A stretch of DNA of 64,000 bases from Hyphomicrobiales bacterium (GTDB lineage Bacteria > Pseudomonadota > Alphaproteobacteria > Rhizobiales > Beijerinckiaceae), in assembly GCA_930633495.1 (NCBI GenBank), contig CAKNFJ010000002.1, forward strand, positions 124,001 to 188,000, read 5' to 3'. This document shows positions 1 to 64,000 of this stretch, one piece after another (position 1 is the first letter of the stretch; the number at the start of each line of letters is the position of its first letter). The notes below the pieces were generated by a model. It was not told the DNA's origin, did no database searches, and worked only from the letters and a program-made list of their open reading frames with translations. A program made the translations under genes and the position numbers.

Positions 1-179
1 ACAAGCTCCGGGTGGACATCGACGAAGAAGGTCGCGACGTGGACGGTCCAGGAGCCCGCATCGCCTGTCCTGATGCTCTCAGCGAGCGTCTGAGCGTCGA
101 TGCGGCGCCGATATGGGGCATTCGTGGTCGAAAGAACCAGCAGGTCACCGTCGCGCGTCGTCATGGGGATTGTCGGCAT
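1..179 (-). CDS. hypothetical protein, C-terminus outside window
   Basis: An open frame runs on the minus strand from an ATG at 179 to the left edge of the window with no stop. It begins MPTIPMTTRDGDLLVLST and is about 59 residues so far. It lies 40 bases downstream of another small minus-strand gene, so the two are probably cotranscribed. I recognise no domain. The ATG at 164 (second Met) is an alternative start. Confidence 0.5.
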   Translation of the reverse strand, partial: MPTIPMTTRDGDLLVLSTTNAPYRRRIDAQTLAESIRTGDAGSWTVHVATFFVDVHPEL

Positions 180-219
180 CCGTTGAGGCCTGCCAAGGGT
201 AACTCCTCGCCGCGTCTCC

Positions 220-447
220 TCAAAGCAGCCCCTTGCCGGCATCGGTCGCTTCCACCGCGGCCGCCGGCACCAGGCGAGACTTCCCTTCTCGCACGGTCGG
301 GTGATCGACCATGCGGACCGCTTTCTTCAGCAGGAGCTCGTTGAGCGCGCGCGACAGACCACTCGCCGCGACCTGGCTTTCCAGCACCAAGGTTCGCGCG
401 CACCATTCGAGGAGCTTGCGTTCGGAACGAGTGAGGTCGGTGGTCAT
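220..447 (-). CDS. small hypothetical protein, possible winged-helix-like fold
   Basis: A 75-residue protein beginning MTTDLTRSERKLLEW. The ATG at 447 is chosen because a TGGGG Shine-Dalgarno-like sequence sits about 7 bases upstream; the ATG at 453 would be too close to it. It is largely helical with a basic stretch (LLLKKAVRMVDHPTVREGKSR) that could be a recognition helix and wing, but this is only a visual impression. No family recognised. Confidence 0.5.
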   Translation of the reverse strand: MTTDLTRSERKLLEWCARTLVLESQVAASGLSRALNELLLKKAVRMVDHPTVREGKSRLVPAAAVEATDAGKGLL

Positions 448-718
448 GTGCATGCCCCAGAAGTTTCCACCACATGGATCGCGCCTTGAAGGAACCTGCA
501 AGAGGAAAGCTGAGGATCTCGGGAATGCGGCGGCGGCCGGCTATAATGAAATAGCGAGAAAATTATAACTCGGGTTCCATGCATTAGCTGCTTGACGACA
601 CCCGAGGCGACAAAACTTCAATTCCCTGCGGGTCTGCTCAATTGCGCGCATCAAACGAAGCGGCTCTTCACGGATGCGCGAGTATTGCACTATCCACCGA
701 AATTCGAGGGGGTGCGCT
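448..718. other. intergenic region with AT-rich core
   Basis: No convincing gene is seen. The segment contains a TGAAGGAACC element near 488-497, which recurs upstream of the first giant gene. An AT-rich core near 541-570 carries TATAAT on the plus strand (542-547) and again on the minus strand (562-567). Either could be a -10 box for the flanking divergent genes, but no good -35 partner is visible. Confidence 0.35.
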
Positions 719-973
719 GTGTCCAAGCCGTGGATCGTCCGGATGTCCGTAGAAGAGCACTGCGCAGCACTCATCGGCGCGCAGATGATGGTGTGGGCCG
801 GTGAAGCTGGTGCGCGCCCCTTCTGGGAGAAGCTCCATCACAAGCTCCGGCAACGCGCGCCTGATCTGCATGATCGGCTTCTGCAGCGGGGCGATATCGA
901 GCCCATCGTTTCGCCGGCCGGGAGCACCCTAGGCTGTAACGAAGTTCTGGTGGGTTGCGATTTCCAGCGTTAG
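719..973 (+). CDS. hypothetical protein (84 aa)
   Basis: The GTG at 719 is chosen because GAGGGGG lies six bases upstream; the frame is open further upstream but without a ribosome site. The product begins with VSKPWIVRMSVEEHCAAL and is a short soluble protein with two cysteines near the C-terminus (positions 71 and 79). A similar small gene in the same direction follows 32 bases later. No family recognised. Confidence 0.55.
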   Translation: MSKPWIVRMSVEEHCAALIGAQMMVWAGEAGARPFWEKLHHKLRQRAPDLHDRLLQRGDIEPIVSPAGSTLGCNEVLVGCDFQR

Positions 974-1005
974 AAACTCCCATAATCGTGCAGGAGCCAA
1001 GTCTG

Positions 1006-1239
1006 ATGGAAGCCTCGAAGATCGGTCCGGACCTGATGGGGCGCCTGCTCAAGGAAGTCGCAGCGTCCGGCGAAGGCCCGGCCTGGATCGAAGCTTGGAA
1101 TGCTCTCGCGTCCAGTGGTTGGTCCGAGGTCGACGCAATGATCGACTCGGTTTTCGAGGGTGACGCTGATACCGCAGCTAAAGTGCGGGATCGCTACCAC
1201 GAGGTCAGGGCATCCCTAGACCCGTCGATGCACCCCTAA
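1006..1239 (+). CDS. hypothetical protein (77 aa)
   Basis: Starts MEASKIGPDLMGRLLKEV with CAGGAG about eight bases upstream of the ATG. The product is acidic and helical (WNALASSGWSEVDAMIDSVFEGD). It probably shares a transcript with the preceding 84-residue gene. No family recognised. Confidence 0.6.
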   Translation: MEASKIGPDLMGRLLKEVAASGEGPAWIEAWNALASSGWSEVDAMIDSVFEGDADTAAKVRDRYHEVRASLDPSMHP

Positions 1240-1345
1240 ACAAAGTCATCATCCACAATCCTCAAATTTTACACGACTAATCCTTTATAGATCGCCATCG
1301 CAGAAGCTGAATCAAGGAGCGCATCAAGGATCTTTCGATTTCTGC

Positions 1346-1374
1346 TTGACACTCGACTGCTGCCGTCGTAGAAG
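1346..1374 (+). promoter_or_regulatory. sigma70-type promoter
   Basis: TTGACA at 1346-1351, a 17-base spacer and TAGAAG at 1369-1374 form a good housekeeping promoter. It lies just upstream of the coiled-coil gene at 1410. A CAAGGAT motif and a CGATT element sit immediately upstream (1322-1340), as at several other promoters in the window. Confidence 0.5.
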
Positions 1375-1409
1375 AGGACATCAGGTTGGTTCGTTTGTGA
1401 GGTTTGTTC

Positions 1410-1763
1410 GTGGTCGATTTCGCACAGATGGGTACGGTTCTCGGTGCACAGGCTGCAATCGCGCAGGTGGTGGCCGATGGCGAGCAGACCATCGCTGAGA
1501 AAGACCGCGCGCTTTTCGAGCATCAGGCCGCGCTTACGGTCGAGCAGCTCCACGCTGCCGGTCTCAAGGCGCAGGTTCTGGCTCTCAAAGCGGAGCTCGC
1601 TCGCCTTGATCCCGCCAACCGACTTCTCCGCAAGACCGGTCGTCATTTCAACGACGGCGAGGCGGAGACCGTTCTCAGCCAAGTTTACTACAAGGGCTTC
1701 GACGAGGCCGGCGCGCGGAAACGGGTTCCTAATCCGAGCGCACTGCGAGCTCGCGCCAAATGA
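1410..1763 (+). CDS. small coiled-coil protein
   Basis: A 117-residue protein from the GTG at 1410, which has GTGAGG seven bases upstream; the ATG at 1428 is the alternative start. Roughly residues 15-70 form a long heptad-like helix rich in Ala, Glu, Gln and Leu (VVADGEQTIAEKDRALFEHQ and following), followed by a basic tail. It is convergent with the dotA-like gene and shares its terminator. Function unknown. The coiled coil suggests oligomerisation. Confidence 0.6.
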   Translation: MVDFAQMGTVLGAQAAIAQVVADGEQTIAEKDRALFEHQAALTVEQLHAAGLKAQVLALKAELARLDPANRLLRKTGRHFNDGEAETVLSQVYYKGFDEAGARKRVPNPSALRARAK

Positions 1764-1819
1764 TGCTGGCGATGTCCTGCCGCTAAGACACTTGCGTGCA
1801 GGAGATTGATGGGATCTCG

Positions 1820-1851
1820 ATGAATAAGGGGGCGCGAGCCCCCTTATTCAT
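1820..1851. terminator. bidirectional intrinsic terminator
   Basis: A perfect 13-bp inverted repeat (ATGAATAAGGGGG and its complement) with a six-base loop lies between the convergent coiled-coil gene and the dotA-like gene. The minus-strand stop codon (1848-1850) is embedded in the right arm. The A/T-rich stem bases give U-rich tracts on both strands, so it can act in both directions. Confidence 0.75.
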
Positions 1852-4847
1852 TTCTGGTCGCCCTCTTGCGTCGGGATAGCTTTCGGCGCCGCCTGACCTG
1901 GCTTTCTGCTGAGCGCCGAGTTCCTCCCCGCGCCCTTCATCATGTTCGCGTTCCCGACGCCCGTGGCCATCGTGGACACACGATGCTCCATGCCGCCGAC
2001 GAAGACGCGAGTTGCCTGCTGCGAGTCATGCTCGTCACCGAGGTTGTCGCCGTTCTGGCCGAACCAGCGGGTCACGCGCTCCGGGATGTGGGTGATCAAC
2101 TGGAATGACCGCACCGCGATCTGGAAGTCGATGTAGCTCATCAACACGATCATGACGAACATGCCGATGAAGCCGATCGAGGACGACTGCGAGAGGGCGT
2201 TCGAGGCCGGGATGAAGGTCGTGTTCACGAACCACAGCAGGGCTCCGAAGACGACGTAGGAAAGAATGATCCCGAAGATCATGAGCACCGGCCGCAGGAT
2301 CAGGTTGAAGGCGATCATGTAGCCCGGCTTCTGCACCTGATCGACGAACTCCTGCCCATCCATTCGGATGTGGAAGAAGGCCCACAGCGGCGCCGCGGCG
2401 AGTCCTTCGACGACCAGCGTCATCATGCCTGCGATGAAGAACACCGACATGATGTAGGGAATCATGGGGATCACGAAAGCCTGGATGGCTCCCGCGGCCA
2501 GGATTGCGATCGTCAACATGGTCACGAACGGGGTCAGGAAGCCGAAGACGCCCTTCAGGCCGGCGCCGGCACCGGTGAGCCAGTTCAATCCCTTACCGAG
2601 GATGTTGGAGTTGCCGGCCTCGATGGTGCCGCTCATCAGCGCGCCCGAGACGATCGCCGCCTGCGCACCGACCAGCAGCTTGTTGCCATAGCTGATGGTG
2701 TCGCCCATCGGGTTGATGATGACCTGCGTGCTGTCCGAGCGGCTGTTGAACCAGTTGGCGAAGCCGCCGAAGACCTGGTTCAGCACCCAGCTCAGCGCGT
2801 TCGAGTTGGTCTCGCTCGCGGCCTGGCTGGCGGTCCCCATCGCCGTGTTGGTGATCTGTCGGTTCTTCGTGTCCCACCAGTCGCCGAACTGCGTCAGCGC
2901 GCCCGGGCTTTCCTTGGTGCCGACGAGGGCATCGGTAATGAAGGCGGACTGGCCATTGGTGCGCGTACCGGACACGCCGCCGATCTGCAGACCCTCGGTC
3001 GCGGCCGCATAGACCCGGGCCTGGATACGAGCCAGCGTCAGGTAATAGACGCCGGCGGCCGCCCAGCCATCCTTCTTGGCCTGCTCGCGCAGCTGCGTGA
3101 TCTCGTTCGCCGTGTTGGGATCCGTCGACTGCATCGCCTGCCCCACGGCGTTGCTGACCGCGGTGACATAGGTGTTGATCGCCTGGGTGAAGAGGTTCGT
3201 GTACTGGTCGGGATTGGATTCCGACGAGAACGCCCTCGAGGACTGCTCACCGCTGCCCTGGTTGGTGAAGTAGGTCTGCGCGGCGCTCTTGGCGAGGCTC
3301 TTGAGCTCGCTGTTGTTCGCGATCTCGGTGATAGCCTGCTTCTTGGCGTCGAGCATCGCCTTGGTGTTGCTGATCTCAGGGGTGTTGAGGCTCACTGCGA
3401 GAACCTCAAGCGAGATCATCCCGCAGACCGGGCCGTAATCCATCGTCTGGATATTCTTCGGCACAGACTGGCTCGACCACATGTAGTGGTTGGGGTTCGA
3501 GACGGTGGTCCAGGATGGCGGGACCGAGATCTGGGCGTTTTGAACGCCGAGGCGCGTGTTGCCGAGGTTGACGATCTCCGCGCAGAGCGTCTTTTCGAAG
3601 ATCGCCTTCACGGCGGCTGTCGCGTTTGCGGCGTTGCCCATCTTCACGGTGTCCTGGACCTGCTGCTGTATGCCCGGGATCGTGCCGGCGGTGATGGTGT
3701 CGATGTAGGGGTTCCAGACCAGGTTGGCGAGGTTCCCGCCCCAGGAGATCAGGTAGAGCACCAAGATCTGCGCGGCGCAGAGACCCTTCATCGCCGGCAC
3801 CAGCATTCCATATCCGACGACGACGCGCATCGGGGCCCAGACCTCGTGATAGTTGCTGCCGAGGGCCTTGCCTTCGCGCGCGCTCGCCACCAGGCCGGTG
3901 GTGATGTGCCAGCCCGCCATTGCGGAGCCGATGAAGAGCAGAGTGCCGCAGAACGCCATGAAGCCGTTCTTCACGGCCGAGTGCCAGCCCTGCATACCGA
4001 TGTCCGGAGTGCCGACCGGGCCGGCGTCTGGGATCACATAGGCCAGCAGACGCATGAACAGGTCGGGCTGCGACTTGGTCTGGAAGATGTCATTGGGATT
4101 GACCGTGCCCGAGGTGTTCGTGGCCTGGGCGAGCACCGCGTCGGGGAATGCAGCGATGAGCAGCGCCGCGGCGAGCAGCAGCACGATGGCGGCGGTCGAC
4201 CGCGGGGAGCCCGAGGCCTTCTTGGTTTTCGCGGGGACGGAGGCCGGCGCGCGCGGCGCTTTAGCCGGCAGGAACTCGCCCGAGCGCAGGTAGTCACCGA
4301 GCCCATCGAGGCAGCGGCGGCGGAACAGCCAGTTCGTGAAGCCGGCGCGCAGCACCAGCGCCGCCAGGATTGGCAGGAGCGCGAAGCGGAAGAGAACGTC
4401 GGTGACCATGAAGATGCCCCGGCCGACGCCGGTGGCAATCAGGCTGCCCAGCCCCCAAGCGAAGGCGAGCACGAACAGCGAGGTGAAGAGCCAGAACTGG
4501 CGATAGGTGTTGTCGACCGAGCGATTGACCTCGGTTAGGGTCCGGCCGTTGGCCTCCATCGCAGCCCGGAAGCGCAGGTGAGCGTCCGTCACCTCTTCCT
4601 CGACTGCGACGCCCTGGTCGTCATGGCGGAACGCGCCGACCTTGAAGAAATTCCAGCGCCAGAACGAAGTCCGGCCGTGCTGAGCGACGCCCCCGACGTT
4701 TCGCGTCAGCGACGAGAAGCCGAAGAGATAGCCGAGCTTCGAGCGCTTCCATTCGCCCTTGCCGATGATCGTCTCCTGAACGGCATCCTTGATGCCCTCA
4801 GCAGCTTCGCGGCCGTAGTTGATGTCGTCGCTCTTGCCGGTTGCCAT
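1848..4847 (-). CDS. DotA/TraY family type IVB secretion membrane protein
   Basis: A 999-residue polytopic inner-membrane protein of the DotA/TraY family, known from Dot/Icm secretion and IncI-type conjugation. The first 190 residues hold two membrane segments (about 116-140 and 150-168). A second hydrophobic stretch at 219-240 ends in AVLA|Q and resembles an internal signal-peptide site. The typical DotA core follows: membrane segment about 294-312, then ALGSNYHEVWAPMRVVVGYG and LISWGGNLANLVW (328-377). A long periplasmic domain and a C-terminal membrane cluster (about 770-930) complete it. The N-terminal extension before the cleavage-like site is unusual. No other Dot/Icm/Tra gene was recognised within the window, so the rest of the apparatus must lie outside it. 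Confidence 0.85.
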   Translation of the reverse strand: MATGKSDDINYGREAAEGIKDAVQETIIGKGEWKRSKLGYLFGFSSLTRNVGGVAQHGRTSFWRWNFFKVGAFRHDDQGVAVEEEVTDAHLRFRAAMEANGRTLTEVNRSVDNTYRQFWLFTSLFVLAFAWGLGSLIATGVGRGIFMVTDVLFRFALLPILAALVLRAGFTNWLFRRRCLDGLGDYLRSGEFLPAKAPRAPASVPAKTKKASGSPRSTAAIVLLLAAALLIAAFPDAVLAQATNTSGTVNPNDIFQTKSQPDLFMRLLAYVIPDAGPVGTPDIGMQGWHSAVKNGFMAFCGTLLFIGSAMAGWHITTGLVASAREGKALGSNYHEVWAPMRVVVGYGMLVPAMKGLCAAQILVLYLISWGGNLANLVWNPYIDTITAGTIPGIQQQVQDTVKMGNAANATAAVKAIFEKTLCAEIVNLGNTRLGVQNAQISVPPSWTTVSNPNHYMWSSQSVPKNIQTMDYGPVCGMISLEVLAVSLNTPEISNTKAMLDAKKQAITEIANNSELKSLAKSAAQTYFTNQGSGEQSSRAFSSESNPDQYTNLFTQAINTYVTAVSNAVGQAMQSTDPNTANEITQLREQAKKDGWAAAGVYYLTLARIQARVYAAATEGLQIGGVSGTRTNGQSAFITDALVGTKESPGALTQFGDWWDTKNRQITNTAMGTASQAASETNSNALSWVLNQVFGGFANWFNSRSDSTQVIINPMGDTISYGNKLLVGAQAAIVSGALMSGTIEAGNSNILGKGLNWLTGAGAGLKGVFGFLTPFVTMLTIAILAAGAIQAFVIPMIPYIMSVFFIAGMMTLVVEGLAAAPLWAFFHIRMDGQEFVDQVQKPGYMIAFNLILRPVLMIFGIILSYVVFGALLWFVNTTFIPASNALSQSSSIGFIGMFVMIVLMSYIDFQIAVRSFQLITHIPERVTRWFGQNGDNLGDEHDSQQATRVFVGGMEHRVSTMATGVGNANMMKGAGRNSALSRKPGQAAPKAIPTQEGDQK

Positions 4848-5070
4848 GGCTGGTCCACGATTCCTTGAAGGACAGGGTCCTTGATCGCGGAATTGTCCTC
4901 CGTTTCCTTGAAAGTGTCGAGGCCAGATGGCTTCGAGGCTTGATTGGTCGATGGATTCTTACCTTGGGAGGGCACTTCCCGTGGATTGAGACTCCGCTAT
5001 CCTTGTTCGCGAGCTCGCCGCGCATCACTGTCGGATCGACAATTTCGATCTCCCATGAAGGAATGTTCCG
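4848..5070. promoter_or_regulatory. divergent regulatory region between dotA-like gene and 5071 operon
   Basis: This 223-base region holds repeated copies of one element: TTCCTTGAAGGA at 4861-4872, GTCCTTGA near 4880, TTTCCTTGA near 4910 and TATCCTTGTT near 5002. GANTC sites lie at 4859-4863, 4954-4958 and 4990-4994. No gene is convincing here. The arrangement suits a regulated divergent promoter. Confidence 0.4.
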
Positions 5071-5592
5071 ATGTTCGCGGCAGCCTCCACCGACACCTCA
5101 TCCCACCAAACGGCCGCCGGCAACCACCAGCCCGAGAGCAAGCCGCAGAACCCGCTCACCGTCTGGTTCGGGCCGATGCCGGAGAGCAATGGGAAAACAA
5201 ACTGGACCGCGGTTCTGATGCCGAAGGGCGGGCGCATCTGGGACGGCATCACCCTCGATCGTTCCGAGTTCAAGGACCGCGTGCGTTACACCGCCGATCG
5301 CGTCCGCTATCTGCTCGGGGAATACGAGGAAGAGCCGGACCTGCTCGCCTATGATGAGAACCTGCAGGAGCATCTCATTCAGGAGGCGACCGAGAACGAT
5401 CTGGCCTCGAAGGAGCTGGCCAAGGCGCTGCAGCCTTTCGCCACCGCCGCGGCCTTCTTCCATGGCCTGCGGGGCAGCACGGGCCTGATGGTGCGCCCGG
5501 CCGGCTCCGGTACCAGCTATCACGACATGTTCCGGGTCGGCGAGCTGCGCGAAGCCCAGAAGGCGCATGCCTGGCTGGAGGGCCTGCGCTGA
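5071..5592 (+). CDS. hypothetical protein (173 aa)
   Basis: Begins MFAAASTDTSSHQTAAGN, with AAGGA eight bases before the ATG. After a disordered, Gln/Ser/Pro-rich first 30 residues comes a compact region with WFGPMPESNGKTNWTAVLMP and an acidic helix (GEYEEEPDLLAYDENLQEHL). It is the first of a small plus-strand cluster divergent from the dotA-like gene and overlaps the next start by one base. No family recognised. Confidence 0.65.
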   Translation: MFAAASTDTSSHQTAAGNHQPESKPQNPLTVWFGPMPESNGKTNWTAVLMPKGGRIWDGITLDRSEFKDRVRYTADRVRYLLGEYEEEPDLLAYDENLQEHLIQEATENDLASKELAKALQPFATAAAFFHGLRGSTGLMVRPAGSGTSYHDMFRVGELREAQKAHAWLEGLR

Positions 5593-5813
5593 TGCCGTGC
5601 ACTCATTGCCAGAACGGCTTTCTCGAAAACCGCTTCGGCCAGGACGTCGAGTGCGTCAACGGGATCCTGATCGATATCGACGAGTATCACGAGGGCTGGA
5701 AGCGAGACGTCTGTTATCCCGTCGCGCCCTGCCATCCTGACTTCGGGAAGCAGGCAGCAGACCCGGATTACAGCACGAGCTTGGCCGATATCTCCAAGCG
5801 GCTCGGCGCCTAA
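5592..5813 (+). CDS. small Cys-rich protein, possible zinc binding
   Basis: A 73-residue protein starting MPCTHCQNGFLENRFG, translationally coupled (TGATG overlap) to the preceding gene. A CxxC pair at residues 3-6 and further cysteines at about 21, 41 and 47 could bind a metal ion. No family recognised, and zinc binding is an inference from spacing only. Confidence 0.6.
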   Translation: MPCTHCQNGFLENRFGQDVECVNGILIDIDEYHEGWKRDVCYPVAPCHPDFGKQAADPDYSTSLADISKRLGA

Positions 5814-5879
5814 GATGATGATGACATCGTGGCGCCAAATTGTGCGACCGGGTTGCCCCTGCAATGGGATCGGGGACTG

Positions 5880-6095
5880 ATGGAACCAGAGAATACCAGG
5901 CTCAGCTTCTCCTTTGAGCGCCGGCGGAAGCGGATCAGCAGTCTGCCTCCCTATAGCTGGAAGCGGAGCACCGGCTTGTGGTCCACACCCAAGGAAGCTG
6001 ACACCGCAGCGACCGAATGGCTCATCGCCTTCGCGCCGCCCGGATCCGTCATCGAGACGCGTGTCGTCGAGGTGTGGACTCCGGCGACCAGCTAG
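5880..6095 (+). CDS. hypothetical protein (71 aa)
   Basis: Begins MEPENTRLSFSFERRRKR. The frame stays open upstream to a GTG at 5829, but the ATG at 5880 has a CGGGGA element just before it. The product is basic, with a Trp-rich middle (SWKRSTGLWSTPKEAD). It sits in the plus-strand cluster between the Cys-rich gene and the secreted peptide gene. No family recognised. Confidence 0.5.
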   Translation: MEPENTRLSFSFERRRKRISSLPPYSWKRSTGLWSTPKEADTAATEWLIAFAPPGSVIETRVVEVWTPATS

Positions 6096-6169
6096 GAGGT
6101 TCTTGCCGACGAGCAACAGCAAGCTTACGCTGCGTCCGCTGCCGAATTTCCGGCATTGTGGAGGCTGCT

Positions 6170-6427
6170 ATGCGTTGTGCACTGGTCTTCCTGCTTGGCA
6201 TTCTGAGTTCTGCGGCGCTCGCGCAGTCGAGCGGCAACACCCCGCAAAGCCGAACAGACTACAATCCGCGGTACTCGTCGGGGAATTCCTCCGTCGGCAC
6301 CTACAGCAACCAGAACACCTCGGGTGGCTATAGTACGGGCGGCTCCGGGCAGTACATTCCGGATAACTCCCGAGGGAGCACGGTCAACAGCTCCGGCGGC
6401 GTGATGTACGAATACCGCTTCAAATAG
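6170..6427 (+). CDS. small secreted Ser/Gly/Tyr-rich protein
   Basis: An 85-residue protein from the ATG at 6170 (TGGAGG five bases upstream). It has a clear signal peptide, MRCALVFLLGILSSAALAQ, with cleavage predicted after ALA or AQ. The mature part is low-complexity and polar (Ser, Gly, Asn, Tyr), of the kind found in extracellular matrix or coat peptides. It ends in YEYRFK. A strong terminator follows. It is convergent with another secreted Gly-rich protein. Confidence 0.65.
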   Translation: MRCALVFLLGILSSAALAQSSGNTPQSRTDYNPRYSSGNSSVGTYSNQNTSGGYSTGGSGQYIPDNSRGSTVNSSGGVMYEYRFK

Positions 6428-6434
6428 GCGGTTA

Positions 6435-6463
6435 CCCGCGGGGAAGAACCGTTTCCCCGCGGG
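6435..6463. terminator. intrinsic terminator between convergent secreted-protein genes
   Basis: A perfect 11-bp inverted repeat, CCCGCGGGGAA and its complement, with a seven-base loop lies eight bases after the stop of the small secreted gene. It also lies just downstream of the convergent collagen-like gene, so it may serve both. Confidence 0.7.
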
Positions 6464-6471
6464 GCCTTTCC

Positions 6472-7509
6472 TTACTTGATCCCGTAGAGCTGATTGAAGG
6501 CCTCACGCGACAGCGTTGTGTAGTTGATGTCGCCCGTTAGTCCGCCACCTCCCTGCAGCCCTATACCGCCCTTGGCGCCATCGACGCCGCGTTTTCCACG
6601 ACGTCCCGGCTCATCCTTGCAGTATGGGAGCGCCTTTGCTCCCTGAGAGCCTTCAGGCCCGCCCTTCCCGAGAGCGCCGCCTTCGCCACCATCTCCACCT
6701 TCGCCCCCTGCAACATCGGCGCGAACGAGCGATATCAGCGCGGGGAACGCGGTGGGCAGGGACACGATCGTGAACGTCCCGCCTTTCCCTCCTACGCCGC
6801 CTCTGCCACCCTGACCGCCAGTTCCGCCGGCTCCTCCGTTACCGCCGCGCCCGGCGCCCGACTTGCATCCGACTGCGCTTGCACTCGCGGGGGCGCCCTG
6901 GCGACCGACGCCTCCATCACCTCCCTGCTGCCCGGTCCCGCCCTTGCCGCCGCGCTGCCCTCGGAGGTCGACGATCGGGGGAGCGCCTTCGGCCGAGAGC
7001 ATAAACACCGTCAAATTCGGCGCGGACTGCCCGGTAAGCCCTGGATTGCCGGGAGCTCCGTTGGATCCAGGGCCGCCGGATTCTCCGTCAGAATTCCCAT
7101 GAGGTCCTCCTGGCGCCTGCCCGGAGTGAGGAGGACTGGCTGCGGGGCCCTCGCCCCGGGACCAGGTGATGATGCCCGGCTTTGATTGATCCTCGTTCAC
7201 GATGGTCTTGGCTGCGAAGATCAGGTTGTTGCGGACCTTGAGCGCCTTGTCGCTGAAGATCAGCTTTGCGCCCGGCTTGAAACGGATGACGTCGGCGCCG
7301 ACGAAATAGCTGTCGTAAAGGACATCCCCCGACACCACGAATTCTGGGGTAAGGCCGATCAGTGCCACGGACTCCCTCACCTCCTTGGCGTCACTCACGA
7401 CGCTGGAAGACGGAACTTCCTTCGGCTTGCCATCTTGCGCGAGCGCCGCCCCCGCGATGCAAAGCGAGGAAACGGCGCATAACAGGCTGATTTTCGCCCT
7501 CGAAATCAT
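6472..7509 (-). CDS. secreted Gly-rich collagen-like protein
   Basis: A 345-residue protein from the ATG at 7509, chosen because a signal peptide follows directly (MISRAKISLLCAVSSLCIAGAALAQ). Residues about 26-120 form a non-repetitive domain (SDKALKVRNNLIFAAKTI). From about 125 on it is dominated by GxY-like and GGxGG repeats in blocks (GGAGGTGGQGGRGGVGGKGG). A short hydrophobic spacer interrupts these (TFTIVSLPTAFPALISLVRA). A conserved-looking C-terminus, LSREAFNQLYGIK, closes it. Similar Gly-rich exported proteins are common in Hyphomicrobiales. Role unknown; extracellular or periplasmic. Confidence 0.65.
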   Translation of the reverse strand: MISRAKISLLCAVSSLCIAGAALAQDGKPKEVPSSSVVSDAKEVRESVALIGLTPEFVVSGDVLYDSYFVGADVIRFKPGAKLIFSDKALKVRNNLIFAAKTIVNEDQSKPGIITWSRGEGPAASPPHSGQAPGGPHGNSDGESGGPGSNGAPGNPGLTGQSAPNLTVFMLSAEGAPPIVDLRGQRGGKGGTGQQGGDGGVGRQGAPASASAVGCKSGAGRGGNGGAGGTGGQGGRGGVGGKGGTFTIVSLPTAFPALISLVRADVAGGEGGDGGEGGALGKGGPEGSQGAKALPYCKDEPGRRGKRGVDGAKGGIGLQGGGGLTGDINYTTLSREAFNQLYGIK

Positions 7510-7705
7510 GTTGTCCCCAATCCCTGTTCGACCTCGAATTGGGAGAAGAGCGGGTCGGCGCTGCTTCCCCATGGTCATCTAAGCAGACCATCCCGAGTGC
7601 CGCCATCCCCATACAGGGGGAGAGATCGCGAAATCCTGTTCCGGCCGCGAACGCGCGGCTCGGAAGTCGTCTTAACTCAGAGCTCTCAACTTGGTGGATT
7701 GGGGT

Positions 7706-7745
7706 GATTCAATCCTTGTTCCGGGGCGCCTCGACCCCGCATTAT
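7706..7745 (+). promoter_or_regulatory. candidate promoter of the gcrA-like operon
   Basis: GATTC (7706-7710) is fused to ATCCTTGTTC (about 7711-7721). TTGTTC could be the -35 box, with CATTAT about 18 bases downstream as the -10 box. CTTG is the typical core of alphaproteobacterial -35 elements. The operon starts at 7783. The same CAAGGAT/ATCCTTG element recurs elsewhere in the window. Confidence 0.4.
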
Positions 7746-7782
7746 CGATGGCATACTTAAGAATTGCGTGATTGGTCCATCG

Positions 7783-8097
7783 ATGGCTCAGGATTACTGG
7801 ACCCCGGAGCGGGTCGCGAAGCTCAGGTCGCATTGGGACACCGGCGCGAGCGCGACGAAGATCGCGGACGAGTTCGGCGGCATCACGAAGAATGTCGTCA
7901 TCGGCAAGGCAAATCGGCTGGGGCTCGCCCGGCGCGCGCCAGGTCGCCGCCGCGGGAATTCGAGTTTCCCGATCGCGAAAGCCAACGCGGCGCCGGCAGC
8001 GGCTAAGCCTGATGGTCATCTCCCGCTGCCTTACGTCGATGTCGCTGTGGTTCAGGCGCACCTCGCGACTGCCAACGGCGCCGGCGGGAAAGGCTGA
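7783..8097 (+). CDS. GcrA-family cell-cycle regulator-like protein
   Basis: A 104-residue protein beginning MAQDYWTPERVAKLR. Residues 5-52 match the GcrA N-terminal DNA-binding signature: a WTxERVxxLRxxW start, then SATKIADEFGG and NVVIGKANRLGL. GcrA in Caulobacter acts with sigma70 at promoters carrying methylated GANTC sites. This copy is shorter than chromosomal GcrA, and its C-terminal half is not recognisably conserved. It heads an operon of unknown genes with very short spacers. An element-borne GcrA may direct transcription of element promoters; that is inference. Confidence 0.8.
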   Translation: MAQDYWTPERVAKLRSHWDTGASATKIADEFGGITKNVVIGKANRLGLARRAPGRRRGNSSFPIAKANAAPAAAKPDGHLPLPYVDVAVVQAHLATANGAGGKG

Positions 8098-8102
8098 GTT
8101 CC

Positions 8103-8804
8103 ATGGCTGATTCAGATCATCAGAGCCCTGCCCTCGTCCCCACCGGTGACGGGGAAGCGATCGCCGCGCGGTGGGCCGACCGCTTAGCGAGCCTGTTCGC
8201 GAAGCTCGAAGACGAAGCGCTCGGCCTCGTGGGCAGGGATCCCGCTTCCTATGATCGGGATGCGACAGAAGCTCGGATCGGGCAGCTGGGTGAAGGGATT
8301 CGCTCGCTACTGTCTGCGTCTGCGCCGACGCCGGCCGACGAGATCAACGCGCAGCGCGCACTCGCTCACGAGGAGATCGCGAACGATGTGCTCGGTTGGC
8401 TGCAAGAGCGCGGGCTCTACGACCCGCGGGACTTCGAGCACGAGGGCCCGAACGTCGCCGAGATCCTGACTGAGCATGAGGAAGAGCTGCTGAAGCCGCG
8501 AGATCCCCGCTCCGCCGAGGAGGTTCTCCGCGACATGATCGCGGCTAAGTCAGGGGGAACGTCAGAGCCCTCGCCCTTCAGCACCCACCCGCGCCCGAAC
8601 TTGGCTCTCTCGCTCGCGAGCGACGCGTTGAACGCCATCGCTTGGGGTGCAGGCGCTCCGGACACTGCGGATCGCTCGACCGCGCTCGCAGAGGCCGCAG
8701 CTGAGATGGCCACCAAACCTCGCCGCGCTGTCAACTGGCTCGTCGCGCGCGCTGCGCTGCACGAAATCGATGCTCTGGCTCGCGCCGACGCCCGTCCCGA
8801 GTAG
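8103..8804 (+). CDS. hypothetical protein (233 aa)
   Basis: Begins MADSDHQSPALVPTGDGE, five bases after the gcrA-like stop. It is acidic, helical and soluble throughout, with blocks such as EEIANDVLGWLQERGLYDP and RSAEEVLRDMIAAKSGG and no membrane segment. The position between gcrA-like and NERD-like genes suggests cotranscription. No family recognised. Confidence 0.65.
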   Translation: MADSDHQSPALVPTGDGEAIAARWADRLASLFAKLEDEALGLVGRDPASYDRDATEARIGQLGEGIRSLLSASAPTPADEINAQRALAHEEIANDVLGWLQERGLYDPRDFEHEGPNVAEILTEHEEELLKPRDPRSAEEVLRDMIAAKSGGTSEPSPFSTHPRPNLALSLASDALNAIAWGAGAPDTADRSTALAEAAAEMATKPRRAVNWLVARAALHEIDALARADARPE

Positions 8805-8812
8805 GAGTTCCA

Positions 8813-9481
8813 ATGAACGCGTTTCTGATTAGCCTGGTGCAGGTCCTGGAAACCCACTGGCACACGCTCGCGATCATGCTGTTCCTGATTGCAAGCGCCG
8901 TCGCGTATCTGTTTCGCGACCTTTGGACGGGCTACGGCCCGATGATCGTCTGGAAGATCGTCGACAGCCTCGGGCTTCAGGTGGTGCACAATGCATACCT
9001 GCCCTACGCCGGCGGCGTGAAGGTCGTCGACTACATCGTCCTCGCGGGCGATACCGTCGTGGTGATCCAGCACGCGTTGTTGCGAGGCAAGATCACCGGT
9101 CTGGCTCACGAACCGACCTGGCTCGTTGAGCGCGACGGCGTCTCGTCGCGGATCCCGAACCCGCTCCGTCAGAACTATCCGGTCGTGGAGGCGCTCCAGG
9201 AGCGTGTGGGCCCCAATGTCGAAGTGGTTGGCGTTGTGGCCTTCATCGGCGAGGCAACCTTCGCCAAGAGGCTTCCCGATGGCCTCTACACGCCGCGGGC
9301 GCTTCGCCGTTACCTGCGCGAGCTCACGCGCCGCGGAACGGGTGCGGCGGCCCTGGACTGGAGCTGGTTCGCCGGCACGCTGGCTCGCGGCGATCAGCCC
9401 GGGGATCTCGACAGCCGGGGCAAGGCCAGGAAGACGCCTGGCTGTCCGACGGCCATCAAGCTCCAGCATCAGGGGCTTTGA
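8813..9481 (+). CDS. membrane-anchored NERD-like domain protein, altered active site
   Basis: A 222-residue protein. Residues 17-34 form one membrane segment (HTLAIMLFLIASAVAYLF). Residues about 50-190 resemble the NERD (nuclease-related) domain: VDYIVLAGDTVVVIQ, then LLRGKITG, NPLRQNYPVVEALQERVG and a C-terminal LRRYLRELTRR. In nuclease-competent NERD proteins the second strand carries an ExK-type motif. Here the equivalent reads IQHALL, so the expected Glu and Lys appear replaced, although Asp73 is kept. It may be a non-catalytic nucleic-acid-binding protein. It lies eight bases after the preceding gene and abuts the next. Confidence 0.65.
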   Translation: MNAFLISLVQVLETHWHTLAIMLFLIASAVAYLFRDLWTGYGPMIVWKIVDSLGLQVVHNAYLPYAGGVKVVDYIVLAGDTVVVIQHALLRGKITGLAHEPTWLVERDGVSSRIPNPLRQNYPVVEALQERVGPNVEVVGVVAFIGEATFAKRLPDGLYTPRALRRYLRELTRRGTGAAALDWSWFAGTLARGDQPGDLDSRGKARKTPGCPTAIKLQHQGL

Positions 9482-10450
9482 GTGAGCGGGTTCGGGTCCA
9501 CAGTTCCCGCTTGGCGCATCAAGCAGCTTCGGACCTATCTCATCGAGGTCGGGCAGCGCGCTTTGACGGCCGGCGATGACGGCGTGGATCTCGAACACCG
9601 AGCTGCGCAGCGCCGCTTTCAGGCTGCGCGAGCTCGCGCTCTCCCGGTGGGTAAACCTGGCAAGCGGACGCTCCCGCAGGCAGTCGTGGACGAGATCTGG
9701 AAAGAGCTCGTTCCGGGACGTCAGGCCGGCCTTCTAACCAAAGACATCTACGCCCGCGTTTCCGAAAGATGCCTGAAGCTTGGAGTGCGCCCACCGTCGA
9801 TCACCACGATCCACTCATGGCGGTGGCATATCTGCCCGAAGCGCGATGCGGATCGCCTCGGCCTCACAGACCTGCCCTTGCCGCTTGGCGACACGGTTGC
9901 GATCGGCGAAGAGGCCTACCAGGTGATTGCCCGGACGCACGGCGAGATCATCGAGGCGCCTGTTCTGACGGACAACTGGCGTCCCTGGGGCAAGTTTGAA
10001 GCCCACATCCGCAGCTCTTTGGCATTTCGGGAGCCAAATCTGGGCGTCTGGTGGGAGGCACGCCCCGCGCTGGAGGAAGCCTACCAGGCCGCCCCTGACC
10101 TCAATGATCGACATCTGGAATGGCGCCTCTGGGTCAGGGGTACGCTCGAATACGAGGACTATTTCCGCCGCTTTCGTGACAGCTTCCGGTATTCCGACAA
10201 CGCGATGTCCGCGACGAGCCAGGATCTCGGCAGGGCATTGCTGCAGTACCGTCAGAAAGTCCTGCCTTTCATCGTCCCGCTCAAGCCACCTCCGCCGGCG
10301 GACGCGGACAGCGATTTTGCTCGCTCCCTCGCTGACATCGTCATCGGCGCCTACGCCGCGGCTGGCACTGCTCCCGGCGGCGCCATCGACCTCGATGCGG
10401 TTATCAAGTGGCGGCTGAACGGCAAGCCTCTGAAAGCGACCGCTGCGTGA
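9482..10450 (+). CDS. hypothetical protein (322 aa)
   Basis: Starts at a GTG directly after the NERD-like stop codon (TGAGTGAGC), so the two are translationally coupled. The N-terminal 110 residues are basic and contain an HTH-like stretch (LTKDIYARVSERCLKLGVRP, then SITTIHSWRWHI). The middle is aromatic and acidic (GVWWEARPALEEAYQAAPD), and the C-terminus has a Pro-rich linker (PLKPPPPADADSD). DNA binding is possible but unproven. No family recognised. Confidence 0.65.
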   Translation: MSGFGSTVPAWRIKQLRTYLIEVGQRALTAGDDGVDLEHRAAQRRFQAARARALPVGKPGKRTLPQAVVDEIWKELVPGRQAGLLTKDIYARVSERCLKLGVRPPSITTIHSWRWHICPKRDADRLGLTDLPLPLGDTVAIGEEAYQVIARTHGEIIEAPVLTDNWRPWGKFEAHIRSSLAFREPNLGVWWEARPALEEAYQAAPDLNDRHLEWRLWVRGTLEYEDYFRRFRDSFRYSDNAMSATSQDLGRALLQYRQKVLPFIVPLKPPPPADADSDFARSLADIVIGAYAAAGTAPGGAIDLDAVIKWRLNGKPLKATAA

Positions 10451-10473
10451 CGCCCTGCTCCAAGGATCATCCA

Positions 10474-11304
10474 ATGACGTCTGACGTTTCGACCACCACG
10501 CCCACCGAGGAAGAGATCGCGCAGATCATCCGCGAAGCCGGCGTCGACGAGTATGCTGCCGCTTCCCGGATTGCCCAGCTCTTTGAGCAGAAGCGGCTGC
10601 CCTCCCTCCCGCCGGCGACGGCTAAGCCGATCTCGGCTCACGACGCCCTGGCTCAGGCGATCTCCTGGATCGAGGACCTGCCGAGGAAGAACGCGTCGCA
10701 CCAGATGTTGGATCACGTCCTGGAGGATCTGCGGGCGCCTCTCGTCCGGGCGGACGAGTCTTCGGCCGGCGCCGGTGCTCCTCCACTTGATAGCGATACC
10801 GCTGCTCTCCTGCGCCGCATCCACTTCGTGCTGAACGTCCGCAAGGGCGACACGACCGCCCTGGGTTCGGACGTGTGGGAAGGCGGCGACGGATTTCCCC
10901 GCTCCCGCCCGTTCACCGACATCTTTTGCGAGGAGATCGATGCCGCGCTGACCGGCAAAGCGGCCGCAGGACGCGTCGTTGGGCTGAAGCCGGCCTTCGA
11001 CCTCCTCGACTTCGTCACGCATCGACGTGTCTGGCGGAGCTCCCTCGTGAGCGAGATGGGCAACGCCAACAGGCGCGGCGACGACATCTCCTATTGGAAG
11101 CGCGAGATCGAGGTCTTCGATCGCTGCTTCGATATCATCGAGCTTTTCGCGAAGGCCGCGAATGCAGACGAGGCAGCGGACCTTTTCGTTCGCGTTCGCG
11201 AATGCTGGGATGAGGACGAGTGCCCTGCCTGGGTTGCGGTCGAGCCTCTCGTAAGCGAGCTGGCGCGGCGCGCAGCCGGTGCAGCGCTGCGAGCTGCGCC
11301 ATGA
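10474..11304 (+). CDS. hypothetical protein (276 aa)
   Basis: The ATG at 10474 is preceded by CCAAGGATCATCC, giving an AAGGA ribosome site. The product starts MTSDVSTTTPTEEEIAQI, is acidic and helical, and has a conserved-looking central segment with RRIHFVLNVRKGDTT. It is followed by a four-base overlap with the next gene. Membership of the gcrA-like operon is likely. No family recognised. Confidence 0.65.
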   Translation: MTSDVSTTTPTEEEIAQIIREAGVDEYAAASRIAQLFEQKRLPSLPPATAKPISAHDALAQAISWIEDLPRKNASHQMLDHVLEDLRAPLVRADESSAGAGAPPLDSDTAALLRRIHFVLNVRKGDTTALGSDVWEGGDGFPRSRPFTDIFCEEIDAALTGKAAAGRVVGLKPAFDLLDFVTHRRVWRSSLVSEMGNANRRGDDISYWKREIEVFDRCFDIIELFAKAANADEAADLFVRVRECWDEDECPAWVAVEPLVSELARRAAGAALRAAP

Positions 11305-11672
11305 CGAACAATCTGAAGCTCCCAGACACCGTCGAGGTCTGCGCCCTCTGCCATGGCTGGGGCGAGGTGATGCAGGCCTGGTGCGATGCGCCCGCTGGGC
11401 ACGGCACCTGTGACCTCTGCATCGGCGCCCAGTGGGTATATCGCCACAACGCCAAGGGCGTGCCCGAGAGCGTGCGACACCAGATCGCCAACGCGAACGG
11501 GCTGGTCGAGGCTCATCGTCGGACGATGCGCGGAGGCGCGCTTTTCTACCCTACCGTCGACCACGAGCAGCCCTGGGGCGCCTGGCCGTTCCAGCACCAA
11601 GTCGACGCCGATCCCCGATTCCGCAAGCTGCTTGGGAGCGCCTTCGAGTGCTCAGAGGCTGGCACAACGTGA
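11301..11672 (+). CDS. zinc-ribbon-like small protein
   Basis: A 123-residue protein coupled to the previous gene by an ATGA overlap. Two cysteine pairs, CALCHGWGEVMQAWC near residue 14 and CDLCIG near residue 38, are spaced like a DnaJ-type (CxxCxGxG) zinc ribbon. The C-terminal half is Trp/Pro-rich (HEQPWGAWPFQHQ). Zinc binding is inferred from motif spacing. It ends the gcrA-led operon. Confidence 0.65.
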   Translation: MTNNLKLPDTVEVCALCHGWGEVMQAWCDAPAGHGTCDLCIGAQWVYRHNAKGVPESVRHQIANANGLVEAHRRTMRGGALFYPTVDHEQPWGAWPFQHQVDADPRFRKLLGSAFECSEAGTT

Positions 11673-11735
11673 CGCTGATCCGCAACGGTGTCGCATCGCT
11701 ATTAGTTGGTAATCTTCCGGATTAAGGCCGCAACC

Positions 11736-13151
11736 ATGGGTGTCACCCTTCCCAAGAACATGCGCTTCGCCTCGTTCAATGTGAGCGCGATTAAGGGAGG
11801 TCTCCAGTCGATCGATAAAACTGGATCTCCCCTCGCCTTTCTCCACCTCAAGAGTGTCGGCACGGGCTATCGGGACCGGGCCATGCTTTTCGAGGAACTT
11901 TTAGATCGCAAGCTGATCGAACGTGGGGAAGACTTCTACTACCTGACGGAAGCAGGCAAGGCGGTAGCCACCGGCAATGGCCGTGCTCGAACCCCAATCG
12001 CCAGGGCGCAAACCGAGATTGAATCCTTTCTCGCGAGAATCGAGGCCTACAACGCGGACCCTGAAGCGTTCCTCTATGTCGACCAAGTATGGGTTTTCGG
12101 AAGCGTTATGCGCGGAGAGGCTACCGTCGGCGACATCGACATGGCGATTTCCACCAGCCGACGGCCGGTTGATGAAGGCAACTGGGAGCAGATGCGGCAG
12201 CGGGTTCGAGAGGCCGTTCGAAAGCATGAGGACCGCCCGAGGAGGCGCAGCTCCCTGTTTTTCAGCGGCGAGGATTGGCTGATGAACCGTGCAATCTTCG
12301 GGCGGCGGCGACATCCCCTTCTATCAGGCGTCCAAGATGGAACCCGCGATCTTGAGACACTTGGCGCGCCATGCCAGCTGCTGTTTGATCGTATGCGTGG
12401 TGGACGAGTGAACGACCCCGTTCTTCCGCGTCATCCTGCGTCGGAAGGGCGGCGCGACAACGCGCCCGAGCCGCAACAGCTTCCGGATCTGACGCCTGAT
12501 CCTTTGCGCCCGATGGATGCTCATTGGATTGGTGGGTACGACGTTCTCACGGTCGTCTCGGCCTACTCGATTTTCGGGAGCTGGGAGGACGCGAAGCGCC
12601 TCTACGTTGAACGACCGAGGAAAATGAGATTGCTGTTTGATGAAGACCTAGCTCATTGGCCCGGGTGGCGGCCCCACGCTCTGGAAAGTGGCGTCCTGGA
12701 CGGAAGAGACCGGGTTCTCCTCTTGAAGGATGGTGACGAAGGCTCTGCGGGAACGAGCGTCGTCCTTAACCGGACGATTGTGGAGGACGAGACGGGCGTT
12801 CGCGTCATGGCGAGATTCGAGTCGCCCGAGTTGATCAATACGGTCCACCCGGCACAGGAGCTTTACGAAGATCACGGGAAAATCGCTGCAATCCTGGTTG
12901 CTGCCGACGCTCAACGCGTTCTTCGTCGCCAGATGGATTCTGGCTCAACTAAGGGAGTTTCGATCGTGATCGATTGCTCCGGCATTGAGGACGATCTGCG
13001 CTGCATGATCGCCAGCGACATGGCTTTCGCGTTGGAAGAGCGTCTCGTGTCGATCGAGCCGGCTGAATGGTCCGGTCCGACCGCCGAGATCCGGCGTATG
13101 AACATGGATTGGTACGTCTGTTCCTCAAGCGAAATGTCGCCGGGTCCGTAG
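11736..13151 (+). CDS. winged-helix plus nucleotidyltransferase protein, copy A
   Basis: A 471-residue protein beginning MGVTLPKNMRFASFN. Residues about 45-80 look like a winged helix (AMLFEELLDRKLIERGEDFY). Residues about 115-145 hold the pol-beta nucleotidyltransferase signature: G122-S123 in VWVFGSVMRGEATVGDIDMA, with D133 and D135 as metal ligands. A long C-terminal region (about 300 residues) includes SSLFFSGEDWLMNRAIFGRR and is shared with the paralog at 13538. The fold is the one used by MNT-type antitoxins, AbiE-type toxins and tRNA/CCA enzymes, but this architecture and length fit none that I can name. Both catalytic Asp residues are present, so activity is plausible. Confidence 0.65.
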   Translation: MGVTLPKNMRFASFNVSAIKGGLQSIDKTGSPLAFLHLKSVGTGYRDRAMLFEELLDRKLIERGEDFYYLTEAGKAVATGNGRARTPIARAQTEIESFLARIEAYNADPEAFLYVDQVWVFGSVMRGEATVGDIDMAISTSRRPVDEGNWEQMRQRVREAVRKHEDRPRRRSSLFFSGEDWLMNRAIFGRRRHPLLSGVQDGTRDLETLGAPCQLLFDRMRGGRVNDPVLPRHPASEGRRDNAPEPQQLPDLTPDPLRPMDAHWIGGYDVLTVVSAYSIFGSWEDAKRLYVERPRKMRLLFDEDLAHWPGWRPHALESGVLDGRDRVLLLKDGDEGSAGTSVVLNRTIVEDETGVRVMARFESPELINTVHPAQELYEDHGKIAAILVAADAQRVLRRQMDSGSTKGVSIVIDCSGIEDDLRCMIASDMAFALEERLVSIEPAEWSGPTAEIRRMNMDWYVCSSSEMSPGP

Positions 13152-13231
13152 TTCCTTCGACTCCTAGAGGAGGTTTCTCCTCGGCCGGAAAGCATTTCCT
13201 GACCCTTTCAACCGGACGAACCGCTGCCTCA

Positions 13232-13471
13232 ATGACGCGCCCAATCCATCTTCTCGATGTCGCTCATCGGATGCTCGATCTTCTCGATCATCTGCCCCGA
13301 GCGCGGAGCCTTCCTCGTCGACCGTACGTGCATCGGCCAGAGCATGATCCGCCGGGCGTCAGGGCGGCGCGCGCCGCGGCCGAAGAAGCTCGGATCAATG
13401 TCGCGTTATCGGCGGCGGAGGCTAAGCGCGCTCGGCGGAATGCGGCGCGTCTGAGGGCAAAATCCGCATAG
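13232..13471 (+). CDS. small basic Ala/Arg-rich protein
   Basis: A 79-residue frame between the two nucleotidyltransferase paralogs, starting MTRPIHLLDVAHRMLDLL. The C-terminal half is a charged helix (AEEARINVALSAAEAKRARR). The composition is protein-like, but no family is recognised and no strong ribosome site is seen. The opposite strand is also open here, so confidence is modest. Confidence 0.4.
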   Translation: MTRPIHLLDVAHRMLDLLDHLPRARSLPRRPYVHRPEHDPPGVRAARAAAEEARINVALSAAEAKRARRNAARLRAKSA

Positions 13472-13501
13472 GGCACCGAATTGTTCCATGCGCAATTCAC
13501 C

Positions 13502-13525
13502 CTATCCTTGATCCATTAAGGATAG
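13502..13525. promoter_or_regulatory. 24-bp dyad operator upstream of nucleotidyltransferase copy B
   Basis: CTATCCTT, an eight-base spacer and AAGGATAG form a perfect dyad that ends 12 bases before the ATG at 13538. Two GANTC sites (13526-13530 and 13533-13537) fill the gap to the start codon. The arrangement suits a repressor site. The protein's own winged helix or the GcrA-like regulator are candidate binders. Confidence 0.55.
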
Positions 13526-13537
13526 GATTCGGGATTC

Positions 13538-14923
13538 ATGGGCGTGACACTTCCGAGGGATATGCGCTTCGCCGGCTTTAAGGCGAGTGCGATCAAGGCC
13601 GGCCTGCAATCTATCTGGAAGACTGGGTCTGCAGGAGCGTTCGCGCAGCTGAAGGGTGCCGGGCCCAACGTCCGTGAACGCGCGATCCTGTTCGAGGAAC
13701 TCCTCGACCGCAATCTCATCGAAGCCTCTCGGCGCGGCTACCAGCTGACGAAAGGGGGTGAGTCGATCGCGGTCGGCAAGGCGCGGACCCGAACGCCGAT
13801 CGCCCGGGCGCGCATGCATATCGACAATCTGCTTGAGCGCATCAACGCCTATAACTCGGATCCCGACGGCTTCCTGTTCATCGACCATGTCTGGTTGTTC
13901 GGGAGCGCTATGCGGGGCGAGGACACGGTCGGCGATGTCGATATCGCGCTATCCACCAGCAGGCGCCCTCCCTACGACAAAAGCTATTACCTCATGCAGG
14001 AGCGCGTTGAAGAGGTGCTCCAGAAGCGAGGCGAGATCCCGGCGCAGCACGGCTCCCTGCTATTCAGCGGCGAGGAATGGCTCATGAAGAAGGCAATCTT
14101 CGGCGAGCGACGGCATCCCCTCCTGTCCGGAGTTCAGACCGGCACCGGCGACCTGGAGTCCATCGGCGCGCCGTGCCAGCTGATTTACGACCGGTCCCGA
14201 GGCAGGGTGAATGATCCCATCCTGCCTCAACATCCGAAATCGGAAGGTCGAGCAGAAGGGACGCCCGCCCCGAGACAGCTTCCTGACCTCAGCCCCGATC
14301 CGGTGCGGCCAATGCATGCTCGCTGGCTTTACTCGTACGACGGGCCCGAGAGGGTTTCACCCTATGACATCTTCGGGAACTGGGAGATCGCAGAACCGCT
14401 CTTCCCTTCGTTCCCCGATGGATTGAAGGTGATGCTCGCAGGGGACGGCTCCGACGCCGAGTGGACACCCAAGGCTCTGAACAAGAAGGTCGATGGTCGA
14501 GATCGAGTCCTTCTCAAGGTTGAGCGCTTGGGTGCTGGAACCAGCGTGGTTCTTCATCGCTCGATCGTTGATGGCGATGACGGCGTTCAGGTCGTCGCCC
14601 GGCTTGAGAGAGCGGAAATGGTCGGAACCTCCAGCCCGGCGCCGGCGCTCTTCGACGACATCTCTCGAACGATTGCTTTGCTGCTCGCAACCGATGCCCA
14701 GCGCATCATGCGCCGTCAGATGGACCTCGGGGAGATCAAGGAGGTCGCGATCATCGTCGACACGTCATCGCTCAAGGACCCACTCTCCGATCGCCTAGCC
14801 GATGACGCCGCGGCTCACCTGGAGAACCGTCATGTGAGCATCGAGCCCGACAACTGGAGAGGCAACCCTGTCAGGGTTGAGATGACTGATCCCGCATTGG
14901 TCGCTCACGCTCTTGCCATGTGA
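13538..14923 (+). CDS. winged-helix plus nucleotidyltransferase protein, copy B
   Basis: A 461-residue paralog of the protein at 11736, starting MGVTLPRDMRFAGFK and aligning without gaps over the first 140 residues. The winged-helix-like part (about 45-80) and the nucleotidyltransferase motif HVWLFGSAMRGEDTVGDVDI (G122, S123, D133, D135) are conserved. So are SLLFSGEEWLMKKAIFGERR and the GAPCQL motif. The two copies differ most in the C-terminal third. The start is supported by the shared N-terminus. A perfect dyad lies just upstream. Neighbouring the MNT/HEPN pair, it may belong to a nucleotidyltransferase-based defence or toxin module; this is inference. Confidence 0.65.
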   Translation: MGVTLPRDMRFAGFKASAIKAGLQSIWKTGSAGAFAQLKGAGPNVRERAILFEELLDRNLIEASRRGYQLTKGGESIAVGKARTRTPIARARMHIDNLLERINAYNSDPDGFLFIDHVWLFGSAMRGEDTVGDVDIALSTSRRPPYDKSYYLMQERVEEVLQKRGEIPAQHGSLLFSGEEWLMKKAIFGERRHPLLSGVQTGTGDLESIGAPCQLIYDRSRGRVNDPILPQHPKSEGRAEGTPAPRQLPDLSPDPVRPMHARWLYSYDGPERVSPYDIFGNWEIAEPLFPSFPDGLKVMLAGDGSDAEWTPKALNKKVDGRDRVLLKVERLGAGTSVVLHRSIVDGDDGVQVVARLERAEMVGTSSPAPALFDDISRTIALLLATDAQRIMRRQMDLGEIKEVAIIVDTSSLKDPLSDRLADDAAAHLENRHVSIEPDNWRGNPVRVEMTDPALVAHALAM

Positions 14924-14957
14924 GCCAACCGCCACGGTCGCTACGACCCGTCCAACC

Positions 14958-14979
14958 AAGTGCTAGAAATCTAGCGCTT
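14958..14979. terminator. hairpin between convergent genes
   Basis: AAGTGCTAGA and TCTAGCGCTT form a 10-bp stem with one G-U pair and a two-base centre. It lies between the stop of nucleotidyltransferase copy B and the end of the HEPN gene, and overlaps the HEPN stop codon. It could terminate transcription in both directions, but there is no long T run. Confidence 0.4.
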
Positions 14980-15468
14980 ATAACCGGTCGACGGTGGGTC
15001 AATCACGGCCTTGAAGGCTTCGATGGCGGGACCGAGGCTTTCAGCCAGGCGCCTTGCAGCTTCGATCGCCGGTAAGGCGCGATCCGGTTCGAAGTTATCG
15101 TAGTCATGAGTGGCCCGGTGCCTGAAACGCCTGGATTCATCCACGTCATGGGCGACGCTTCCCGAAAGGATGGCCGGACGTTGGTGACCTTCCAATTCAA
15201 GCGAGCGAGTCACGCGCTTTATCAGGTCAGCATGCGAGTTGGCTCCGCTGGGTAGCTCTTCGCCTAGAATTTCCAAGATGCGCTTCAGAGCCCCCTCCAG
15301 TGAGGTATGCGCCGACTGCATCGCGTGCTGGAGGGCCATTTCGGACTTGTATCCGCTAAGCCCTTCGTCCTCGAACCCGCCTTCGTCGTAAAGACGGGCG
15401 GCGTTCCCGAAATGTTTGCAGGCCGACGCCAAATCGTCCTCAACCTCAACCCACCTGGCATCAGTCAT
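14971..15468 (-). CDS. HEPN-domain protein, putative toxin of MNT/HEPN pair
   Basis: A 165-residue all-helical protein from the ATG at 15468, which overlaps the stop of the nucleotidyltransferase partner (ATGA). It begins MTDARWVEVEDDLASACK. Residues 113-123 (RRFRHRATHDY) contain the HEPN RNase signature R-x4-H (R116, H121) followed by Asp-Tyr. In the HepT/MntA system a HEPN RNase toxin is silenced by AMPylation from its MNT partner, and the gene pairing here matches that arrangement. It is longer than typical HepT, with an extra N-terminal region (about 1-45). Calling it a toxin is inference from motif and context. Confidence 0.7.
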   Translation of the reverse strand: MTDARWVEVEDDLASACKHFGNAARLYDEGGFEDEGLSGYKSEMALQHAMQSAHTSLEGALKRILEILGEELPSGANSHADLIKRVTRSLELEGHQRPAILSGSVAHDVDESRRFRHRATHDYDNFEPDRALPAIEAARRLAESLGPAIEAFKAVIDPPSTGYKR

Positions 15469-15794
15469 GGTAGGCACAGCCCATTTGCTCGCGCTCGCTG
15501 CACGAACGCCTCCTTCGTCGTTGCAACATCGAGGATGTCCGCGGGGATGGCGTGCTCCGCGCAAATGTCCTCCACATAGACAATGGCCGCAGCCGATTTC
15601 TCGGGAGGGAAATCTACCAGGACATCGATATCGCTGTCGTAACGCATTCCGCCGGAAGCTGACGAGCCGAAGACGATGAAGCGGCCGCCTTCCGTGATGG
15701 CATATGCACGCAACCTGTCCATAACGCCCGCCGCCGCATTCTTGCGACGAGAGGCCTCCGCAATCTTTCTGCTCTGTAGCGTTGCCACCATCAT
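15465..15794 (-). CDS. MNT-type nucleotidyltransferase, putative antitoxin
   Basis: A 109-residue minimal nucleotidyltransferase. FIVFGSSASGGMRYDSDIDVLVDF (shown here in two parts: G43-S44 and D55-x-D57) is the catalytic signature; a further Asp in ADILDV is a candidate third ligand. It precedes and overlaps the HEPN gene by four bases. By analogy with MntA it would AMPylate the HEPN protein. A -10-like TATATT ends six bases before the ATG, suggesting a leaderless transcript. Confidence 0.75.
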   Translation of the reverse strand: MMVATLQSRKIAEASRRKNAAAGVMDRLRAYAITEGGRFIVFGSSASGGMRYDSDIDVLVDFPPEKSAAAIVYVEDICAEHAIPADILDVATTKEAFVQRARANGLCLP

Positions 15795-15830
15795 CCGCGA
15801 AATATAGTCCCTATCGCGAAATCTCGAAAC
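15795..15830 (-). promoter_or_regulatory. promoter/operator of the MNT-HEPN operon
   Basis: On the minus strand, TATATT (complement of 15801-15806) ends six bases before the ATG at 15794, consistent with transcription starting at or next to the start codon. The element TTTCGCG occurs twice, flanking ATAGGGACTAT, which is itself a small dyad. That could be an autoregulatory site. No Shine-Dalgarno sequence is present. Confidence 0.45.
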
Positions 15831-15872
15831 CGCGTCCCTGCGTGATCACGCTGATCAGCAGCGCGCCGCCGC

Positions 15873-16661
15873 TCAGATCCCCATAGACGGCCGCTGAGCC
15901 AGTTCGAGGTCGTGCGCCGCGGCGACGTCCCGGCAGAACATCGCATAGCCCTCTGTGGCCTCGCACGGGACGCCCAGCGAGGCGAGCGCAGCCGTCATGG
16001 CAGCCGCCTCAAGGTCCAGGTCGCCGGAATAGGCACGCACGGCCATCTCAGCCTCCTGGCCCCACCATCCCGCTTGCCGCGGCCTCAGGCGTTCGACGAG
16101 AGATGCCGACCACGCCGGCGCCTCGGGCTCTGGATAGACTGGCCAAATGTCGGCAAAGAGATAATCGACCTGCCGAGCTCCGATCCTGGCGCGGATGGAG
16201 GCCCGAAATTCGTCCGAGCCGGCATCGCAGCAGACGATGTGGACCTTGGGGCTGAGAGCTATCGCCCCAGTCACGAGCTCGATGACGTCCGGGTCGATCT
16301 CGGCAACGATGACCCGCTCGACTTCGGGCTTGGCCGCGGCCGCGTGCGCGAACAACGCCATGCCCAGTCCGGCGACGACCACGATGCCCCTTGCCTGGTG
16401 GAGGTGCCAGGCATGGCTCTCGATCTCCAGGAGCGAGCTCGCCATCCAGGGCACACCCTCGCGAGAGAGAACGTGGTGCGGGTGCTCGATCGCATGGGTC
16501 GCTACATAGGAAGACGAGAGACCGCCGCGACGGGCATCGATGCGCCAAGCGCCGAGGGTCGCTGGTCGATAGGCTGGAATATCGAGCGGGAGGGGGAAGC
16601 CGTAATCAGCCTCCATCTCCCCGCTACGTTCGGCCCATCTCGACCATGGAACGTTGTTCAT
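15873..16661 (-). CDS. class I SAM-dependent methyltransferase-like protein
   Basis: A 262-residue protein with a Rossmann methyltransferase core at residues 92-130: motif I VVVAGLGMALFA, then VERVIVAEIDPDVIELV as motif II, whose acidic residue would bind the SAM ribose. CCDAGSDEF and DYLFADIWP follow as likely motifs III and IV. It resembles spermidine-synthase-type folds by arrangement only. The substrate is unknown. The start at 16661 has no clear ribosome site; the ATG at 16616 (MEADYG) is an alternative. A small membrane-protein gene lies 31 bases upstream on the same strand. Confidence 0.65.
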   Translation of the reverse strand: MNNVPWSRWAERSGEMEADYGFPLPLDIPAYRPATLGAWRIDARRGGLSSSYVATHAIEHPHHVLSREGVPWMASSLLEIESHAWHLHQARGIVVVAGLGMALFAHAAAAKPEVERVIVAEIDPDVIELVTGAIALSPKVHIVCCDAGSDEFRASIRARIGARQVDYLFADIWPVYPEPEAPAWSASLVERLRPRQAGWWGQEAEMAVRAYSGDLDLEAAAMTAALASLGVPCEATEGYAMFCRDVAAAHDLELAQRPSMGI

Positions 16662-16692
16662 CCGAGCAACGTAATGTCGCTGGCGGAGTGAA

Positions 16693-16842
16693 CTAACGGG
16701 TTGCCTCAGCGGGCTTATTGGTCTGAGCCTCTCGTTCCCACTGCGCGAATTTCGGCCCGGCGTAGATTAAGCTGGCTCCCAGTACTCCGATGGCGATAGC
16801 CAAAAACAACAGGGGGGAGTTGACCTTGGACTTCCTGAGCAT
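16693..16842 (-). CDS. single-pass small membrane protein (49 aa)
   Basis: Begins MLRKSKVNSPLLFLAIAIGV and has one membrane segment at about residues 10-28, followed by a charged, Ala-rich tail (WEREAQTNKPAEATR). An AGGTCGAAG element precedes the ATG at 16842. It is probably cotranscribed with the methyltransferase-like gene. No family recognised. Confidence 0.5.
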   Translation of the reverse strand: MLRKSKVNSPLLFLAIAIGVLGASLIYAGPKFAQWEREAQTNKPAEATR

Positions 16843-17014
16843 TCTTCGACCTGCGATTGGTGAGCGTGAAACTGTATCAGGGACTAAGCATGCAGTCGGA
16901 CAACGTCGCAAGATGAGTGTCTCGTAAAGGCGTGGATGGGGTGCTCCCCCGGAGCGGGATCCTTTTAATTTTCACGCCTTCCGTGGATCCTCTGATGATT
17001 CAGGGAATCGATCC

Positions 17015-17596
17015 ATGCTCACGGCAGACCAGTTTCAACTCCTCGTCGCCAATCTGCGCGCGGCAGGCTGGGCCGACGGTGATATCGGCTGGGCCGAGAA
17101 CATCCAGCCGCCCCAAGATCCCGAGGCCTTCGCGCTGGAGACGATCTTCGTCATCTGCAACAGCGGCATGCGGTTCACGGTCGCTCAGAAGATCTTCGAT
17201 GGCGTCAAATGGGCGCTACAGGCCGGCAACTCGGCAGCAGATGTCTTCGGCCACAAGGCGAAGGCCGCGGCGATCGACACGATCTGGCAGACCCGGGCGC
17301 AGCTCTACAAGGACTTCCTGGCGTCCGATGACCGAATGGCTTTCCTGAGGGCCATTCCGTGGATCGGACCGACGACCGTCTTCCACCTCGGCAAGAACTT
17401 TGGCGAGCAGGTTGCGAAGCCCGACGTCCACCTTGTGCGCCTCGGTCAGCTCTGGGGGAAGGAGCCGCAGGCGCTTTGCGAGGACCTCGCTGCAGTGACG
17501 GGGTTCCGGGTTGCTACGATCGATACCCTGCTCTGGCGCGCGTGCGCCACCGGCGTCCTCTGCACCCGTACTGGCGACATCCGGGCTGCGAGCTGA
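17015..17596 (+). CDS. HhH-GPD DNA glycosylase-like protein
   Basis: A 193-residue helical protein starting MLTADQFQLLVANLRAAG, with AGGGAA eight bases upstream. Residues about 111-130 (LRAIPWIGPTTVFHLGKNFG) form a helix-hairpin-helix of the base-excision glycosylase type. VAKPDVHLVRL follows, where Asp137 occupies the position of the catalytic Asp of the HhH-GPD family. Glycosylases of this type remove damaged or non-canonical bases. No Fe-S cluster cysteines are seen at the C-terminus. It heads a run of closely spaced unknown genes. Two GANTC sites lie in its promoter region (16997-17009). Confidence 0.65.
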   Translation: MLTADQFQLLVANLRAAGWADGDIGWAENIQPPQDPEAFALETIFVICNSGMRFTVAQKIFDGVKWALQAGNSAADVFGHKAKAAAIDTIWQTRAQLYKDFLASDDRMAFLRAIPWIGPTTVFHLGKNFGEQVAKPDVHLVRLGQLWGKEPQALCEDLAAVTGFRVATIDTLLWRACATGVLCTRTGDIRAAS

Positions 17597-17597
17597 C

Positions 17598-18563
17598 ATG
17601 CGCATTTTCCTTTCACCCGCGACGGATACCGGTCTCTCTGTGCAGTCGGGTGCGGAAGTTGAGGACGTCTCGGCCCTGCCCGATTGCCAGGTCGAATTGC
17701 ACACCTTCCGCTCGTCCGATACGGCCGGCGCGTTCGTCGCCGGGTTGGAGCTGGCAGGATCGCGCAACACGCTTGCCTGGACGTGGCAGCCCGGAGCAGA
17801 TCAGCGCTCCAACCGCACTGTCGTGGTCCTGCGCCTGGATGAGCCGCGGCCGCCAGCGCTCGACGTCGAGAGCGCGGTTCGCCAGATCGGTCACGACCAG
17901 GTCCATTACGAGTCGACCGCCCAGGCAGCGGCCATGGATGCGCTTCAAGCCCGGCGACGTGAGGCTGACGCCGAAGCCTCGAGGCGGACCTCATCGCTCC
18001 GCGCGGCCGGCAAAGTCGCTGGCTTCGAAATCTATGGGTTCGCATCGAACTGGGTCCGGATTGGACCGGGGATCGTCTCCTACGAGCGAGACGGGATGGT
18101 GGTGAGCGTTGCCGACGGCCATGAAGGGAACGATCCGACGGTCCGCGATCGCTATGCCGAGTTGGCGCCGCCGGACACGCGCTACGACCCCCAAGAACAC
18201 TGCTTCGTCTCGCGGCCGCTGAACAACGACGCCGAAGTCATCCGCACGCTTCGGGCCTTTCAGGAAGCCGTTCTGGCCTGCGCAATCCTACGCAAGGAAG
18301 CCTGGCACACCACCTTCGTCGCCTCGATGAAGATGAGCGCGCCGCGTCGGCGCTTCGTGTCCGCGGCGGCCGAGAGCGGTATTCGTCTCGCCTACCACCG
18401 CAATAATCTGCAAGCCTCGGCTGGCGGGATCGTCATCGGCGCCACGGAATTCAGCATGTTGGAGCGCGTGGGCTGGGTCCGCCGCGATGGCATGACCGCG
18501 GCGGTAACCGATGAGGGACTTGCTGCGGCCGATCTAAATCCCTCGATGGCACCCCGTCTTTGA
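17598..18563 (+). CDS. hypothetical protein (321 aa)
   Basis: Starts one base after the glycosylase-like stop, with MRIFLSPATDTGLSVQSG. No membrane segment or signal is seen. It has a central region GFEIYGFASNWVRIGPGIVSYE and an Ala-rich helix (STAQAAAMDALQARRREADA). The C-terminal 80 residues look like a winged-helix or effector-type module (SMLERVGWVRRDGMTAAVTD). No family recognised. Confidence 0.6.
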   Translation: MRIFLSPATDTGLSVQSGAEVEDVSALPDCQVELHTFRSSDTAGAFVAGLELAGSRNTLAWTWQPGADQRSNRTVVVLRLDEPRPPALDVESAVRQIGHDQVHYESTAQAAAMDALQARRREADAEASRRTSSLRAAGKVAGFEIYGFASNWVRIGPGIVSYERDGMVVSVADGHEGNDPTVRDRYAELAPPDTRYDPQEHCFVSRPLNNDAEVIRTLRAFQEAVLACAILRKEAWHTTFVASMKMSAPRRRFVSAAAESGIRLAYHRNNLQASAGGIVIGATEFSMLERVGWVRRDGMTAAVTDEGLAAADLNPSMAPRL

Positions 18564-18619
18564 TCGCCTTCGTGGCTTGCAAGATCCCTCGGTAGATTCC
18601 GAGCCGAAGGAGAATCCCC

Positions 18620-19099
18620 ATGCGTCTCGCAATCGACCCGACCAAGCCGCTGCCGAACTACACCGACCACAACCTGCTTCGCGCTGCGACCCAGCTCTAT
18701 ATCGCGCGCGCCCATGGCGACCTGGATTTCCAGATCGATCGCGTCTCGAAGGGTAGCCATCGCACGATCGCAGAGATCGGTGATGCCCTCGTCGGCAAGG
18801 CCGGCGACCTGACTGCAGATTTCGGCTTCGAGGTGCACGAGCATCGTGCCGATGACAATCTCTCGACTGCGCGGGTCTATCATGCGGCCTGTCAGCTCTA
18901 CGCGTCGGACCAGTACTGCTGGAACGATTTCGAGGGCGACTGCGAACGAGCCGTCGAGCGCGGCGATGTCATCGCCGACCTCGTCGACGAAACGGCCGCG
19001 GATTTCGATATCAGCAGCGTCGATGACTGGACGCGCCGCGGCCTGCGCGAGAGCGGCTTCCTGGCGCCCGTCGAGGACGCGCCCGCACCGCGCATGTGA
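18620..19099 (+). CDS. hypothetical protein (159 aa)
   Basis: Begins MRLAIDPTKPLPNYTDHN, with a strong AAGGAGA ribosome site. It is an acidic helical protein (RTIAEIGDALVGKAGDLTAD). Two GANTC sites (18595-18599 and 18612-18616) overlap the leader, so it may also have its own promoter inside the run. No family recognised. Confidence 0.65.
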   Translation: MRLAIDPTKPLPNYTDHNLLRAATQLYIARAHGDLDFQIDRVSKGSHRTIAEIGDALVGKAGDLTADFGFEVHEHRADDNLSTARVYHAACQLYASDQYCWNDFEGDCERAVERGDVIADLVDETAADFDISSVDDWTRRGLRESGFLAPVEDAPAPRM

Positions 19100-19108
19100 G
19101 CTCCCACC

Positions 19109-19492
19109 ATGGCGGCCGAGATAGGTATCGATGAACTGAAGACGCTGGGCATGCGGGGGATGTGCTCAGTGCTGGCGCTTGTTGTTCACGATCTCACCGG
19201 CTGGCCTCTCGTCGGTGTGTGCGAGGTCACCGATCGCGGCGCCACCGGCGTTTATCACGTTGCCTGTCGGGCGCCTGACGCGCTTCTCGTCGACGTTGCT
19301 GGCAGGCGAGATGAAAAAGACGTCCTTGCCGATTTTGCGGCGGAAGGTCGCCATCTCGGCCTTCGTGATCTCAATCGGGATTTCGTCTCCGCCAGCTTTC
19401 GGCGTGATCCCGTTTGGTACCAGAGATATTCCCAGGCGCTGCCCGATCTCCTCCCCGAGGATGCGTTGGCGTTGCCCAGGCCAGGACTTTGA
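19109..19492 (+). CDS. hypothetical protein (127 aa)
   Basis: Starts MAAEIGIDELKTLGMRGM, nine bases after the preceding stop. A hydrophobic N-terminal segment (CSVLALVVHDLTGWPLVGVC) is followed by VTDRGATGVYHVACRAPDAL, which alternates in a beta-like way and may form a compact domain. The stop lies two bases before the next start. No family recognised. Confidence 0.6.
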   Translation: MAAEIGIDELKTLGMRGMCSVLALVVHDLTGWPLVGVCEVTDRGATGVYHVACRAPDALLVDVAGRRDEKDVLADFAAEGRHLGLRDLNRDFVSASFRRDPVWYQRYSQALPDLLPEDALALPRPGL

Positions 19493-19494
19493 AG

Positions 19495-20598
19495 ATGCTG
19501 CCGGCGAAGATCCACACCGTCCAGATGGTGCGCCAGCGCGGCGTGCACGGGATCGATCTCACGACCACGATGGTCAAGATCCCCGAGGTCTCCCGCAAGG
19601 AGGTCCAGAACGCCTATGCCGGCAACCCGGGCGATGGGCGCCTTCCCATCATCTGGAAGGCCTACGAGGGAAGCCTGTGGCGGCCGCTCTTGGCGACGAA
19701 CATCCCAGTCTCGGCGCGATACCATCGCCCGCCCGAGCTCGAATACGTTAGTGCCGACCGGGCGCTCGCTGGAACCATCATCGCCCAGTTGCCGCTCCGA
19801 GCTTCCATGCGGGAGGCCGCCGAGTGGCACATCGTCGAAGCCACGTCACATTACGGCTGGCATCGCGAGCCGCCGCTCACCACACGAGGCGCGCCCGCCG
19901 CCCTCCCGGAGGCGGAAATCGCGCGATGCGCCTCAAACTTCCTGGCGATCGACGGCGAAATCCACTGCCGCTCCGTCGGGCCGCTGTTCCAGGCTTCGCC
20001 GACTGGACATCGCCTGGTCTGCTGGGCGGACGAGCGACCGATCTTCACCAAGGACTTCGACCAGAACCGGAACCCGAGCTGGCGGCCTGTCTTTGCGACC
20101 ATCGATGGCGAAGCTGCGCATCGGTTCTGCCTTGAGACGGGTTGGGCTGCAGGGTCGAACGCGACCATCGTTCCCCTGGATGCCGCAGCGGCCTTCCCGC
20201 TCGAAGATACCGCACGCTTCTGCACGGGGCGCATCTTTGCCCGCGGCTTGATGGAGGTCTTCACGCATCAACGCCTCACGTCGGCGCCCCGGGAGCGCGT
20301 TCGCGCCGGACACGCGCTGCGCCGGTTCTTCGCTGAGCTGGAGGGGATGGATCCAATCGAGGTCAAGAATGGCCTGAGATCGCGCAATGCCGTGTTCGAC
20401 GATGTCGCCGATTACGACCAGGAGGTTCTCACTCACTTGCTCGATCGAGCGCTGGAGACGATGGAGCTCCATCCCTTCTCCGATCAGCATGACTACCGGC
20501 TCAAGCCGCTGGATCCGATCCGAGCCGCATACGCCATTTATCGCGAGCTTGCTCCGAAGCCCGAGGACGGGCTTGAGGGCTTCGGGCTGGGCATGTGA
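19495..20598 (+). CDS. hypothetical protein (367 aa), paralog of the 21269 product
   Basis: The ATG at 19495 follows the upstream stop by two bases. The protein starts MLPAKIHTVQMVRQRGVHG. Residues about 145-165 read FLAIDGEIHCRSVGPLFQAS, which matches MIDGQIYVPSLGPVISLN in the product at 21269. The two therefore share at least one distant domain. The C-terminal half is helical (VLTHLLDRALETMELHPFS). No family recognised. It is coupled to the next gene by overlap. Confidence 0.6.
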   Translation: MLPAKIHTVQMVRQRGVHGIDLTTTMVKIPEVSRKEVQNAYAGNPGDGRLPIIWKAYEGSLWRPLLATNIPVSARYHRPPELEYVSADRALAGTIIAQLPLRASMREAAEWHIVEATSHYGWHREPPLTTRGAPAALPEAEIARCASNFLAIDGEIHCRSVGPLFQASPTGHRLVCWADERPIFTKDFDQNRNPSWRPVFATIDGEAAHRFCLETGWAAGSNATIVPLDAAAAFPLEDTARFCTGRIFARGLMEVFTHQRLTSAPRERVRAGHALRRFFAELEGMDPIEVKNGLRSRNAVFDDVADYDQEVLTHLLDRALETMELHPFSDQHDYRLKPLDPIRAAYAIYRELAPKPEDGLEGFGLGM

Positions 20599-21272
20599 CC
20601 ACCATGGAAGAGATGTCCACCAGCGCGCTCCCTGAGCCCATCCTTGATAGCATCCCAGTCGAAGGCGAGGCCTATCGCGACTTCACCGAGACGGCGCGAT
20701 GGGCGGTTTCGCTCGATGGCTGCCGCATTGGTGAGATCTGGCGGGCGGAACGAAGCTATATCGGCCAGCGCAAGCCGGTGGTCTGCTGGATGAAGAAGCC
20801 GGATGTTCTGGGGGTCTCCCTAACCGACACTTCCGTCATATCCGGCTACGGCCGGACCAGTCGCAAAGGCTGCGCGCAGCAGCTCGTCAGCTGGCATATG
20901 AACCGCGACCGCAAGCTCTTGATCGACGGTTGGGAGCTGCATTGCTCGACATCGCGTGACGACGACCTGACCTACCTTGGCGTCCATCCCGAGCTCGGCT
21001 GGCGCTGGATCCATGCGAGCTGCAATCGAGAGCTCAAACCGTATCGCGGTGCCATGGGTGGCCTCGGCTGGCAAATCACCGGGTATCGGGGAATCAGGAT
21101 GGTCATCGTTCATGACGCGCCCTCTCTCGACGGTGGGCTTGAGCTGCTGATCGCAAATATCGGTCGGAAGCCTGATCCAGCGGATGCGCCAAAGCACCCG
21201 CCCATCTCCGGTCTCTCCGTCGAGCGCCACTATCCCAAGCCCGAGCCCGGGCTCTCTTTTCCCGGACGATGA
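20595..21272 (+). CDS. hypothetical protein (225 aa)
   Basis: The GTG at 20595 overlaps the preceding stop by four bases; the ATG at 20604 is an alternative start. The product (beginning MTTMEEMSTSALPEP) is beta-rich with many Trp residues (WAVSLDGCRIGEIWRAER; ELGWRWIHASCNREL). The stop overlaps the next start. No family recognised. Confidence 0.6.
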   Translation: MTTMEEMSTSALPEPILDSIPVEGEAYRDFTETARWAVSLDGCRIGEIWRAERSYIGQRKPVVCWMKKPDVLGVSLTDTSVISGYGRTSRKGCAQQLVSWHMNRDRKLLIDGWELHCSTSRDDDLTYLGVHPELGWRWIHASCNRELKPYRGAMGGLGWQITGYRGIRMVIVHDAPSLDGGLELLIANIGRKPDPADAPKHPPISGLSVERHYPKPEPGLSFPGR

Positions 21273-22219
21273 TGATCACCGAACTTCCAGCTGTCTACGA
21301 AGCCATGGCCGTTCCCGCCCGGGCACGGAACAAGGTGCGCACGCTCATCGGCGAAATGGTCCCGGTGCATATCCCCGAGGTCGCACCCGGCCTGGCGCCA
21401 GAGGCTATCGTGGCTTCTACCGACGCCGGCCGCACGATCTGGCGCTTCTGCGATGGGATCCTGCTGACTCCAGTTCATGCGCCCGTACAGCCTTTCGTTG
21501 CCGACAACCGATTAATCACGCCGGCGATGCGCAAGCTTCTGACTGAGATGCCTCGCGTTCACGAGGCCGGCGAGCTGGAGAAGCACTTTCGCTCCACCGA
21601 CGCAGGGATGCGGCCTGACGCCATTGCCGCCACCCAGCGCTTCGCCTCGACCCTCAAGATGATCGACGGGCAGATCTACGTTCCGAGCCTTGGCCCGGTC
21701 ATCTCGTTGAATCCGGTCGAGGACGGCACTGTGAAGGTGACGGTGACCGAATGCGACAAGGCACCCTGCCCCGCTTTCCTCCTGAAGGCGGATCAGTGGG
21801 AAGGACTCGACGACATGCTGAAGCTCATCGGCACCGATGTGCGCTTCCTGCCCGTCAACCGGCCGGAGATCCTCATCGAGGGGTGCCAGGATTTCGATGT
21901 GGAGGAGATGGCGCTCGTCCAGACCGCCAGGGCGATCTTCGAGAGCGTCCCGGATCGCTACCTTTACAACTACACGGTCGACTACCTCGACGCTTATTTC
22001 GAATATTTCAGTGCCCAAACCAAGCCGGACGAGGCATCTCCGGAGCTGGCCGATCTCATCCGCCGCGTCGTTGCGGACGCGCCGAACGCCTATCTCAACG
22101 GCAACGGGAAGCAGCGTATGCAGCGCGGCTTGGAGATGGCCGCGTGGCTGTCACAGCGCCTGCAGGGTTCCACTAACCCGAATGTTCGACCCACAGGCGC
22201 CTTCGCGCTCAGAGCGTAA
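21269..22219 (+). CDS. hypothetical protein (316 aa), paralog of the 19495 product
   Basis: Begins MMITELPAVYEAMAVPAR, overlapping the previous gene by four bases. It shares the MIDGQIYVPSLGPVISLN segment with the product at 19495. The C-terminal part is helical and acidic (YLYNYTVDYLDAYFEYFS). It is the last gene of the glycosylase-led run, and its last 11 bases overlap the convergent gene ending at 22209. No family recognised. Confidence 0.6.
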   Translation: MMITELPAVYEAMAVPARARNKVRTLIGEMVPVHIPEVAPGLAPEAIVASTDAGRTIWRFCDGILLTPVHAPVQPFVADNRLITPAMRKLLTEMPRVHEAGELEKHFRSTDAGMRPDAIAATQRFASTLKMIDGQIYVPSLGPVISLNPVEDGTVKVTVTECDKAPCPAFLLKADQWEGLDDMLKLIGTDVRFLPVNRPEILIEGCQDFDVEEMALVQTARAIFESVPDRYLYNYTVDYLDAYFEYFSAQTKPDEASPELADLIRRVVADAPNAYLNGNGKQRMQRGLEMAAWLSQRLQGSTNPNVRPTGAFALRA

Positions 22220-23369
22220 GGCCGGCCAGTTCGGGCGCCTCGATCGGGCGCATGGCGAGCTCGCGCTCGATTTCGGTCCAGCGCAGCAGTAGCTTCGCGT
22301 CCCGGCCGCTGATCGGCGACTGCAGGTTTCGGGCCGCACAGGTGTCCCTGATCGCAACGAGGGCGTCCAGAGCCACCGAGAGATCGGGATTGTCGCTGTA
22401 GGCCTCCCTGCGGGCTTCCTGCCACATGTCTATGATGTCGTCCGGCAGGTCGTTTGCCTTGTTGCCGATGGTTCGGGTCATCACCTGGATGTCGATCTTT
22501 TTGAACTCCATCCGGGAGGTGTCGGGAAAAACGCTCGTGTCGATCTCGGTGACAAGGTCCGGACGAGCCCGTGCGAACTGGCCGAGCTCCGTTGCGAGGG
22601 CCAGCGCGAACTTGCGCGCGCACTCGAAACGCCCCAGCGGGAAGATCCGCCAATCCGCCTCGAGGTCTGAGCGATCGCCGAGCTTACGCTCGCTCTTGTT
22701 GTGGCCGTACTGGAACGGTTTGATGACGGTCGGTCCGAAGATCTCGTTGTCGTCCCCGTCGAGGCGCGTCAGCGGCTGCTCTCCAGGAATGATGTCGGTC
22801 ATCGAGTAGGTGATCCGCACGGAGTCGGCCATCATGCGCAGGATAATCCTGGGCTCGGTGCAGCGCACATATGCCATATCGTCGATGACGATGATCCGCT
22901 CCAACTTGCGACGGAAGGAAGCCTCCGCATCGGCTTTCTGGTTGTCCCCGAACTTGCGGATGGTCCAATCCGGCGGGACGGTGCGTTCGGCGCGCGGCGC
23001 TGGGTCCCGATTGGTCTTCGGCCGGCCGGTGACGGGATCGTCGACCCAGTAATACTCCCCCATCAAGCCGAAGCGCAGCTGCTCGACATTGCACGGTGTC
23101 GGCACCTCGTCGGGAGCAAGCAGCGTCCGGTAGAAGCCATCGGGGCCCTGGCGGACCTCGATATGCGTTTCGTTGCCCTCGCCGTAGAGAAGCTTCGCGA
23201 CGACTGGATAGTCCTCGGCCGCGCCCATGCGGATGGCCACCGGCACTTCCTGAACAAGGTCGCCTGATAGCCCCTGGATCTTCCCGGAGCCTTCAGACGG
23301 ATAATATGTCTGCTTGTAGGTGTGCTGGGCCTGGACGATCAGGCGGCCGCTCTGGGTGGTCTCGGACAT
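22209..23369 (-). CDS. hypothetical protein (386 aa)
   Basis: Starts MSETTQSGRLIVQAQHTYK, with GAGG upstream. It looks like a soluble protein with a beta-rich N-terminal half and a helical C-terminal half (RKFALALATELGQFARARPD). A segment near residue 215 (GPTVIKPFQYGHNKSERKLG) is basic. No signal peptide or known motif. It is convergent with the run ending at 22219, and a second minus-strand unknown gene lies downstream-adjacent at 23429. Confidence 0.6.
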   Translation of the reverse strand: MSETTQSGRLIVQAQHTYKQTYYPSEGSGKIQGLSGDLVQEVPVAIRMGAAEDYPVVAKLLYGEGNETHIEVRQGPDGFYRTLLAPDEVPTPCNVEQLRFGLMGEYYWVDDPVTGRPKTNRDPAPRAERTVPPDWTIRKFGDNQKADAEASFRRKLERIIVIDDMAYVRCTEPRIILRMMADSVRITYSMTDIIPGEQPLTRLDGDDNEIFGPTVIKPFQYGHNKSERKLGDRSDLEADWRIFPLGRFECARKFALALATELGQFARARPDLVTEIDTSVFPDTSRMEFKKIDIQVMTRTIGNKANDLPDDIIDMWQEARREAYSDNPDLSVALDALVAIRDTCAARNLQSPISGRDAKLLLRWTEIERELAMRPIEAPELAGLTL

Positions 23370-23428
23370 GGGTCAACCTCTTTCGAGGCTGAAGATCCAG
23401 CGCCGGGATGCAAGGCACAAAGGCTGGC

Positions 23429-23785
23429 TCAGGGCGTCATCGCAGGAGCCGGGTCGGACGTGATCGCGATCAGTGTCCCGAAGCCGATCTCGCGCGATTT
23501 CTGAAAGTGGAACTCGGTCTCAGCTCCGACGGGATACCGAGCAGCCTGGTCGGCATCAAGCAGCAGAACCTGCCAGGCGCCGGCGCCGTCGGGGTCCGAG
23601 GAGAAGCCTACGAAGAATTGCGGGGCGGATAGCGCAAACTTGGCATAGGCGTGCGTGACACCGGCCTCGGTGAGAGCCTTCTCGTCCGCGAGATCGTTTC
23701 GATAGACGACCATCCTGCTGGAGTAGCCGTGTGGACCGATATCGACCTCGGCGCCGGCGTCCAGGAAGTTGATGCTGTTGCCCAT
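23429..23785 (-). CDS. hypothetical protein (118 aa)
   Basis: The ATG at 23785 is chosen for the CAGGGGG five bases upstream; an in-frame ATG lies 33 bases earlier. The product starts MGNSINFLDAGAEVDIGP and is a small, probably beta-rich domain (PQFFVGFSSDPDGAGAWQVL). It precedes the 386-residue gene on the same strand by 59 bases and is probably cotranscribed. No family recognised. Confidence 0.55.
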   Translation of the reverse strand: MGNSINFLDAGAEVDIGPHGYSSRMVVYRNDLADEKALTEAGVTHAYAKFALSAPQFFVGFSSDPDGAGAWQVLLLDADQAARYPVGAETEFHFQKSREIGFGTLIAITSDPAPAMTP

Positions 23786-23930
23786 GGGGTCCCCCTGGCT
23801 TCCCAATAAACCTGTCATGCGACCTCGAAAGTTTCAAAGATCGGCGTCTTCAGGCCTTGGGTCGACAGATCCGGCTGGCTGAGTCTAGGCTGCGCCCGCA
23901 ACCCACCTCTACAGCGCGACAGGATTGAGA

Positions 23931-24140
23931 ATGGCGACCGGTACCGTGAAATGGTTCAACGCAACGAAGGGCTACGGCTTCATCACGCCGGACGCCGGCG
24001 GCAAGGACGTCTTCGTGCACATCAGCGCTGTTGAGCGTTCGGGCCTTCGCGAGCTCTCGGATGGTCAGAAGATCTCCTACGACCTTGAGGCGGATAAGCG
24101 CTCCGGCAAGGAGAGCGCGGTCAATCTCAAGAACGGCTGA
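23931..24140 (+). CDS. cspA: cold shock protein, CspA family
   Basis: A 69-residue single OB-fold domain starting [18 protein letters not shown], the RNP1-containing signature of CspA proteins, followed by [13 protein letters not shown] (RNP2). It would bind single-stranded RNA or DNA as a chaperone. A strong terminator follows. The copy is complete, whereas a decayed copy lies near 35774-35861 in the same position relative to the second giant gene. Confidence 0.92.
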
Positions 24141-24166
24141 GCTGCTTAGCGCAGGCTGGAGATCAG

Positions 24167-24196
24167 AAGGGGCGCCTCGCGGCGCCCCTTCTTTTT
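24167..24196. terminator. intrinsic terminator after cspA, shared with first giant gene
   Basis: AAGGGGCGCC and GGCGCCCCTT make a perfect 10-bp stem with a TCGC loop, followed by CTTTTT. It lies between cspA and the convergent giant gene. A close relative follows the decayed cspA copy at 35892-35920. Confidence 0.8.
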
Positions 24197-24197
24197 G

Positions 24198-27100
24198 TCA
24201 CATCACGTTGATGATGATCTCTTCACTGAAGACCAACTGTCCGCGGCGGTCCGATCCGTTCATCTTGTACCCGCGGTAGCGACCAGGCGTCACTCCAACG
24301 GCCACGGTTCCCGAGATCGTGCCCGTCGCCTGATCGTAGACCAGACCCGAAGGCAGGAAGCTCTTCACGAAGTCGCCGTTCGCTCCATCCTGGACGCTGG
24401 AAGTTCCAGCACTGAGGCTCGCGCCGAAGGTGAACGGCCCAAGCGGCGTCGTAGCCGTCGCCTGGATCGTGACCGGCTGCCCACGCACCGCGTCGGTCAT
24501 GGTCGGCACCTGAATCCGGGCGGCATCCGCGGCAACGACCTCGACGATGATCTCGTCAGAGAAAGTCAGCACATTGCGGACGTCCCTGACTGAGACCTTG
24601 TAGCCGCGGTATCGGCCAGGGGCCACATTCACCTGGATCGTTCCCGTGATCGAGCCGTCCGTCGGGTTGTACACGAGCCCGCCCGGAAGGGTGCCCTTGT
24701 TGAAGTCTCCCGCCTGACCGTCGGCCACCGGCGCGGTGCCTGCGCTGAGGGAACTGTTCCAGGTGATCGTGCCGAAGCCGTTTTCGACCGTTGGAACCAG
24801 CGACACGGCCTCACCAGGCCTCACCGTGACATAGGTTGGCACCTTCACGGTGAGCGCTGGGCGCTGCAGGACACGGATCAGGATTTCGTCCGTGCAAGCT
24901 GCCCGATTAATGCTGTCGGTCGCGCAGATGCGATATCCGCGATAGTTCCCCTCCGGCGCTTGCGCCGACAGAGTTCCAGTCAGTGACCCGGCGCTGTAGC
25001 TCAGCCCCGTTGGGAGGGACGTCTGCTTGATCGTGCCAATGCCATCAGTTTGGGTGTAGTTGGCAGTCGTCGAAATCGCGCTGTCCCACGTCACCGAGCC
25101 GAAGTTGCCCGAGATGGTCGGTCGAACATCGACGCTGTCTCCCGCCGTGATCTCCAGCAGCGACGGCGCCTTCAGCGTGAAGGGCTCCATCTCCGCGATG
25201 CGAATGATGATCTCCTGGGTCATGCCGCGATAGGTGGCGCCCTGGCTATCATTCGCCGCGATTTTGTAACCTCGGAAATTGCCGATGACGGTTGGCGTTC
25301 CGGAGATGGTTCCGGTGCTGGTATCGAAGCTCAGCCCAGACGGCAGCGTGGTCAGCATCTGATCGTCGTTGCTGGCCGCGCTTGGTGAGGTCTGCTGGGT
25401 GAAAAGCTGCCAGCTTACCGGGCCGACCGCATTGCTGACGGACGGAGTGACGCTGAGGGACTGGCGCCGCGTCCCGTCGATGTAAGGCGTCATCTCGACG
25501 GTCACCAAAGGACGATCAGCGATTTTGAAGGTCACCTCGTCGGCACAAGCCTGCCCTGCCGCCGTGGGCCCGCAGACCTTATACCCGTGCCAGTTGCCGC
25601 CAGCCGTCTGCTGAATGCGAGCCGCGCTGAACCTGCCGGTAGTCGTGTCGAAGCTGACGCCGCTCGGCAACGCGCTGCTATAGTATTCCTTCCCGCCCGT
25701 CAGGGACGGGATAGGGCCGTAGGTCAGGGTATAGGGACCCGTCACCGAAGCCGCGCCGGAAAGGACCGGAATGACGTCGAGGGGTTCGTTCGCGGTCGCC
25801 ACGATGGTGTTGTTCGTCCCGTAGGCGAGCTTCGGCGCCGAACTCGCGGCGGCACCAGCGAGCTTGAAGTTCCTCGCTGACACGGTGTTGTCGACGCTCG
25901 TTCCGTTAACCGAGCGGGTTTCTCTCAACTGCACAAAGTAGACGCCGGTGCCATAGGTCGCGACCGTAGGCGTGCCGGAAATGCGACCTGTTTGCGGGTT
26001 AAAGGACAGCCCCGCGGCCAGATATGTCGTTCCGTTGGAGGCAGCCCAGGTTGACCCGGTGAAGTAGTACAGCGTGTAGGCCGTTCCGCCTTCGACGTTC
26101 GAAACGACTGGATCAATCGTCAGCGGTTGGCCGATCACCCAGTCCGTTCGCTCCGGATAGGCCACCGAAGGCATGTCCCAATTCGCGATCGCGATCGAGA
26201 ACGCGTTCGAATAGAAGGTCTGGACGATCCCGTTCCGGTTTTCCGTGAAGATGTAGCGGTAGAGCGCGTTGGGAGTGGTCGTCGTGACGGGGGTCCCAGT
26301 GATGACGCCCGTAGCGGCGTTCATCGTGAGGCCCTGCGGCAGGGTCGCAGTTGTGTAGTAGCTTCCGTTGAACCCCTGAAGCTGCACAGGGTTCAACGTC
26401 CCCACAACGCCGGTGATCGTCGGCGTGATCGTCGCCGGAACGCCACGACGAATCTGAACAGTCTGATCGACTGTGGCAGCCGGCTTCGCCCAGTCCGCGA
26501 CCGTGATCACCATCTGGTTCGAGTAGATCTGGATGCTCTGGCCGTTCCGAGTCTCGGTCGCGTAGAGGCGGTAAGACTGGAAGAAGGGGGCTGCACCAAT
26601 CGGAGTGCCTCCGAAGGCGCCGGTGGCGCTCGACCAGGTCATGCCCTGAACGACGCTTCCGCTACCAATATTCGTCGTGGAGGTTCCAGAGAGACCGTAA
26701 AGGTACCAGTTCGCAATCGGGCCGGAAACACCCTGAAGGGTGGGGACAATCTCGATGGGCTGCCCACGGGCCACCGTCACATTCGACGGCAAAATGATCT
26801 TGCCGGTTTCCCAGTTCTGGATCGAAAGCGTGAACTGGTTCGACAACGCGGCCACGGACCGGGAGTCGACCGCGTAGATCGCGAATGTCGTCGCCGGCAC
26901 GCTCTGGACGGAGGTGGTGCCGCTGATCGTACCGTTGGCGGGGTTGAAGGTGATGCCCGCTGGAAGATGGGATGCGGTCGCCCCGACGAGGCTTCCGCTC
27001 TGGGCAACGTACAACGCGTAGGTCGTCGCACCGACATTGCCGGTGATGGTCGGCGCCATCGAGAACGCTTGTCCGCGCTGGATGTCGAACTTCGACGCCG

Positions 27101-30100
27101 TCGAGACCTTCATCGGCTCCCAGGCTTCGACCACAATGGTGAACTGGTTACTGGTTGCCGTCACGGCCGAAGGGGATCGATTATCGACTGCAACGATCCG
27201 GTACGCAGGCTGGACTGAATTCGTCGTCGGTGCGCCGGAGATCGTTCCGGTCGTCGCATTGAACGTCAGACCCGCCGGAAGGGCCGACGCAGGGGCGTTG
27301 TTCCAGTAGGTGCTCAGATACTGAAGGGTGAAGCTCTGAGAGGCGCCGGTGGCCCCTGTCAGAGTAGGAGCGACGGAAACCGACGCACCCTGCTTCGTGT
27401 AGACGATCGACGGCATCGCCACCGAGAACGAGGCGGAATCCGCCGTGACCGCGATCGCGAACGAGCGCGAGGTCGCCGTAAGGCCGTCCCCGTCACGCAC
27501 AAGCAGACGGATCTCGGAGCCGGTCCCGACGGTGGTCGGGGTGCCGGAAATCACTCCAGTGCCGTTGTTGAAAGTGAGACCGGCGGGCAGGGTTCCAATG
27601 ACTTCCCAGACCAGGGTGGGAACCGCATTGGTCACGGTCGGCGTGAAGGAGAACGCCTTGCCGGCCACTGCGGAGAGTGCCGAGATCGATGCGATCTGCG
27701 GAGCAGCGCCCACGGTGATCGTGTAGCTGACGTCCTTCGAGGCACCGGTGGCGTCCGTAGCGCGAAGCTTCACGAGGAAGCTGCCCGCCTGTCCTGGCGT
27801 ACCTGTGATGTAGCCGTTTGCCGCATTCAGGTTGAGACCTGACGGGAACGGACCCTGGATCAGGCTCCACGTCACGGTCCCGCTGGCGCCCGTCGCAATC
27901 GCGTTGGCGAGATAGACCTTGCCGATGCGATTGTTGGAGCTGACCTCGGTGACGGCCGCATCGAGGCCATCCTGAACCGTGATGGTGATCGTTTGGGTAT
28001 TCGCCGTCTTCGAGGAATCAGAGACGCGCAGCGCAAGCTGATAATTGCCATTCACCGTCGGAGCGCCATAGAGCGCGCCAGTAGTTTCATTGATGGCAAC
28101 ACCCGCAGGGAGCGCGCCGGAAATGACCGACCACATCACGCCGCCGATCGTGTTCTGCGACGTCGGGCGGATGTCGAGCTGCGCATTACGGCGGACCGTG
28201 TAGGCGTTGGCATCGAACGACGCCGTCGGGATCACGCGGTCGGAGACCGTGAGGGTCAGCTCCGGTGTGCTGGCCGACTGATAGTTATAGGTCGCCTGGA
28301 TGCTGAAAGAGCTTGCACCGACCGCGAGCACCGTGGGCGTGCCGGACACGACACCGGTGATGGCGTCGAACGACAAGCCCTGTGGCAGGCGGCCCGAGAT
28401 CACCCAAGAAGCGTATTGGCCGACAGTCTGGTTCTGCAGGTAGGCCACAGGAGCCAGCCGGAAGGGCTGGCCGACCGTAGCGGTGAAGGCCGTGGCGCCG
28501 GCGTCGACGACGAAGGCGTTCTCGCTGACGATGAGCGAGAGCTGCGCCTCTGCCACCGCGCCGTCGCTGTCCGTCAGGCGAACGGTGATGAGCGTGGGAG
28601 CATTCGCAGTCGGGCCGGTTGGCACACCAGTGATCGCGCCCGACGACGTGTTGAAGTTCAGCCCCGCCGGCAGGGTGCCGTTGAGCGTGAAAGTCGGCGC
28701 TCCAAGGAGGTTCTGCGTGGTCGGAACGATGTTGCTGTTCACAGCCGGGCGAATGACCGCCGACTGATAGACCAGCGACGGGCCGACCTGGACATCGAGC
28801 GTGTGCGTGAGCGTTGCGGCCGCATTCTCGCTGTCGACCACTTTCACGACCGGCGCATAGCTGCCGAACTGCGTCGGAGTGCCCGAGATCTTGCCGGTGG
28901 AGTCGATCGTCACGCCCGGAGGCAGTGCGTTCGACGAAATCGACCAAGTCACCCCGCCGACCGCGTTGGCGACAGCCAACTGTGTCGTCGATGCAAGACC
29001 CTTGCGCCATTTCGGAGCCGCCGAGGCGACCGAGATCACGTTCGGCTGAGCGACCGCCAGCACGAAGGTCTCGGACGAACCCGAGATCGACGTCGCTGTG
29101 TTGAGCGCGTTGATCTTGAGCGACCCAGAAGTGACCGCCGTCGTCGGGGTGCCGGTGATGGAGCCGTTTGCGGCCGTGAACGTCAGGCCGGCCGGAAGCG
29201 TCCCGGTCAAGGACCAGGTGACCGTCGAGATGTTCGTGGTCGGGACCAGGGTGAAGGGCTTGCCGACCTTCGCGGTCGGGATCTCACCGAGGAACACGTC
29301 AGGCGCGTTCGAAACAGCGATACGGATGTCCGCCGAGGTCGCGACGTAGCCGTCGGTGTCTCGCGCCTGAACCCGGACGATGGACGTTCCGTTGACCGAG
29401 GCAGAGCCGCTGATCTGGCCGGTGCTGCCGTCCAGCGTGATACCAGCCGGCAAGGTCCCGCTGGAAACCGAGAACTGAAGCGCACCCAGGTTGTTGCGGA
29501 CCGTCGGGTTCAGCGTCAACGATTGGCCGGGAGTGATCGGCGAGTTCGCGGTGTAGCTGATGGTGGTGGCCGGCAGAACCGTGGCCGTGACCTCAGTCGA
29601 AGCCGTCCGGCTGTCCTGCGAGTCCTTGACGGTCAGGGCGTAGACCCAATTGCCGCTGGCTCCCGCCTGCGGCGTGACAACCATCGCGCCGGTCGCGGAA
29701 TTGATGCTGTACGGGCGAGGATTCCCGCTGACATTCGCAATCGACCAGATCGGCGTCCCGCTGATACCAACGGCGGTCGGCGCCTGCGTCGTGAAGGAAA
29801 CGCCAGCGCGCGTGGTGTAGGTCGGCTGCGCAGTGGTGACCGCGAGACCCGAATTGACCGTGATCGAGAAGGGCGACGATGTCGTCGACCTGTTGTCGGT
29901 CGTATCGGTCAGCGTCAGCGTGAGGCCAGGGAAAGTCGCAAGCGTCGCATAGCCCGTTGGCGTGCCCAGCAGGCGACCGGTAGCGGGGTTCAGCGAAACG
30001 CCGTTTGGCAGGTTCCCGCTGATCGTCCAGTAGCCCGCGTTCGGGTAGAACAGGTTGCCGCCTGTAGGCGCGAGAGCGTTGCTCTCAACTGCAGTCTCGT

Positions 30101-33100
30101 TGCGAAGCGTGACGTTGCCGACATTGCCGATCGACGGGTTCGGCATCACACCGAATGTGAAGGACGCGGTCGCCCTCGCATAGTCAGAGGTATCGGTCGC
30201 CGTCAGGGTCGCGATCGTCGGCGAAACGCTGGTCGACGGCACGCCGCGAATTTGACCGTTGGCGGGATCGAGGCTGAGACCCTGCGGCAGCGCGCCGTTG
30301 GTCAGCGCCAGCGAGAAGGTCACCGTCGGCCCGGCCTGGCCGATGATCGTCGGCTGACCGAGGTCGATGAACGAGCCGATGCGGGCGAAGTAGGAGTTGC
30401 CCAGGCCTGTGATCGAGAACTGCGGTCCGATGGTCAGCGAAACGAGTGGAGAGTCAGCGACCGACTGGTCGTTGCTGTCCGTCACCCGAATCATGAAGAA
30501 CGACGAGCCAGGCGCGGTCGGCGTGCCGGTGATGCGGCCGGTGGAGTTGTCGAAGGTGAGACCCGCAGGCAGCTGATCGCTGCCTGGCTGGAACACCAGA
30601 GACCACGTCGGCGTGCCAGCCAGGCCGGTTGCAGTCGCGGTCACGGAGACCGCGTCGCCGACGCGCTTCTTCACTGTGTCCGTCGAGACGGTGACGGTCG
30701 GCTGGTTGTAGACCGTCAGCGTGAACGGAGCGGACGAGGCAACCTTGCCGGTCGTGTCCGAAACGATCAGCGTCAGTCCGCTGCTAGTCGTGATCTCATT
30801 CGGCGTGCCGGTCAGAACGCCCGTGGCGGCGTTCAGCGAGACCCAGGCCGGAGGATTGGAACCCTGACCCCACGACCAGTTCGAAGCGCCAACCGCATTG
30901 ACGGCGGTGGGGCGAGCGCTGGTGAAGGCCGTACCGTTGCGAGCGAGGAAGCTGGTGGGGAGATTGGCGACGCCAAGTCGGCCGATCACCTGCAACGACA
31001 GCGTGAGCTCGTTGGACTTCTCCTGGTCAACCGAGTCGGTTGCCGTGAGCGTGAGCGGTCCGACCGTCGTCAGATCCACCGGCGCCAAACCGGTGATGGT
31101 GCCCGTGCCCGGGTTGAAGGTTGCCCAGCCCGGAAGGGTTGCGCCGGTGAGAGTCCAGGTCAGGGTTCCGCGCTGGCCGGAAACCGACGGAGCGTTGCTC
31201 GCGAAGGTGTCTTCGGCGTGAACCTGGACCGTGCTCGGACCGGCGATAGTAAGCTTTCCGGCGATCTGGACGGTCAGCGGGACCGCGAGGGTCGCCTGGT
31301 CGCTCTTGTCGCGAACGATGAGGTTTGCGGTGAACCCACCTGCATTGCTCGGCGTACCACCAAGGGCGCCGTTCGCGCCGTTCAGCGTCATCCCAGGGAC
31401 GAGGCTGGCTTGCGGTGCGAGCGACCAGACCAGCTCTCCGAGAGAGCCGTTGATGGTCACTGGAGCCATGCTGAAGGCGCGCTCGACACGTCCTCCGTAG
31501 CTCGGCGCCTTGTTCGCGACCGATAGGCCAGGAGTAGCCGAGATCGTGAAGTTCGGGCTGGTGCTAACCGCGCCATCCGCCTCGGTCACCTTGAGCGAAA
31601 GGGTCCAATCGCCAGTCGCCTCAGGCGTGCCGGTGATCGCGCCCGTCGACGGATTGAGCAGAGCCCACGCCGGGAGCGTGCCGGTGTTGACGCTCCAGCT
31701 CGTCGTCGTGACGGCGCCAGTGACGGTGGGCTCGAAGGTGAGCGGAGCGCCGACGCGGACGGACTTGTTCGCAACCGCGATCTGCGCCGAATTCTTCGTG
31801 TCGATCGTGATCGGCGTAACCGTCGCCGAACCGCCGGCGGAATCCGTCAGGCGGAGAATGACCGTGTGATTGGACGCAGCGGTTGGCGTGCCGGAGAACA
31901 CGCCCGTGGTCGTGTCGAGGGTCGCCCAACTCGGGAGGGTCCCCGAGTCGATCGACCAGCTGATGGTGCCCTTCGCGTTGAAGACCTGCGGGGCCTCCGA
32001 TGTGAAGGCGACACCGATGCGCGGGGTGTAGTTCGAGGGAGTCGCCGCGGACAGGCCGGAACTGATGACGATCGAGAACGGCGTCGAGGTGGCGACACCG
32101 CCTGCGGCATCGGTCATGCGAAGCGAGATGCCAGAGATCGTTTCGATCGCGGTCGGGCGACCGCTGATGGCTCCGGTCGAGGTGCTCAGCGTCGCCCAGC
32201 TCGGAAGCGTCCCGGAGGCGAGCGTCCAGGTCTGCGGAGCAACGGCATTGGTGACCGACGGAGTGGCGGCGAATGCGGCGTCGCGCGCGCCTGGGTACTC
32301 GGAGGCAACCGTGATCTGGGGGTCGCCGAGTACCGTAATGCTGAAAGCGCTCGTCTGGGCAGTGGCCCGATCGTAGCTGTCCGTGACCGTCAGGATGAGG
32401 TTGGTCGCCGAGACTGAGCTCGACAGATTGCCCGAGATCACGCCGTTCGCCGGGTTGAGCGTCAGGCCGGCCGGCAGTGTGCCGGAGGTGATCGCGAAAG
32501 TCGGTGAGCCGAGCACGCCGGCGAGCACCGGCGCCGGGGTCGCGATCGGGCTGTTGATGTGGAAGCTCAAGGACGAATCCAACGTCGCCGTCAGCGTCGG
32601 GCGCTTAACCGTCAGCTTGAAAGGCGTCGTTTGGGCGTTCGTTCCGTTCTCATCGGTTACACGCAGGCGCAGTCCCGCCGTCTCGGCGAGGGAGCTCGGC
32701 GTGCCGCTGATGCGCCCGGTTGAGGTATCGAGCGTAGCCCAAGCGGGCAGCGTCCCGGCTGCGAGCGACCAGGCGACCGTGCCCTGGGCACCTCGAACCG
32801 TCGGGGCTGGCGCGTTGAACGGGACATTGAAATAAGCGATCAGCTCTTCACTGAACGGCTCCATCGTCAATGGCGAAGGACCAACCGTGATGGTGAACGG
32901 CTTGGTCGAGGTCGTTGCGCCGCTCGAATCCTGTCCAGACACGACCAGGCCCGAGAAGGTGCCCACAGTCGTCGGTAGGCCCATGATCGTGCCGCTCTGC
33001 GTAAGCAGTGCGAGGCCCGCTGGCAGATTTCCCGCGCTGATCGACCAGGACGAGGTTCCCTTGGCCCCAACGACAGTCGGCGAGGCGCTGAAGGTGCTTC

Positions 33101-35495
33101 CCTGCGTCGCCGTGAGGTTCGCAGCCATCGTTGCCGAGAAGACGGGCTTGTCGACGACGGAGATGGTGAAAGGTGCGCTGCGTCCCGAACGTCCGAAGCG
33201 GTCCGTAACGAACAGGCTGATCTCGCCGCTGATGCCGGCCGCCGGCGGCGTGCCGCTGATGGCGCCCGTCGAGGTGTTCAATGTCGCCCACGAAGGCAGC
33301 TCGCCGGAGTCGAGCTTCCACGTCAGCGGAGCAAATGCGTTGGTCAGCTGCGGGGTCGCGGAGAACTCCTGGCCGGTCGTTGCGGTGCGCGACGACATAG
33401 CGACCGTAGGGCTTGTATTCGAGGCCCCAACCGAGATGGTGAAGTTGTTGGAGACACCGGAGCGGCCAGCCTGGTCCGTGACGAGGATGCTCAGGCCAGG
33501 CAGGTCGCCCGACACGGTCGGCATGCCAATGAAGCGGCCGGTCTGGCTGTCGAAGGTGAGGCCCTCGGGAACGCGACCAGAGACGATCGAGTAAATCGGT
33601 TCAGCGCCCGTGCCGGTCACGGTCGGGGCGGCCGTCGTGGTTTCTTCCGCGACGCGCACAGAAACCGTCTCAGGCATCGTCACCGTCACAGGCGACGAAG
33701 GCGTGATATTGATCGCGAAGGTGTTCGACGAAGCCTGGGCGCCGTTGCTGCTGTCGGTGGCGCGAAGCGAGAGGCCCGGAACCGTGCCGACGGCGGTCGG
33801 CGTTCCGACCAGTGCACCAGTTTCAGCATCAATCTGGAGCCAGCTCGGGAGAGAGCCGTTGACCGCCCAGGAAACCGTCCCCTTCGCACCGCTCACCGTC
33901 GGGGTGTAACGGAAGAACTGAGTTGTCGATGCAGGCAGCGTTTCCGGGATATCCGAGACTGCAAACGGCACCGGCTCTTCGGTCGGACGGACGTTGATGT
34001 TGAACAGGCGCGAGCTGGCCTGGATACCATCATGCGAGTCACGGACCTGGACAGAGGTCTGCATGTTGCCGACCACCGTCGGCGTACCAGAGATCACACC
34101 GGTCGTGGCATCGATGGACAGGCCGGGCGGCAGGCTGCCACCGACGCTCCACGTACCGGTGCCGACGAGGCCGTCAACTAGCGGAGCAGAGGCGGTGAAC
34201 GGCTGCCCCAGGCGCGCGGCGGGGATCGAGGGCTCAGTGACCGAGAGGCCCTTGAGAATGTTGATCGTCGTCGGAGCGGAAGTCGCGTTCGCGCCGTCGA
34301 AGAGATCGACCACGCTGAACGTGATGTCCGGGTAAGAGGCCAGCACACCGACGTCACCGAAGAGCGTGCCGGATTCATGACTAAATTCGTAGCCCGGGAT
34401 CGAGCGCGACAACGACCAGTAACCGCCGGCGAGCAGATTATTGCCCTGAGGACGGACCATCAGTTTGGCGTTCTGGCCCCGACGGAAATTGTAGATGCTG
34501 CTCACCGCGATCGTCGGCGCTTCGCCGACGGTGAAGGAGACCGGCGGCGAGATCGTCGAGGCACCAGTGGTGTTGTCGACGACCTTGAGCGCGACGTTGT
34601 CGTACTTGCCGGCGGCGGAGGCCGATCCCGAGATGACGCCAGTCGCGCCGTTCAAGGTCAGTCCGGCCGGGAGCGGCGAGCCTTCCTCAGAAACCGACCA
34701 GCGATAAGGGCCCGGGGTGCCGCTCGCATTCGGGCGCACTTCATTGATGACGCGAGCCAGACGCGCGGGAACCTTGCTCGGCAGGCCCGTGATCAGGATG
34801 GTCGAGGTAACCGAGATCATGAACTCGGCGGACGAGCCGGTGGCTCCGTCAGCGTCGGTGACTGTAAGGCGCAGGCCCGGATAGGTGCCCTGCTGCCGCG
34901 GGGTTCCGAAGATCGAGCCGGTGTTCGGATTCAGGCTGAGGCCGAGTGGAAGCTGACCAGCGATCGACCAGCTCTGGGAGCCAAAGACCGGGCGAGCAGT
35001 GGGGTTGATGGTGACCGCATCGCCGGTCTTTGCGGTGTAGTTCGGCAGAACGGTGACAGTCGGGACCGGCTGAACGTCGATGATCAGCGACGGGCTCTCA
35101 CCGGTCTTGCCGCTGGCATCGACACCCTTGAAGCGCGCGGCCGGCGAGTTCTGGATCTGAGACGGAACGCCTGCGATCAGACCCGTCGATGGATTGAAGG
35201 TCAGGCCCGCTGGAAGCGCTGTGCCAATGCTGCTCCACGCGATCTCGCCGGTGCCATTCTGCGCGGTCAGCTGCAGCGAGAAAGGGACGCCGAGCCGTGC
35301 GCGGACCTGGACCGGAAGATAGATTGCGAGATCGCCGGTGCCGCGTACTGGCCCCTCTTCGCCTGGGGTCCCGGGGTTCGTCGGGGTCGCGACGCTCGAC
35401 ACGGTGTGCCGGAAATAGAACGCCTGCTGGGCGAAAGCGCCCTGCGGAAGCGCGATCGAGACGGCCAGGACGGCACTGATGATACGGCGAAGCAT
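24198..35495 (-). CDS. giant secreted putative-Ig (He_PIG) repeat protein, copy 1
   Basis: About 3,765 residues. The ATG at 35495 is chosen because a signal peptide follows it (MLRRIISAVLAVSIALPQGAFAQ). After a short linker (NPGTPGEEGPVRGTGDLAIY) the rest of the protein is 39 tandem beta-sandwich repeats of roughly 95 residues. Each carries a variant of LPxGLxxNxxTGxIxGTP, the He_PIG signature. Repeats from about 30 on are longer, and the last three share DEIIINV-type endings. No membrane anchor, LPXTG motif, autotransporter barrel or RTX nonapeptides are visible, so the secretion and attachment route is unknown. Such stalks usually serve adhesion or surface display, which is inference. A collinear paralog of identical length lies immediately upstream. 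Confidence 0.85.
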   Translation of the reverse strand: MLRRIISAVLAVSIALPQGAFAQQAFYFRHTVSSVATPTNPGTPGEEGPVRGTGDLAIYLPVQVRARLGVPFSLQLTAQNGTGEIAWSSIGTALPAGLTFNPSTGLIAGVPSQIQNSPAARFKGVDASGKTGESPSLIIDVQPVPTVTVLPNYTAKTGDAVTINPTARPVFGSQSWSIAGQLPLGLSLNPNTGSIFGTPRQQGTYPGLRLTVTDADGATGSSAEFMISVTSTILITGLPSKVPARLARVINEVRPNASGTPGPYRWSVSEEGSPLPAGLTLNGATGVISGSASAAGKYDNVALKVVDNTTGASTISPPVSFTVGEAPTIAVSSIYNFRRGQNAKLMVRPQGNNLLAGGYWSLSRSIPGYEFSHESGTLFGDVGVLASYPDITFSVVDLFDGANATSAPTTINILKGLSVTEPSIPAARLGQPFTASAPLVDGLVGTGTWSVGGSLPPGLSIDATTGVISGTPTVVGNMQTSVQVRDSHDGIQASSRLFNINVRPTEEPVPFAVSDIPETLPASTTQFFRYTPTVSGAKGTVSWAVNGSLPSWLQIDAETGALVGTPTAVGTVPGLSLRATDSSNGAQASSNTFAINITPSSPVTVTMPETVSVRVAEETTTAAPTVTGTGAEPIYSIVSGRVPEGLTFDSQTGRFIGMPTVSGDLPGLSILVTDQAGRSGVSNNFTISVGASNTSPTVAMSSRTATTGQEFSATPQLTNAFAPLTWKLDSGELPSWATLNTSTGAISGTPPAAGISGEISLFVTDRFGRSGRSAPFTISVVDKPVFSATMAANLTATQGSTFSASPTVVGAKGTSSWSISAGNLPAGLALLTQSGTIMGLPTTVGTFSGLVVSGQDSSGATTSTKPFTITVGPSPLTMEPFSEELIAYFNVPFNAPAPTVRGAQGTVAWSLAAGTLPAWATLDTSTGRISGTPSSLAETAGLRLRVTDENGTNAQTTPFKLTVKRPTLTATLDSSLSFHINSPIATPAPVLAGVLGSPTFAITSGTLPAGLTLNPANGVISGNLSSSVSATNLILTVTDSYDRATAQTSAFSITVLGDPQITVASEYPGARDAAFAATPSVTNAVAPQTWTLASGTLPSWATLSTSTGAISGRPTAIETISGISLRMTDAAGGVATSTPFSIVISSGLSAATPSNYTPRIGVAFTSEAPQVFNAKGTISWSIDSGTLPSWATLDTTTGVFSGTPTAASNHTVILRLTDSAGGSATVTPITIDTKNSAQIAVANKSVRVGAPLTFEPTVTGAVTTTSWSVNTGTLPAWALLNPSTGAITGTPEATGDWTLSLKVTEADGAVSTSPNFTISATPGLSVANKAPSYGGRVERAFSMAPVTINGSLGELVWSLAPQASLVPGMTLNGANGALGGTPSNAGGFTANLIVRDKSDQATLAVPLTVQIAGKLTIAGPSTVQVHAEDTFASNAPSVSGQRGTLTWTLTGATLPGWATFNPGTGTITGLAPVDLTTVGPLTLTATDSVDQEKSNELTLSLQVIGRLGVANLPTSFLARNGTAFTSARPTAVNAVGASNWSWGQGSNPPAWVSLNAATGVLTGTPNEITTSSGLTLIVSDTTGKVASSAPFTLTVYNQPTVTVSTDTVKKRVGDAVSVTATATGLAGTPTWSLVFQPGSDQLPAGLTFDNSTGRITGTPTAPGSSFFMIRVTDSNDQSVADSPLVSLTIGPQFSITGLGNSYFARIGSFIDLGQPTIIGQAGPTVTFSLALTNGALPQGLSLDPANGQIRGVPSTSVSPTIATLTATDTSDYARATASFTFGVMPNPSIGNVGNVTLRNETAVESNALAPTGGNLFYPNAGYWTISGNLPNGVSLNPATGRLLGTPTGYATLATFPGLTLTLTDTTDNRSTTSSPFSITVNSGLAVTTAQPTYTTRAGVSFTTQAPTAVGISGTPIWSIANVSGNPRPYSINSATGAMVVTPQAGASGNWVYALTVKDSQDSRTASTEVTATVLPATTISYTANSPITPGQSLTLNPTVRNNLGALQFSVSSGTLPAGITLDGSTGQISGSASVNGTSIVRVQARDTDGYVATSADIRIAVSNAPDVFLGEIPTAKVGKPFTLVPTTNISTVTWSLTGTLPAGLTFTAANGSITGTPTTAVTSGSLKINALNTATSISGSSETFVLAVAQPNVISVASAAPKWRKGLASTTQLAVANAVGGVTWSISSNALPPGVTIDSTGKISGTPTQFGSYAPVVKVVDSENAAATLTHTLDVQVGPSLVYQSAVIRPAVNSNIVPTTQNLLGAPTFTLNGTLPAGLNFNTSSGAITGVPTGPTANAPTLITVRLTDSDGAVAEAQLSLIVSENAFVVDAGATAFTATVGQPFRLAPVAYLQNQTVGQYASWVISGRLPQGLSFDAITGVVSGTPTVLAVGASSFSIQATYNYQSASTPELTLTVSDRVIPTASFDANAYTVRRNAQLDIRPTSQNTIGGVMWSVISGALPAGVAINETTGALYGAPTVNGNYQLALRVSDSSKTANTQTITITVQDGLDAAVTEVSSNNRIGKVYLANAIATGASGTVTWSLIQGPFPSGLNLNAANGYITGTPGQAGSFLVKLRATDATGASKDVSYTITVGAAPQIASISALSAVAGKAFSFTPTVTNAVPTLVWEVIGTLPAGLTFNNGTGVISGTPTTVGTGSEIRLLVRDGDGLTATSRSFAIAVTADSASFSVAMPSIVYTKQGASVSVAPTLTGATGASQSFTLQYLSTYWNNAPASALPAGLTFNATTGTISGAPTTNSVQPAYRIVAVDNRSPSAVTATSNQFTIVVEAWEPMKVSTASKFDIQRGQAFSMAPTITGNVGATTYALYVAQSGSLVGATASHLPAGITFNPANGTISGTTSVQSVPATTFAIYAVDSRSVAALSNQFTLSIQNWETGKIILPSNVTVARGQPIEIVPTLQGVSGPIANWYLYGLSGTSTTNIGSGSVVQGMTWSSATGAFGGTPIGAAPFFQSYRLYATETRNGQSIQIYSNQMVITVADWAKPAATVDQTVQIRRGVPATITPTITGVVGTLNPVQLQGFNGSYYTTATLPQGLTMNAATGVITGTPVTTTTPNALYRYIFTENRNGIVQTFYSNAFSIAIANWDMPSVAYPERTDWVIGQPLTIDPVVSNVEGGTAYTLYYFTGSTWAASNGTTYLAAGLSFNPQTGRISGTPTVATYGTGVYFVQLRETRSVNGTSVDNTVSARNFKLAGAAASSAPKLAYGTNNTIVATANEPLDVIPVLSGAASVTGPYTLTYGPIPSLTGGKEYYSSALPSGVSFDTTTGRFSAARIQQTAGGNWHGYKVCGPTAAGQACADEVTFKIADRPLVTVEMTPYIDGTRRQSLSVTPSVSNAVGPVSWQLFTQQTSPSAASNDDQMLTTLPSGLSFDTSTGTISGTPTVIGNFRGYKIAANDSQGATYRGMTQEIIIRIAEMEPFTLKAPSLLEITAGDSVDVRPTISGNFGSVTWDSAISTTANYTQTDGIGTIKQTSLPTGLSYSAGSLTGTLSAQAPEGNYRGYRICATDSINRAACTDEILIRVLQRPALTVKVPTYVTVRPGEAVSLVPTVENGFGTITWNSSLSAGTAPVADGQAGDFNKGTLPGGLVYNPTDGSITGTIQVNVAPGRYRGYKVSVRDVRNVLTFSDEIIVEVVAADAARIQVPTMTDAVRGQPVTIQATATTPLGPFTFGASLSAGTSSVQDGANGDFVKSFLPSGLVYDQATGTISGTVAVGVTPGRYRGYKMNGSDRRGQLVFSEEIIINVM

Positions 35496-35721
35496 TTTCT
35501 GCTCTGACCCCAAGAACCAGACACTACAGTCCTTGATGTGTAACTGGGTTCCTTGCGGATTTCCATAGACGCAACCCGTCGGTCCACCAACCGCTTATGG
35601 ATAATGGTGTTTTACCATCAGTCTGGCGGAGGACTGATCAAGCCTCGAAGGAATTTCGAGGGCGCATGATGGATTCCCCGCGCGATTTGAAGGATTGAAG
35701 GAACCGGAATTCCGCCGATTC
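35496..35721. promoter_or_regulatory. upstream region of giant gene 1, conserved with giant gene 2
   Basis: About 220 bases shared, by eye, with 47220-47456. Identical or near-identical blocks include the CTGACCCCAAGAACCAGAC leader, CCTTGATGTGTAACTGG, CCACCAACCGCTTATGGATA, CGAAGGAATTT, GATTTGAAGGATTGAAG and a closing GATTCGAG. Read on the minus strand, CATTATCCATAAG may contain a -10 box. GANTC sites are at 35672-35676 and 35717-35721. No gene is seen. Confidence 0.5.
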
Positions 35722-35773
35722 GAGCCAGTTCCTCGTGCTGTCGATGACAGGGTTTGGACGATCGAGGCAATCG

Positions 35774-35861
35774 GGCAAGGACTCTTCGTCTACATCAGAG
35801 CGGACAAGCGTTCGGGCACGCGCGAGTTCCCCAAAGCACAAAGGAGAACGCGGTCAACCTC
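35774..35861 (+). pseudogene. decayed cspA remnant
   Basis: The segment aligns with the cspA gene at 23931. GGCAAGGAC-TCTTCGT matches the DVFVH region with one base missing (a frameshift). CATCAG and AAGCGTTCGGGC match the next part. After a deletion of about 40 bases, GAGAACGCGGTCAACCTC matches the cspA 3' end. A terminator of the same sequence follows at the same distance. This fits a copy carried along when the giant gene was duplicated and then lost. Confidence 0.6.
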
Positions 35862-35891
35862 TGGGCTGGCTGGAAGGCACTTTTGGAACTT

Positions 35892-35920
35892 GAAAGGGGC
35901 GCCACGGCGCCCCTTTCTTT
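35892..35920. terminator. terminator downstream of giant gene 2
   Basis: GAAAGGGGCGCC and GGCGCCCCTTTC form a near-perfect dyad, followed by TTTGT. It lies just after the giant gene 2 stop (convergent side) and after the decayed cspA copy. It is closely similar to the terminator at 24167-24196. Confidence 0.7.
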
Positions 35921-35921
35921 G

Positions 35922-38900
35922 TCACTGGACGTTGATGATGATCTCGTCGCTGGTCACCCCAGCGTTGCGGCTGTCGGTAGCGCCGAACTTGTAGCCTCGC
36001 CACCGGCCCGGCGCGGTGGCGGCCGTGACCGTGCCCGAAATCATTCCGGTCGCAGCACTATAGGTCAGGCCCGGCGGGAGCGAGCCGCTGACGTAGTCGC
36101 CATTCGTTCCATTTTGAGCTGTGCTTGCGCCAGTGATGATGGCGGGATTCCAGGCCAGCGTTCCGATCACATTCGAAGCAGTTGCCTGGATGCTGATAGG
36201 TTGTCCCCGCACCGCTTCTGTGACCAACGGCGCCTGAATCGCCAGCGGCTCGCCCGTCACGACCTCGATGATGATCTCATCCGAGTTCACCGAAATGTTC
36301 CGGCCATCTCTGACCGCGATCTTGTAGCCTCTCCAACGTCCAGGCGACGTGGTGAGTGAGACAGTTCCCTGGATGGTCCCCGTAGCCGCGGAATAACTCA
36401 GACCCGGCGGCAGACTACCCGAAACGAAATCGCCGTTGTGCCCGTTCAGCACAGGTGCGGAGCCCGAGATAATCACGGAGTTCCAAACGGGAGTACCATA
36501 GGCGTTCTCGGCATTCGGCACGATCTGGACGGCCTCGCCCTGCCTGACGGTGACGTATAGCGGCACCTTCACGGCAAGAACGGGCTTCGGCTGGACGCGG
36601 ATGATGATCTCGCCGGTGCACGCTGATCGGGCAAGCTCGTCCGTACCGCAGATGCGATAGCCACGATAAAGCCCTTCAGCCAAGCTGACCGCGGGCGTGC
36701 CCAAAATGCGGCCTCGGCTCGCATCGTACGAAAGCCCCAGGGGCAAAGCGTTCTGCCTGAACGTGCCCTGTCCGTCGTTGATCGTGTTGGCGAGGATCGT
36801 CAAAGAGCTATTCCAAACGACCGACCCGACGTTCCCCGCGGGGACGGGAGAGAAGTCGACCGGTTCATTCACATTCACGTCGATGATCCCCGGCGCCGTC
36901 AGGGTGAACGGCTCGACATCAGCGATGCGGATGATGATTTCCTGGGTCTGCCCCCGGAAGCTAGCTCCCTGACTATCTGTTGCGACAAGGCGATAGCCGC
37001 GGAAGATGCCGGCTTGCGTAGGAGTGCCCGAAATCGCTCCCGTGGAGCCGTTGAAGGTCAGCCCTGGCGGCATGGAGGCCGTGGCAAACTCTCCAGCGTT
37101 CAGCGCGTTGACGGAGATGATCTGCGCCTGAAGTGTCCAGCTGACAGCCCCGACCGCGTTGCGCGCCGTCGGAACCACGTTCAGCGATTGCCTGCGCGTT
37201 CCGTCAATGTAGGGCATCACGTCGACAACGACGTTCGGCCGGTCAGCAATATTGAACGTCACGGTGCCGCAGGCTTGGCCGGCCGGTGTGGGCGCGCAGA
37301 CCTTGTAACCATACCAGCGTCCGCCGGTCGACGGCCCTAGCGCGGATGCCGTGAAGCGTCCGGTCGTGGAGTTGAAAGTCATCCCTGCTGGTAGCGAGTT
37401 GACATAGTTGACCTTCCCGCCGGTCAGGCCAGTGATGGGCGTGAATGTCAGGGTGTACGGTCCAGTGACCTGCGCGGCCCCGGCGAGGGCCGGCGCTGCG
37501 TCGACCTGACCGTTGGCAACGGCGTCGACTGTGTTGTCGTTGCCGTAGCTCAGGGTCGGCGTTCCGGATGCGGGCGCAGCCTCGATGTGGAAGTTCGGCG
37601 CCGACATCGCGATGTTCTGGTTGACCCCACCAACAGAGCGGGTCTCGGTACCATTCACATAGTAAATCCCGGTTCCATATGTGCCGGCCGTCGGCGTCCC
37701 CGTGATCTGTCCGGTCGTTCGATCGAAGGCCAACCCATTCGGCAACCACCTGCCATCGCTAGATGCCGAGAGGGCCGTCCCATTGTAGTAGTAGAGGTTG
37801 TAGTTGGTCGTTCCCTCGACGTTCTCGACCACAGGCTGGATGGTGATAGGCGCACCTATGACGAACGACGTCCGCAGGGGATAGACGATCGTCGGAGGAG
37901 ACCAGTCCGTGATGTTGATGGCGAACGCATTCGAGCTAAAGCCGAATGTCTGGCCCTGGCGCGTCTCCTGCCCGTAGAGGCGATAGTAGGACTGTGGCGA
38001 CGTTGCCGCTTGAGGAGTCCCGCTGATGACGCCCGTGGTGGTGTTCAGGGTCATTCCCTGCGGAAGCGAGGCCGTCGCCCAGTTGCCCCCGGACAAGCCA
38101 TAGACTGAGAAGTTCCCGAGCGTACCGGAGACACCCGTGACCGTCGGCGTGATCACTGCTGGCACACCGCGAGCAACCTTCACCGAGGAATCGATCGAGA
38201 TGGTCGGCGTCGCCCAATCATTGACCGTGATGACCAGCTGGTTTGAATAGACGGTCTGGACCTGTCCGTTTCGGTTCTCCGTCAGCCAGATGCGATAGGC
38301 CTGATAGCTCGACAGCGAGGACGTCGGAATGCCTGAAATCACACCGGTGGCGGGATTGAAGGTCACCCCCGGCATGACCGCGGTGCCGGGATTGAAATAG
38401 TTACCTCCCGATAGGCCCTGGAGGCCCATGCTCTGGATCGTTCCCGCCACTCCCTGGATGATCGGGGCGATCTCAATGGATTGACCGCGATTGACGGTCA
38501 CATTGTTCGGCAGAGTGATCCTTGGCATTTCCCAATTCGCGATCCCAAGAACGAATTGGTTGGAATAGGCGGTCACATTCCGCGCGTCCCTGACCAGGAT
38601 GCGGAAGGTCGTCATGGGGACGTTCGGGACAACCGTGGTGCCGCTGATCGATCCATTCGCGGGATTGAAGGTAATGCCGGCCGGCAGATACGCGGCGTTG
38701 AAGGCGACCCAGCTTCCTCCTGACGCGGCCTGCAGGGTGTAACTGGTTTCACCGACGTTGCCGGTCACAGCCGGCTGCATCCCGAATTCCTGGCCGCGCA
38801 CAATGTCGTATTTGGGCGCTGTGGTGACCTGGATGGGGGTCCACGCGTCGATCGAGAACGTGAACTGGTTCGTCGTGGCGGTCACGTTGGAAGGCGAACG

Positions 38901-41900
38901 GTAGTCGATCACGACAATGCGATACGACTGCGAGCTGGTCGTGGTCGTGGGAGTGCCCGAGATCACTCCCGTCGTTGTATCGAAGCTGACGCCAGTCGGC
39001 AGGTTTGCCGAGGAGGCGGCGTACCAGTTGGCACCGGAGTACCACTGGAGCGAATACGTCTGGGACGAGCCTGTTGCCCCATTGAGGGTCGGGGAGACAG
39101 AGGTGGCTACACCCATCTTGAAGTTCACAACCGACGGCATCGTCGCGGTGAAAGTCGTCGATGCAGCGTTCACGGTGATTGTGAAGGCGCGCGAGGTAGC
39201 GGACAGCCCATCGCCGTCGCGGACCACGAGCCGAAGGTCATTGGCCGACCCTGGGGCGGTGGGGGTTCCGGATATCCTGCCCGTGGCAGTGTCGAAGGAC
39301 AGGCCAGCCGGCAGCGTCCCGACCATGCTCCAAACGAGCGTCGGAACAGCTGAGAGCGCGCTAGGGGTGAAGGAGAAGGGGCTGCCTACGACCGCCGTCT
39401 GCGACGCGACGACCGCGATCTCGGGAGCATCATTGACGTTGATGATGTGGCTGACCTCCTTGGAGGCGCCGCGCGCATCAGTCGCGCGAAGCTTCACAAG
39501 GAAGTTTCCAGCCTGCGTGGGCGTACCGGTAATGTAGCCATTGCTGGCGTTGAGGCTGATGCCCGTGGGCATTGGTCCCTGGACGACGCTCCAGGCGACC
39601 TCCCCGTCCCCTCCGGTGGCAACGGCGTTGGCGAGATATACCTTGCCGACGCGGTTGTTCGAGCTGACCTCGGTAACCGCGGCCGTGAGGCCGTCCTGGA
39701 CCACCAAGGTCACCGTCGGGGTGACGCCAAACCTGGAGGAATCCGTCGCACGCAAGGCGAACTGATAGCTTCCGTTGGTGATGGGAGTTCCCGTCACGGC
39801 GCCGGTCTGGTCGCTTGCAGCGAGCCCTGGAGGTAGCGTCCCCGAATTCAGCGACCAGAAGACATCGCCAACGGCGTTCTGAACGGTGGGCACGATCGAG
39901 ATAGGCGCGCCGCGGCGAATTGTGTAGCTGCTCGAAGCAAACGTCGCGATCGGGGCCGCACGGTCGGCGACCGTCAGGGTGAGCGAAGGCGTGCTGGCCG
40001 ACTGGTAGTTGTAGGTCGCCTGGATGCTGAAGGTGTTTGTCCCCGCAGCCAACGGGCTTGGTGTACCGGAAATGACACCGGTGATTGGATCGAAGGTCAG
40101 GCCCTGCGGCAGCTTCCCGTTGATCGACCACGAGGCGTACTGACCGACGGTCTCGTTCTGCAGATAGGCAACGGGCGCGAGCCGGAAGGGCTGACCCACC
40201 GTCGCCGTGAAAGCAGTCCCGCCGGCATCAACGATGAACGCGTTTTCGCTCACAATCAGGGATAGGGAGGCCTCGGCGATTGCTCCATCGCTGTCCGTCA
40301 ACCGGACGGTGACGACCGAAGGCGCGGAGGAGGCATCCGTCGGCGTGCCTGCGATGGCGCCCGTCGACGTCGAGAAGGTCAGCCCGGCAGGCAGGGTGCC
40401 GGTGATAGCGAACAACGGCGTGCCAATGAGATCCTGCGTCCGCGGGAGGACGTTGCTGTTCACACCGGGGCGCAGGATGACGGCCTGATAGGTGATCGAG
40501 GGTCCAGCCTGCACACTCATTGTGTAGGGGAGCGTCGCCGAGGCCTGCTCGCTGTCGACGATCCTGATGACCGGCTGATAAGTGCCGAAGGACATCGGGG
40601 TGCCCGAAAGCGACCCGGTCGTGGAATCGAGCACAACTCCCGGAGGAAGCGAACCGGAGCTAACGCTCCAGGTCACTGATCCAACGGCGTTCGCGACTGC
40701 GAACTGAGCCGTCGACCCCAGGCCCTTGCGCCATTTCTCGGCCGCGGCGCTCACCGAGATGACGTTCCCCTCCGCGACGGTGATGGTGAAATCCTCGGAA
40801 TAGCCCGTGATCGACGTCGCCGTGTTCAGCGCGTTGATCCTCAGCGTCCCCGACGATCCCACAGAGGTTGGCGTTCCGGTGATCGAGCCGCTCGCGGAAT
40901 TAAAGGTCAGGCCCGCGGGAAGCGTCCCGGTCAGCGACCAGGAGACGGTCGCGATGTTGGTCGATGGTACGATGCTGAAGGGCTTGCGAACCTTAGCGAG
41001 AGGGATTTCTCCAACGAACACGTCAGGTGCGTTCGTGACGGCGATGCGGATGTTGTCCGAGATCGCGTAGTAGCCGTCGGTATCGCGGGCGGCGATCTTG
41101 ATCGTTGAGGTGACGGTGGCAGCGCTGGTGCCAGTGATCGCTCCGGTCGTAGCGTTCAGCGACATGCCGCTCGGCAGCTGACCGGTGTAGACCTCGTACG
41201 AGAGCGCCCCGAGATTGTTCCTCACGACGGGAGCCAGCGAGATCTGCTGCCCAGGGGTGAGGGCGGTATTGGACGCGTAGGAGATCGTGGTGGCAGGGAG
41301 GATGTTCGCGGACACCTCCGTGGATGCAGTCTTGCCGTCCAAAGAGTCCTTGACGCTCAGTGCGTAGACCCAGGTGCCTGCAGCATTCGCAGGGGGCGTC
41401 GTGACGATGACGCCCGTGGCCGAGTTGATGCTGTAGGGGCGGGGGACCCCAGAGAGGGTGGTCAGCGACCAGGTCGGCGTCCCGCTTATTCCGATAGCCG
41501 TGGGGGCCGCAGTGGTGAAGGACACACCAGCGCGCAGAGTATAGCTCGGCTGGCTCGTGGTCACCGCCATTCCCGAGTTCACGGTGATGCTGAATGGCGC
41601 CGAGGTGACCGCTTTGTTGTCGCTCGTGTCGGTCAGAGTGAGGGTCAGGCCCGGGAAATTCGTCGACGCGGCATAGCCGGTCGGCGTGCCCTTGAGGCGG
41701 CCGTTCGCGGGGTCCAGACTGACACCGGTGGGCAGGGTTCCGTTGACGGTCCAGTAGCCCGCGTTGGCGTAAAAGAGATTGCTCGCCGAAGGAACCAACG
41801 CGGCGGTCTCAACGGGCATGTCGTTTCGGAGCGAAACATCCCGCACGCCGCTGATGGCCGGGTTCGGCAAGGCGCCCAAGGTGAACGTCGCCCGGGCTTT

Positions 41901-44900
41901 CGCCTGGTCATAGCTGTCGGTTGCCGTGAGGGTCGCCACCGTGGGGGAAAGGGCGGTCGCCGGCACACCTCGGATATGGCCCGTCGATGGGTCGACAGAG
42001 AGGCCAGACGGCATCGTGCCGCCAGCAACCGAAACCGAGTAGGACACGGTCGCGCCGGCCTGGCCGACGAGCGTCGGCTGTCCGAGGTCGATAAAGGAGC
42101 CAATGCGGGCGAAATAGGCGTTTCCGAGGCCGCTGAGGACGAACTGCGGTCCGATGGTCAGCGAAACCAGCGGGGAGTCTGCGATCGACTGATCATTGCC
42201 GTCCGTGACCCGGATCATGAAGAACGCAGACCCAGGCGCGGAAGGCGTTCCCGAGACGCGGCCAGTCGCGGTGTCGAAGATTAGCCCGGCCGGGAGCGGA
42301 TCGCTGCCAGGCTGGAAGACGAGCGACCACGTTGGTGTCCCAGCCAATCCCGTCGCCGTCGCGGAAATCGAAATGTCATCGCCGACCCGCTTCTTGACGG
42401 TGTCTGCGGAAACGGTGACGGACGGCTGGTTGAAGACGGTCAGGGTGAAGGGAGCGGAGGACGCCACCTTGCCGGTCGAGTCGGTTACGATAAGCGTTAA
42501 TCCGCTCGTGGTGACGACCTCGCTCGGCGTGCCGGTTAGCACGCCGGTTGCGGCGTTCAGCGTGACCCAGGACGGAGGGTTCGAGCCCTGTCCCCAAGTC
42601 CACGTGGCTTGCCCGATGGCGTTGATGACCGAGGGGCGGGCGCTTGTGAACGGCGTGCCGTTGCGAGCGGAGAAGCTGGTCGGAAGCCCCGCGACGCCCA
42701 GCCGGCCGACGACGTTGATCCCGATATCGACTTCCGCCGATTTCTCCTGATCGAGCGTGTCCGTTACCGAGAGCTTGAGGGGGCCAACCTTCGTCAGGTC
42801 TCCGGGCGCGGTGCCCGTGATTGTGCCGGAAGCCGCGTTGAAGTTCGCCCATCCGGGCAGGGTCCCACCCGTGAGCGACCAGCTGAGCGCACCTCTCTGG
42901 CCGACAACCGAAGGCGCGGGCGTTGCGAATGGCTCATCAGCGTGGACGGAAACCGTTCCAGGCGCTCCGATCGTCAGCTTCGGGGCGATCTGGATAGACA
43001 GTGACACGCGCAACGTCGCCTGATCGGCCTCGTCACGGACTTCCAGGTTCGGAGCGAAATTACCTGAAAGGTTCGGAGTTCCACTGAGAGCACCATTGGC
43101 GGTGTTCAGGGTTAGGCCGGACGGGAGGTTGGACCTGGGAGCGATCGACCAGACGAGGGTTCCGATGGCTCCGTTGACCGTGACAGGTGCCATGCTGAAC
43201 GGCCGCTCGATGCGTCCGCCGTAGCTCTGAGCCTGGTTCGCGACGGAAAGACCAGGGGTCGCGGTAATTGTGAAATTTGGGCTGGTGCTGACCGCGCCGT
43301 CGGCCTCAGTCCCCTTCAAGGACAGCGTCCAGGCTCCGGTCGCTACCGGCGTTCCGGTGATGGCGCCGGTGGCCGTATCCAGGACCGCCCAAGGAGGGAG
43401 CTCGCCACTGGAGACAGTCCATTCCATGGTCGTGACGGCGCCGGTAACGACCGGCTGAAGCGCCAAAGGCGCTCCGACACGAAGCGATTTGCTCGCGACC
43501 GCGATTTCAGCCGAGCTCTTCGTATTGAAGGTCAACGGAGAAAGCGTCGCCGTTCCGCCTGCGGAGTCCGTCAGGAGCAACGTGACCGTGTGGGTCGAGG
43601 CCTGAGTCGGGATGCCCGAGATGACGCCAGTCACCGCGTCGAGGGTTGCCCAGCTCGGCAGTGAGCCCGTTTCGACCGACCACGAGATCGTGCCCTTGGC
43701 GTTATAGACGCGTGGCGAATCCGTTGCGAACGCGACGCCGATGCGGGGGGTGTAGATCGTGTGATCCGACGAGGCCGAGAGGCCCGATCCGATGGCGATC
43801 GAGAAGGGTGCCGAGACAGCAGATCCTCCGGCAGCGTCCGTCATCCGAAGCGAAATGCCGGTGCTGGTTTCGATCTGGGTGGGGGTGCCGAAGATCTTGC
43901 CGGTGGTCGCGGATAGCGATGCCCAGCTTGGCAGGGTTCCGCTCTCGATCGTCCAATTCTGGACGCCGACAGCATTGGTCACGGAAGGCGACGCGGAGAA
44001 GCCCTCATCGCGGGCGCCGGGATACTCCGATGCCACGGTGATCTGGGGATCACCCATTACGGAGATCGTGAACGAGTTCGTCCGCGCCGTCGCCTGATCG
44101 AAGCTGTCCGTCAGCGTCAGGATCAGACCGGCGCTGGAAGCGGGTGCGGACAACGTGCCTGAGATGACGCCCGTCGCGCTGTTCAGGACGAGGCCGGAAG
44201 GGAGCGTTCCGGCCGTCAGCGTAAAGGAAGGCGAGCCAATCAAACCCGCCATGGTCGGAGCCGCGGAGGAGATTGGCGTATTGACGTGGAAGCCGAGGGA
44301 GCTCGGGACCGAAGCGGTGAGCGTCTGGCGCTTGACCGGGATCTTGAAGATCGTTGTCTGCGCGTTGGTCCCGTTCTCGTCCGTAACGCGGACACGCAGA
44401 CCGCCGGTCTCTGTCAGCGCGTCCGGTGTGCCGCTGATGCGCCCGGTGGCTGGATCAAAGCTGGCCCAAGACGGAAGCGTTCCGGAAATGAGCGACCAGA
44501 CCAAGGTTCCTCGGGCACCGCGCACGACTGGCGCCGGGGCAGTGAAAGGCGTGCCATAGGTAGCGGCAAGCTCCGCGGGGTAGGCCTCCATCGACAACGG
44601 CGACGGTGCGACCGTGATGGCGAATGCGTTGGTTGAGGTCGTGGCGCCGGTGGAGTCCTGACCGGAGAGAACAATCCCTTGGAAGGCCCCAACTGTGCTC
44701 GGAACGCCCGAAATGTGACCGGTCGTAGCATTCAGACCGAGGCCCGGGGGCAGCGTGCCGCTGCTGACAGACCACGTGACTGCACCCCTTGCGCCCACCA
44801 CTGAAGGGCTCGCACCAAAAGTGCTCCCTTGAGTTGCCGTGAGGCTCGCGATCGAGGCCGAGAACACTGGTGCGTCGACGACGGAAATGGTGAACGGAGA

Positions 44901-47219
44901 GCTGCGACCGCCGCGACCAAACCGGTCCGTGACAATGAGGCTGATCGCCCCGCTCACTTCTGCCTGCGGCGGAACGCCGGAAATCACACCGCTCGTGGTG
45001 TTCAAGGTAGCCCAGGAGGGCAAGGTGCCCGAGTCGACAGCCCATGTCAGCGGAGCAAAGGCGTTGGCAACGGACGGGGCGGCAGCAAATTCCTGGCCCG
45101 TGGTTGCGATGCGCGAGGCCATGGAAACAGTCGGGCTGCTATCCGACGGCGCGATCGAGAAATCGAAGTAATTCGAGACGGCCGAATTTCCAACCTGGTC
45201 CGTCACAAGGATCGACAGGCCACTCAGGTCTCCCGAAACGGTCGGCAGGCCCGAGAAGCGGCCACGGAGCGTATCGAACGTGAGGCCCTCGGGAACCCGC
45301 CCCGTTGCAAGGGCATAGAACTGGCCGCCCTGCCCCCCAGATACGGTCGGAACTGCCGTCGTAATCTCTTCGGCGACCTTCGCCTGCAGCGTCTCCGGCA
45401 TCGAGATCGCCATCGGCGCAGAGGGCGTTACAGCGATCGAGAATGTTGAGGAAATTGCCTGGGCATTGTCGGCGGAGTCGGTGGCGCGATAGGACAGGCC
45501 AGAAATTACCTCCGGAGACGCAGGGGTTCCCGCGATCGTGCCAGTCGCGGGCTCGAAGAGCGCCCAGCTCGGCAGCGAACCCGTCAGCGACCAGCTCACA
45601 GTGCCTTTGGCGCCGCTGACCGTGGGTGTGTACTTGAAGAACGTGTTGGTCGAGGCCGGAAGGCTCTCGGGGATCGCAGCGATCTCAAAGGCGATCGGCT
45701 CTTCTTCGGGACGAACATCGATCCGGAAATCGCGCGAAATCGCCCTTATGCCGTCCACCGAGTCGCGGACCTGGAGCGATGTCTGGACTGCCCCGACGGT
45801 CGTCGGGGTGCCGGAAACAATGCCTGTGACCGTGTCAATCGACAGCCCGGCGGGCAATCCGCCCGAGATCGACCAGGTGGGCGTCCCAATCAGGCCCTCG
45901 ACCACGGGCGCAGCCATTGTGAAGGGTTTATTGACCCGGGCAGCCGGGACAGAGGGCGCCTCGATTTTAAGGCCCTTGACGATGTTGATCGTGGTCGGTG
46001 CGGAGGTTGCGGTTGCTCCGTCGAACAAGTCGACCACGGTGAACGTCACGCCTGGATAGGAGGCTATCCCGCCGACATCACCGAAGAGGGAGCCGTTAGA
46101 GTAGCTGAACTCGTAGCCGGGCACCGATCGCGACATCGACCAATAGCCGCCGGCGAGCAGGTTGCTCCCCTGCGGACGAACGAGAAGCTTGGCGCCCTGC
46201 CCCTGGCGGAAATTGTAGGTTGCGCTCACCGCGATCGTCGGCGCGTCTGCGACGTTGATCGAGACAGGAGCGGAGATGGTGGAGGCGCCGGTCGTGCTAT
46301 CGACGACCTTGAGCGCGACGCCCGTGGCAGTTCCGGTGGAAACAGCGGTTCCTGAGATCGCACCAGTGCTGGAGTTGAGGGAAAGGCCAGCTGGCAGGGG
46401 TGTGCCCTCTTCGGACACCGTCCAGGTATAAGGCCCTGGCGTTCCGGTAGCAGTCGGACGGATCTCATTCATCGCGCGAGCGAGGCGAGCCGAGATCTTC
46501 GAGGGCAAGCCCGCGATGTTGATCGACGACGTGACCGCGATCGCAAACTCCGAAGAGGATCCGGTGGCGCCGTCGGCATCGGTCACCGAAAGCCGAAGGC
46601 CGGCATAAGTCCCCTGCTGACGCGGCGTGCCGCTGATCGAGCCCGTGTTGGGGTTGAGGCTCAGGCCAAGCGGAAGCTGGCCGGAAAGTGTCCAGGCCTG
46701 CGAACCGAACACAGGGCGCGCGTTGGGCCGCAACGCGAACTCGTCCCCGGTCTTGGCGGTGTAGCTCGGTGAAACCGTGATCGTCGGGACCGGCTGGACA
46801 TCGATGATGAGCGATGGGCTTTCGCCCCACTTCCCGTTCGCGTCCACGCCTTTGAAGCGGGCCGCTTGCGAGGTCTGGATGGCGGTCGGAACACCCGAGA
46901 TCAGGCCGGTGCCCGGGTTGAAGGTCAGTCCATCAGGAATCGCCGTTCCGATGCTGCTCCATGCGATCGTGCCGGTCGCATTCTGCGCGGTCAGCTGCAG
47001 CGAAAAGGGAACGCCGAGACGAGCCCGGACCTGCACGGGAAGATAGATGGCTAGATCGCCGGTGCCGCGAACGGGCCCCTCTTCGCCAGGCGTTCCGGGA
47101 TTCGTCGGGGTCGCGACGCTCGACACAGCATGTCGGAAATAAAACGCCTGCTGGGCAAAAGCGCCCTGCGGGAGCGCAATCGCGACGGCCAGGACGGCAC
47201 TGATGATACGGCGAAGCAT
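35922..47219 (-). CDS. giant secreted putative-Ig (He_PIG) repeat protein, copy 2
   Basis: About 3,765 residues, the same length as copy 1. It starts at the ATG at 47219 with the near-identical signal peptide MLRRIISAVLAVAIALPQGA. The same 39 repeats occur in the same order, and individual repeats pair one-to-one with copy 1 (for example GYEFS in repeat 4 and RPYSINSATG in repeat 21). Sequence has diverged throughout, but no repeat was gained or lost. Synonymous drift and amino-acid changes are spread along the gene. No anchor or barrel is visible. It is divergent from the GntR regulator gene region and convergent with the cspA remnant. Exported surface or matrix protein is the likeliest role, by analogy. 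Confidence 0.85.
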   Translation of the reverse strand: MLRRIISAVLAVAIALPQGAFAQQAFYFRHAVSSVATPTNPGTPGEEGPVRGTGDLAIYLPVQVRARLGVPFSLQLTAQNATGTIAWSSIGTAIPDGLTFNPGTGLISGVPTAIQTSQAARFKGVDANGKWGESPSLIIDVQPVPTITVSPSYTAKTGDEFALRPNARPVFGSQAWTLSGQLPLGLSLNPNTGSISGTPRQQGTYAGLRLSVTDADGATGSSSEFAIAVTSSINIAGLPSKISARLARAMNEIRPTATGTPGPYTWTVSEEGTPLPAGLSLNSSTGAISGTAVSTGTATGVALKVVDSTTGASTISAPVSINVADAPTIAVSATYNFRQGQGAKLLVRPQGSNLLAGGYWSMSRSVPGYEFSYSNGSLFGDVGGIASYPGVTFTVVDLFDGATATSAPTTINIVKGLKIEAPSVPAARVNKPFTMAAPVVEGLIGTPTWSISGGLPAGLSIDTVTGIVSGTPTTVGAVQTSLQVRDSVDGIRAISRDFRIDVRPEEEPIAFEIAAIPESLPASTNTFFKYTPTVSGAKGTVSWSLTGSLPSWALFEPATGTIAGTPASPEVISGLSYRATDSADNAQAISSTFSIAVTPSAPMAISMPETLQAKVAEEITTAVPTVSGGQGGQFYALATGRVPEGLTFDTLRGRFSGLPTVSGDLSGLSILVTDQVGNSAVSNYFDFSIAPSDSSPTVSMASRIATTGQEFAAAPSVANAFAPLTWAVDSGTLPSWATLNTTSGVISGVPPQAEVSGAISLIVTDRFGRGGRSSPFTISVVDAPVFSASIASLTATQGSTFGASPSVVGARGAVTWSVSSGTLPPGLGLNATTGHISGVPSTVGAFQGIVLSGQDSTGATTSTNAFAITVAPSPLSMEAYPAELAATYGTPFTAPAPVVRGARGTLVWSLISGTLPSWASFDPATGRISGTPDALTETGGLRVRVTDENGTNAQTTIFKIPVKRQTLTASVPSSLGFHVNTPISSAAPTMAGLIGSPSFTLTAGTLPSGLVLNSATGVISGTLSAPASSAGLILTLTDSFDQATARTNSFTISVMGDPQITVASEYPGARDEGFSASPSVTNAVGVQNWTIESGTLPSWASLSATTGKIFGTPTQIETSTGISLRMTDAAGGSAVSAPFSIAIGSGLSASSDHTIYTPRIGVAFATDSPRVYNAKGTISWSVETGSLPSWATLDAVTGVISGIPTQASTHTVTLLLTDSAGGTATLSPLTFNTKSSAEIAVASKSLRVGAPLALQPVVTGAVTTMEWTVSSGELPPWAVLDTATGAITGTPVATGAWTLSLKGTEADGAVSTSPNFTITATPGLSVANQAQSYGGRIERPFSMAPVTVNGAIGTLVWSIAPRSNLPSGLTLNTANGALSGTPNLSGNFAPNLEVRDEADQATLRVSLSIQIAPKLTIGAPGTVSVHADEPFATPAPSVVGQRGALSWSLTGGTLPGWANFNAASGTITGTAPGDLTKVGPLKLSVTDTLDQEKSAEVDIGINVVGRLGVAGLPTSFSARNGTPFTSARPSVINAIGQATWTWGQGSNPPSWVTLNAATGVLTGTPSEVVTTSGLTLIVTDSTGKVASSAPFTLTVFNQPSVTVSADTVKKRVGDDISISATATGLAGTPTWSLVFQPGSDPLPAGLIFDTATGRVSGTPSAPGSAFFMIRVTDGNDQSIADSPLVSLTIGPQFVLSGLGNAYFARIGSFIDLGQPTLVGQAGATVSYSVSVAGGTMPSGLSVDPSTGHIRGVPATALSPTVATLTATDSYDQAKARATFTLGALPNPAISGVRDVSLRNDMPVETAALVPSASNLFYANAGYWTVNGTLPTGVSLDPANGRLKGTPTGYAASTNFPGLTLTLTDTSDNKAVTSAPFSITVNSGMAVTTSQPSYTLRAGVSFTTAAPTAIGISGTPTWSLTTLSGVPRPYSINSATGVIVTTPPANAAGTWVYALSVKDSLDGKTASTEVSANILPATTISYASNTALTPGQQISLAPVVRNNLGALSYEVYTGQLPSGMSLNATTGAITGTSAATVTSTIKIAARDTDGYYAISDNIRIAVTNAPDVFVGEIPLAKVRKPFSIVPSTNIATVSWSLTGTLPAGLTFNSASGSITGTPTSVGSSGTLRINALNTATSITGYSEDFTITVAEGNVISVSAAAEKWRKGLGSTAQFAVANAVGSVTWSVSSGSLPPGVVLDSTTGSLSGTPMSFGTYQPVIRIVDSEQASATLPYTMSVQAGPSITYQAVILRPGVNSNVLPRTQDLIGTPLFAITGTLPAGLTFSTSTGAIAGTPTDASSAPSVVTVRLTDSDGAIAEASLSLIVSENAFIVDAGGTAFTATVGQPFRLAPVAYLQNETVGQYASWSINGKLPQGLTFDPITGVISGTPSPLAAGTNTFSIQATYNYQSASTPSLTLTVADRAAPIATFASSSYTIRRGAPISIVPTVQNAVGDVFWSLNSGTLPPGLAASDQTGAVTGTPITNGSYQFALRATDSSRFGVTPTVTLVVQDGLTAAVTEVSSNNRVGKVYLANAVATGGDGEVAWSVVQGPMPTGISLNASNGYITGTPTQAGNFLVKLRATDARGASKEVSHIINVNDAPEIAVVASQTAVVGSPFSFTPSALSAVPTLVWSMVGTLPAGLSFDTATGRISGTPTAPGSANDLRLVVRDGDGLSATSRAFTITVNAASTTFTATMPSVVNFKMGVATSVSPTLNGATGSSQTYSLQWYSGANWYAASSANLPTGVSFDTTTGVISGTPTTTTSSQSYRIVVIDYRSPSNVTATTNQFTFSIDAWTPIQVTTAPKYDIVRGQEFGMQPAVTGNVGETSYTLQAASGGSWVAFNAAYLPAGITFNPANGSISGTTVVPNVPMTTFRILVRDARNVTAYSNQFVLGIANWEMPRITLPNNVTVNRGQSIEIAPIIQGVAGTIQSMGLQGLSGGNYFNPGTAVMPGVTFNPATGVISGIPTSSLSSYQAYRIWLTENRNGQVQTVYSNQLVITVNDWATPTISIDSSVKVARGVPAVITPTVTGVSGTLGNFSVYGLSGGNWATASLPQGMTLNTTTGVISGTPQAATSPQSYYRLYGQETRQGQTFGFSSNAFAINITDWSPPTIVYPLRTSFVIGAPITIQPVVENVEGTTNYNLYYYNGTALSASSDGRWLPNGLAFDRTTGQITGTPTAGTYGTGIYYVNGTETRSVGGVNQNIAMSAPNFHIEAAPASGTPTLSYGNDNTVDAVANGQVDAAPALAGAAQVTGPYTLTFTPITGLTGGKVNYVNSLPAGMTFNSTTGRFTASALGPSTGGRWYGYKVCAPTPAGQACGTVTFNIADRPNVVVDVMPYIDGTRRQSLNVVPTARNAVGAVSWTLQAQIISVNALNAGEFATASMPPGLTFNGSTGAISGTPTQAGIFRGYRLVATDSQGASFRGQTQEIIIRIADVEPFTLTAPGIIDVNVNEPVDFSPVPAGNVGSVVWNSSLTILANTINDGQGTFRQNALPLGLSYDASRGRILGTPAVSLAEGLYRGYRICGTDELARSACTGEIIIRVQPKPVLAVKVPLYVTVRQGEAVQIVPNAENAYGTPVWNSVIISGSAPVLNGHNGDFVSGSLPPGLSYSAATGTIQGTVSLTTSPGRWRGYKIAVRDGRNISVNSDEIIIEVVTGEPLAIQAPLVTEAVRGQPISIQATASNVIGTLAWNPAIITGASTAQNGTNGDYVSGSLPPGLTYSAATGMISGTVTAATAPGRWRGYKFGATDSRNAGVTSDEIIINVQ

Positions 47220-47538
47220 TTTCTGCTCTGACCCCAAGAACCAGACACCAAAGTCCTTGATGTGTAACTGGCTTCCTTGCTCACTTCCATAGGCGCGAGC
47301 AGCGGGTCCACCAACCGCTTATGGATAATGGGGTTTTTCCAGCGGTCGGACGGAGGAATAGTCCGACATTCGAAGGAATTTTCAGGACTGATGATGGATT
47401 CGCTACGAGATTTGAAGGATTGAAGAAACAAGAACCACAGCGATTCGAGCGAATTCGTCGCGAAATGCGTTTGACGCAAGCAAGGATCGAGCGTGGGATC
47501 GATACCGCGCCGCATCGAAATCAGGGGTGTCGGACGGC
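47220..47538. promoter_or_regulatory. upstream region of giant gene 2
   Basis: The first 237 bases match the upstream region of giant gene 1 in ordered blocks (see 35496-35721). GANTC sites are at 47397-47401 and 47452-47456, and GAAGGATTGAAG is at about 47414. The remaining stretch up to 47538 is downstream of the GntR gene and shows no recognised element or gene. Confidence 0.45.
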
Positions 47539-48297
47539 TCAGCGAATTTCGACGCTGAAGGTGAAGGCGCCGGCGGCGCCGCGCGCGGCCCGGTATTCCA
47601 TCGGCTCGCCGGCATAGTCGTAAGCGATGCGCGTCAACACCACCATTGGCTCGCCTGGTCGGGCGCCCGTGACGCCATCGGCCTCAGTCGCGCTGTCGAT
47701 GGAAAGCGTTTCGACGACAGAGGCAACCAATTGGCTGCAGCTGGCCTCGTAGATTGGGTAAAGCAGGCCGTTCAGGGATCCCTCCCCGAGCTCCAGCAGT
47801 CCATGAAAGCGCTTCCGTGGGAGCCAGATGCGCTCGCTCAGCTCGGGCTTTCCACCAACGGAAGTCAGGCGCCGCAGCTCGATGACGTCCTGGACCTTGC
47901 GAAGCCGTAGTTTATCGAGGGTTGCCTGGGGCGGTTCTGGATCGACAAGCACCGCTGAAGCCTGGATAGGTCCGACACCAGTGATCGGATCAGGATATCC
48001 CTCTCCCGCGGCTTCGACTGGAAGGTTGGGGTCCCGAAAAGCCCTATAGAGTGACTTCTCGAAGCTTGGGCGTCTGATGAAGGTGCCTCGCCCTCTCGTC
48101 CGCACCAGTAGCCCATCGTCGACCAGAGTCTCGATTGCCTTGCGAATGGTGCCCATCGACACCTGAAGCTTCGAGGCAAGCTCTGTTTCTGGGGGAATTG
48201 CCGAACCGAACGCCCAATGGCCTTCCGCGATATGTTGCGCGAACTCATTTCGCAGGCGGATGTAAATGGGGATCCTGTGATCCAGCGCGTTTGGCAT
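47539..48297 (-). CDS. GntR-family (HutC/UTRA-type) transcriptional regulator
   Basis: A 252-residue protein starting MPNALDHRIPIYIRLRNEF. Residues about 8-75 form the GntR winged helix (IPPETELASKLQVSMGTIRK and DDGLLVRTRGRGTFI). Residues about 95-250 match a UTRA ligand domain (ELRRLTSVGGKPELSERIWL near 130; GEPMEYRAARGAAGAF near the end). HutC-type regulators respond to small metabolites. The ligand here is unknown. It lies next to the giant gene 2 promoter and could control it, but that is only proximity. Confidence 0.85.
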   Translation of the reverse strand: MPNALDHRIPIYIRLRNEFAQHIAEGHWAFGSAIPPETELASKLQVSMGTIRKAIETLVDDGLLVRTRGRGTFIRRPSFEKSLYRAFRDPNLPVEAAGEGYPDPITGVGPIQASAVLVDPEPPQATLDKLRLRKVQDVIELRRLTSVGGKPELSERIWLPRKRFHGLLELGEGSLNGLLYPIYEASCSQLVASVVETLSIDSATEADGVTGARPGEPMVVLTRIAYDYAGEPMEYRAARGAAGAFTFSVEIR

Positions 48298-48683
48298 GGG
48301 TGCTTCGGTTTGAACGGCCGATTCTCCGAAAGGGAAACGGGCCAAAGGGGTAGTCGGTACGCTCGTACGTCAGCTTCCATCGGCTCTGGTCTACACGCCG
48401 GCACCTCGGTCTCTGGCCTACTTGAGCGGTTGTTGCCGAGGAACCGTCCGTTGCCAAGCCCTCCTGGGTAGTACCTGGAAAGAGGGATGGCGCCTCAGCC
48501 CGTGAGACATCGCCGGAAACGCGGGATTCACATGGGGTTTGGCGGATCGATTGCGAGCGCAGGACCGTTCTACGATAATCCTTGAAAGACACGGATTTTT
48601 GTTAGCGTGTCCTTCGAGCGACACCCCGAAGGGTGACATGGTACCGCTCATTCCGTGTCGCGAAACCAGTCCGGCTGATTCGC
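48298..48683. other. 386-base intergenic region
   Basis: No gene is convincing on either strand; open frames here have poor, Arg/Ser-rich compositions. It contains GATAATCCTTGAAAG (about 48573-48587), a copy of the recurrent ATCCTTG element, a GATTC site near 48527, and a short CACCC-GGGTG hairpin near 48630. It may hold the promoters of the GntR gene and an RNA leader. Confidence 0.35.
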
Positions 48684-49277
48684 CTAAGGTCGTAGAGCCG
48701 TCGTCAGACGGTGTTCGAGCTGACCCAGGTCCACATGGCGCTTGAATTTGGCAAGCAAGGCCTTGTTCCAGGTATCGGCCGTGCCGCCTGGTTTCAGTCC
48801 CGCTCGAAGGGCAAGCGTTTCCCCGGGCCAGAAACGGTGATCGCCACCCGCGCCGAAAGTGAAGGCAAGGATCGCATCGGAGGCAGCCACCCGTGTGTTG
48901 CGTTCCTTGAACCCGCGATAGGTCGCGGTCATCGCGCCCTTCTCGGTGGCACGCGAAAGCTCCGCGAGGCTGTCGATCCCACAGGCCCTGCTAAATGCCT
49001 CGTGGTAGAAGTTCGCGGTGCGACCGTCGCCACGATCGGCATAGGCACTTCCCTGCCAGGGCGCGGGCAGATGCAGCTGGAGCTCTGTCACCACATCCTC
49101 AAGGAAGAGCGTCACGGCGACGTGGTCCGCGAAAGCGGCGCCTCCCGAGATCAGCCTGGTCGCCCCAACGTCGCGCACCATGACGCGCGCCTCGGCGCAC
49201 ATCTCCGCGTACAAGTCCGGGGTCATTCGATCGGCATCGTCGCGCCGACCAGCTGAGCCAATGATAGCGAGATGCAT
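48684..49277 (-). CDS. SLOG-like Rossmann-fold protein
   Basis: A 197-residue protein. The ATG at 49277 is chosen because the fold starts immediately: MHLAIIGSAGRRDDADRM is a strand followed by a glycine-rich nucleotide-binding loop. VGATRLISGGAAFADHVAVT resembles the GGxxGxD second motif of the SLOG superfamily (DprA/LOG/YspA-like). Such domains bind nucleotides or nucleotide-derived signals, and some act in defence or in cytokinin-type hydrolysis. The C-terminal 90 residues (ANFYHEAFSRACGIDSLAEL and on) are unrecognised. Function unknown. Confidence 0.55.
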   Translation of the reverse strand: MHLAIIGSAGRRDDADRMTPDLYAEMCAEARVMVRDVGATRLISGGAAFADHVAVTLFLEDVVTELQLHLPAPWQGSAYADRGDGRTANFYHEAFSRACGIDSLAELSRATEKGAMTATYRGFKERNTRVAASDAILAFTFGAGGDHRFWPGETLALRAGLKPGGTADTWNKALLAKFKRHVDLGQLEHRLTTALRP

Positions 49278-49577
49278 CGCAAGTCCGACCGGAAAGTTGA
49301 GCTCCTGAGATCCTACTGGGCAACGCTGAAATTGGCACGCTCCTTCTCCATCGACGGCGGAAATCTGGGATGGCCATCCACGGGCGATTGATGGATTACT
49401 CATTTTATCCTTGTTCCAGTCGCGAACCGATCCTAGTCCTTTATCTCCGGGAGATTGATAGCCGCAGCGGCGCTCTCCTGATTGAACCGGATCGGACGAT
49501 CCATTCCTTTCGAGCTGACCGTTTTCAGCTCTCTCACCGTAGGCCCACAGCGCCAACGCAAAACGCGAGACTACGGA
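49278..49577. promoter_or_regulatory. divergent intergenic region upstream of the transglycosylase
   Basis: A 300-base region without a convincing gene. It holds TTATCCTTGTTCC (about 49406-49418), another copy of the recurrent element, with TTGTTC placed as a possible -35 box. It also holds a perfect 14-base palindrome-like dyad, GGATCG-GA-CGATCC, at 49489-49502. The lytic transglycosylase starts at 49578. Confidence 0.4.
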
Positions 49578-50108
49578 ATGAAATTTTCACGCATCATGCT
49601 CACGGCGATCGCTGGCCTGTCTCTCGCAGGCTGCGCGCAGACCCGTGTCCAGACCGCAGCCGTTGCGGAGCCGGCTCCCCAGGCCGTCAAGGCCAGCAGC
49701 AACACGGTCGGCAAAGTCGCCCGCACGCCGGTCCACGACCTCGTTACCAAGGTCGCTGAGCGCAAGCAGGTTCCTGTTGCGCTGGCTCATGCCATCGTTC
49801 GCCAGGAGAGCAACTACAACCCGTCCGCCGTCGGACGCGGTGGTCCGCTCGGCCTCACCCAGATCAAATGCCAGACGGCGCGTGGTCTCGGCTTCAAGGG
49901 CGATTGCTCCCAACTGAAGGATGCCGAGACCAACCTGGTCTGGGGCCTGGAGCATCTCCACCGCGCGATCCGCCGCGGTGGCGCCTCCTGCAAGGGCGTT
50001 GCGCTGCACCAGATGGGGCTCTACGCCACGCCCCGCTGCACCGCTTATGGCAGCGAGGTCATGACGATCGCAGCGAACTTCTCGCGGACAGGTGTCGCTT
50101 CGAAGTGA
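49578..50108 (+). CDS. lytic transglycosylase (SLT family) lipoprotein
   Basis: A 176-residue exported lipoprotein. The N-terminus MKFSRIMLTAIAGLSLAGC ends in a lipobox, with Cys19 as the lipidation site. Residues about 50-170 are a goose-type/SLT lysozyme-like domain: catalytic Glu77 in VRQESNYNPSAV, then GPLGLTQIKCQTARGLGF, the GLMQ-type motif. The enzyme would cleave the MurNAc-GlcNAc bond of peptidoglycan in the periplasm. Small SLT enzymes of this kind are common in conjugation systems (VirB1-like), where they open the wall for the channel. That role here is inference. Four Cys residues in the C-terminal part may form disulfides. Confidence 0.8.
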   Translation: MKFSRIMLTAIAGLSLAGCAQTRVQTAAVAEPAPQAVKASSNTVGKVARTPVHDLVTKVAERKQVPVALAHAIVRQESNYNPSAVGRGGPLGLTQIKCQTARGLGFKGDCSQLKDAETNLVWGLEHLHRAIRRGGASCKGVALHQMGLYATPRCTAYGSEVMTIAANFSRTGVASK

Positions 50109-50163
50109 CTCGTCGCGACAGATCAATTCCGAGGGGTTTCGTGGCGCTTGGATTTGAACTTTG

Positions 50164-50661
50164 ATGCTCGCCATGCTCGGACGCCTCATCTTTTCCGTCC
50201 TCGTTGTCGCGGGGCTCATCACTGGTGTGGTGCTGTTCTCGTTTCCGCGAGAGGAGGTCAAGCCGGCTTCGCTCTCTCCCGAGAACGCCTTCCTCAAGTC
50301 GATCCGGACGGCGCTTGCTGAGCGGGGGCAGTCGCGGGAGGTCTATATCGACCTGACCGAGAAGGTGCGGCCGCATTTCGAAGCGAAGTCGCTTGAGGCG
50401 ATGATTGAGGACATCCGCGCCGTGGCGGCAGCAACCGGCGAGATCAGCTCAGTCCCGCTCAACCCGGATGGCATCGCCAATCTGCTTCGCAGTGGTCAGG
50501 AGGTCGCTCTAGGCTTCAACCGATCGCAAATACGCGCGCTCGCCGGAACGTCCGAGGGTCTCGCGAGCGAGGATCGCATGCTCATCCGCCTTCGCGGAGG
50601 GAGCTACTCACACCCGCGGGTGGAGTTCGCTTCCCTCCGCGATACCCGTGTTTATCCCTGA
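50164..50661 (+). CDS. membrane-anchored hypothetical protein (165 aa)
   Basis: Starts MLAMLGRLIFSVLVVAGL, with one N-terminal membrane segment (about residues 7-27), then a soluble, probably periplasmic domain (FLKSIRTALAERGQSREVYI). It ends DTRVYP. It follows the transglycosylase by 55 bases and precedes another membrane protein by 14. No family recognised. A role with the transglycosylase is possible from position only. Confidence 0.6.
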   Translation: MLAMLGRLIFSVLVVAGLITGVVLFSFPREEVKPASLSPENAFLKSIRTALAERGQSREVYIDLTEKVRPHFEAKSLEAMIEDIRAVAAATGEISSVPLNPDGIANLLRSGQEVALGFNRSQIRALAGTSEGLASEDRMLIRLRGGSYSHPRVEFASLRDTRVYP

Positions 50662-50675
50662 CGCCCGAGACTAAA

Positions 50676-50966
50676 ATGACTGATATCGATCGCGCTCCGC
50701 CGAGCCGCGTCCGCACGCTTCTGACCCGGGCCGTGATGGCTCTGGGTGTTCTCGGCTTTGCCGCCTATCTGATCGACGACCTCTACGGTCTCAGCAAGCT
50801 TGGCGACAAGGTCATGGAGATTGTCGGGAACGTCCTCGCGGCCTTGTTCCTCCTTACGGTGGTCAAGCTCCTGTGCGAGATGTATTGGCCCTGGATTCGC
50901 CTCAAGCTGATCTGGATGGTGACTCTCGCCGGTGTCTGGGCCTGGTGGCGGATTGGCGGCTACTGA
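50676..50966 (+). CDS. small polytopic membrane protein (96 aa)
   Basis: Begins MTDIDRAPPSRVRTLLTR and carries about three hydrophobic segments (19-40, 45-65 and 72-92), the last ending in WWRIGGY. It is probably cotranscribed with the preceding gene. No family recognised. Its stop is six bases from the convergent L,D-transpeptidase stop. Confidence 0.6.
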   Translation: MTDIDRAPPSRVRTLLTRAVMALGVLGFAAYLIDDLYGLSKLGDKVMEIVGNVLAALFLLTVVKLLCEMYWPWIRLKLIWMVTLAGVWAWWRIGGY

Positions 50967-50972
50967 GCGTTT

Positions 50973-51464
50973 CTATCGAACTTCGACCGAGGCGCCGGCG
51001 CTCACGAGCTCGTAGAGCTGGGTGACATGGGCATTGTGCATCCGGAAGCAGCCGCTGGAGGCCGCTCGACCGATTGATCCCGGTGCGTTTGTGCCGTGGA
51101 TGCGGAGAGCGCCCTCGGCGAGATAGATTGCTCTGATGCCAAGAGGGTTGCCGGGCCCAGGGGCGACATAAGCCGGTAGCCGCGGGTTCTCGGCCCGCAT
51201 CGATTCCGTCGGCCGCCACGGTGGGTTCTTCGCCTTGTTGATGACACGAGTGCGGCCGAACCATTGGCGCCCCTCGCGCCCGACGGCGATCGGCCAGATG
51301 TGGGCCTCACCATCCGCCCGAACGAAGTAGAGCAGCCGTTCGCGGGTGTTGATGACGATCGACCCGGGCCGACCGGGCCCGTCATAGGCATAGACCAGCT
51401 GCGCGGACGCCGGCTGGGCGAGCGCGAACATAAGGATTGCGGCGAGAAGCAGAAGCGTGAGCAT
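50973..51464 (-). CDS. L,D-transpeptidase (YkuD domain)
   Basis: A 163-residue exported enzyme. Signal peptide MLTLLLLAAILMFALAQPAS, cleavage near ASA|Q. The YkuD catalytic signature HGTNAPGSIGRAASSGCFRMHN is split here into H123 and C139-R141, with Cys139 the nucleophile. It would form 3-3 cross-links in peptidoglycan or attach proteins to it. The domain is complete. Its neighbours (transglycosylase and membrane proteins) also concern the cell wall. Substrate specificity cannot be read from the sequence. Confidence 0.9.
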   Translation of the reverse strand: MLTLLLLAAILMFALAQPASAQLVYAYDGPGRPGSIVINTRERLLYFVRADGEAHIWPIAVGREGRQWFGRTRVINKAKNPPWRPTESMRAENPRLPAYVAPGPGNPLGIRAIYLAEGALRIHGTNAPGSIGRAASSGCFRMHNAHVTQLYELVSAGASVEVR

Positions 51465-51583
51465 CCTGCGACTATGCCTCGAGGCCGTGCATGGTGGAAT
51501 TTATTTGGGTGCCGCTTGTGGCAGGCGTCCCGTGGCGGCATTTTCAGAGCAAGCCGGATCGGCCCAGATCAAGGAATTTCCCA

Positions 51584-52498
51584 ATGCCGCATCCCGAGCT
51601 CCACCGTCTGCCGGATGGCGCGATCTACCGCATGATCACCGACCGCGTGCAGTTCGAGGACCGCATCCAGCTGGAGTTCTCGGATCCGATCCGCTGCCTT
51701 CGCGTCGAAGACGGTGTACTGCAGCAGGGCCGCGGTGACGTGATCCCCCACGAGGAGTTCAATGCCGATGCCTTCCGGTGCACCGATGAGGGTATTCCTG
51801 TGCTTCCGGTCGACACGCCGGTCTCCTGGCAGCTCGAAGCGCTCCGCGAGGCAGCAAAAACCATCCAGCCTGCGCCGGAGCTTGGCGCCCACTTCGCCGA
51901 TATCGCGGCAATGCGGCAGCGGATGCCTGCGCTCGAAGAGATGGACCCACAGACGCGCAACGATGCGCTGACCTATGATGCGCTCATGCTCGATGTGAAG
52001 GACACGCGCGTCCCACAGAAGTACATCGGGGAGGTAACCTCTCGGGCTCCCGAGAAGGCGGAGCTTGATCCGGTGCTCCAGCGTATCGACCGCGAGACGC
52101 GCGTTGCGCCCGAGGAATGGCAGCGGCTCATCGACATGCCCCGGTATCAGACCGAGCCACTGCGGGCGATTGCGCGGGCAATGCTCGCTCCTGTTCTCGG
52201 GAATGCCGCAGACCTGGAAGACATGAGACTCCTGAGAATGATGCCGAACGAGGTCGAGCGATCGGCTGCCTTGAAGCGTTGGGTCCGCAACTCGGATGAG
52301 AGCCGTGAGCTTGCGCCCTTCAGCCATCCGAGCTTTCCCGGTTATGTGACCGGAGTTCCGTTGTTCGCCGAGAAGGATGGTGTCGGCATCGTCTTTTTCG
52401 ACGATCATCACGCTTCATACGCCTATGCGTTCGCGACCGACCCGGAGCTCAAGCTCGAACTCAAGGATGACGAGCCGCCGGCGCCGCGCTTCTTCTGA
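51584..52498 (+). CDS. hypothetical protein (304 aa)
   Basis: The ATG at 51584 follows an AAGGA ribosome site (CAAGGAATTTCCC). The protein starts MPHPELHRLPDGAIYRM. It is acidic, soluble and helical in the centre, with a beta-rich C-terminus (GYVTGVPLFAEKDGVGIVFF). It overlaps the next start by one base (TGATGG), suggesting coupling. No family recognised. Confidence 0.65.
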   Translation: MPHPELHRLPDGAIYRMITDRVQFEDRIQLEFSDPIRCLRVEDGVLQQGRGDVIPHEEFNADAFRCTDEGIPVLPVDTPVSWQLEALREAAKTIQPAPELGAHFADIAAMRQRMPALEEMDPQTRNDALTYDALMLDVKDTRVPQKYIGEVTSRAPEKAELDPVLQRIDRETRVAPEEWQRLIDMPRYQTEPLRAIARAMLAPVLGNAADLEDMRLLRMMPNEVERSAALKRWVRNSDESRELAPFSHPSFPGYVTGVPLFAEKDGVGIVFFDDHHASYAYAFATDPELKLELKDDEPPAPRFF

Positions 52499-53007
52499 TG
52501 GACCTCGATCTGCCAGGGACGCTGCAGGAGGCAAACGAGATCGTTCGCTCCGTTAGGCCAGATCTGCAGATCGATACCGTCTGCATTCTCGTTCAGACGG
52601 CCGCAGCCGGCCTCCTGGGATTCGGGCCAAAGGATGTGCGCGTCGGCGCCCTGTATTGGCCCACAGGCTTCCCAGACGATTTCGACTTGGCGATCCGCGG
52701 CGGCTGGGGACTGGCCGGCGTCAATCACGATCGGGGCGAGTTCTACCTCGACCCGTCCCTCATGGACGACGATGGCGGCTATAACGGGCACGCCTGGATC
52801 GAGAGCGAGCCCGGTCATGCGCTCGACGTGATGTATGGTTGGGACGGCCCCGAGAACGAGATGGACGAGGAGCTCAAAACCGTGCGGCGCTATCTCAGGC
52901 GCGAGGATCTCGAACGCCAAGTGAAGCGCTTCTGGCGAGCGGACATCGAGCGGGTCTTTACCGTCGCTACGTCTCGACCGGGGCCGGTGCCGAGCTTCGG
53001 CCGCTAG
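52498..53007 (+). CDS. hypothetical protein (169 aa), possible papain-like/TGase fold
   Basis: Begins MDLDLPGTLQEANEIVRS and is coupled to the preceding gene. A Cys near residue 29 (DTVCILVQTAAAGLLGFG), a His in NGHAWIE (about residue 100) and an Asp in HALDVMYG follow the Cys-His-Asp order and the HAW(I/V)E...LD spacing seen in transglutaminase-like and cysteine-peptidase folds. This is a weak visual match only. The C-terminal 40 residues are basic and helical. Confidence 0.5.
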   Translation: MDLDLPGTLQEANEIVRSVRPDLQIDTVCILVQTAAAGLLGFGPKDVRVGALYWPTGFPDDFDLAIRGGWGLAGVNHDRGEFYLDPSLMDDDGGYNGHAWIESEPGHALDVMYGWDGPENEMDEELKTVRRYLRREDLERQVKRFWRADIERVFTVATSRPGPVPSFGR

Positions 53008-53076
53008 CGACTGACTTCCGGCTTTCATCCGCCCGCCCTAGCCTTCTCGGCATCTCAGATCGAAGGACCGCACGAG

Positions 53077-53520
53077 ATGGAATGGGATCAACTGGATTCG
53101 AAGACTTGGCACCGCCCGATGACGGCGATGACAGTCGAAACGTTCCTCTCGGGCGAAACCGGCTCCGCCTTCATCAATCAGGACGGCGGGAAGTTTTGGC
53201 TCTCGATTCCCGACCAGGCCGGCCAGTCGCCCTTCGAGACCCTCGCGGCCGCACAAGTTGCTGGCGATCGCCTCATGGCAGAGCTCGATGCCAAGCAGGC
53301 CTCCGAAATCGCCCGCAATGAAGGCCTCGACGAAGACTGGTCCTTCCAGCTCGATCGCGATCTGCCGACGTTCGTCTCCGCCGCCGGCTTCGAGCTGACG
53401 CGCATGAAGCGCGGCGAGTGGGCTGTCTTCGAAGGAGATGAGGAGATCCTGAAGGCGCCGACGGCCGCAGACGCAGCCTCTCAGCTCGCGGCTCGGAATT
53501 CCTTCGCACCGTCGATCTAG
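53077..53520 (+). CDS. hypothetical protein (147 aa)
   Basis: Starts MEWDQLDSKTWHRPMTAM. Compact and soluble, with two similar beta-type segments (GSAFINQDGGKFWLSIPDQA; LTRMKRGEWAVFEGDEEIL), each followed by an Ala-rich helix (ETLAAAQVAGDRLMAELDAK; ADAASQLAARNSF). It may be an internal duplication. A 7-bp-stem hairpin follows the stop. No family recognised. Confidence 0.6.
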   Translation: MEWDQLDSKTWHRPMTAMTVETFLSGETGSAFINQDGGKFWLSIPDQAGQSPFETLAAAQVAGDRLMAELDAKQASEIARNEGLDEDWSFQLDRDLPTFVSAAGFELTRMKRGEWAVFEGDEEILKAPTAADAASQLAARNSFAPSI

Positions 53521-53528
53521 GCGACTTG

Positions 53529-53550
53529 GCCCGCGGATTCTATCGCGGGC
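53529..53550. terminator. hairpin after the 53077 gene
   Basis: GCCCGCG and CGCGGGC form a perfect 7-bp stem around an eight-base loop (GATTCTAT), nine bases after the stop codon at 53520. No T run follows; the next bases are ATCAAGG. It may be a factor-assisted terminator. A GATTC site sits in the loop. Confidence 0.45.
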
Positions 53551-53567
53551 ATCAAGGATCGATTCAC
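53551..53567 (+). promoter_or_regulatory. ATCAAGGATCGATTCAC element
   Basis: Seventeen bases that match the element at 57630-57647 except for one missing T. It lies upstream of the SOS-box gene pair. A GATTC site (53561-53565) is inside it. See the finding on the recurrent CAAGGAT motif. Confidence 0.45.
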
Positions 53568-53628
53568 CTATCCACAGTGCGCGTCCGTTGGATCGAGATC
53601 CAGGGGCTTGCTCCGCCGCCCGAATTAT

Positions 53629-53643
53629 GTTCCTTATCTGTTC
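53629..53643 (+). promoter_or_regulatory. LexA (SOS) box
   Basis: GTTC, seven bases (CTTATCT), then GTTC: the direct-repeat operator GTTC-N7-GTTC used by alphaproteobacterial LexA. It ends 29 bases before the ATG at 53673, a typical operator position. It predicts DNA-damage induction of the downstream micro-ORFs. Confidence 0.65.
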
Positions 53644-53672
53644 TATCGCAACGCCATGAAGGAGACTGTGAC

Positions 53673-53813
53673 ATGGCCCACAACGCAGCCCTGATGGCGA
53701 AATCGCTCCGAGACGGCAAAGAGCTCCCGAAGCTCTCGTTTCAGTCCGTATTCTCTGGAGATTACCGCGATGTTTTCCGATTTTACCGGGGCCGAAGCGC
53801 CCGCCGAGACTGA
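53673..53813 (+). CDS. micro-ORF (46 aa) under a LexA box
   Basis: The ATG at 53673 has AAGGAG about nine bases upstream, a strong ribosome site. The product is MAHNAALMAKSLRDGKEL and on, ending RGRSARRD, basic and without a known domain. It lies directly behind the LexA box, and its last 44 bases overlap the start of the next small gene in another frame. It could be a short SOS-induced protein or a leader for the following gene. Confidence 0.45.
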   Translation: MAHNAALMAKSLRDGKELPKLSFQSVFSGDYRDVFRFYRGRSARRD

Positions 53814-53973
53814 CCAAGCCCGCGACCCTTGGACGACCGATCCAATTCTGGCGGGATCGATGTTGGCGCAGGCTGACGTCGCCGCGCGAGACGAGCTGAT
53901 AGCGTTTTTCGCAGCGGCCTCAGCTATCCCCAGGCCACAAGGTCAATCGCAGCCATTCATGGTTGCGGCCTGA
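53770..53973 (+). CDS. small hypothetical protein (67 aa)
   Basis: Starts MFSDFTGAEAPAETDQAR with GGAG about nine bases upstream, inside the preceding micro-ORF in a different frame. The product is acidic and Ala-rich (AARDELIAFFAAASAIP). Translational coupling and joint LexA control with the micro-ORF are likely. No family recognised. Confidence 0.45.
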   Translation: MFSDFTGAEAPAETDQARDPWTTDPILAGSMLAQADVAARDELIAFFAAASAIPRPQGQSQPFMVAA

Positions 53974-54080
53974 ACAATCCTTCCGGGCGGAGCACTTCCG
54001 CCCGGATTTCTCCTTGCCCAATTTTCGTATTCCTTCGATATTCGATTCAAGGTTCAAATCGAAGGGTGTCGGGGAAGGCA

Positions 54081-54536
54081 ATGAGCGGATCAGATCGTCG
54101 CGGGAAAGGGCATTGGGCCGATGTGGCCGTCGCTTCACACCGCGCGCTCCGCCACTTCGACGATTTCATCCATCCGCTGCTCAAGCAGGCAGGACTCGGC
54201 AACATGGCCGTGGCCAACGTCATTTTCCTGCTCAGCCTCGACAAGGGCCCGAAAAGGGTCGTCGACCTGATCAAGGACGAGAATATCGCCGGTTCGAACG
54301 TCTCCTACGCGATCGCGTCGCTCGTGGAGTGCGAGCTCGCTGTGCGCGAATCCGATCCCAAGGACAAGCGCGTCCGCGTCGTGACCCTGACCGAGCGCGG
54401 GCAGAGCCTGGCGGCCTCAATCCGCCGCGCGACGAGTGGCGACGCCGGTCAGATCGGCGCCGCGCTCAAGGGCGTCACGCATTTCGAGAACCACTGCTCG
54501 ACAGGCATGCGCCGCCTAGCGCATGCCGCCGGGTAG
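54081..54536 (+). CDS. MarR-like winged-helix regulator
   Basis: A 151-residue protein from the ATG at 54081 (GGGGAAGG just upstream; a GTG 15 bases earlier is also in frame). Residues about 55-110 hold the winged helix: GPKRVVDLIKDENIAGSNVS as the helix-turn-helix, then DPKDKRVRVVTLTERGQSLA as the wing, a MarR signature. MarR proteins bind as dimers and respond to small ligands. Its target is unknown. Its last 21 bases overlap the convergent gene ending at 54516. Confidence 0.75.
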   Translation: MSGSDRRGKGHWADVAVASHRALRHFDDFIHPLLKQAGLGNMAVANVIFLLSLDKGPKRVVDLIKDENIAGSNVSYAIASLVECELAVRESDPKDKRVRVVTLTERGQSLAASIRRATSGDAGQIGAALKGVTHFENHCSTGMRRLAHAAG

Positions 54537-55637
54537 AGGCCGGCGCGCCTGGGCGCTCCTAAAGGGCAGCGGGGCGGTAGGCTGGTCATCGCCGTCATCG
54601 TCGTAACCCGGCGCTGAAGTCGCCTTCTCTGGCGCTCGACGCTTCGCATCGACGGCCATCTGCTCAGCCGACCAGAGCTCCCGGGTTTCGAACGGCTTCA
54701 TCGGCTTCCCGGAAGCGTCCTTCATGTTCGCCGTTCCGATCATCTTGCGATCGATGGGAGCAACGACATCAAGCGGTTCCACGCAAGCCGCGACCCGATG
54801 CGTCTTTTCCGTTTTCCCGCCGAAAGCCCATTTGTCCTCGTCACAAAGGATCAGGAGGCTGGGGACATAGCCCTCGCCGTAGAGCTTCGAGACCGAGCCT
54901 AGCACCTTGCCAACGGTTTCGACGCGCGTGTTGATCCCCTCGCGAAGCGACTGATCGCGACCGACATGGACGCTGAAAATCGGCATCAGCTCGACTGGGC
55001 CACCGGCGAGCAGGCGGTTGGCCTCCACCAGGCGCGTTACATAGGCCGCAGCCTTCTCCCCGGGATCCATCTTGAATTCCTGCCGGCCGGCGCGCGAGCG
55101 CATGTAGAAGCTCACCTCCCCGCCCGGGAACTCTCGTCCGATCTGGCTCATGACAAGAGCCTCGACGTCCCCGGCATTGCGCATCACACGAGCGGCGAGC
55201 GGGTCGGGGATCGAGACCCATTGCGAGAAGCCGCCCTTGTGGACGTTCGCTGCCGAGATGCGCGCGAGCGCCTTCATGACCTGGACCGGACCGCTCATCC
55301 CGTCATGGATACGCCCCGCAACCCGGCCACAGACGAGGGCATCACCCTCGATGAAGGCAGCTTCGAGCACGATGAGATCGCCCGGAGCGGTTCGATGGGT
55401 CACGCGTCCCTCTGGGCTGCGCGCGCCAGTGAGTGCGGTCACCAGCGGCAGGCCCTGGACGTCAGGCTGGTGAAGCTTGAGCTCCGTCCCCGCCGGGGCA
55501 GCGCCTAGCGGCGAAACGAGAATTCCGTACCCTGGCTTTTCCGCCACCCGAACCGCGACGGCTCCGCGCTTGTTCGCCAGGCGCGACGCGGCGTTGTCGG
55601 CCGCGCCCTTGGTCTTTGCGATGTTGGCCAGGCCCAC
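54516..55637 (-). CDS. hypothetical protein (373 aa)
   Basis: The GTG at 55637 (VGLANIAKTKGAADNAA) is chosen because a full AAGGAGG lies five bases upstream; earlier starts would overlap the preceding gene. The protein has a beta-rich N-terminal half (GTELKLHQPDVQGLPLV), a middle with SIPDPLAARVMRNAGDVEAL, and a disordered acidic C-terminal tail (GYDDDGDDQPTAPLPF). It follows the 225-residue gene by 10 bases, and both tails end in PGGMR or PGMR. A structural or processing role on the element is possible; no family recognised. Confidence 0.65.
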   Translation of the reverse strand: MGLANIAKTKGAADNAASRLANKRGAVAVRVAEKPGYGILVSPLGAAPAGTELKLHQPDVQGLPLVTALTGARSPEGRVTHRTAPGDLIVLEAAFIEGDALVCGRVAGRIHDGMSGPVQVMKALARISAANVHKGGFSQWVSIPDPLAARVMRNAGDVEALVMSQIGREFPGGEVSFYMRSRAGRQEFKMDPGEKAAAYVTRLVEANRLLAGGPVELMPIFSVHVGRDQSLREGINTRVETVGKVLGSVSKLYGEGYVPSLLILCDEDKWAFGGKTEKTHRVAACVEPLDVVAPIDRKMIGTANMKDASGKPMKPFETRELWSAEQMAVDAKRRAPEKATSAPGYDDDGDDQPTAPLPFRSAQARRPLPGGMR

Positions 55638-55647
55638 GAGTGCCTCC

Positions 55648-56325
55648 TTAGCGCATGCCGGGAGCCGCGGGCTCCTCAACCTCGGGATCGAACGTCACAA
55701 CGGGCTCGCGCGCGCCGAGGACGGCTGCGATGCGATCGCCCATGATCTTCAGGCGATGGACGTGCCGCTTCTCGTAACGGTCACCGCGCAGCCGGACATC
55801 GTGACCCACGAACTTCTGCAGGTTCTCGTGCTCGGTGAGCGGATACATGTAGAGGTAGCGTTCTTCGGGGCTGAAATCGTTGTGCGCTCCCTTCCGGGGA
55901 ACGTCGTACATGATCTCACCCTTGGGCAGGAAGCGCGGCAGCGGCTTGTGCTCGACGAGCTCGACATTCGTCTCCATCGTCAGGCCGACGGCCCTACCAG
56001 CATGGTCGCGAGTGACGCTGCGCGTGCTCCGAAACTTCACCGGAATGAGCTGGTCGAACTTCCTGGCGTAGTCACCCCATTGGGGACGCCGCTCGTCCGC
56101 ATTGAGCCAGAACGGCTCCTCTTCCAGCACGATTTGGAGAGCCTCCGGGCCGCGAACCGAGAAGATCGCGCCGTGATCGTCCGTGCTGAGCTCCGGGATC
56201 TCCACCACGCCGTATTCTTCGCTGTCTTCGCTGTAACGCCGACGCAGCCTGACCTGCCGACCGGATGTGGCATCCAGGAAGCCATAGCCAACGATCGTTT
56301 CGTCATCAGTGTCGGTCTGGGTCAT
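55648..56325 (-). CDS. hypothetical protein (225 aa)
   Basis: The ATG at 56325 (MTQTDTDDETIVGYG) has AAAGGAG six bases upstream. It is a beta-rich N-terminal domain with alternating basic and acidic strands (RQVRLRRRYSEDSEEYGVVE), a central FRSTRSVTRDHAGRAVGLTM, and a C-terminal helix (VHRLKIMGDRIAAVLG). It lies between the methyltransferase and the 373-residue gene on the same strand. No family recognised. Confidence 0.6.
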   Translation of the reverse strand: MTQTDTDDETIVGYGFLDATSGRQVRLRRRYSEDSEEYGVVEIPELSTDDHGAIFSVRGPEALQIVLEEEPFWLNADERRPQWGDYARKFDQLIPVKFRSTRSVTRDHAGRAVGLTMETNVELVEHKPLPRFLPKGEIMYDVPRKGAHNDFSPEERYLYMYPLTEHENLQKFVGHDVRLRGDRYEKRHVHRLKIMGDRIAAVLGAREPVVTFDPEVEEPAAPGMR

Positions 56326-56382
56326 CTGAGGCTCCTTTGGCGCCATGATCGCTCGATAGCTGGAAAGCCAGAAGCGAGCGCC

Positions 56383-57618
56383 TCAAATCGGCAAAGGCAG
56401 GTCGAGAAGGTCAGCCTTCCGGATCACCCTTGGCCCGACGCCGCAGCTGATCCTCCGCAGAGCACGCTGGCCTCCCGGGCTCAGTAGTGAGGTCAGCACC
56501 ACGCGGCGCCACGCCTGCGGGATACGGATCGCGTAGACGCAGTCACTGAGCGGAGAGGATCCGCGCTCGACCAGGCCGATCTTCTCATGGGACGAACGCC
56601 CGACCCTGGCGAGCAGAATGTCGCCGGCGCGCGCGTCCGTCTTTTTTCCGGCACCAGCCTCGTCGAGATGGATCTCGCGCGGCTCGTCGGCCTTCGGGAA
56701 GGACGTTGTGTGAAAGCCACCTTTCTTCCTGATCTCCACCGAGGTGCGATAGCCGCGGACGATCTCGGCACGCAGTTCACGAAGCGTGATCGAACGCTCC
56801 ATCTGCGTCGGCCTCAGCGCGTAATAGGCGTGATCGAGCCGCCTCGCAGCTTCTTGAGGCGAGATCTGGAGCGGTTGGGACAGCCCGTCCTCATCCAGCG
56901 TGTGGAGATTGACGTATCCGGTCCCGCCCGGCTCGTTGCGCATCATCAGCGCATAGGCCTGAGCTGATGTTCTGAGGAAGGAGCCGGGCTCCAACGAAAC
57001 GACTTTCGAGATCGCAACCCTTTGCAACAAGGCCCTGCGCACGGACGCGTTCTTGAAGGACGTCATGAGGCCGTCAGGAACGATCATTCCGAGTTCGGCG
57101 CCCGACTTCGCCACGCGAAGCATCTGGGCCAGGAAAACAAGCTCAGCCGTGCAGATCTCCGGCGGCAGAGCCATCAGACCGGTCAGGCCTGCATCCGCGA
57201 AGATGCGCTCGATCGCGCTCGTCCTCTCGACCCTTTGATAGGGCGGGTTCGACAAAAGCACGTCGAATTTGCGCCCGAGCCGTTGAGGGAGGTCGAGTGA
57301 GAACGCGTCGAGGCAATGATGCTGATGGCGGACGCGCCCCGCGGGGCGCAGCCGGCGCCTCAGACTGAGCTCGATCGCCGGGTCCTTGTCGACGGTCACG
57401 AAGGCCGACGAACCCCAGCGCTGTGTCACCGGGAGTGTCAGCGATCCCTCGCCGCACCCGAGATCCAGGACGTTCTTCGCCATATCGGTAGCGAACAATG
57501 CCGCGAAACCGTCGGCTACCGGCGGCTTCGAATAGAAGCGAGAGAGCGGGTCGGCCGTCCCGAAGTCGGAGCGCGAAGGTATGGCTGCGACATCCGCCGC
57601 GAGAGACGACTCGACCAC
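56383..57618 (-). CDS. orphan N6-adenine DNA methyltransferase
   Basis: A 411-residue protein from the GTG at 57618 (CTGGAG upstream). Motif I VLDLGCGEGSLTL at 50-62 binds SAM. Catalytic motif IV NPPY lies at 124-127. GLMALPPEICTAELVF and PDGLMTSFKNASVRRALL follow as later motifs. The C-terminal 120 residues (RGYRTSVEIRKKGGFHTTSF; GDILLARVG) look like a type I/IIG target-recognition domain. This is the gamma-type arrangement (motif I before NPPY), like M.TaqI. No restriction gene is recognised beside it, so it may be a solitary regulatory or anti-restriction methylase. The target sequence cannot be read. Confidence 0.8.
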   Translation of the reverse strand: MVESSLAADVAAIPSRSDFGTADPLSRFYSKPPVADGFAALFATDMAKNVLDLGCGEGSLTLPVTQRWGSSAFVTVDKDPAIELSLRRRLRPAGRVRHQHHCLDAFSLDLPQRLGRKFDVLLSNPPYQRVERTSAIERIFADAGLTGLMALPPEICTAELVFLAQMLRVAKSGAELGMIVPDGLMTSFKNASVRRALLQRVAISKVVSLEPGSFLRTSAQAYALMMRNEPGGTGYVNLHTLDEDGLSQPLQISPQEAARRLDHAYYALRPTQMERSITLRELRAEIVRGYRTSVEIRKKGGFHTTSFPKADEPREIHLDEAGAGKKTDARAGDILLARVGRSSHEKIGLVERGSSPLSDCVYAIRIPQAWRRVVLTSLLSPGGQRALRRISCGVGPRVIRKADLLDLPLPI

Positions 57619-57629
57619 GTTGGCTCCAG

Positions 57630-57647
57630 ATCAAGGATTCGATTCAC
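57630..57647 (+). promoter_or_regulatory. ATCAAGGATTCGATTCAC element between divergent genes
   Basis: An 18-base element in the 57-base gap between the methyltransferase start and the plus-strand gene. It fuses CAAGGAT to two adjacent GATTC sites (57636-57640 and 57641-57645). A near-identical element is at 53551. It may bind a regulator or a methylation-sensitive factor. Confidence 0.5.
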
Positions 57648-57759
57648 ATGATCCCATGAGGCTTCGCGTCCATCCATGGTTTCGATCGGAATTCCTTGGC
57701 ATCATGCTCCGGCCGTTCGCCGCGTTGTGACTTTCAACAGCGCCACGCACGCTCCGCGC

Positions 57760-58650
57760 ATGACTGATTTCATTCGCGGCCAGATCATCTTTCGAAGGGC
57801 TGTGGGCTCGGCGACGCCCGATTACAGCCAGCCTCAGCACGCTCGCTTCGAGAGCCGGCATCCTTTCGTCTACGACATCGGCCTCGCGATGATCGAATGC
57901 GATCCCGACACCTTCGCGGACGAGCAGCTGCTCGACTTGAGCTTGTCGGGTGGTCCCGACAGTCGCAGGCTCTCGATCGGAACGCGCGGCGAGCGGATGG
58001 ATCCCGATACGAAGATCGACAAGCTCGACGGCCTTCTGACCCGGATGCAGATCAAGCCGCCCTTTCTGGGTGCTTTGCTGTGTTGTGGCGGCATGGTCCT
58101 GAGGAAGACCCGCTTTCCCGCATCGCCCGGTCGAATTGTGATGGCGGGCGCCGCTCTCATGCGCAGCCCCATCGAGGTGGTGCCCGAGCGCGAGATGTTC
58201 ACGCTCATGGGTACACCCTCGCGGCTGACTATGGGTTCACCCGAAGAGGTTCCAGCGGCTTTCCCCATGGGGAGTGCGCTTTGCCAGACCTTCGGAGCCC
58301 CGATCTGGGGTTTCGGCGAGAAGCGAGCCTTCTACAGCACGCTGCATCTGGATTGCATCGACGCAGGCAAGGAATACGTCCCCCTCACAGCCAAGGAGGA
58401 GCCGACTGACGCCGACCGTGTTCGCATCGCGGAGCTGGAGAGGACCGGGCTGGTCGACGCGTTCCGGTGGAACAAGAACGATCTGCTGTTCAACGAATTC
58501 AAGCGTCGCGCGATCGCGGATGGCATTGCCCTGCCACTGGATTCCTATCCGACGGCAGCGGAACTGAAGGTGCACTCGGCCTCCGTGAGCGACCTGGTCA
58601 GAGAGCTGGCTGACATCTTCGAGGAAGAGAGCCGGCCCCGTTACGCCTGA
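57760..58650 (+). CDS. hypothetical protein (296 aa)
   Basis: Start uncertain: the ATG at 57760 (MTDFIRGQIIFRRAVG) is listed; an ATG at 57676 and a GTG at 57727 are in frame upstream. The core shows RHPFVYDIGLAMIECDPDTF, then MQIKPPFLGALLCCGGMVL, with a conspicuous CCGG, and AGKEYVPLTAKEEPTDADRV. The C-terminus is helical. No family recognised. Divergent from the methyltransferase gene. Confidence 0.6.
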   Translation: MTDFIRGQIIFRRAVGSATPDYSQPQHARFESRHPFVYDIGLAMIECDPDTFADEQLLDLSLSGGPDSRRLSIGTRGERMDPDTKIDKLDGLLTRMQIKPPFLGALLCCGGMVLRKTRFPASPGRIVMAGAALMRSPIEVVPEREMFTLMGTPSRLTMGSPEEVPAAFPMGSALCQTFGAPIWGFGEKRAFYSTLHLDCIDAGKEYVPLTAKEEPTDADRVRIAELERTGLVDAFRWNKNDLLFNEFKRRAIADGIALPLDSYPTAAELKVHSASVSDLVRELADIFEEESRPRYA

Positions 58651-58901
58651 TGGTGGTGGACGATCCATACGCGTCCGGGTAGGCGGACTTCGCGAAGGAT
58701 TCTATAATGGGCTATCTGCTGCGATGATTCCGCTCTCGAATCCTTCGGAAGACTGACCCGCTGATGTTGTGACTTCCTTTCGCGCGCTCGTGCGCTTGTG
58801 AGCATCCTACGCTGGTGGGGCGGCTGCCTTCACGCCACTCAGGGATGCCCATCGGCATCGTGAGGTCTCAAGCTGGAGACCGCAGCAGAAGGATCAGTTG
58901 C
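58651..58901. promoter_or_regulatory. intergenic region upstream of small secreted gene
   Basis: No gene is convincing. GAAGGATTCTATAATGG (58694-58710) overlaps a TATAAT -10 box with GATTC. Two more GANTC sites lie at 58726-58730 and 58738-58742, the last within CGAATCCTTCGG. Further down are a GGTCTC/GAGACC hairpin near 58860 and the ribosome site of the gene at 58902. The -10 box is far from that start, so a leader of about 190 bases is possible. Confidence 0.4.
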
Positions 58902-59318
58902 ATGAAGTCGCATTCACTTTTTGTCGCGTTCGCGTTCGTTGCATTCGCGTTGGGCGGTCAGCCTGCGCAGGCCGACACCGCCAAAGTCTTCGGCACGGCC
59001 CAGGTCAAAGTGCTTTCTTCAGACGAGGCTCGGGCGGTCAGCGGCAAGGGCGCCGACCAAACCATTGTTGCTCAGCATCTCGGGCAGTTCTCGGGGCATT
59101 CCGATCTGGCAGCCCGCGGCGCCGTCGCGGGCCCGCTTCCGCAGATCGGGCAGCTTGGAGGGCTCAGAGCGCGTATCGATGGCGCGCCGGCGGCTCCCAC
59201 TGGTGTTCTACCTTCGCTGCCGGTAGGGGCTCCGGCTCCGATGCGCGACCTCGGCCGGCCGAGCACTCCGCTTCCGCAGATCGGCCCGATTGGAGCCATG
59301 CCGATGCTGCACCGCTGA
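58902..59318 (+). CDS. small secreted protein with repeated LPQIG motif
   Basis: A 138-residue protein from the ATG at 58902 (AGAAGGATC ribosome site). Signal peptide MKSHSLFVAFAFVAFALGG, cleavage near AQA|D. The mature part starts with TAKVFGTAQVKVLSSDEARA, then is low-complexity, Gly/Pro/Ala-rich, with PLPQIGQLGGL and PLPQIGPIGAM as two related copies of one motif. Secreted, otherwise unrecognised. A large hairpin terminator follows. Confidence 0.6.
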   Translation: MKSHSLFVAFAFVAFALGGQPAQADTAKVFGTAQVKVLSSDEARAVSGKGADQTIVAQHLGQFSGHSDLAARGAVAGPLPQIGQLGGLRARIDGAPAAPTGVLPSLPVGAPAPMRDLGRPSTPLPQIGPIGAMPMLHR

Positions 59319-59328
59319 ACGCACGCGA

Positions 59329-59373
59329 GCCGGCCAGCTGCCGATCGGGAGATCCCGGTCTGCCCTGGCCGGC
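59329..59373. terminator. intrinsic terminator after the secreted-protein gene
   Basis: GCCGGCCAG and CTGGCCGGC form a perfect 9-bp outer stem, and an inner CGGG/CCCG stem extends it. ATTTCTC follows. It lies 10 bases after the stop codon at 59318. Confidence 0.65.
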
Positions 59374-59443
59374 ATTTCTCGTTGCCCACAACCCTCTTCG
59401 CAAGAGAGCCGGCTCCGTTTCGCCTGACCTTGGCGTCCCGGTT

Positions 59444-59785
59444 CTAGATCGACGGGGCTGGATCGTTCGACGTGCGGAGCTTCAACACCTCCGCTGGCGC
59501 ATCATCACCGACGAACTCGCCGTACTCACCCCGGGCGGACAGGGAATTCGGCTGATAAGCTTCCATGCGCGGGAGCTCCTCGCCTGAGGCCAGGTACGCG
59601 CCGATATCGAAGTCGTCCAGGCAGGCGATGCCATTGTTCTCGTGGAAATGGTCGAGCGCGACCTCCGCCTTCTCTTCCGGGGAAAGATCCGCGTCGACCT
59701 CGGCGCTGTAGATCCCGGGGATGAGCGCATCTTCCTCCTCGGACGGCGTGCCGTTAACGACGATGTAAATGGTCTCGCGGCTCAT
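59444..59785 (-). CDS. hypothetical protein (113 aa)
   Basis: Starts MSRETIYIVVNGTPSEEE at the ATG at 59785 (GAGAG upstream). It is strongly acidic and may be a small alpha/beta domain (SPEEKAEVALDHFHENNGIA). No family recognised. Divergent from the PBP operon. Confidence 0.55.
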   Translation of the reverse strand: MSRETIYIVVNGTPSEEEDALIPGIYSAEVDADLSPEEKAEVALDHFHENNGIACLDDFDIGAYLASGEELPRMEAYQPNSLSARGEYGEFVGDDAPAEVLKLRTSNDPAPSI

Positions 59786-59946
59786 CGGGCTCTCTCGGTT
59801 CGAGTTCTCCGGAGATGATATCGCAGTGCTTCGCAAGCCGCATCCGCGGATCCACAGTTTGCTGCACCATCAAGGATCGCAGTCGTTGTTCCTTGGTGCG
59901 CCCGCGGATACGCTCTTTCGTCTGATCAGGAATCCAAGAGCAATTC

Positions 59947-60543
59947 GTGCTGTCCTTCTTTCGCCGGCGCCGCGCGCGAACCATTGTGGAGCATGTCCGC
60001 TCCAGCCTAATGGCTGGACTGACCTCCCTGTCTGGCCCCGACCGCGCTGCGGTCATGGCAATCGCCAACGCGCTGATCGATGTCGCAGCCGAGAGGTGGG
60101 GCGCAGCCGTCGCCAACCGCCCGATGACGCTCGATCCGGACCTGGCCTCCGACATCGTCGTTGCTCTGTCGGAATCTCACGAACGGGTCTTCGAAGAGGG
60201 ACTAAAGCCGATCGCCAATCGAGGCATGGACGACATTGCCTTTGCCCAGTCGATGCGACAGCTGCGCGCCTATGAAGTGGTCATCGCCACGCTCGGTGCC
60301 GCTGCGGCGGACAAATCATCCGGCTCCGTTGTAGGGGAGGCCTGGAAGCTGCTCTGGCTCGCGCGCGAGAATGCTGCGCAAGGTGCGGAAGAGCTTCGCA
60401 GGTTCTCGAAATTCGCTGATGCCGACCCGGTGCCGCGGTCGAAGAAGCTGCGCCGGCGCGCGGAACTCGCCGATCTCGTCCGGCTTTCAACCACATTGCC
60501 GGCCTTTTTCCTCAAGAAGCCCGCCAAGAGGAAGGCATCGTGA
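59947..60543 (+). CDS. hypothetical protein upstream of the PBP gene (198 aa)
   Basis: Starts at a GTG (MLSFFRRRRARTIVEHVR). Basic, helical and Ala-rich throughout, without a membrane segment. It overlaps the penicillin-binding protein start by four bases (GTGA), so the two are translationally coupled. CATCAAGGATCG lies in the region before it (about 59867). No family recognised. Confidence 0.6.
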   Translation: MLSFFRRRRARTIVEHVRSSLMAGLTSLSGPDRAAVMAIANALIDVAAERWGAAVANRPMTLDPDLASDIVVALSESHERVFEEGLKPIANRGMDDIAFAQSMRQLRAYEVVIATLGAAAADKSSGSVVGEAWKLLWLARENAAQGAEELRRFSKFADADPVPRSKKLRRRAELADLVRLSTTLPAFFLKKPAKRKAS

Positions 60544-62849
60544 GGGTTGTTCGCCTTGTCCTCGGGCTCGGGTTTCTTGCCTCGGTCGGCGTCGGCGCCG
60601 TGTCGCTGGCGACCGGGCTCGCTGTGGTCGAGACCTATAGCCGCGACCTTCCCGATCACCGGGCGCTTGCGACCTACGTTCCGAAAACTGGCTCGGAAAT
60701 ACTCGCGGCCGACGGCAGTCTGCTCTCCAAGCGGACCGACCAGCGCCGAACGTTCGTCGCGATCGGCCGCATCCCCCCGCTCGTGAAGCAGGCCTTCATC
60801 TCGGCCGAGGATCGCAGCTACCTCACGCACGAGGGCGTGGACCTTCTCGCCGTCGCACGCGCCGCGGTTGGCCACGCATCCGGCGCTAGCTCATCCGGTG
60901 GATCGACGATTACGCAGCAGGTCGCCAAGAACCTCCTCGTCGGCAATGAGCGCAGCGTCGTCCGGAAGGTGCGCGAGGCGCTCCTGGCCATGCGGATGGA
61001 CAAGGATCTCGGTAAGGACCGGGTCCTGGAGATCTACCTGAACGAGATCTATCTCGGTCTCGGCGCCTATGGCGTGGCCGAAGCTGCGCAGACGTACTTC
61101 GGCAAGTCACTCGACGCTCTCACCGTGGGGGAAGCTTCCCTTCTGGCCGGCATGCCCAAGGCGCCGAGCTCATACAATCCGGTTCGCAACCCATCGCGTG
61201 CTCTTGAGCGGCGGAACTATGTGCTTCGACGAATGGCTGAGGACGGAGCGATCGATGTCGCCACCGCCTCGGCGGCCATCGGGCAGCCGATCCGCCTTGC
61301 CGAGCGGAAGCACAAGGAGAATGCCTCCGACAGCCAAGAGGGATGGTTTCAGGATCTCGCCTGGAAGCAGGCGCTCGCAGGCCTCCCGAATGACCTGCAG
61401 AGCCGCCAGGACATTGTCGTTCGCACGACCCTGCGCCCCGACCTTCAGACGGCGGCGGACACCGCTCTCAAGGCCGGCATCCGGCGTACAGATCAGACCC
61501 TTGGCTGGCGCGGTCCCTTGGCGCGCGTGCGGTTACCGGTGAACTGGTCAGATCCGGAGCTGGATCCTCCCGCCGGCAGCTCCGACTTCTCGCTCGGGGT
61601 CGTTGAGAGCGTGGGCGCTGAGGCCGTTGTCGCCCTTGGCCCGGCCGAGCGCGTGCGTCTCACAGCCGACGGTGTCCGCTGGACCGGGCGGCGGCTACAG
61701 GACGTCGTCCGCGCCGGCGATGTCATCCTGCTCGACCTTCTTGGCAGCCGGCCGCAGCTTGCTCAGATGCCGGAGGTCGAAGGCGCGCTGGTGGCACTTG
61801 ATCCCCGCTCCGGCGACGTGCTCGCGCTCGTTGGTGGCTTTTCCCGTGAGCGCTCCCAGTTCGATCGCGCGACGCAGGCTCGCCGCCAGGCCGGCTCATC
61901 GTTCAAGCCGATCCTCTATAGCGGTGCGCTCGAAATCGGGTTTGACGCCACCTCCCCCATCCTGGATGCACCGATCGTGATTGAGCAGGGGCCAGGTATG
62001 GTCGACTGGCGCCCGGCGGATCCGCAGGGACGCAGCCGCGGCGGCCTGGTCACAGTCCGCCGCGCGCTCGAACAGAGCCGCAATATCCCCTCTGCCCGCC
62101 TTTCGTGGACGCTTGGCCTGCAGGACGTTCAGGACGTCGCGCGTCGTCTCGGCATTTCCGGCTCGATGACCAACGCCGCGGCGCTCGGCGCTATCGAAGT
62201 CACCCCGCTTCAGATGGCGATGGCGTACGGCGCTTTCGCGAATGGGGGTTCGCTTGTGCAGCCGCGCTATGTCAACGAGATCAGATCGCGCGAAGGGCAA
62301 CTGATCCATCGCGAGCCTGTGCTATCCGCTCCCGCGATCGACCCGCTGGCTGCATCGCAGATGGCGTCGATCCTGAAGGGCGTCGTCGAGCGCGGCACGG
62401 CGCGAACCGCCTTCTCAGGTTTCGGCCGGAACTTCGCCGGGAAGACCGGAACGACGAACTCCGCTCGCGACGTCTGGTTTGTCGGCTTTGCCGCGGATGT
62501 CGTCGTCGCCGTTTGGATCGGCCGCGACGACAACAAGGTCCTCTTCCAGGGTGCCGGCGGCGGCCGGGTAGCCGCTCCGATCGTGCGTGACTTCCTCGAT
62601 CACTCCGGGACTAGCTTCACGTTGAAGGAACCACCGGTGGCGCAGGGCCTCGTTCCGCTCGTTGTTGACCCGACGACGGGGCTTCCGTCTCGCTCCGGAC
62701 AGACGGAGCTGGTGCGGGCCGACTCGCCGCTTCTGTCGTCAATCCCCGTTGAAAGCGGCCGGCCCGGAACACCGCGCCGGGCGCGGACGGCGCCAGCCTT
62801 GCCGGTGGATCCCGTCACGCCGCCTGAATTCGTCCCTGAGGAGGACTGA
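60540..62849 (+). CDS. class A penicillin-binding protein (PBP1A-like)
   Basis: A 769-residue bifunctional peptidoglycan synthase. It has one N-terminal membrane anchor (residues about 6-30). The GT51 glycosyltransferase domain follows, with Glu90 in SAEDRSYLTHEGVD, GGSTITQQVAKNL at 120-132, and RVLEIYLNEIYLGLGAYGV at 161-179. The transpeptidase domain has SxxK at 453-456 (SSFK), SRN at 513-515 and KTGTT at 635-639. All motifs needed for activity are present. The enzyme polymerises and cross-links peptidoglycan at the inner membrane. An element-borne copy is unusual. It starts with a GTG that overlaps the preceding gene. Confidence 0.95.
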   Translation: MRVVRLVLGLGFLASVGVGAVSLATGLAVVETYSRDLPDHRALATYVPKTGSEILAADGSLLSKRTDQRRTFVAIGRIPPLVKQAFISAEDRSYLTHEGVDLLAVARAAVGHASGASSSGGSTITQQVAKNLLVGNERSVVRKVREALLAMRMDKDLGKDRVLEIYLNEIYLGLGAYGVAEAAQTYFGKSLDALTVGEASLLAGMPKAPSSYNPVRNPSRALERRNYVLRRMAEDGAIDVATASAAIGQPIRLAERKHKENASDSQEGWFQDLAWKQALAGLPNDLQSRQDIVVRTTLRPDLQTAADTALKAGIRRTDQTLGWRGPLARVRLPVNWSDPELDPPAGSSDFSLGVVESVGAEAVVALGPAERVRLTADGVRWTGRRLQDVVRAGDVILLDLLGSRPQLAQMPEVEGALVALDPRSGDVLALVGGFSRERSQFDRATQARRQAGSSFKPILYSGALEIGFDATSPILDAPIVIEQGPGMVDWRPADPQGRSRGGLVTVRRALEQSRNIPSARLSWTLGLQDVQDVARRLGISGSMTNAAALGAIEVTPLQMAMAYGAFANGGSLVQPRYVNEIRSREGQLIHREPVLSAPAIDPLAASQMASILKGVVERGTARTAFSGFGRNFAGKTGTTNSARDVWFVGFAADVVVAVWIGRDDNKVLFQGAGGGRVAAPIVRDFLDHSGTSFTLKEPPVAQGLVPLVVDPTTGLPSRSGQTELVRADSPLLSSIPVESGRPGTPRRARTAPALPVDPVTPPEFVPEED

Positions 62850-62850
62850 T

Positions 62851-63141
62851 GTGACCGAGGATGGCGAAATGACGGATATCGAGCACATCGACCTCGAAGA
62901 GTTCGATGGCATGAACGACGCCCAGATCGAGGAACGCCTTCGCCGGCGCGCGCTGGCCATGAAGCCCGAGGTCCTCTCGAACTATCTCTACGGGGTCGCT
63001 GCCACCGGAGATGAGGAGCATGAGGACATGATCTTCGATTACCTCACTCGGCGAAGAGCCGCGATCCAGCGAATGCGTACCCTCAGGGTCGAACTCGACA
63101 GCAGCCTCGCCCAGCTTCTCGGAGAGACGTCTCATGCGTGA
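62851..63141 (+). CDS. hypothetical protein (96 aa)
   Basis: The GTG at 62851 has AGGAGG seven bases upstream; the ATG at 62869 (MTDIEHIDLEEFDGMND) is the alternative start. Acidic N-terminus, then a helical basic segment (DEEHEDMIFDYLTRRRAAIQ). It starts one base after the PBP stop and overlaps the next gene by eight bases, so it belongs to the operon. No family recognised. Confidence 0.6.
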   Translation: MTEDGEMTDIEHIDLEEFDGMNDAQIEERLRRRALAMKPEVLSNYLYGVAATGDEEHEDMIFDYLTRRRAAIQRMRTLRVELDSSLAQLLGETSHA

Positions 63142-63949
63142 GAACGTGGTCCACGAATATGTCGATGAAGTCGTCGAGACGCGCCGGCGAACGATCCAGA
63201 TCATCGAGGATGTCCACGCCGAGATTACAGCTTGGCATGGCGAACGCCATCTCTGCGACATTTCCGGCTGGACGTGTGTTGCAGCCGCGATCCAGGAGGC
63301 CGAGAAGCAGGCAAAGCGTTTCAATGTGGACAAGAGCGCGACGCTCGTCCTGCGTGTCAGCGAGAAGAAGACCCGTCGCTTCCAGGAAGCCGAACGCCCC
63401 GGCGGCAGGTACAACCCCAATGCGCACGTTCGGAATGACGAGATCATCAGCTTTCGTCATGTCTGGGACAGCCATGCCGGATCGCTCGACGCGAGCATCG
63501 AAAAGGCCGATTTCGACCTGGTGGTGCCGATTGGGATTCCCGATGGCAGCGATCCTGGTGACGGCCTAACGCACATCATACTCGGGGTGCGCGGAGATCT
63601 CTCAAAATTCAAGCCGTCGTTACTCTCTGGCTTCGGGATCGGCGAATACCGCATGGCGTCATGTCGGCGCGTTGGGCTGACCCAAATCCCTCCAGATGAA
63701 CGCCGGCGCCCCCTGAACTGGGCAGGGCTGCGCGTCCAGGGAACGCTTGATGTCTACGTCCCCGGCGGAATGCCGACGGTCAAGGTCCAGGAGTTTCTGG
63801 AGGATATCGAGCCCCAACCGATCTTTGATCGCACTATGACCACGAAGCTTTCGTCACTGGTGCTCTACGGCTGCCATCAGGACGAGAGCAAGGTGATCCA
63901 TTACCCAGCCGCGATCACCACTGCCTATCTGCCGGCTGTGCTGGCGTGA
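63134..63949 (+). CDS. hypothetical protein (271 aa)
   Basis: Starts MRENVVHEYVDEVVETRR, overlapping the previous gene by eight bases. A helical N-terminus (IQEAEKQAKRFNVDKSATLV), then a beta-rich part (LVVPIGIPDGSDPGDGLTHI). It carries RMASCRRVGLTQIPPDERRR near residue 175. No family recognised. Confidence 0.6.
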   Translation: MRENVVHEYVDEVVETRRRTIQIIEDVHAEITAWHGERHLCDISGWTCVAAAIQEAEKQAKRFNVDKSATLVLRVSEKKTRRFQEAERPGGRYNPNAHVRNDEIISFRHVWDSHAGSLDASIEKADFDLVVPIGIPDGSDPGDGLTHIILGVRGDLSKFKPSLLSGFGIGEYRMASCRRVGLTQIPPDERRRPLNWAGLRVQGTLDVYVPGGMPTVKVQEFLEDIEPQPIFDRTMTTKLSSLVLYGCHQDESKVIHYPAAITTAYLPAVLA

Positions 63950-64000
63950 AAAGGCTTCCCGTCCCACCAAGGCCAGGCGCCGTCCTGCGACCCGACTTTG
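63946..64000 (+). CDS. possible start of next gene, truncated by window edge
   Basis: A GTG at 63946 overlaps the preceding stop (GTGA) and the frame stays open to the window edge, reading VKRLPVPPRPGAVLRPDF. Too short to assign. The overlap pattern matches the coupled genes before it. Confidence 0.3.
   Translation, partial: MKRLPVPPRPGAVLRPDF

What the first reader, a model, noticed from the sequence alone, without database searches (positions are those of the whole stretch)
24198..47219. Two collinear giant Ig-repeat paralogs of equal length in tandem
The sequence shows two minus-strand genes, each about 3,765 residues, with the same signal peptide start and 39 He_PIG repeats that pair one-to-one in order. 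The paralogs have clearly diverged, yet neither gained nor lost a repeat. Repeat proteins of this size normally change copy number by recombination. This points to whole-gene duplication followed by strong constraint on overall length. No anchor, barrel or RTX repeats are visible, so how they leave or attach to the cell is open.
Basis: partly seen in the sequence, partly recalled or inferred. Interest (0 to 1): 0.78.

Follow-up and report, generated by a model that had tools for sequence, protein, structure and literature searches.

The report
Twin giant 39-domain plasmid surface proteins
A Bosea megaplasmid carries two side-by-side copies of a giant rod-shaped surface protein built from exactly 39 immunoglobulin-like domains, a number kept by its close full-length relatives, with a stable base and a variable tip that probably touches a partner cell or filament.

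Summary
In detail: two minus-strand genes of 3,765 codons carry 39 He_PIG-type repeats each, pairing one-to-one in order (39 of 39), at 65% identity with nine small indels. Repeats are too diverged to recombine (longest exact internal repeat 16 bp, chance level), so unchanged copy number is expected. Six other full-length family members, down to 50% identity, also have 39. Exact equality is coincidence (five gap columns each side). Indels are half as dense as in ordinary genes at similar divergence, but equal at closer range. The tandem unit was promoter + giant gene + csp; a decayed csp separates the copies. Unexpectedly, the N-terminus and repeats 1-29 are conserved while repeats 30-39 evolve faster, and repeats 30-34 carry a hairpin that, in several relatives though not in A, agrees within a protein and differs between proteins. 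The replicon encodes Dot/Icm-type transfer proteins and a type IVb pilus. Best reading: a fixed-length secreted rod with a multivalent tip, perhaps a mating/contact factor like R27 RSP. Function is inferred.

The parts
24198..35495 (-). Paralog A, 3765 aa giant He_PIG protein (TTG-initiated ORF reaches 35513)
   Evidence: 88.8% identical to pANAM02 WP_173050145 (P0003)
35922..47219 (-). Paralog B, 3765 aa giant He_PIG protein (TTG-initiated ORF reaches 47237)
   Evidence: 84.8% identical to P0002
35271..35495 (-). A residues 1-75: signal peptide and the most conserved N-terminal module (PVRGTGDLAIYLPVQVRAR)
   Evidence: signal peptide judged by eye
46995..47219 (-). B residues 1-75, same module
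27438..35327 (-). A repeats 1-29 (conserved rod)
   Evidence: dN/dS 0.08 against pANAM02
25890..27419 (-). A repeats 30-34 (hairpin-bearing, faster-evolving)
   Evidence: (model covers repeats 30-33)
24201..25811 (-). A repeats 35-39 (C-terminal repeats, RGY motif in 36-39)
39156..47051 (-). B repeats 1-29
37599..39146 (-). B repeats 30-34
35925..37538 (-). B repeats 35-39
35496..35735 (-). Upstream region of A, 80.9% identical to that of B over 241 columns (presumed promoter region of the tandem unit)
47220..47460 (-). Upstream region of B
23931..24140 (+). Intact csp (cold-shock protein gene), convergent with A
   Evidence: 95.7% identical to the pANAM02 csp
35774..35921 (+). Decayed csp relic between B and A; marks the 3' end of the tandem unit
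   Evidence: local alignment score 62, maximum of 200 shuffles 23
1848..4847 (-). DotA/TraY family protein (Dot/Icm-type transfer component on the same replicon)
   Evidence: 94.4% to annotated pANAM02 WP_173050098; no Pfam or PHROG hit of its own
47539..48345 (-). GntR/UTRA regulator upstream of B, same neighbour in pANAM02

Best explanation
A and B are an old tandem pair of one plasmid-borne, Sec-exported, rod-like surface or extracellular protein made of exactly 39 He_PIG (Ig/cadherin-like) domains. SHOWN: the architecture, one-to-one pairing, purifying selection, csp relic, count of 39 in the eight full-length family members examined, conserved N-terminus with faster-evolving C-terminal third, within-protein agreement of the repeat 30-34 hairpins in several relatives, and Dot/Icm-type transfer genes plus type IVb pilus genes on the same contig. 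INFERRED: export by a Sec signal; the conserved N-terminal module docks the protein to an export or anchor partner; repeats 1-29 are a spacer of fixed reach; repeats 30-34 and 36-39 present several equivalent binding hairpins to one repetitive partner (a pilus, flagellum or glycan of the same or the recipient cell). The job is to promote or stabilise cell contact during transfer of the megaplasmid, as RSP and RSP2 do for R27. Two diverged copies would give two tip specificities on rods of equal reach.
For: 39 repeats in 8 of 8 full-length members (A, B and six others). A-B dN/dS 0.23, A-pANAM02 0.11; against pANAM02 first 100 codons 0.03, repeats 1-29 0.08, repeats 30-39 0.16-0.20. Hairpins of repeats 30-34: 43.5% identity within a protein against 29.8% between proteins at the same repeat; the rest of the repeat shows the reverse order, 37.4% and 41.3% (one protein per clade). 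AlphaFold2 (mean pLDDT 90) places the segment of repeats 30-33 in strand-turn-strand hairpins, mapped by me from the DSSP line. A stretch in repeat 36 matches the adhesin SraP by profile, E 8e-9; the RSP paper likens RSP's C-terminus to SraP and SiiE (PMC6764697, passages). DotG, DotH, DotI, PilN, PilO2 and pilus ATPase/membrane genes lie on the window's own 758,792-bp contig at 97-100% identity to pANAM02, TcpQ at 92%; DotA is in the window. Giant gene and a TraO/DotG-like hit (below the curated cut-off) occur in the same 3 of 67 Bosea genomes; the other 64 have neither, apart from one weak repeat-only match in G030. The M. extorquens AM1 megaplasmid, typed MPF_I, also has a 29-repeat He_PIG giant. 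RSP/RSP2: plasmid Ig-domain proteins exported by the conjugative machinery that bind pili and flagella (PMC8730810, abstract and sections 11 and 13).
Against: No direct functional evidence. The giant genes are not beside the tra/pil genes: DotA is about 20 kb away here and far away in pBSY19_1. Co-occurrence in Bosea may be one plasmid lineage counted three times. No sequence relationship to RSP was tested. PLSDB types the Bosea plasmids as non-mobilizable, and no relaxase or coupling protein is annotated in the stretches read (about 282 of 692 kb of pANAM02). The RAC05 copy is split, so it may be dispensable. Two proteins with a similar N-terminal module, P0127 and P0130, have only 25 recognised repeats and other C-termini, so the module does not always go with 39 repeats. 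A's own five hairpins are not alike (22% within, below its framework 32%), and in the six-protein set the framework too exceeds all its permutations. RAC05 hairpins are saturated at synonymous sites, so no recent conversion there. The model gives no reliable domain arrangement (pTM 0.52), so a straight rod is assumed.
Confidence: 0.4

Rival explanations
1. A general adhesin or biofilm matrix protein (Bap/BapA-like role) carried by the megaplasmid for life on sponge, alga or other surfaces; the tip binds an environmental or host glycan and has nothing to do with plasmid transfer.
For: pANAM02 comes from a sponge and pBSY19_1 from an algal phycosphere; profile match of repeat 36 to SraP, an adhesin; some other He_PIG giants of similar build end in glycine-rich stretches, by Pfam in P0123 and by eye in P0127 and P0130; a faster-evolving tip fits a variable ligand.
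Against: Found in only 3 of 67 Bosea genomes, each with the transfer-gene hit; no RTX domain or barrel recognised.
Confidence: 0.35
2. Length equality and repeat collinearity need no special constraint: an ancient domain array with repeats too diverged to recombine was duplicated whole and only acquires rare small indels.
Against: At about 64% identity indels are about half as dense as in 24 ordinary genes (2.4 against 5.3 per 1000), and 39 repeats persist in 8 of 8 members, so some constraint on length is likely. This rival explains the observation, not the function, and is compatible with the best explanation.
Confidence: 0.6
3. B did not arise by duplication in this lineage but came in beside A from a sister megaplasmid that carried a diverged allele (P0002-like), by recombination at the csp-Ig unit.
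For: A is nearest to pANAM02 and P0004 (89-90%), B to P0002 (85%); A-B dS 1.22 exceeds A-pANAM02 dS 0.57; pANAM02 has one copy. The csp relic keeps 73-79% identity to csp in its aligned pieces, less diverged than A-B synonymous sites (pS 0.60), though past constraint on csp may explain that.
Against: The same data fit an older duplication with loss of B in pANAM02.
Confidence: 0.4
4. A decoy or receptor-blocking surface layer against phages or against entry by competing plasmids, with the tip under pressure from the attacker.
For: Only the faster-evolving, possibly multivalent tip; structure look-alikes in phage tail proteins are common Ig folds.
Against: No defence gene neighbourhood was tested; no dN/dS above 0.5 in any window that could be computed (one A-B window was saturated).
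Confidence: 0.08

Closest known systems
RSP (R0009) and RSP2, Big-domain proteins of IncHI1 plasmid R27 (PMC6764697, PMC8730810)
   Same: Large Ig-domain proteins on a conjugative plasmid, two per plasmid in R27; RSP's C-terminus is likened to SraP in its paper, and a stretch in repeat 36 here matches SraP.
   Different: RSP is 155 kDa (about 1,400 aa) with one recognised Big_3 domain, not 39 He_PIG repeats; MOB_H plasmid rather than Dot/Icm-like; rsp and rsp2 map to different places on R27 (section 13); sequence homology not tested.
Putative Ig domain-containing proteins WP_173050145 (pANAM02) and WP_069052900/WP_335622299 (pBSY19_1)
   Same: Same family: csp neighbour, same N-terminal module, 39 repeats in pANAM02.
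   Different: Single copy in the stretches read; split into two overlapping ORFs in RAC05.
He_PIG giants of Methylobacterium/Methylorubrum (P0126/P0038, AM1 megaplasmid 2850 aa)
   Different: 29-30 repeats, different C-terminal ends, much lower similarity.
Giant1-5 of Apilactobacillus kunkeei (PMC12863079; abstract and one passage)
   Same: Consecutive genes for extracellular proteins of 3,000-8,000 aa; no recent gene conversion between them reported.
   Different: Gram-positive, beta-solenoid N-termini in Giant1-4; the term 'Ig-like' does not occur in the text.
Abalone VERL (PMC2704960; passages)
   Same: Repeat protein with most of its array evolving in concert, whose partner lysin evolves fast.
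   Different: Eukaryotic egg coat protein, whole repeats homogenised (3-22); here only a hairpin inside the repeats and only in some relatives. Analogy of pattern only.

Membership tests
He_PIG (PF05345) proteins | Matches to the curated Pfam model above the gathering score | tested here: met
   869.9 and 908.5 bits against cut-off 24
The 39-repeat family described here | 39 repeats, N-terminal PVRGTG[DE]LAIYLPVQ module, RGY motif at the C-terminus | tested here: met
   8 of 8 full-length members; by my own definition, and P0127 and P0130 share a similar module but have 25 recognised repeats
RSP/RSP2-type conjugation Big proteins | Encoded on a replicon with conjugative transfer genes | tested here: met
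   DotA, DotG, DotH, DotI, PilN, PilO2 on the same contig; relaxase and coupling protein not identified
RSP/RSP2-type conjugation Big proteins | Gene inside or beside the tra region | tested here: inconclusive
   DotA about 20 kb away in the window, but unlinked in pBSY19_1; in pANAM02 DotGHI and pil genes lie over 100 kb away
RSP/RSP2-type conjugation Big proteins | Sequence homology to RSP | not tested
   RSP sequence was not fetched
RSP/RSP2-type conjugation Big proteins | Needed for plasmid transfer; binds pilus and flagella | not testable with these tools
   needs experiment
T1SS giant adhesins (Bap/SiiE/RTX type) | C-terminal RTX or other recognised T1SS substrate domain | tested here: not met
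   Pfam and NCBIfam scans give no such domain; repeat 39 runs to the last residue. A T1SS signal that has no model would be missed
Autotransporter/intimin-type adhesins | Beta-barrel domain | tested here: not met
Recombining tandem-repeat adhesins | Near-identical internal repeats with variable copy number | tested here: not met
   longest exact repeat 16 bp / 14 bp, chance level; 39 in 8 of 8 full-length members. P0005, a B-like protein with 1,470 residues missing in frame, is a possible exception

The most novel reading that the evidence does not exclude
The family is a molecular ruler with a specificity tip: a 39-domain rod of fixed reach whose repeats 30-34 (and 36-39) each carry the same kind of ligand hairpin. 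The whole set of hairpins changes together as the partner (pilin, flagellin or recipient glycan) changes, and a megaplasmid keeps two rods of equal reach with different tips to widen or select its mating partners.
Probability: 0.2. Interest if true: 0.78.

Novelty: new variant of a known kind. Interest (0 to 1): 0.5.

Why it matters
Giant Ig-array proteins are usually annotated and left. Here the sequence separates a constant base and rod from a variable, repeated contact hairpin, which makes it testable what the tip binds and whether domain number sets reach. If the mating role holds, it extends the RSP principle (plasmid-coded Ig giants that help conjugation) from the IncHI and IncA/C plasmids studied so far to Dot/Icm-type (IncI-like) megaplasmids of Alphaproteobacteria. 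The pair also shows that equal length in giant repeat proteins can simply follow from ancient, non-recombining repeats, a useful caution for such scans.

Tried and rejected
Copy-number stasis as evidence of special constraint: rejected as the main claim. Phage origin: megablast of A against phage records gave no match; PHROG matches of A are weak (best E 5e-9, a tail protein), and the BFVD matches are what an Ig tandem would be expected to give. Recent gene conversion as cause of hairpin agreement: RAC05 hairpins have pS 0.72, saturated, so there the agreement is old or selected; in P0007, P0011 and P0013 identical stretches of 22-28 residues suggest recent conversion, but I had no DNA. Hairpin synonymous divergence of A against pANAM02 is raised (pS 0.63; 2 of 5000 random placements over the gene reach it, 18 of 5000 within repeats 30-39), but the five give 0.82, 0.67, 0.42, 0.44 and 0.77, and of the two with equal lengths in both proteins one is high (0.67) and one is not (0.42), so misalignment may explain part; not used as proof. 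An order-wide search at E 1e-15 found only the window's genome among 397. The search for the Methylobacterium N-terminus in 397 family genomes was empty and by the tool's own note shows nothing. Hairpin boundaries were set by a regular expression that I tuned over three runs; in P0013 two HMM pieces were merged by hand for repeat 30. Foldseek of the C-terminal model against PDB gave generic Ig tandems, query-normalised TM 0.28 or less in the 50 rows listed.

Full report
WHAT IS THERE. The window is C2:124001-188000 of an unnamed Bosea genome (5.94 Mb, 3 contigs); C2 is 758,792 bp long. Its closest annotated relatives found are the Bosea plasmids pANAM02 (692 kb) and pBSY19_1 (709 kb). Two minus-strand genes, A (24198-35495) and B (35922-47219), each encode 3,765 aa. 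A repeat model built here finds 39 repeats in each, covering residues 57 to the end. All 39 repeats of A find their best partner in B at the same position. Identity is 64.6% with 9 indel events. Pfam sees He_PIG arrays and no barrel, RTX or anchor domain; NCBIfam has no matching model.

WHY THE LENGTHS AGREE. Within-protein repeat identity averages about 31.5%. The longest exact internal repeat is 16 bp in A and 14 bp in B; 20 codon-shuffled versions of each gave 13-17 and 12-17 bp. Recombination between repeats therefore has nothing to act on, and a whole-gene duplicate should keep its repeat number. Six further full-length proteins (P0002, P0003, P0004, P0006, P0007, P0008; 3,759-3,779 aa, 50-90% identical to the nearer of A and B) also have 39 repeats, making 8 of 8. 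Two more distant proteins with a similar N-terminal module, P0127 and P0130, have 25 recognised repeats and other C-termini, so the count belongs to the close family. Exact equality of A and B is a coincidence of five gap columns on each side. As yardstick, of 34 genes taken from the pANAM02 stretch 33 had a hit in the window: the 32 besides the giant gene give 95 mismatches per gap opening (a few of them partial or paralogous matches) and gene A 105. At greater distance I tried 56 of the annotated genes of two pBSY19_1 stretches against the pANAM02 stretches; 42 had a hit and 24 met the filter (50-80% identity, 80% of the length). These give 5.3 gap openings per 1,000 aa, against 2.4 for A-B and 2.8 for 2,145 columns of the giant gene between RAC05 and pANAM02. 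Length is thus held about twice as tightly as in ordinary genes at that distance, not absolutely. One B-like protein, P0005, lacks 1,470 residues in frame; I could not tell a real deletion from an assembly error.

ORIGIN OF THE PAIR. Upstream of both genes 241 aligned columns are 81% identical. Between B and A lies a decayed cold-shock gene: local alignment score 62 against a maximum of 23 in 200 shuffles. An intact csp lies downstream of A, as beside the single copy in pANAM02 and near the one in RAC05. The unit was upstream region + giant gene + csp. A is 89% identical to the pANAM02 copy (dS 0.57) but only 65% to B (dS 1.22), while B is 85% to P0002. Either the duplication is older than the split and pANAM02 lost B, or B came from a sister plasmid. 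I cannot decide.

A CONSTANT BASE AND A VARIABLE TIP. Between A and pANAM02, dN/dS is 0.03 for the first 100 codons, 0.08 for repeats 1-29 and 0.16-0.20 for the parts of repeats 30-39; A against B shows the same trend, 0.07, 0.20 and 0.28-0.41 (windows). Repeats 30-34 are longer (about 100 against 90 residues) and carry, before the LPxGLxF strand, a segment that AlphaFold2 makes a beta-hairpin in repeats 30-33 (mean pLDDT 90, pTM 0.52, 7 rows; repeat 34 was not in the model). Its sequence type is shared by most or all of the five repeats of one protein and differs between proteins, most clearly in RAC05 and P0013 (all five) and in P0007, P0008 and P0011 (repeats 31-34). With one protein per clade (A, RAC05, P0006, P0007, P0011, P0013; six of the eleven that had the segment cut), hairpin identity is 43.5% within a protein and 29.8% between proteins at the same repeat, while the rest of the repeat shows 37.4% and 41.3%; with all eleven the figures are 37.9 and 32.1 against 35.0 and 46.0. 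No permutation of 2000 reached the hairpin value (permutation mean 30.1), but none reached the framework value either (mean 33.2). In the three proteins from assembled Bosea genomes (A, B, RAC05) 3 of 2000 permutations reached the hairpin value and 769 of 2000 the framework value. Against this reading: A's own five hairpins are not alike (22%), and B's only weakly (33%); RAC05's five are saturated at synonymous sites, so agreement there is old or selected rather than freshly copied. I read the segment as the contact surface for one repetitive partner.

SETTING. The pANAM02 stretches read carry genes annotated as DotA/TraY, DotG/IcmE, DotH/IcmK, DotI/IcmL/TraM, PilN, PilO2, pilus-type ATPases and a type II secretion F family protein. 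The window's contig has these at 97-100% identity (TcpQ 92%), and DotA in the window at 94%. A hit to the IncI1 TraO model, below its curated cut-off, occurs in the same 3 of 67 Bosea genomes as the giant gene, which may be one plasmid lineage. The M. extorquens AM1 megaplasmid, typed MPF_I by PLSDB, has a 2,850-aa, 29-repeat He_PIG protein. R27 shows the principle: RSP and RSP2, large Ig-domain proteins exported with the conjugative machinery, bind pili and flagella and favour transfer (PMC8730810: abstract and sections 11 and 13; PMC6764697: passages). The RSP paper likens its C-terminus to SraP and SiiE; a stretch in repeat 36 matches SraP in the PDB by profile at E 8e-9. This is a likeness in kind. 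Homology to RSP was not tested, and R27 is another plasmid type.

VERDICT. Confirmed observation; interpretation partly right; function inferred. Most likely a fixed-reach secreted rod with a multivalent tip that helps the megaplasmid's host make contact for transfer (0.4); a general adhesin is nearly as likely (0.35). In the listings of seven literature searches, and in the parts of four papers that I read, I saw no description of this family; subscription papers are not covered.

Noticed in passing
pANAM02 and pBSY19_1 (L041, L042, L044, L045, L051, L052): These ~700-kb replicons carry their own DNA polymerase III alpha and epsilon, gyrase A/B, topoisomerase III, thymidylate synthase, dTMP kinase, ndk, dCTP deaminase, RtcB and RNA ligase besides RepC: a jumbo-phage-like set on a megaplasmid with Dot/Icm-type genes (several of them seen on only one of the two).
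   Followed up: no
A fourth pair, P0127/P0029 (2695/2846 aa), is only 30% identical. Whether any is tandem is unknown.
   Followed up: partly
window 12250-12380 and 14052-14182: A 78% direct repeat of about 131 bp between two neighbouring gene regions.
   Followed up: no
L010:6972-18448 (pBSY19_1): The RAC05 copy is annotated as two overlapping ORFs; judged by eye the frame changes near residue 2,190, so the gene is broken or the sequence has an error.
   Followed up: partly
window 60540-62849: A PBP1A-type penicillin-binding protein gene on the megaplasmid.
   Followed up: no
L009:16406-16771 (pANAM02): A gene annotated as colicin E3/pyocin S6 family cytotoxin in the block that is partly syntenic with the window.
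   Followed up: no
C2 outside the window, DotG/DotH/DotI at C2:720486-723362: Most transfer and pilus proteins checked are 97-100% identical to pANAM02 (DotA 94%, TcpQ 92%) whereas giant A is 89%, so the giant protein changes faster than most of the machine.
   Followed up: yes
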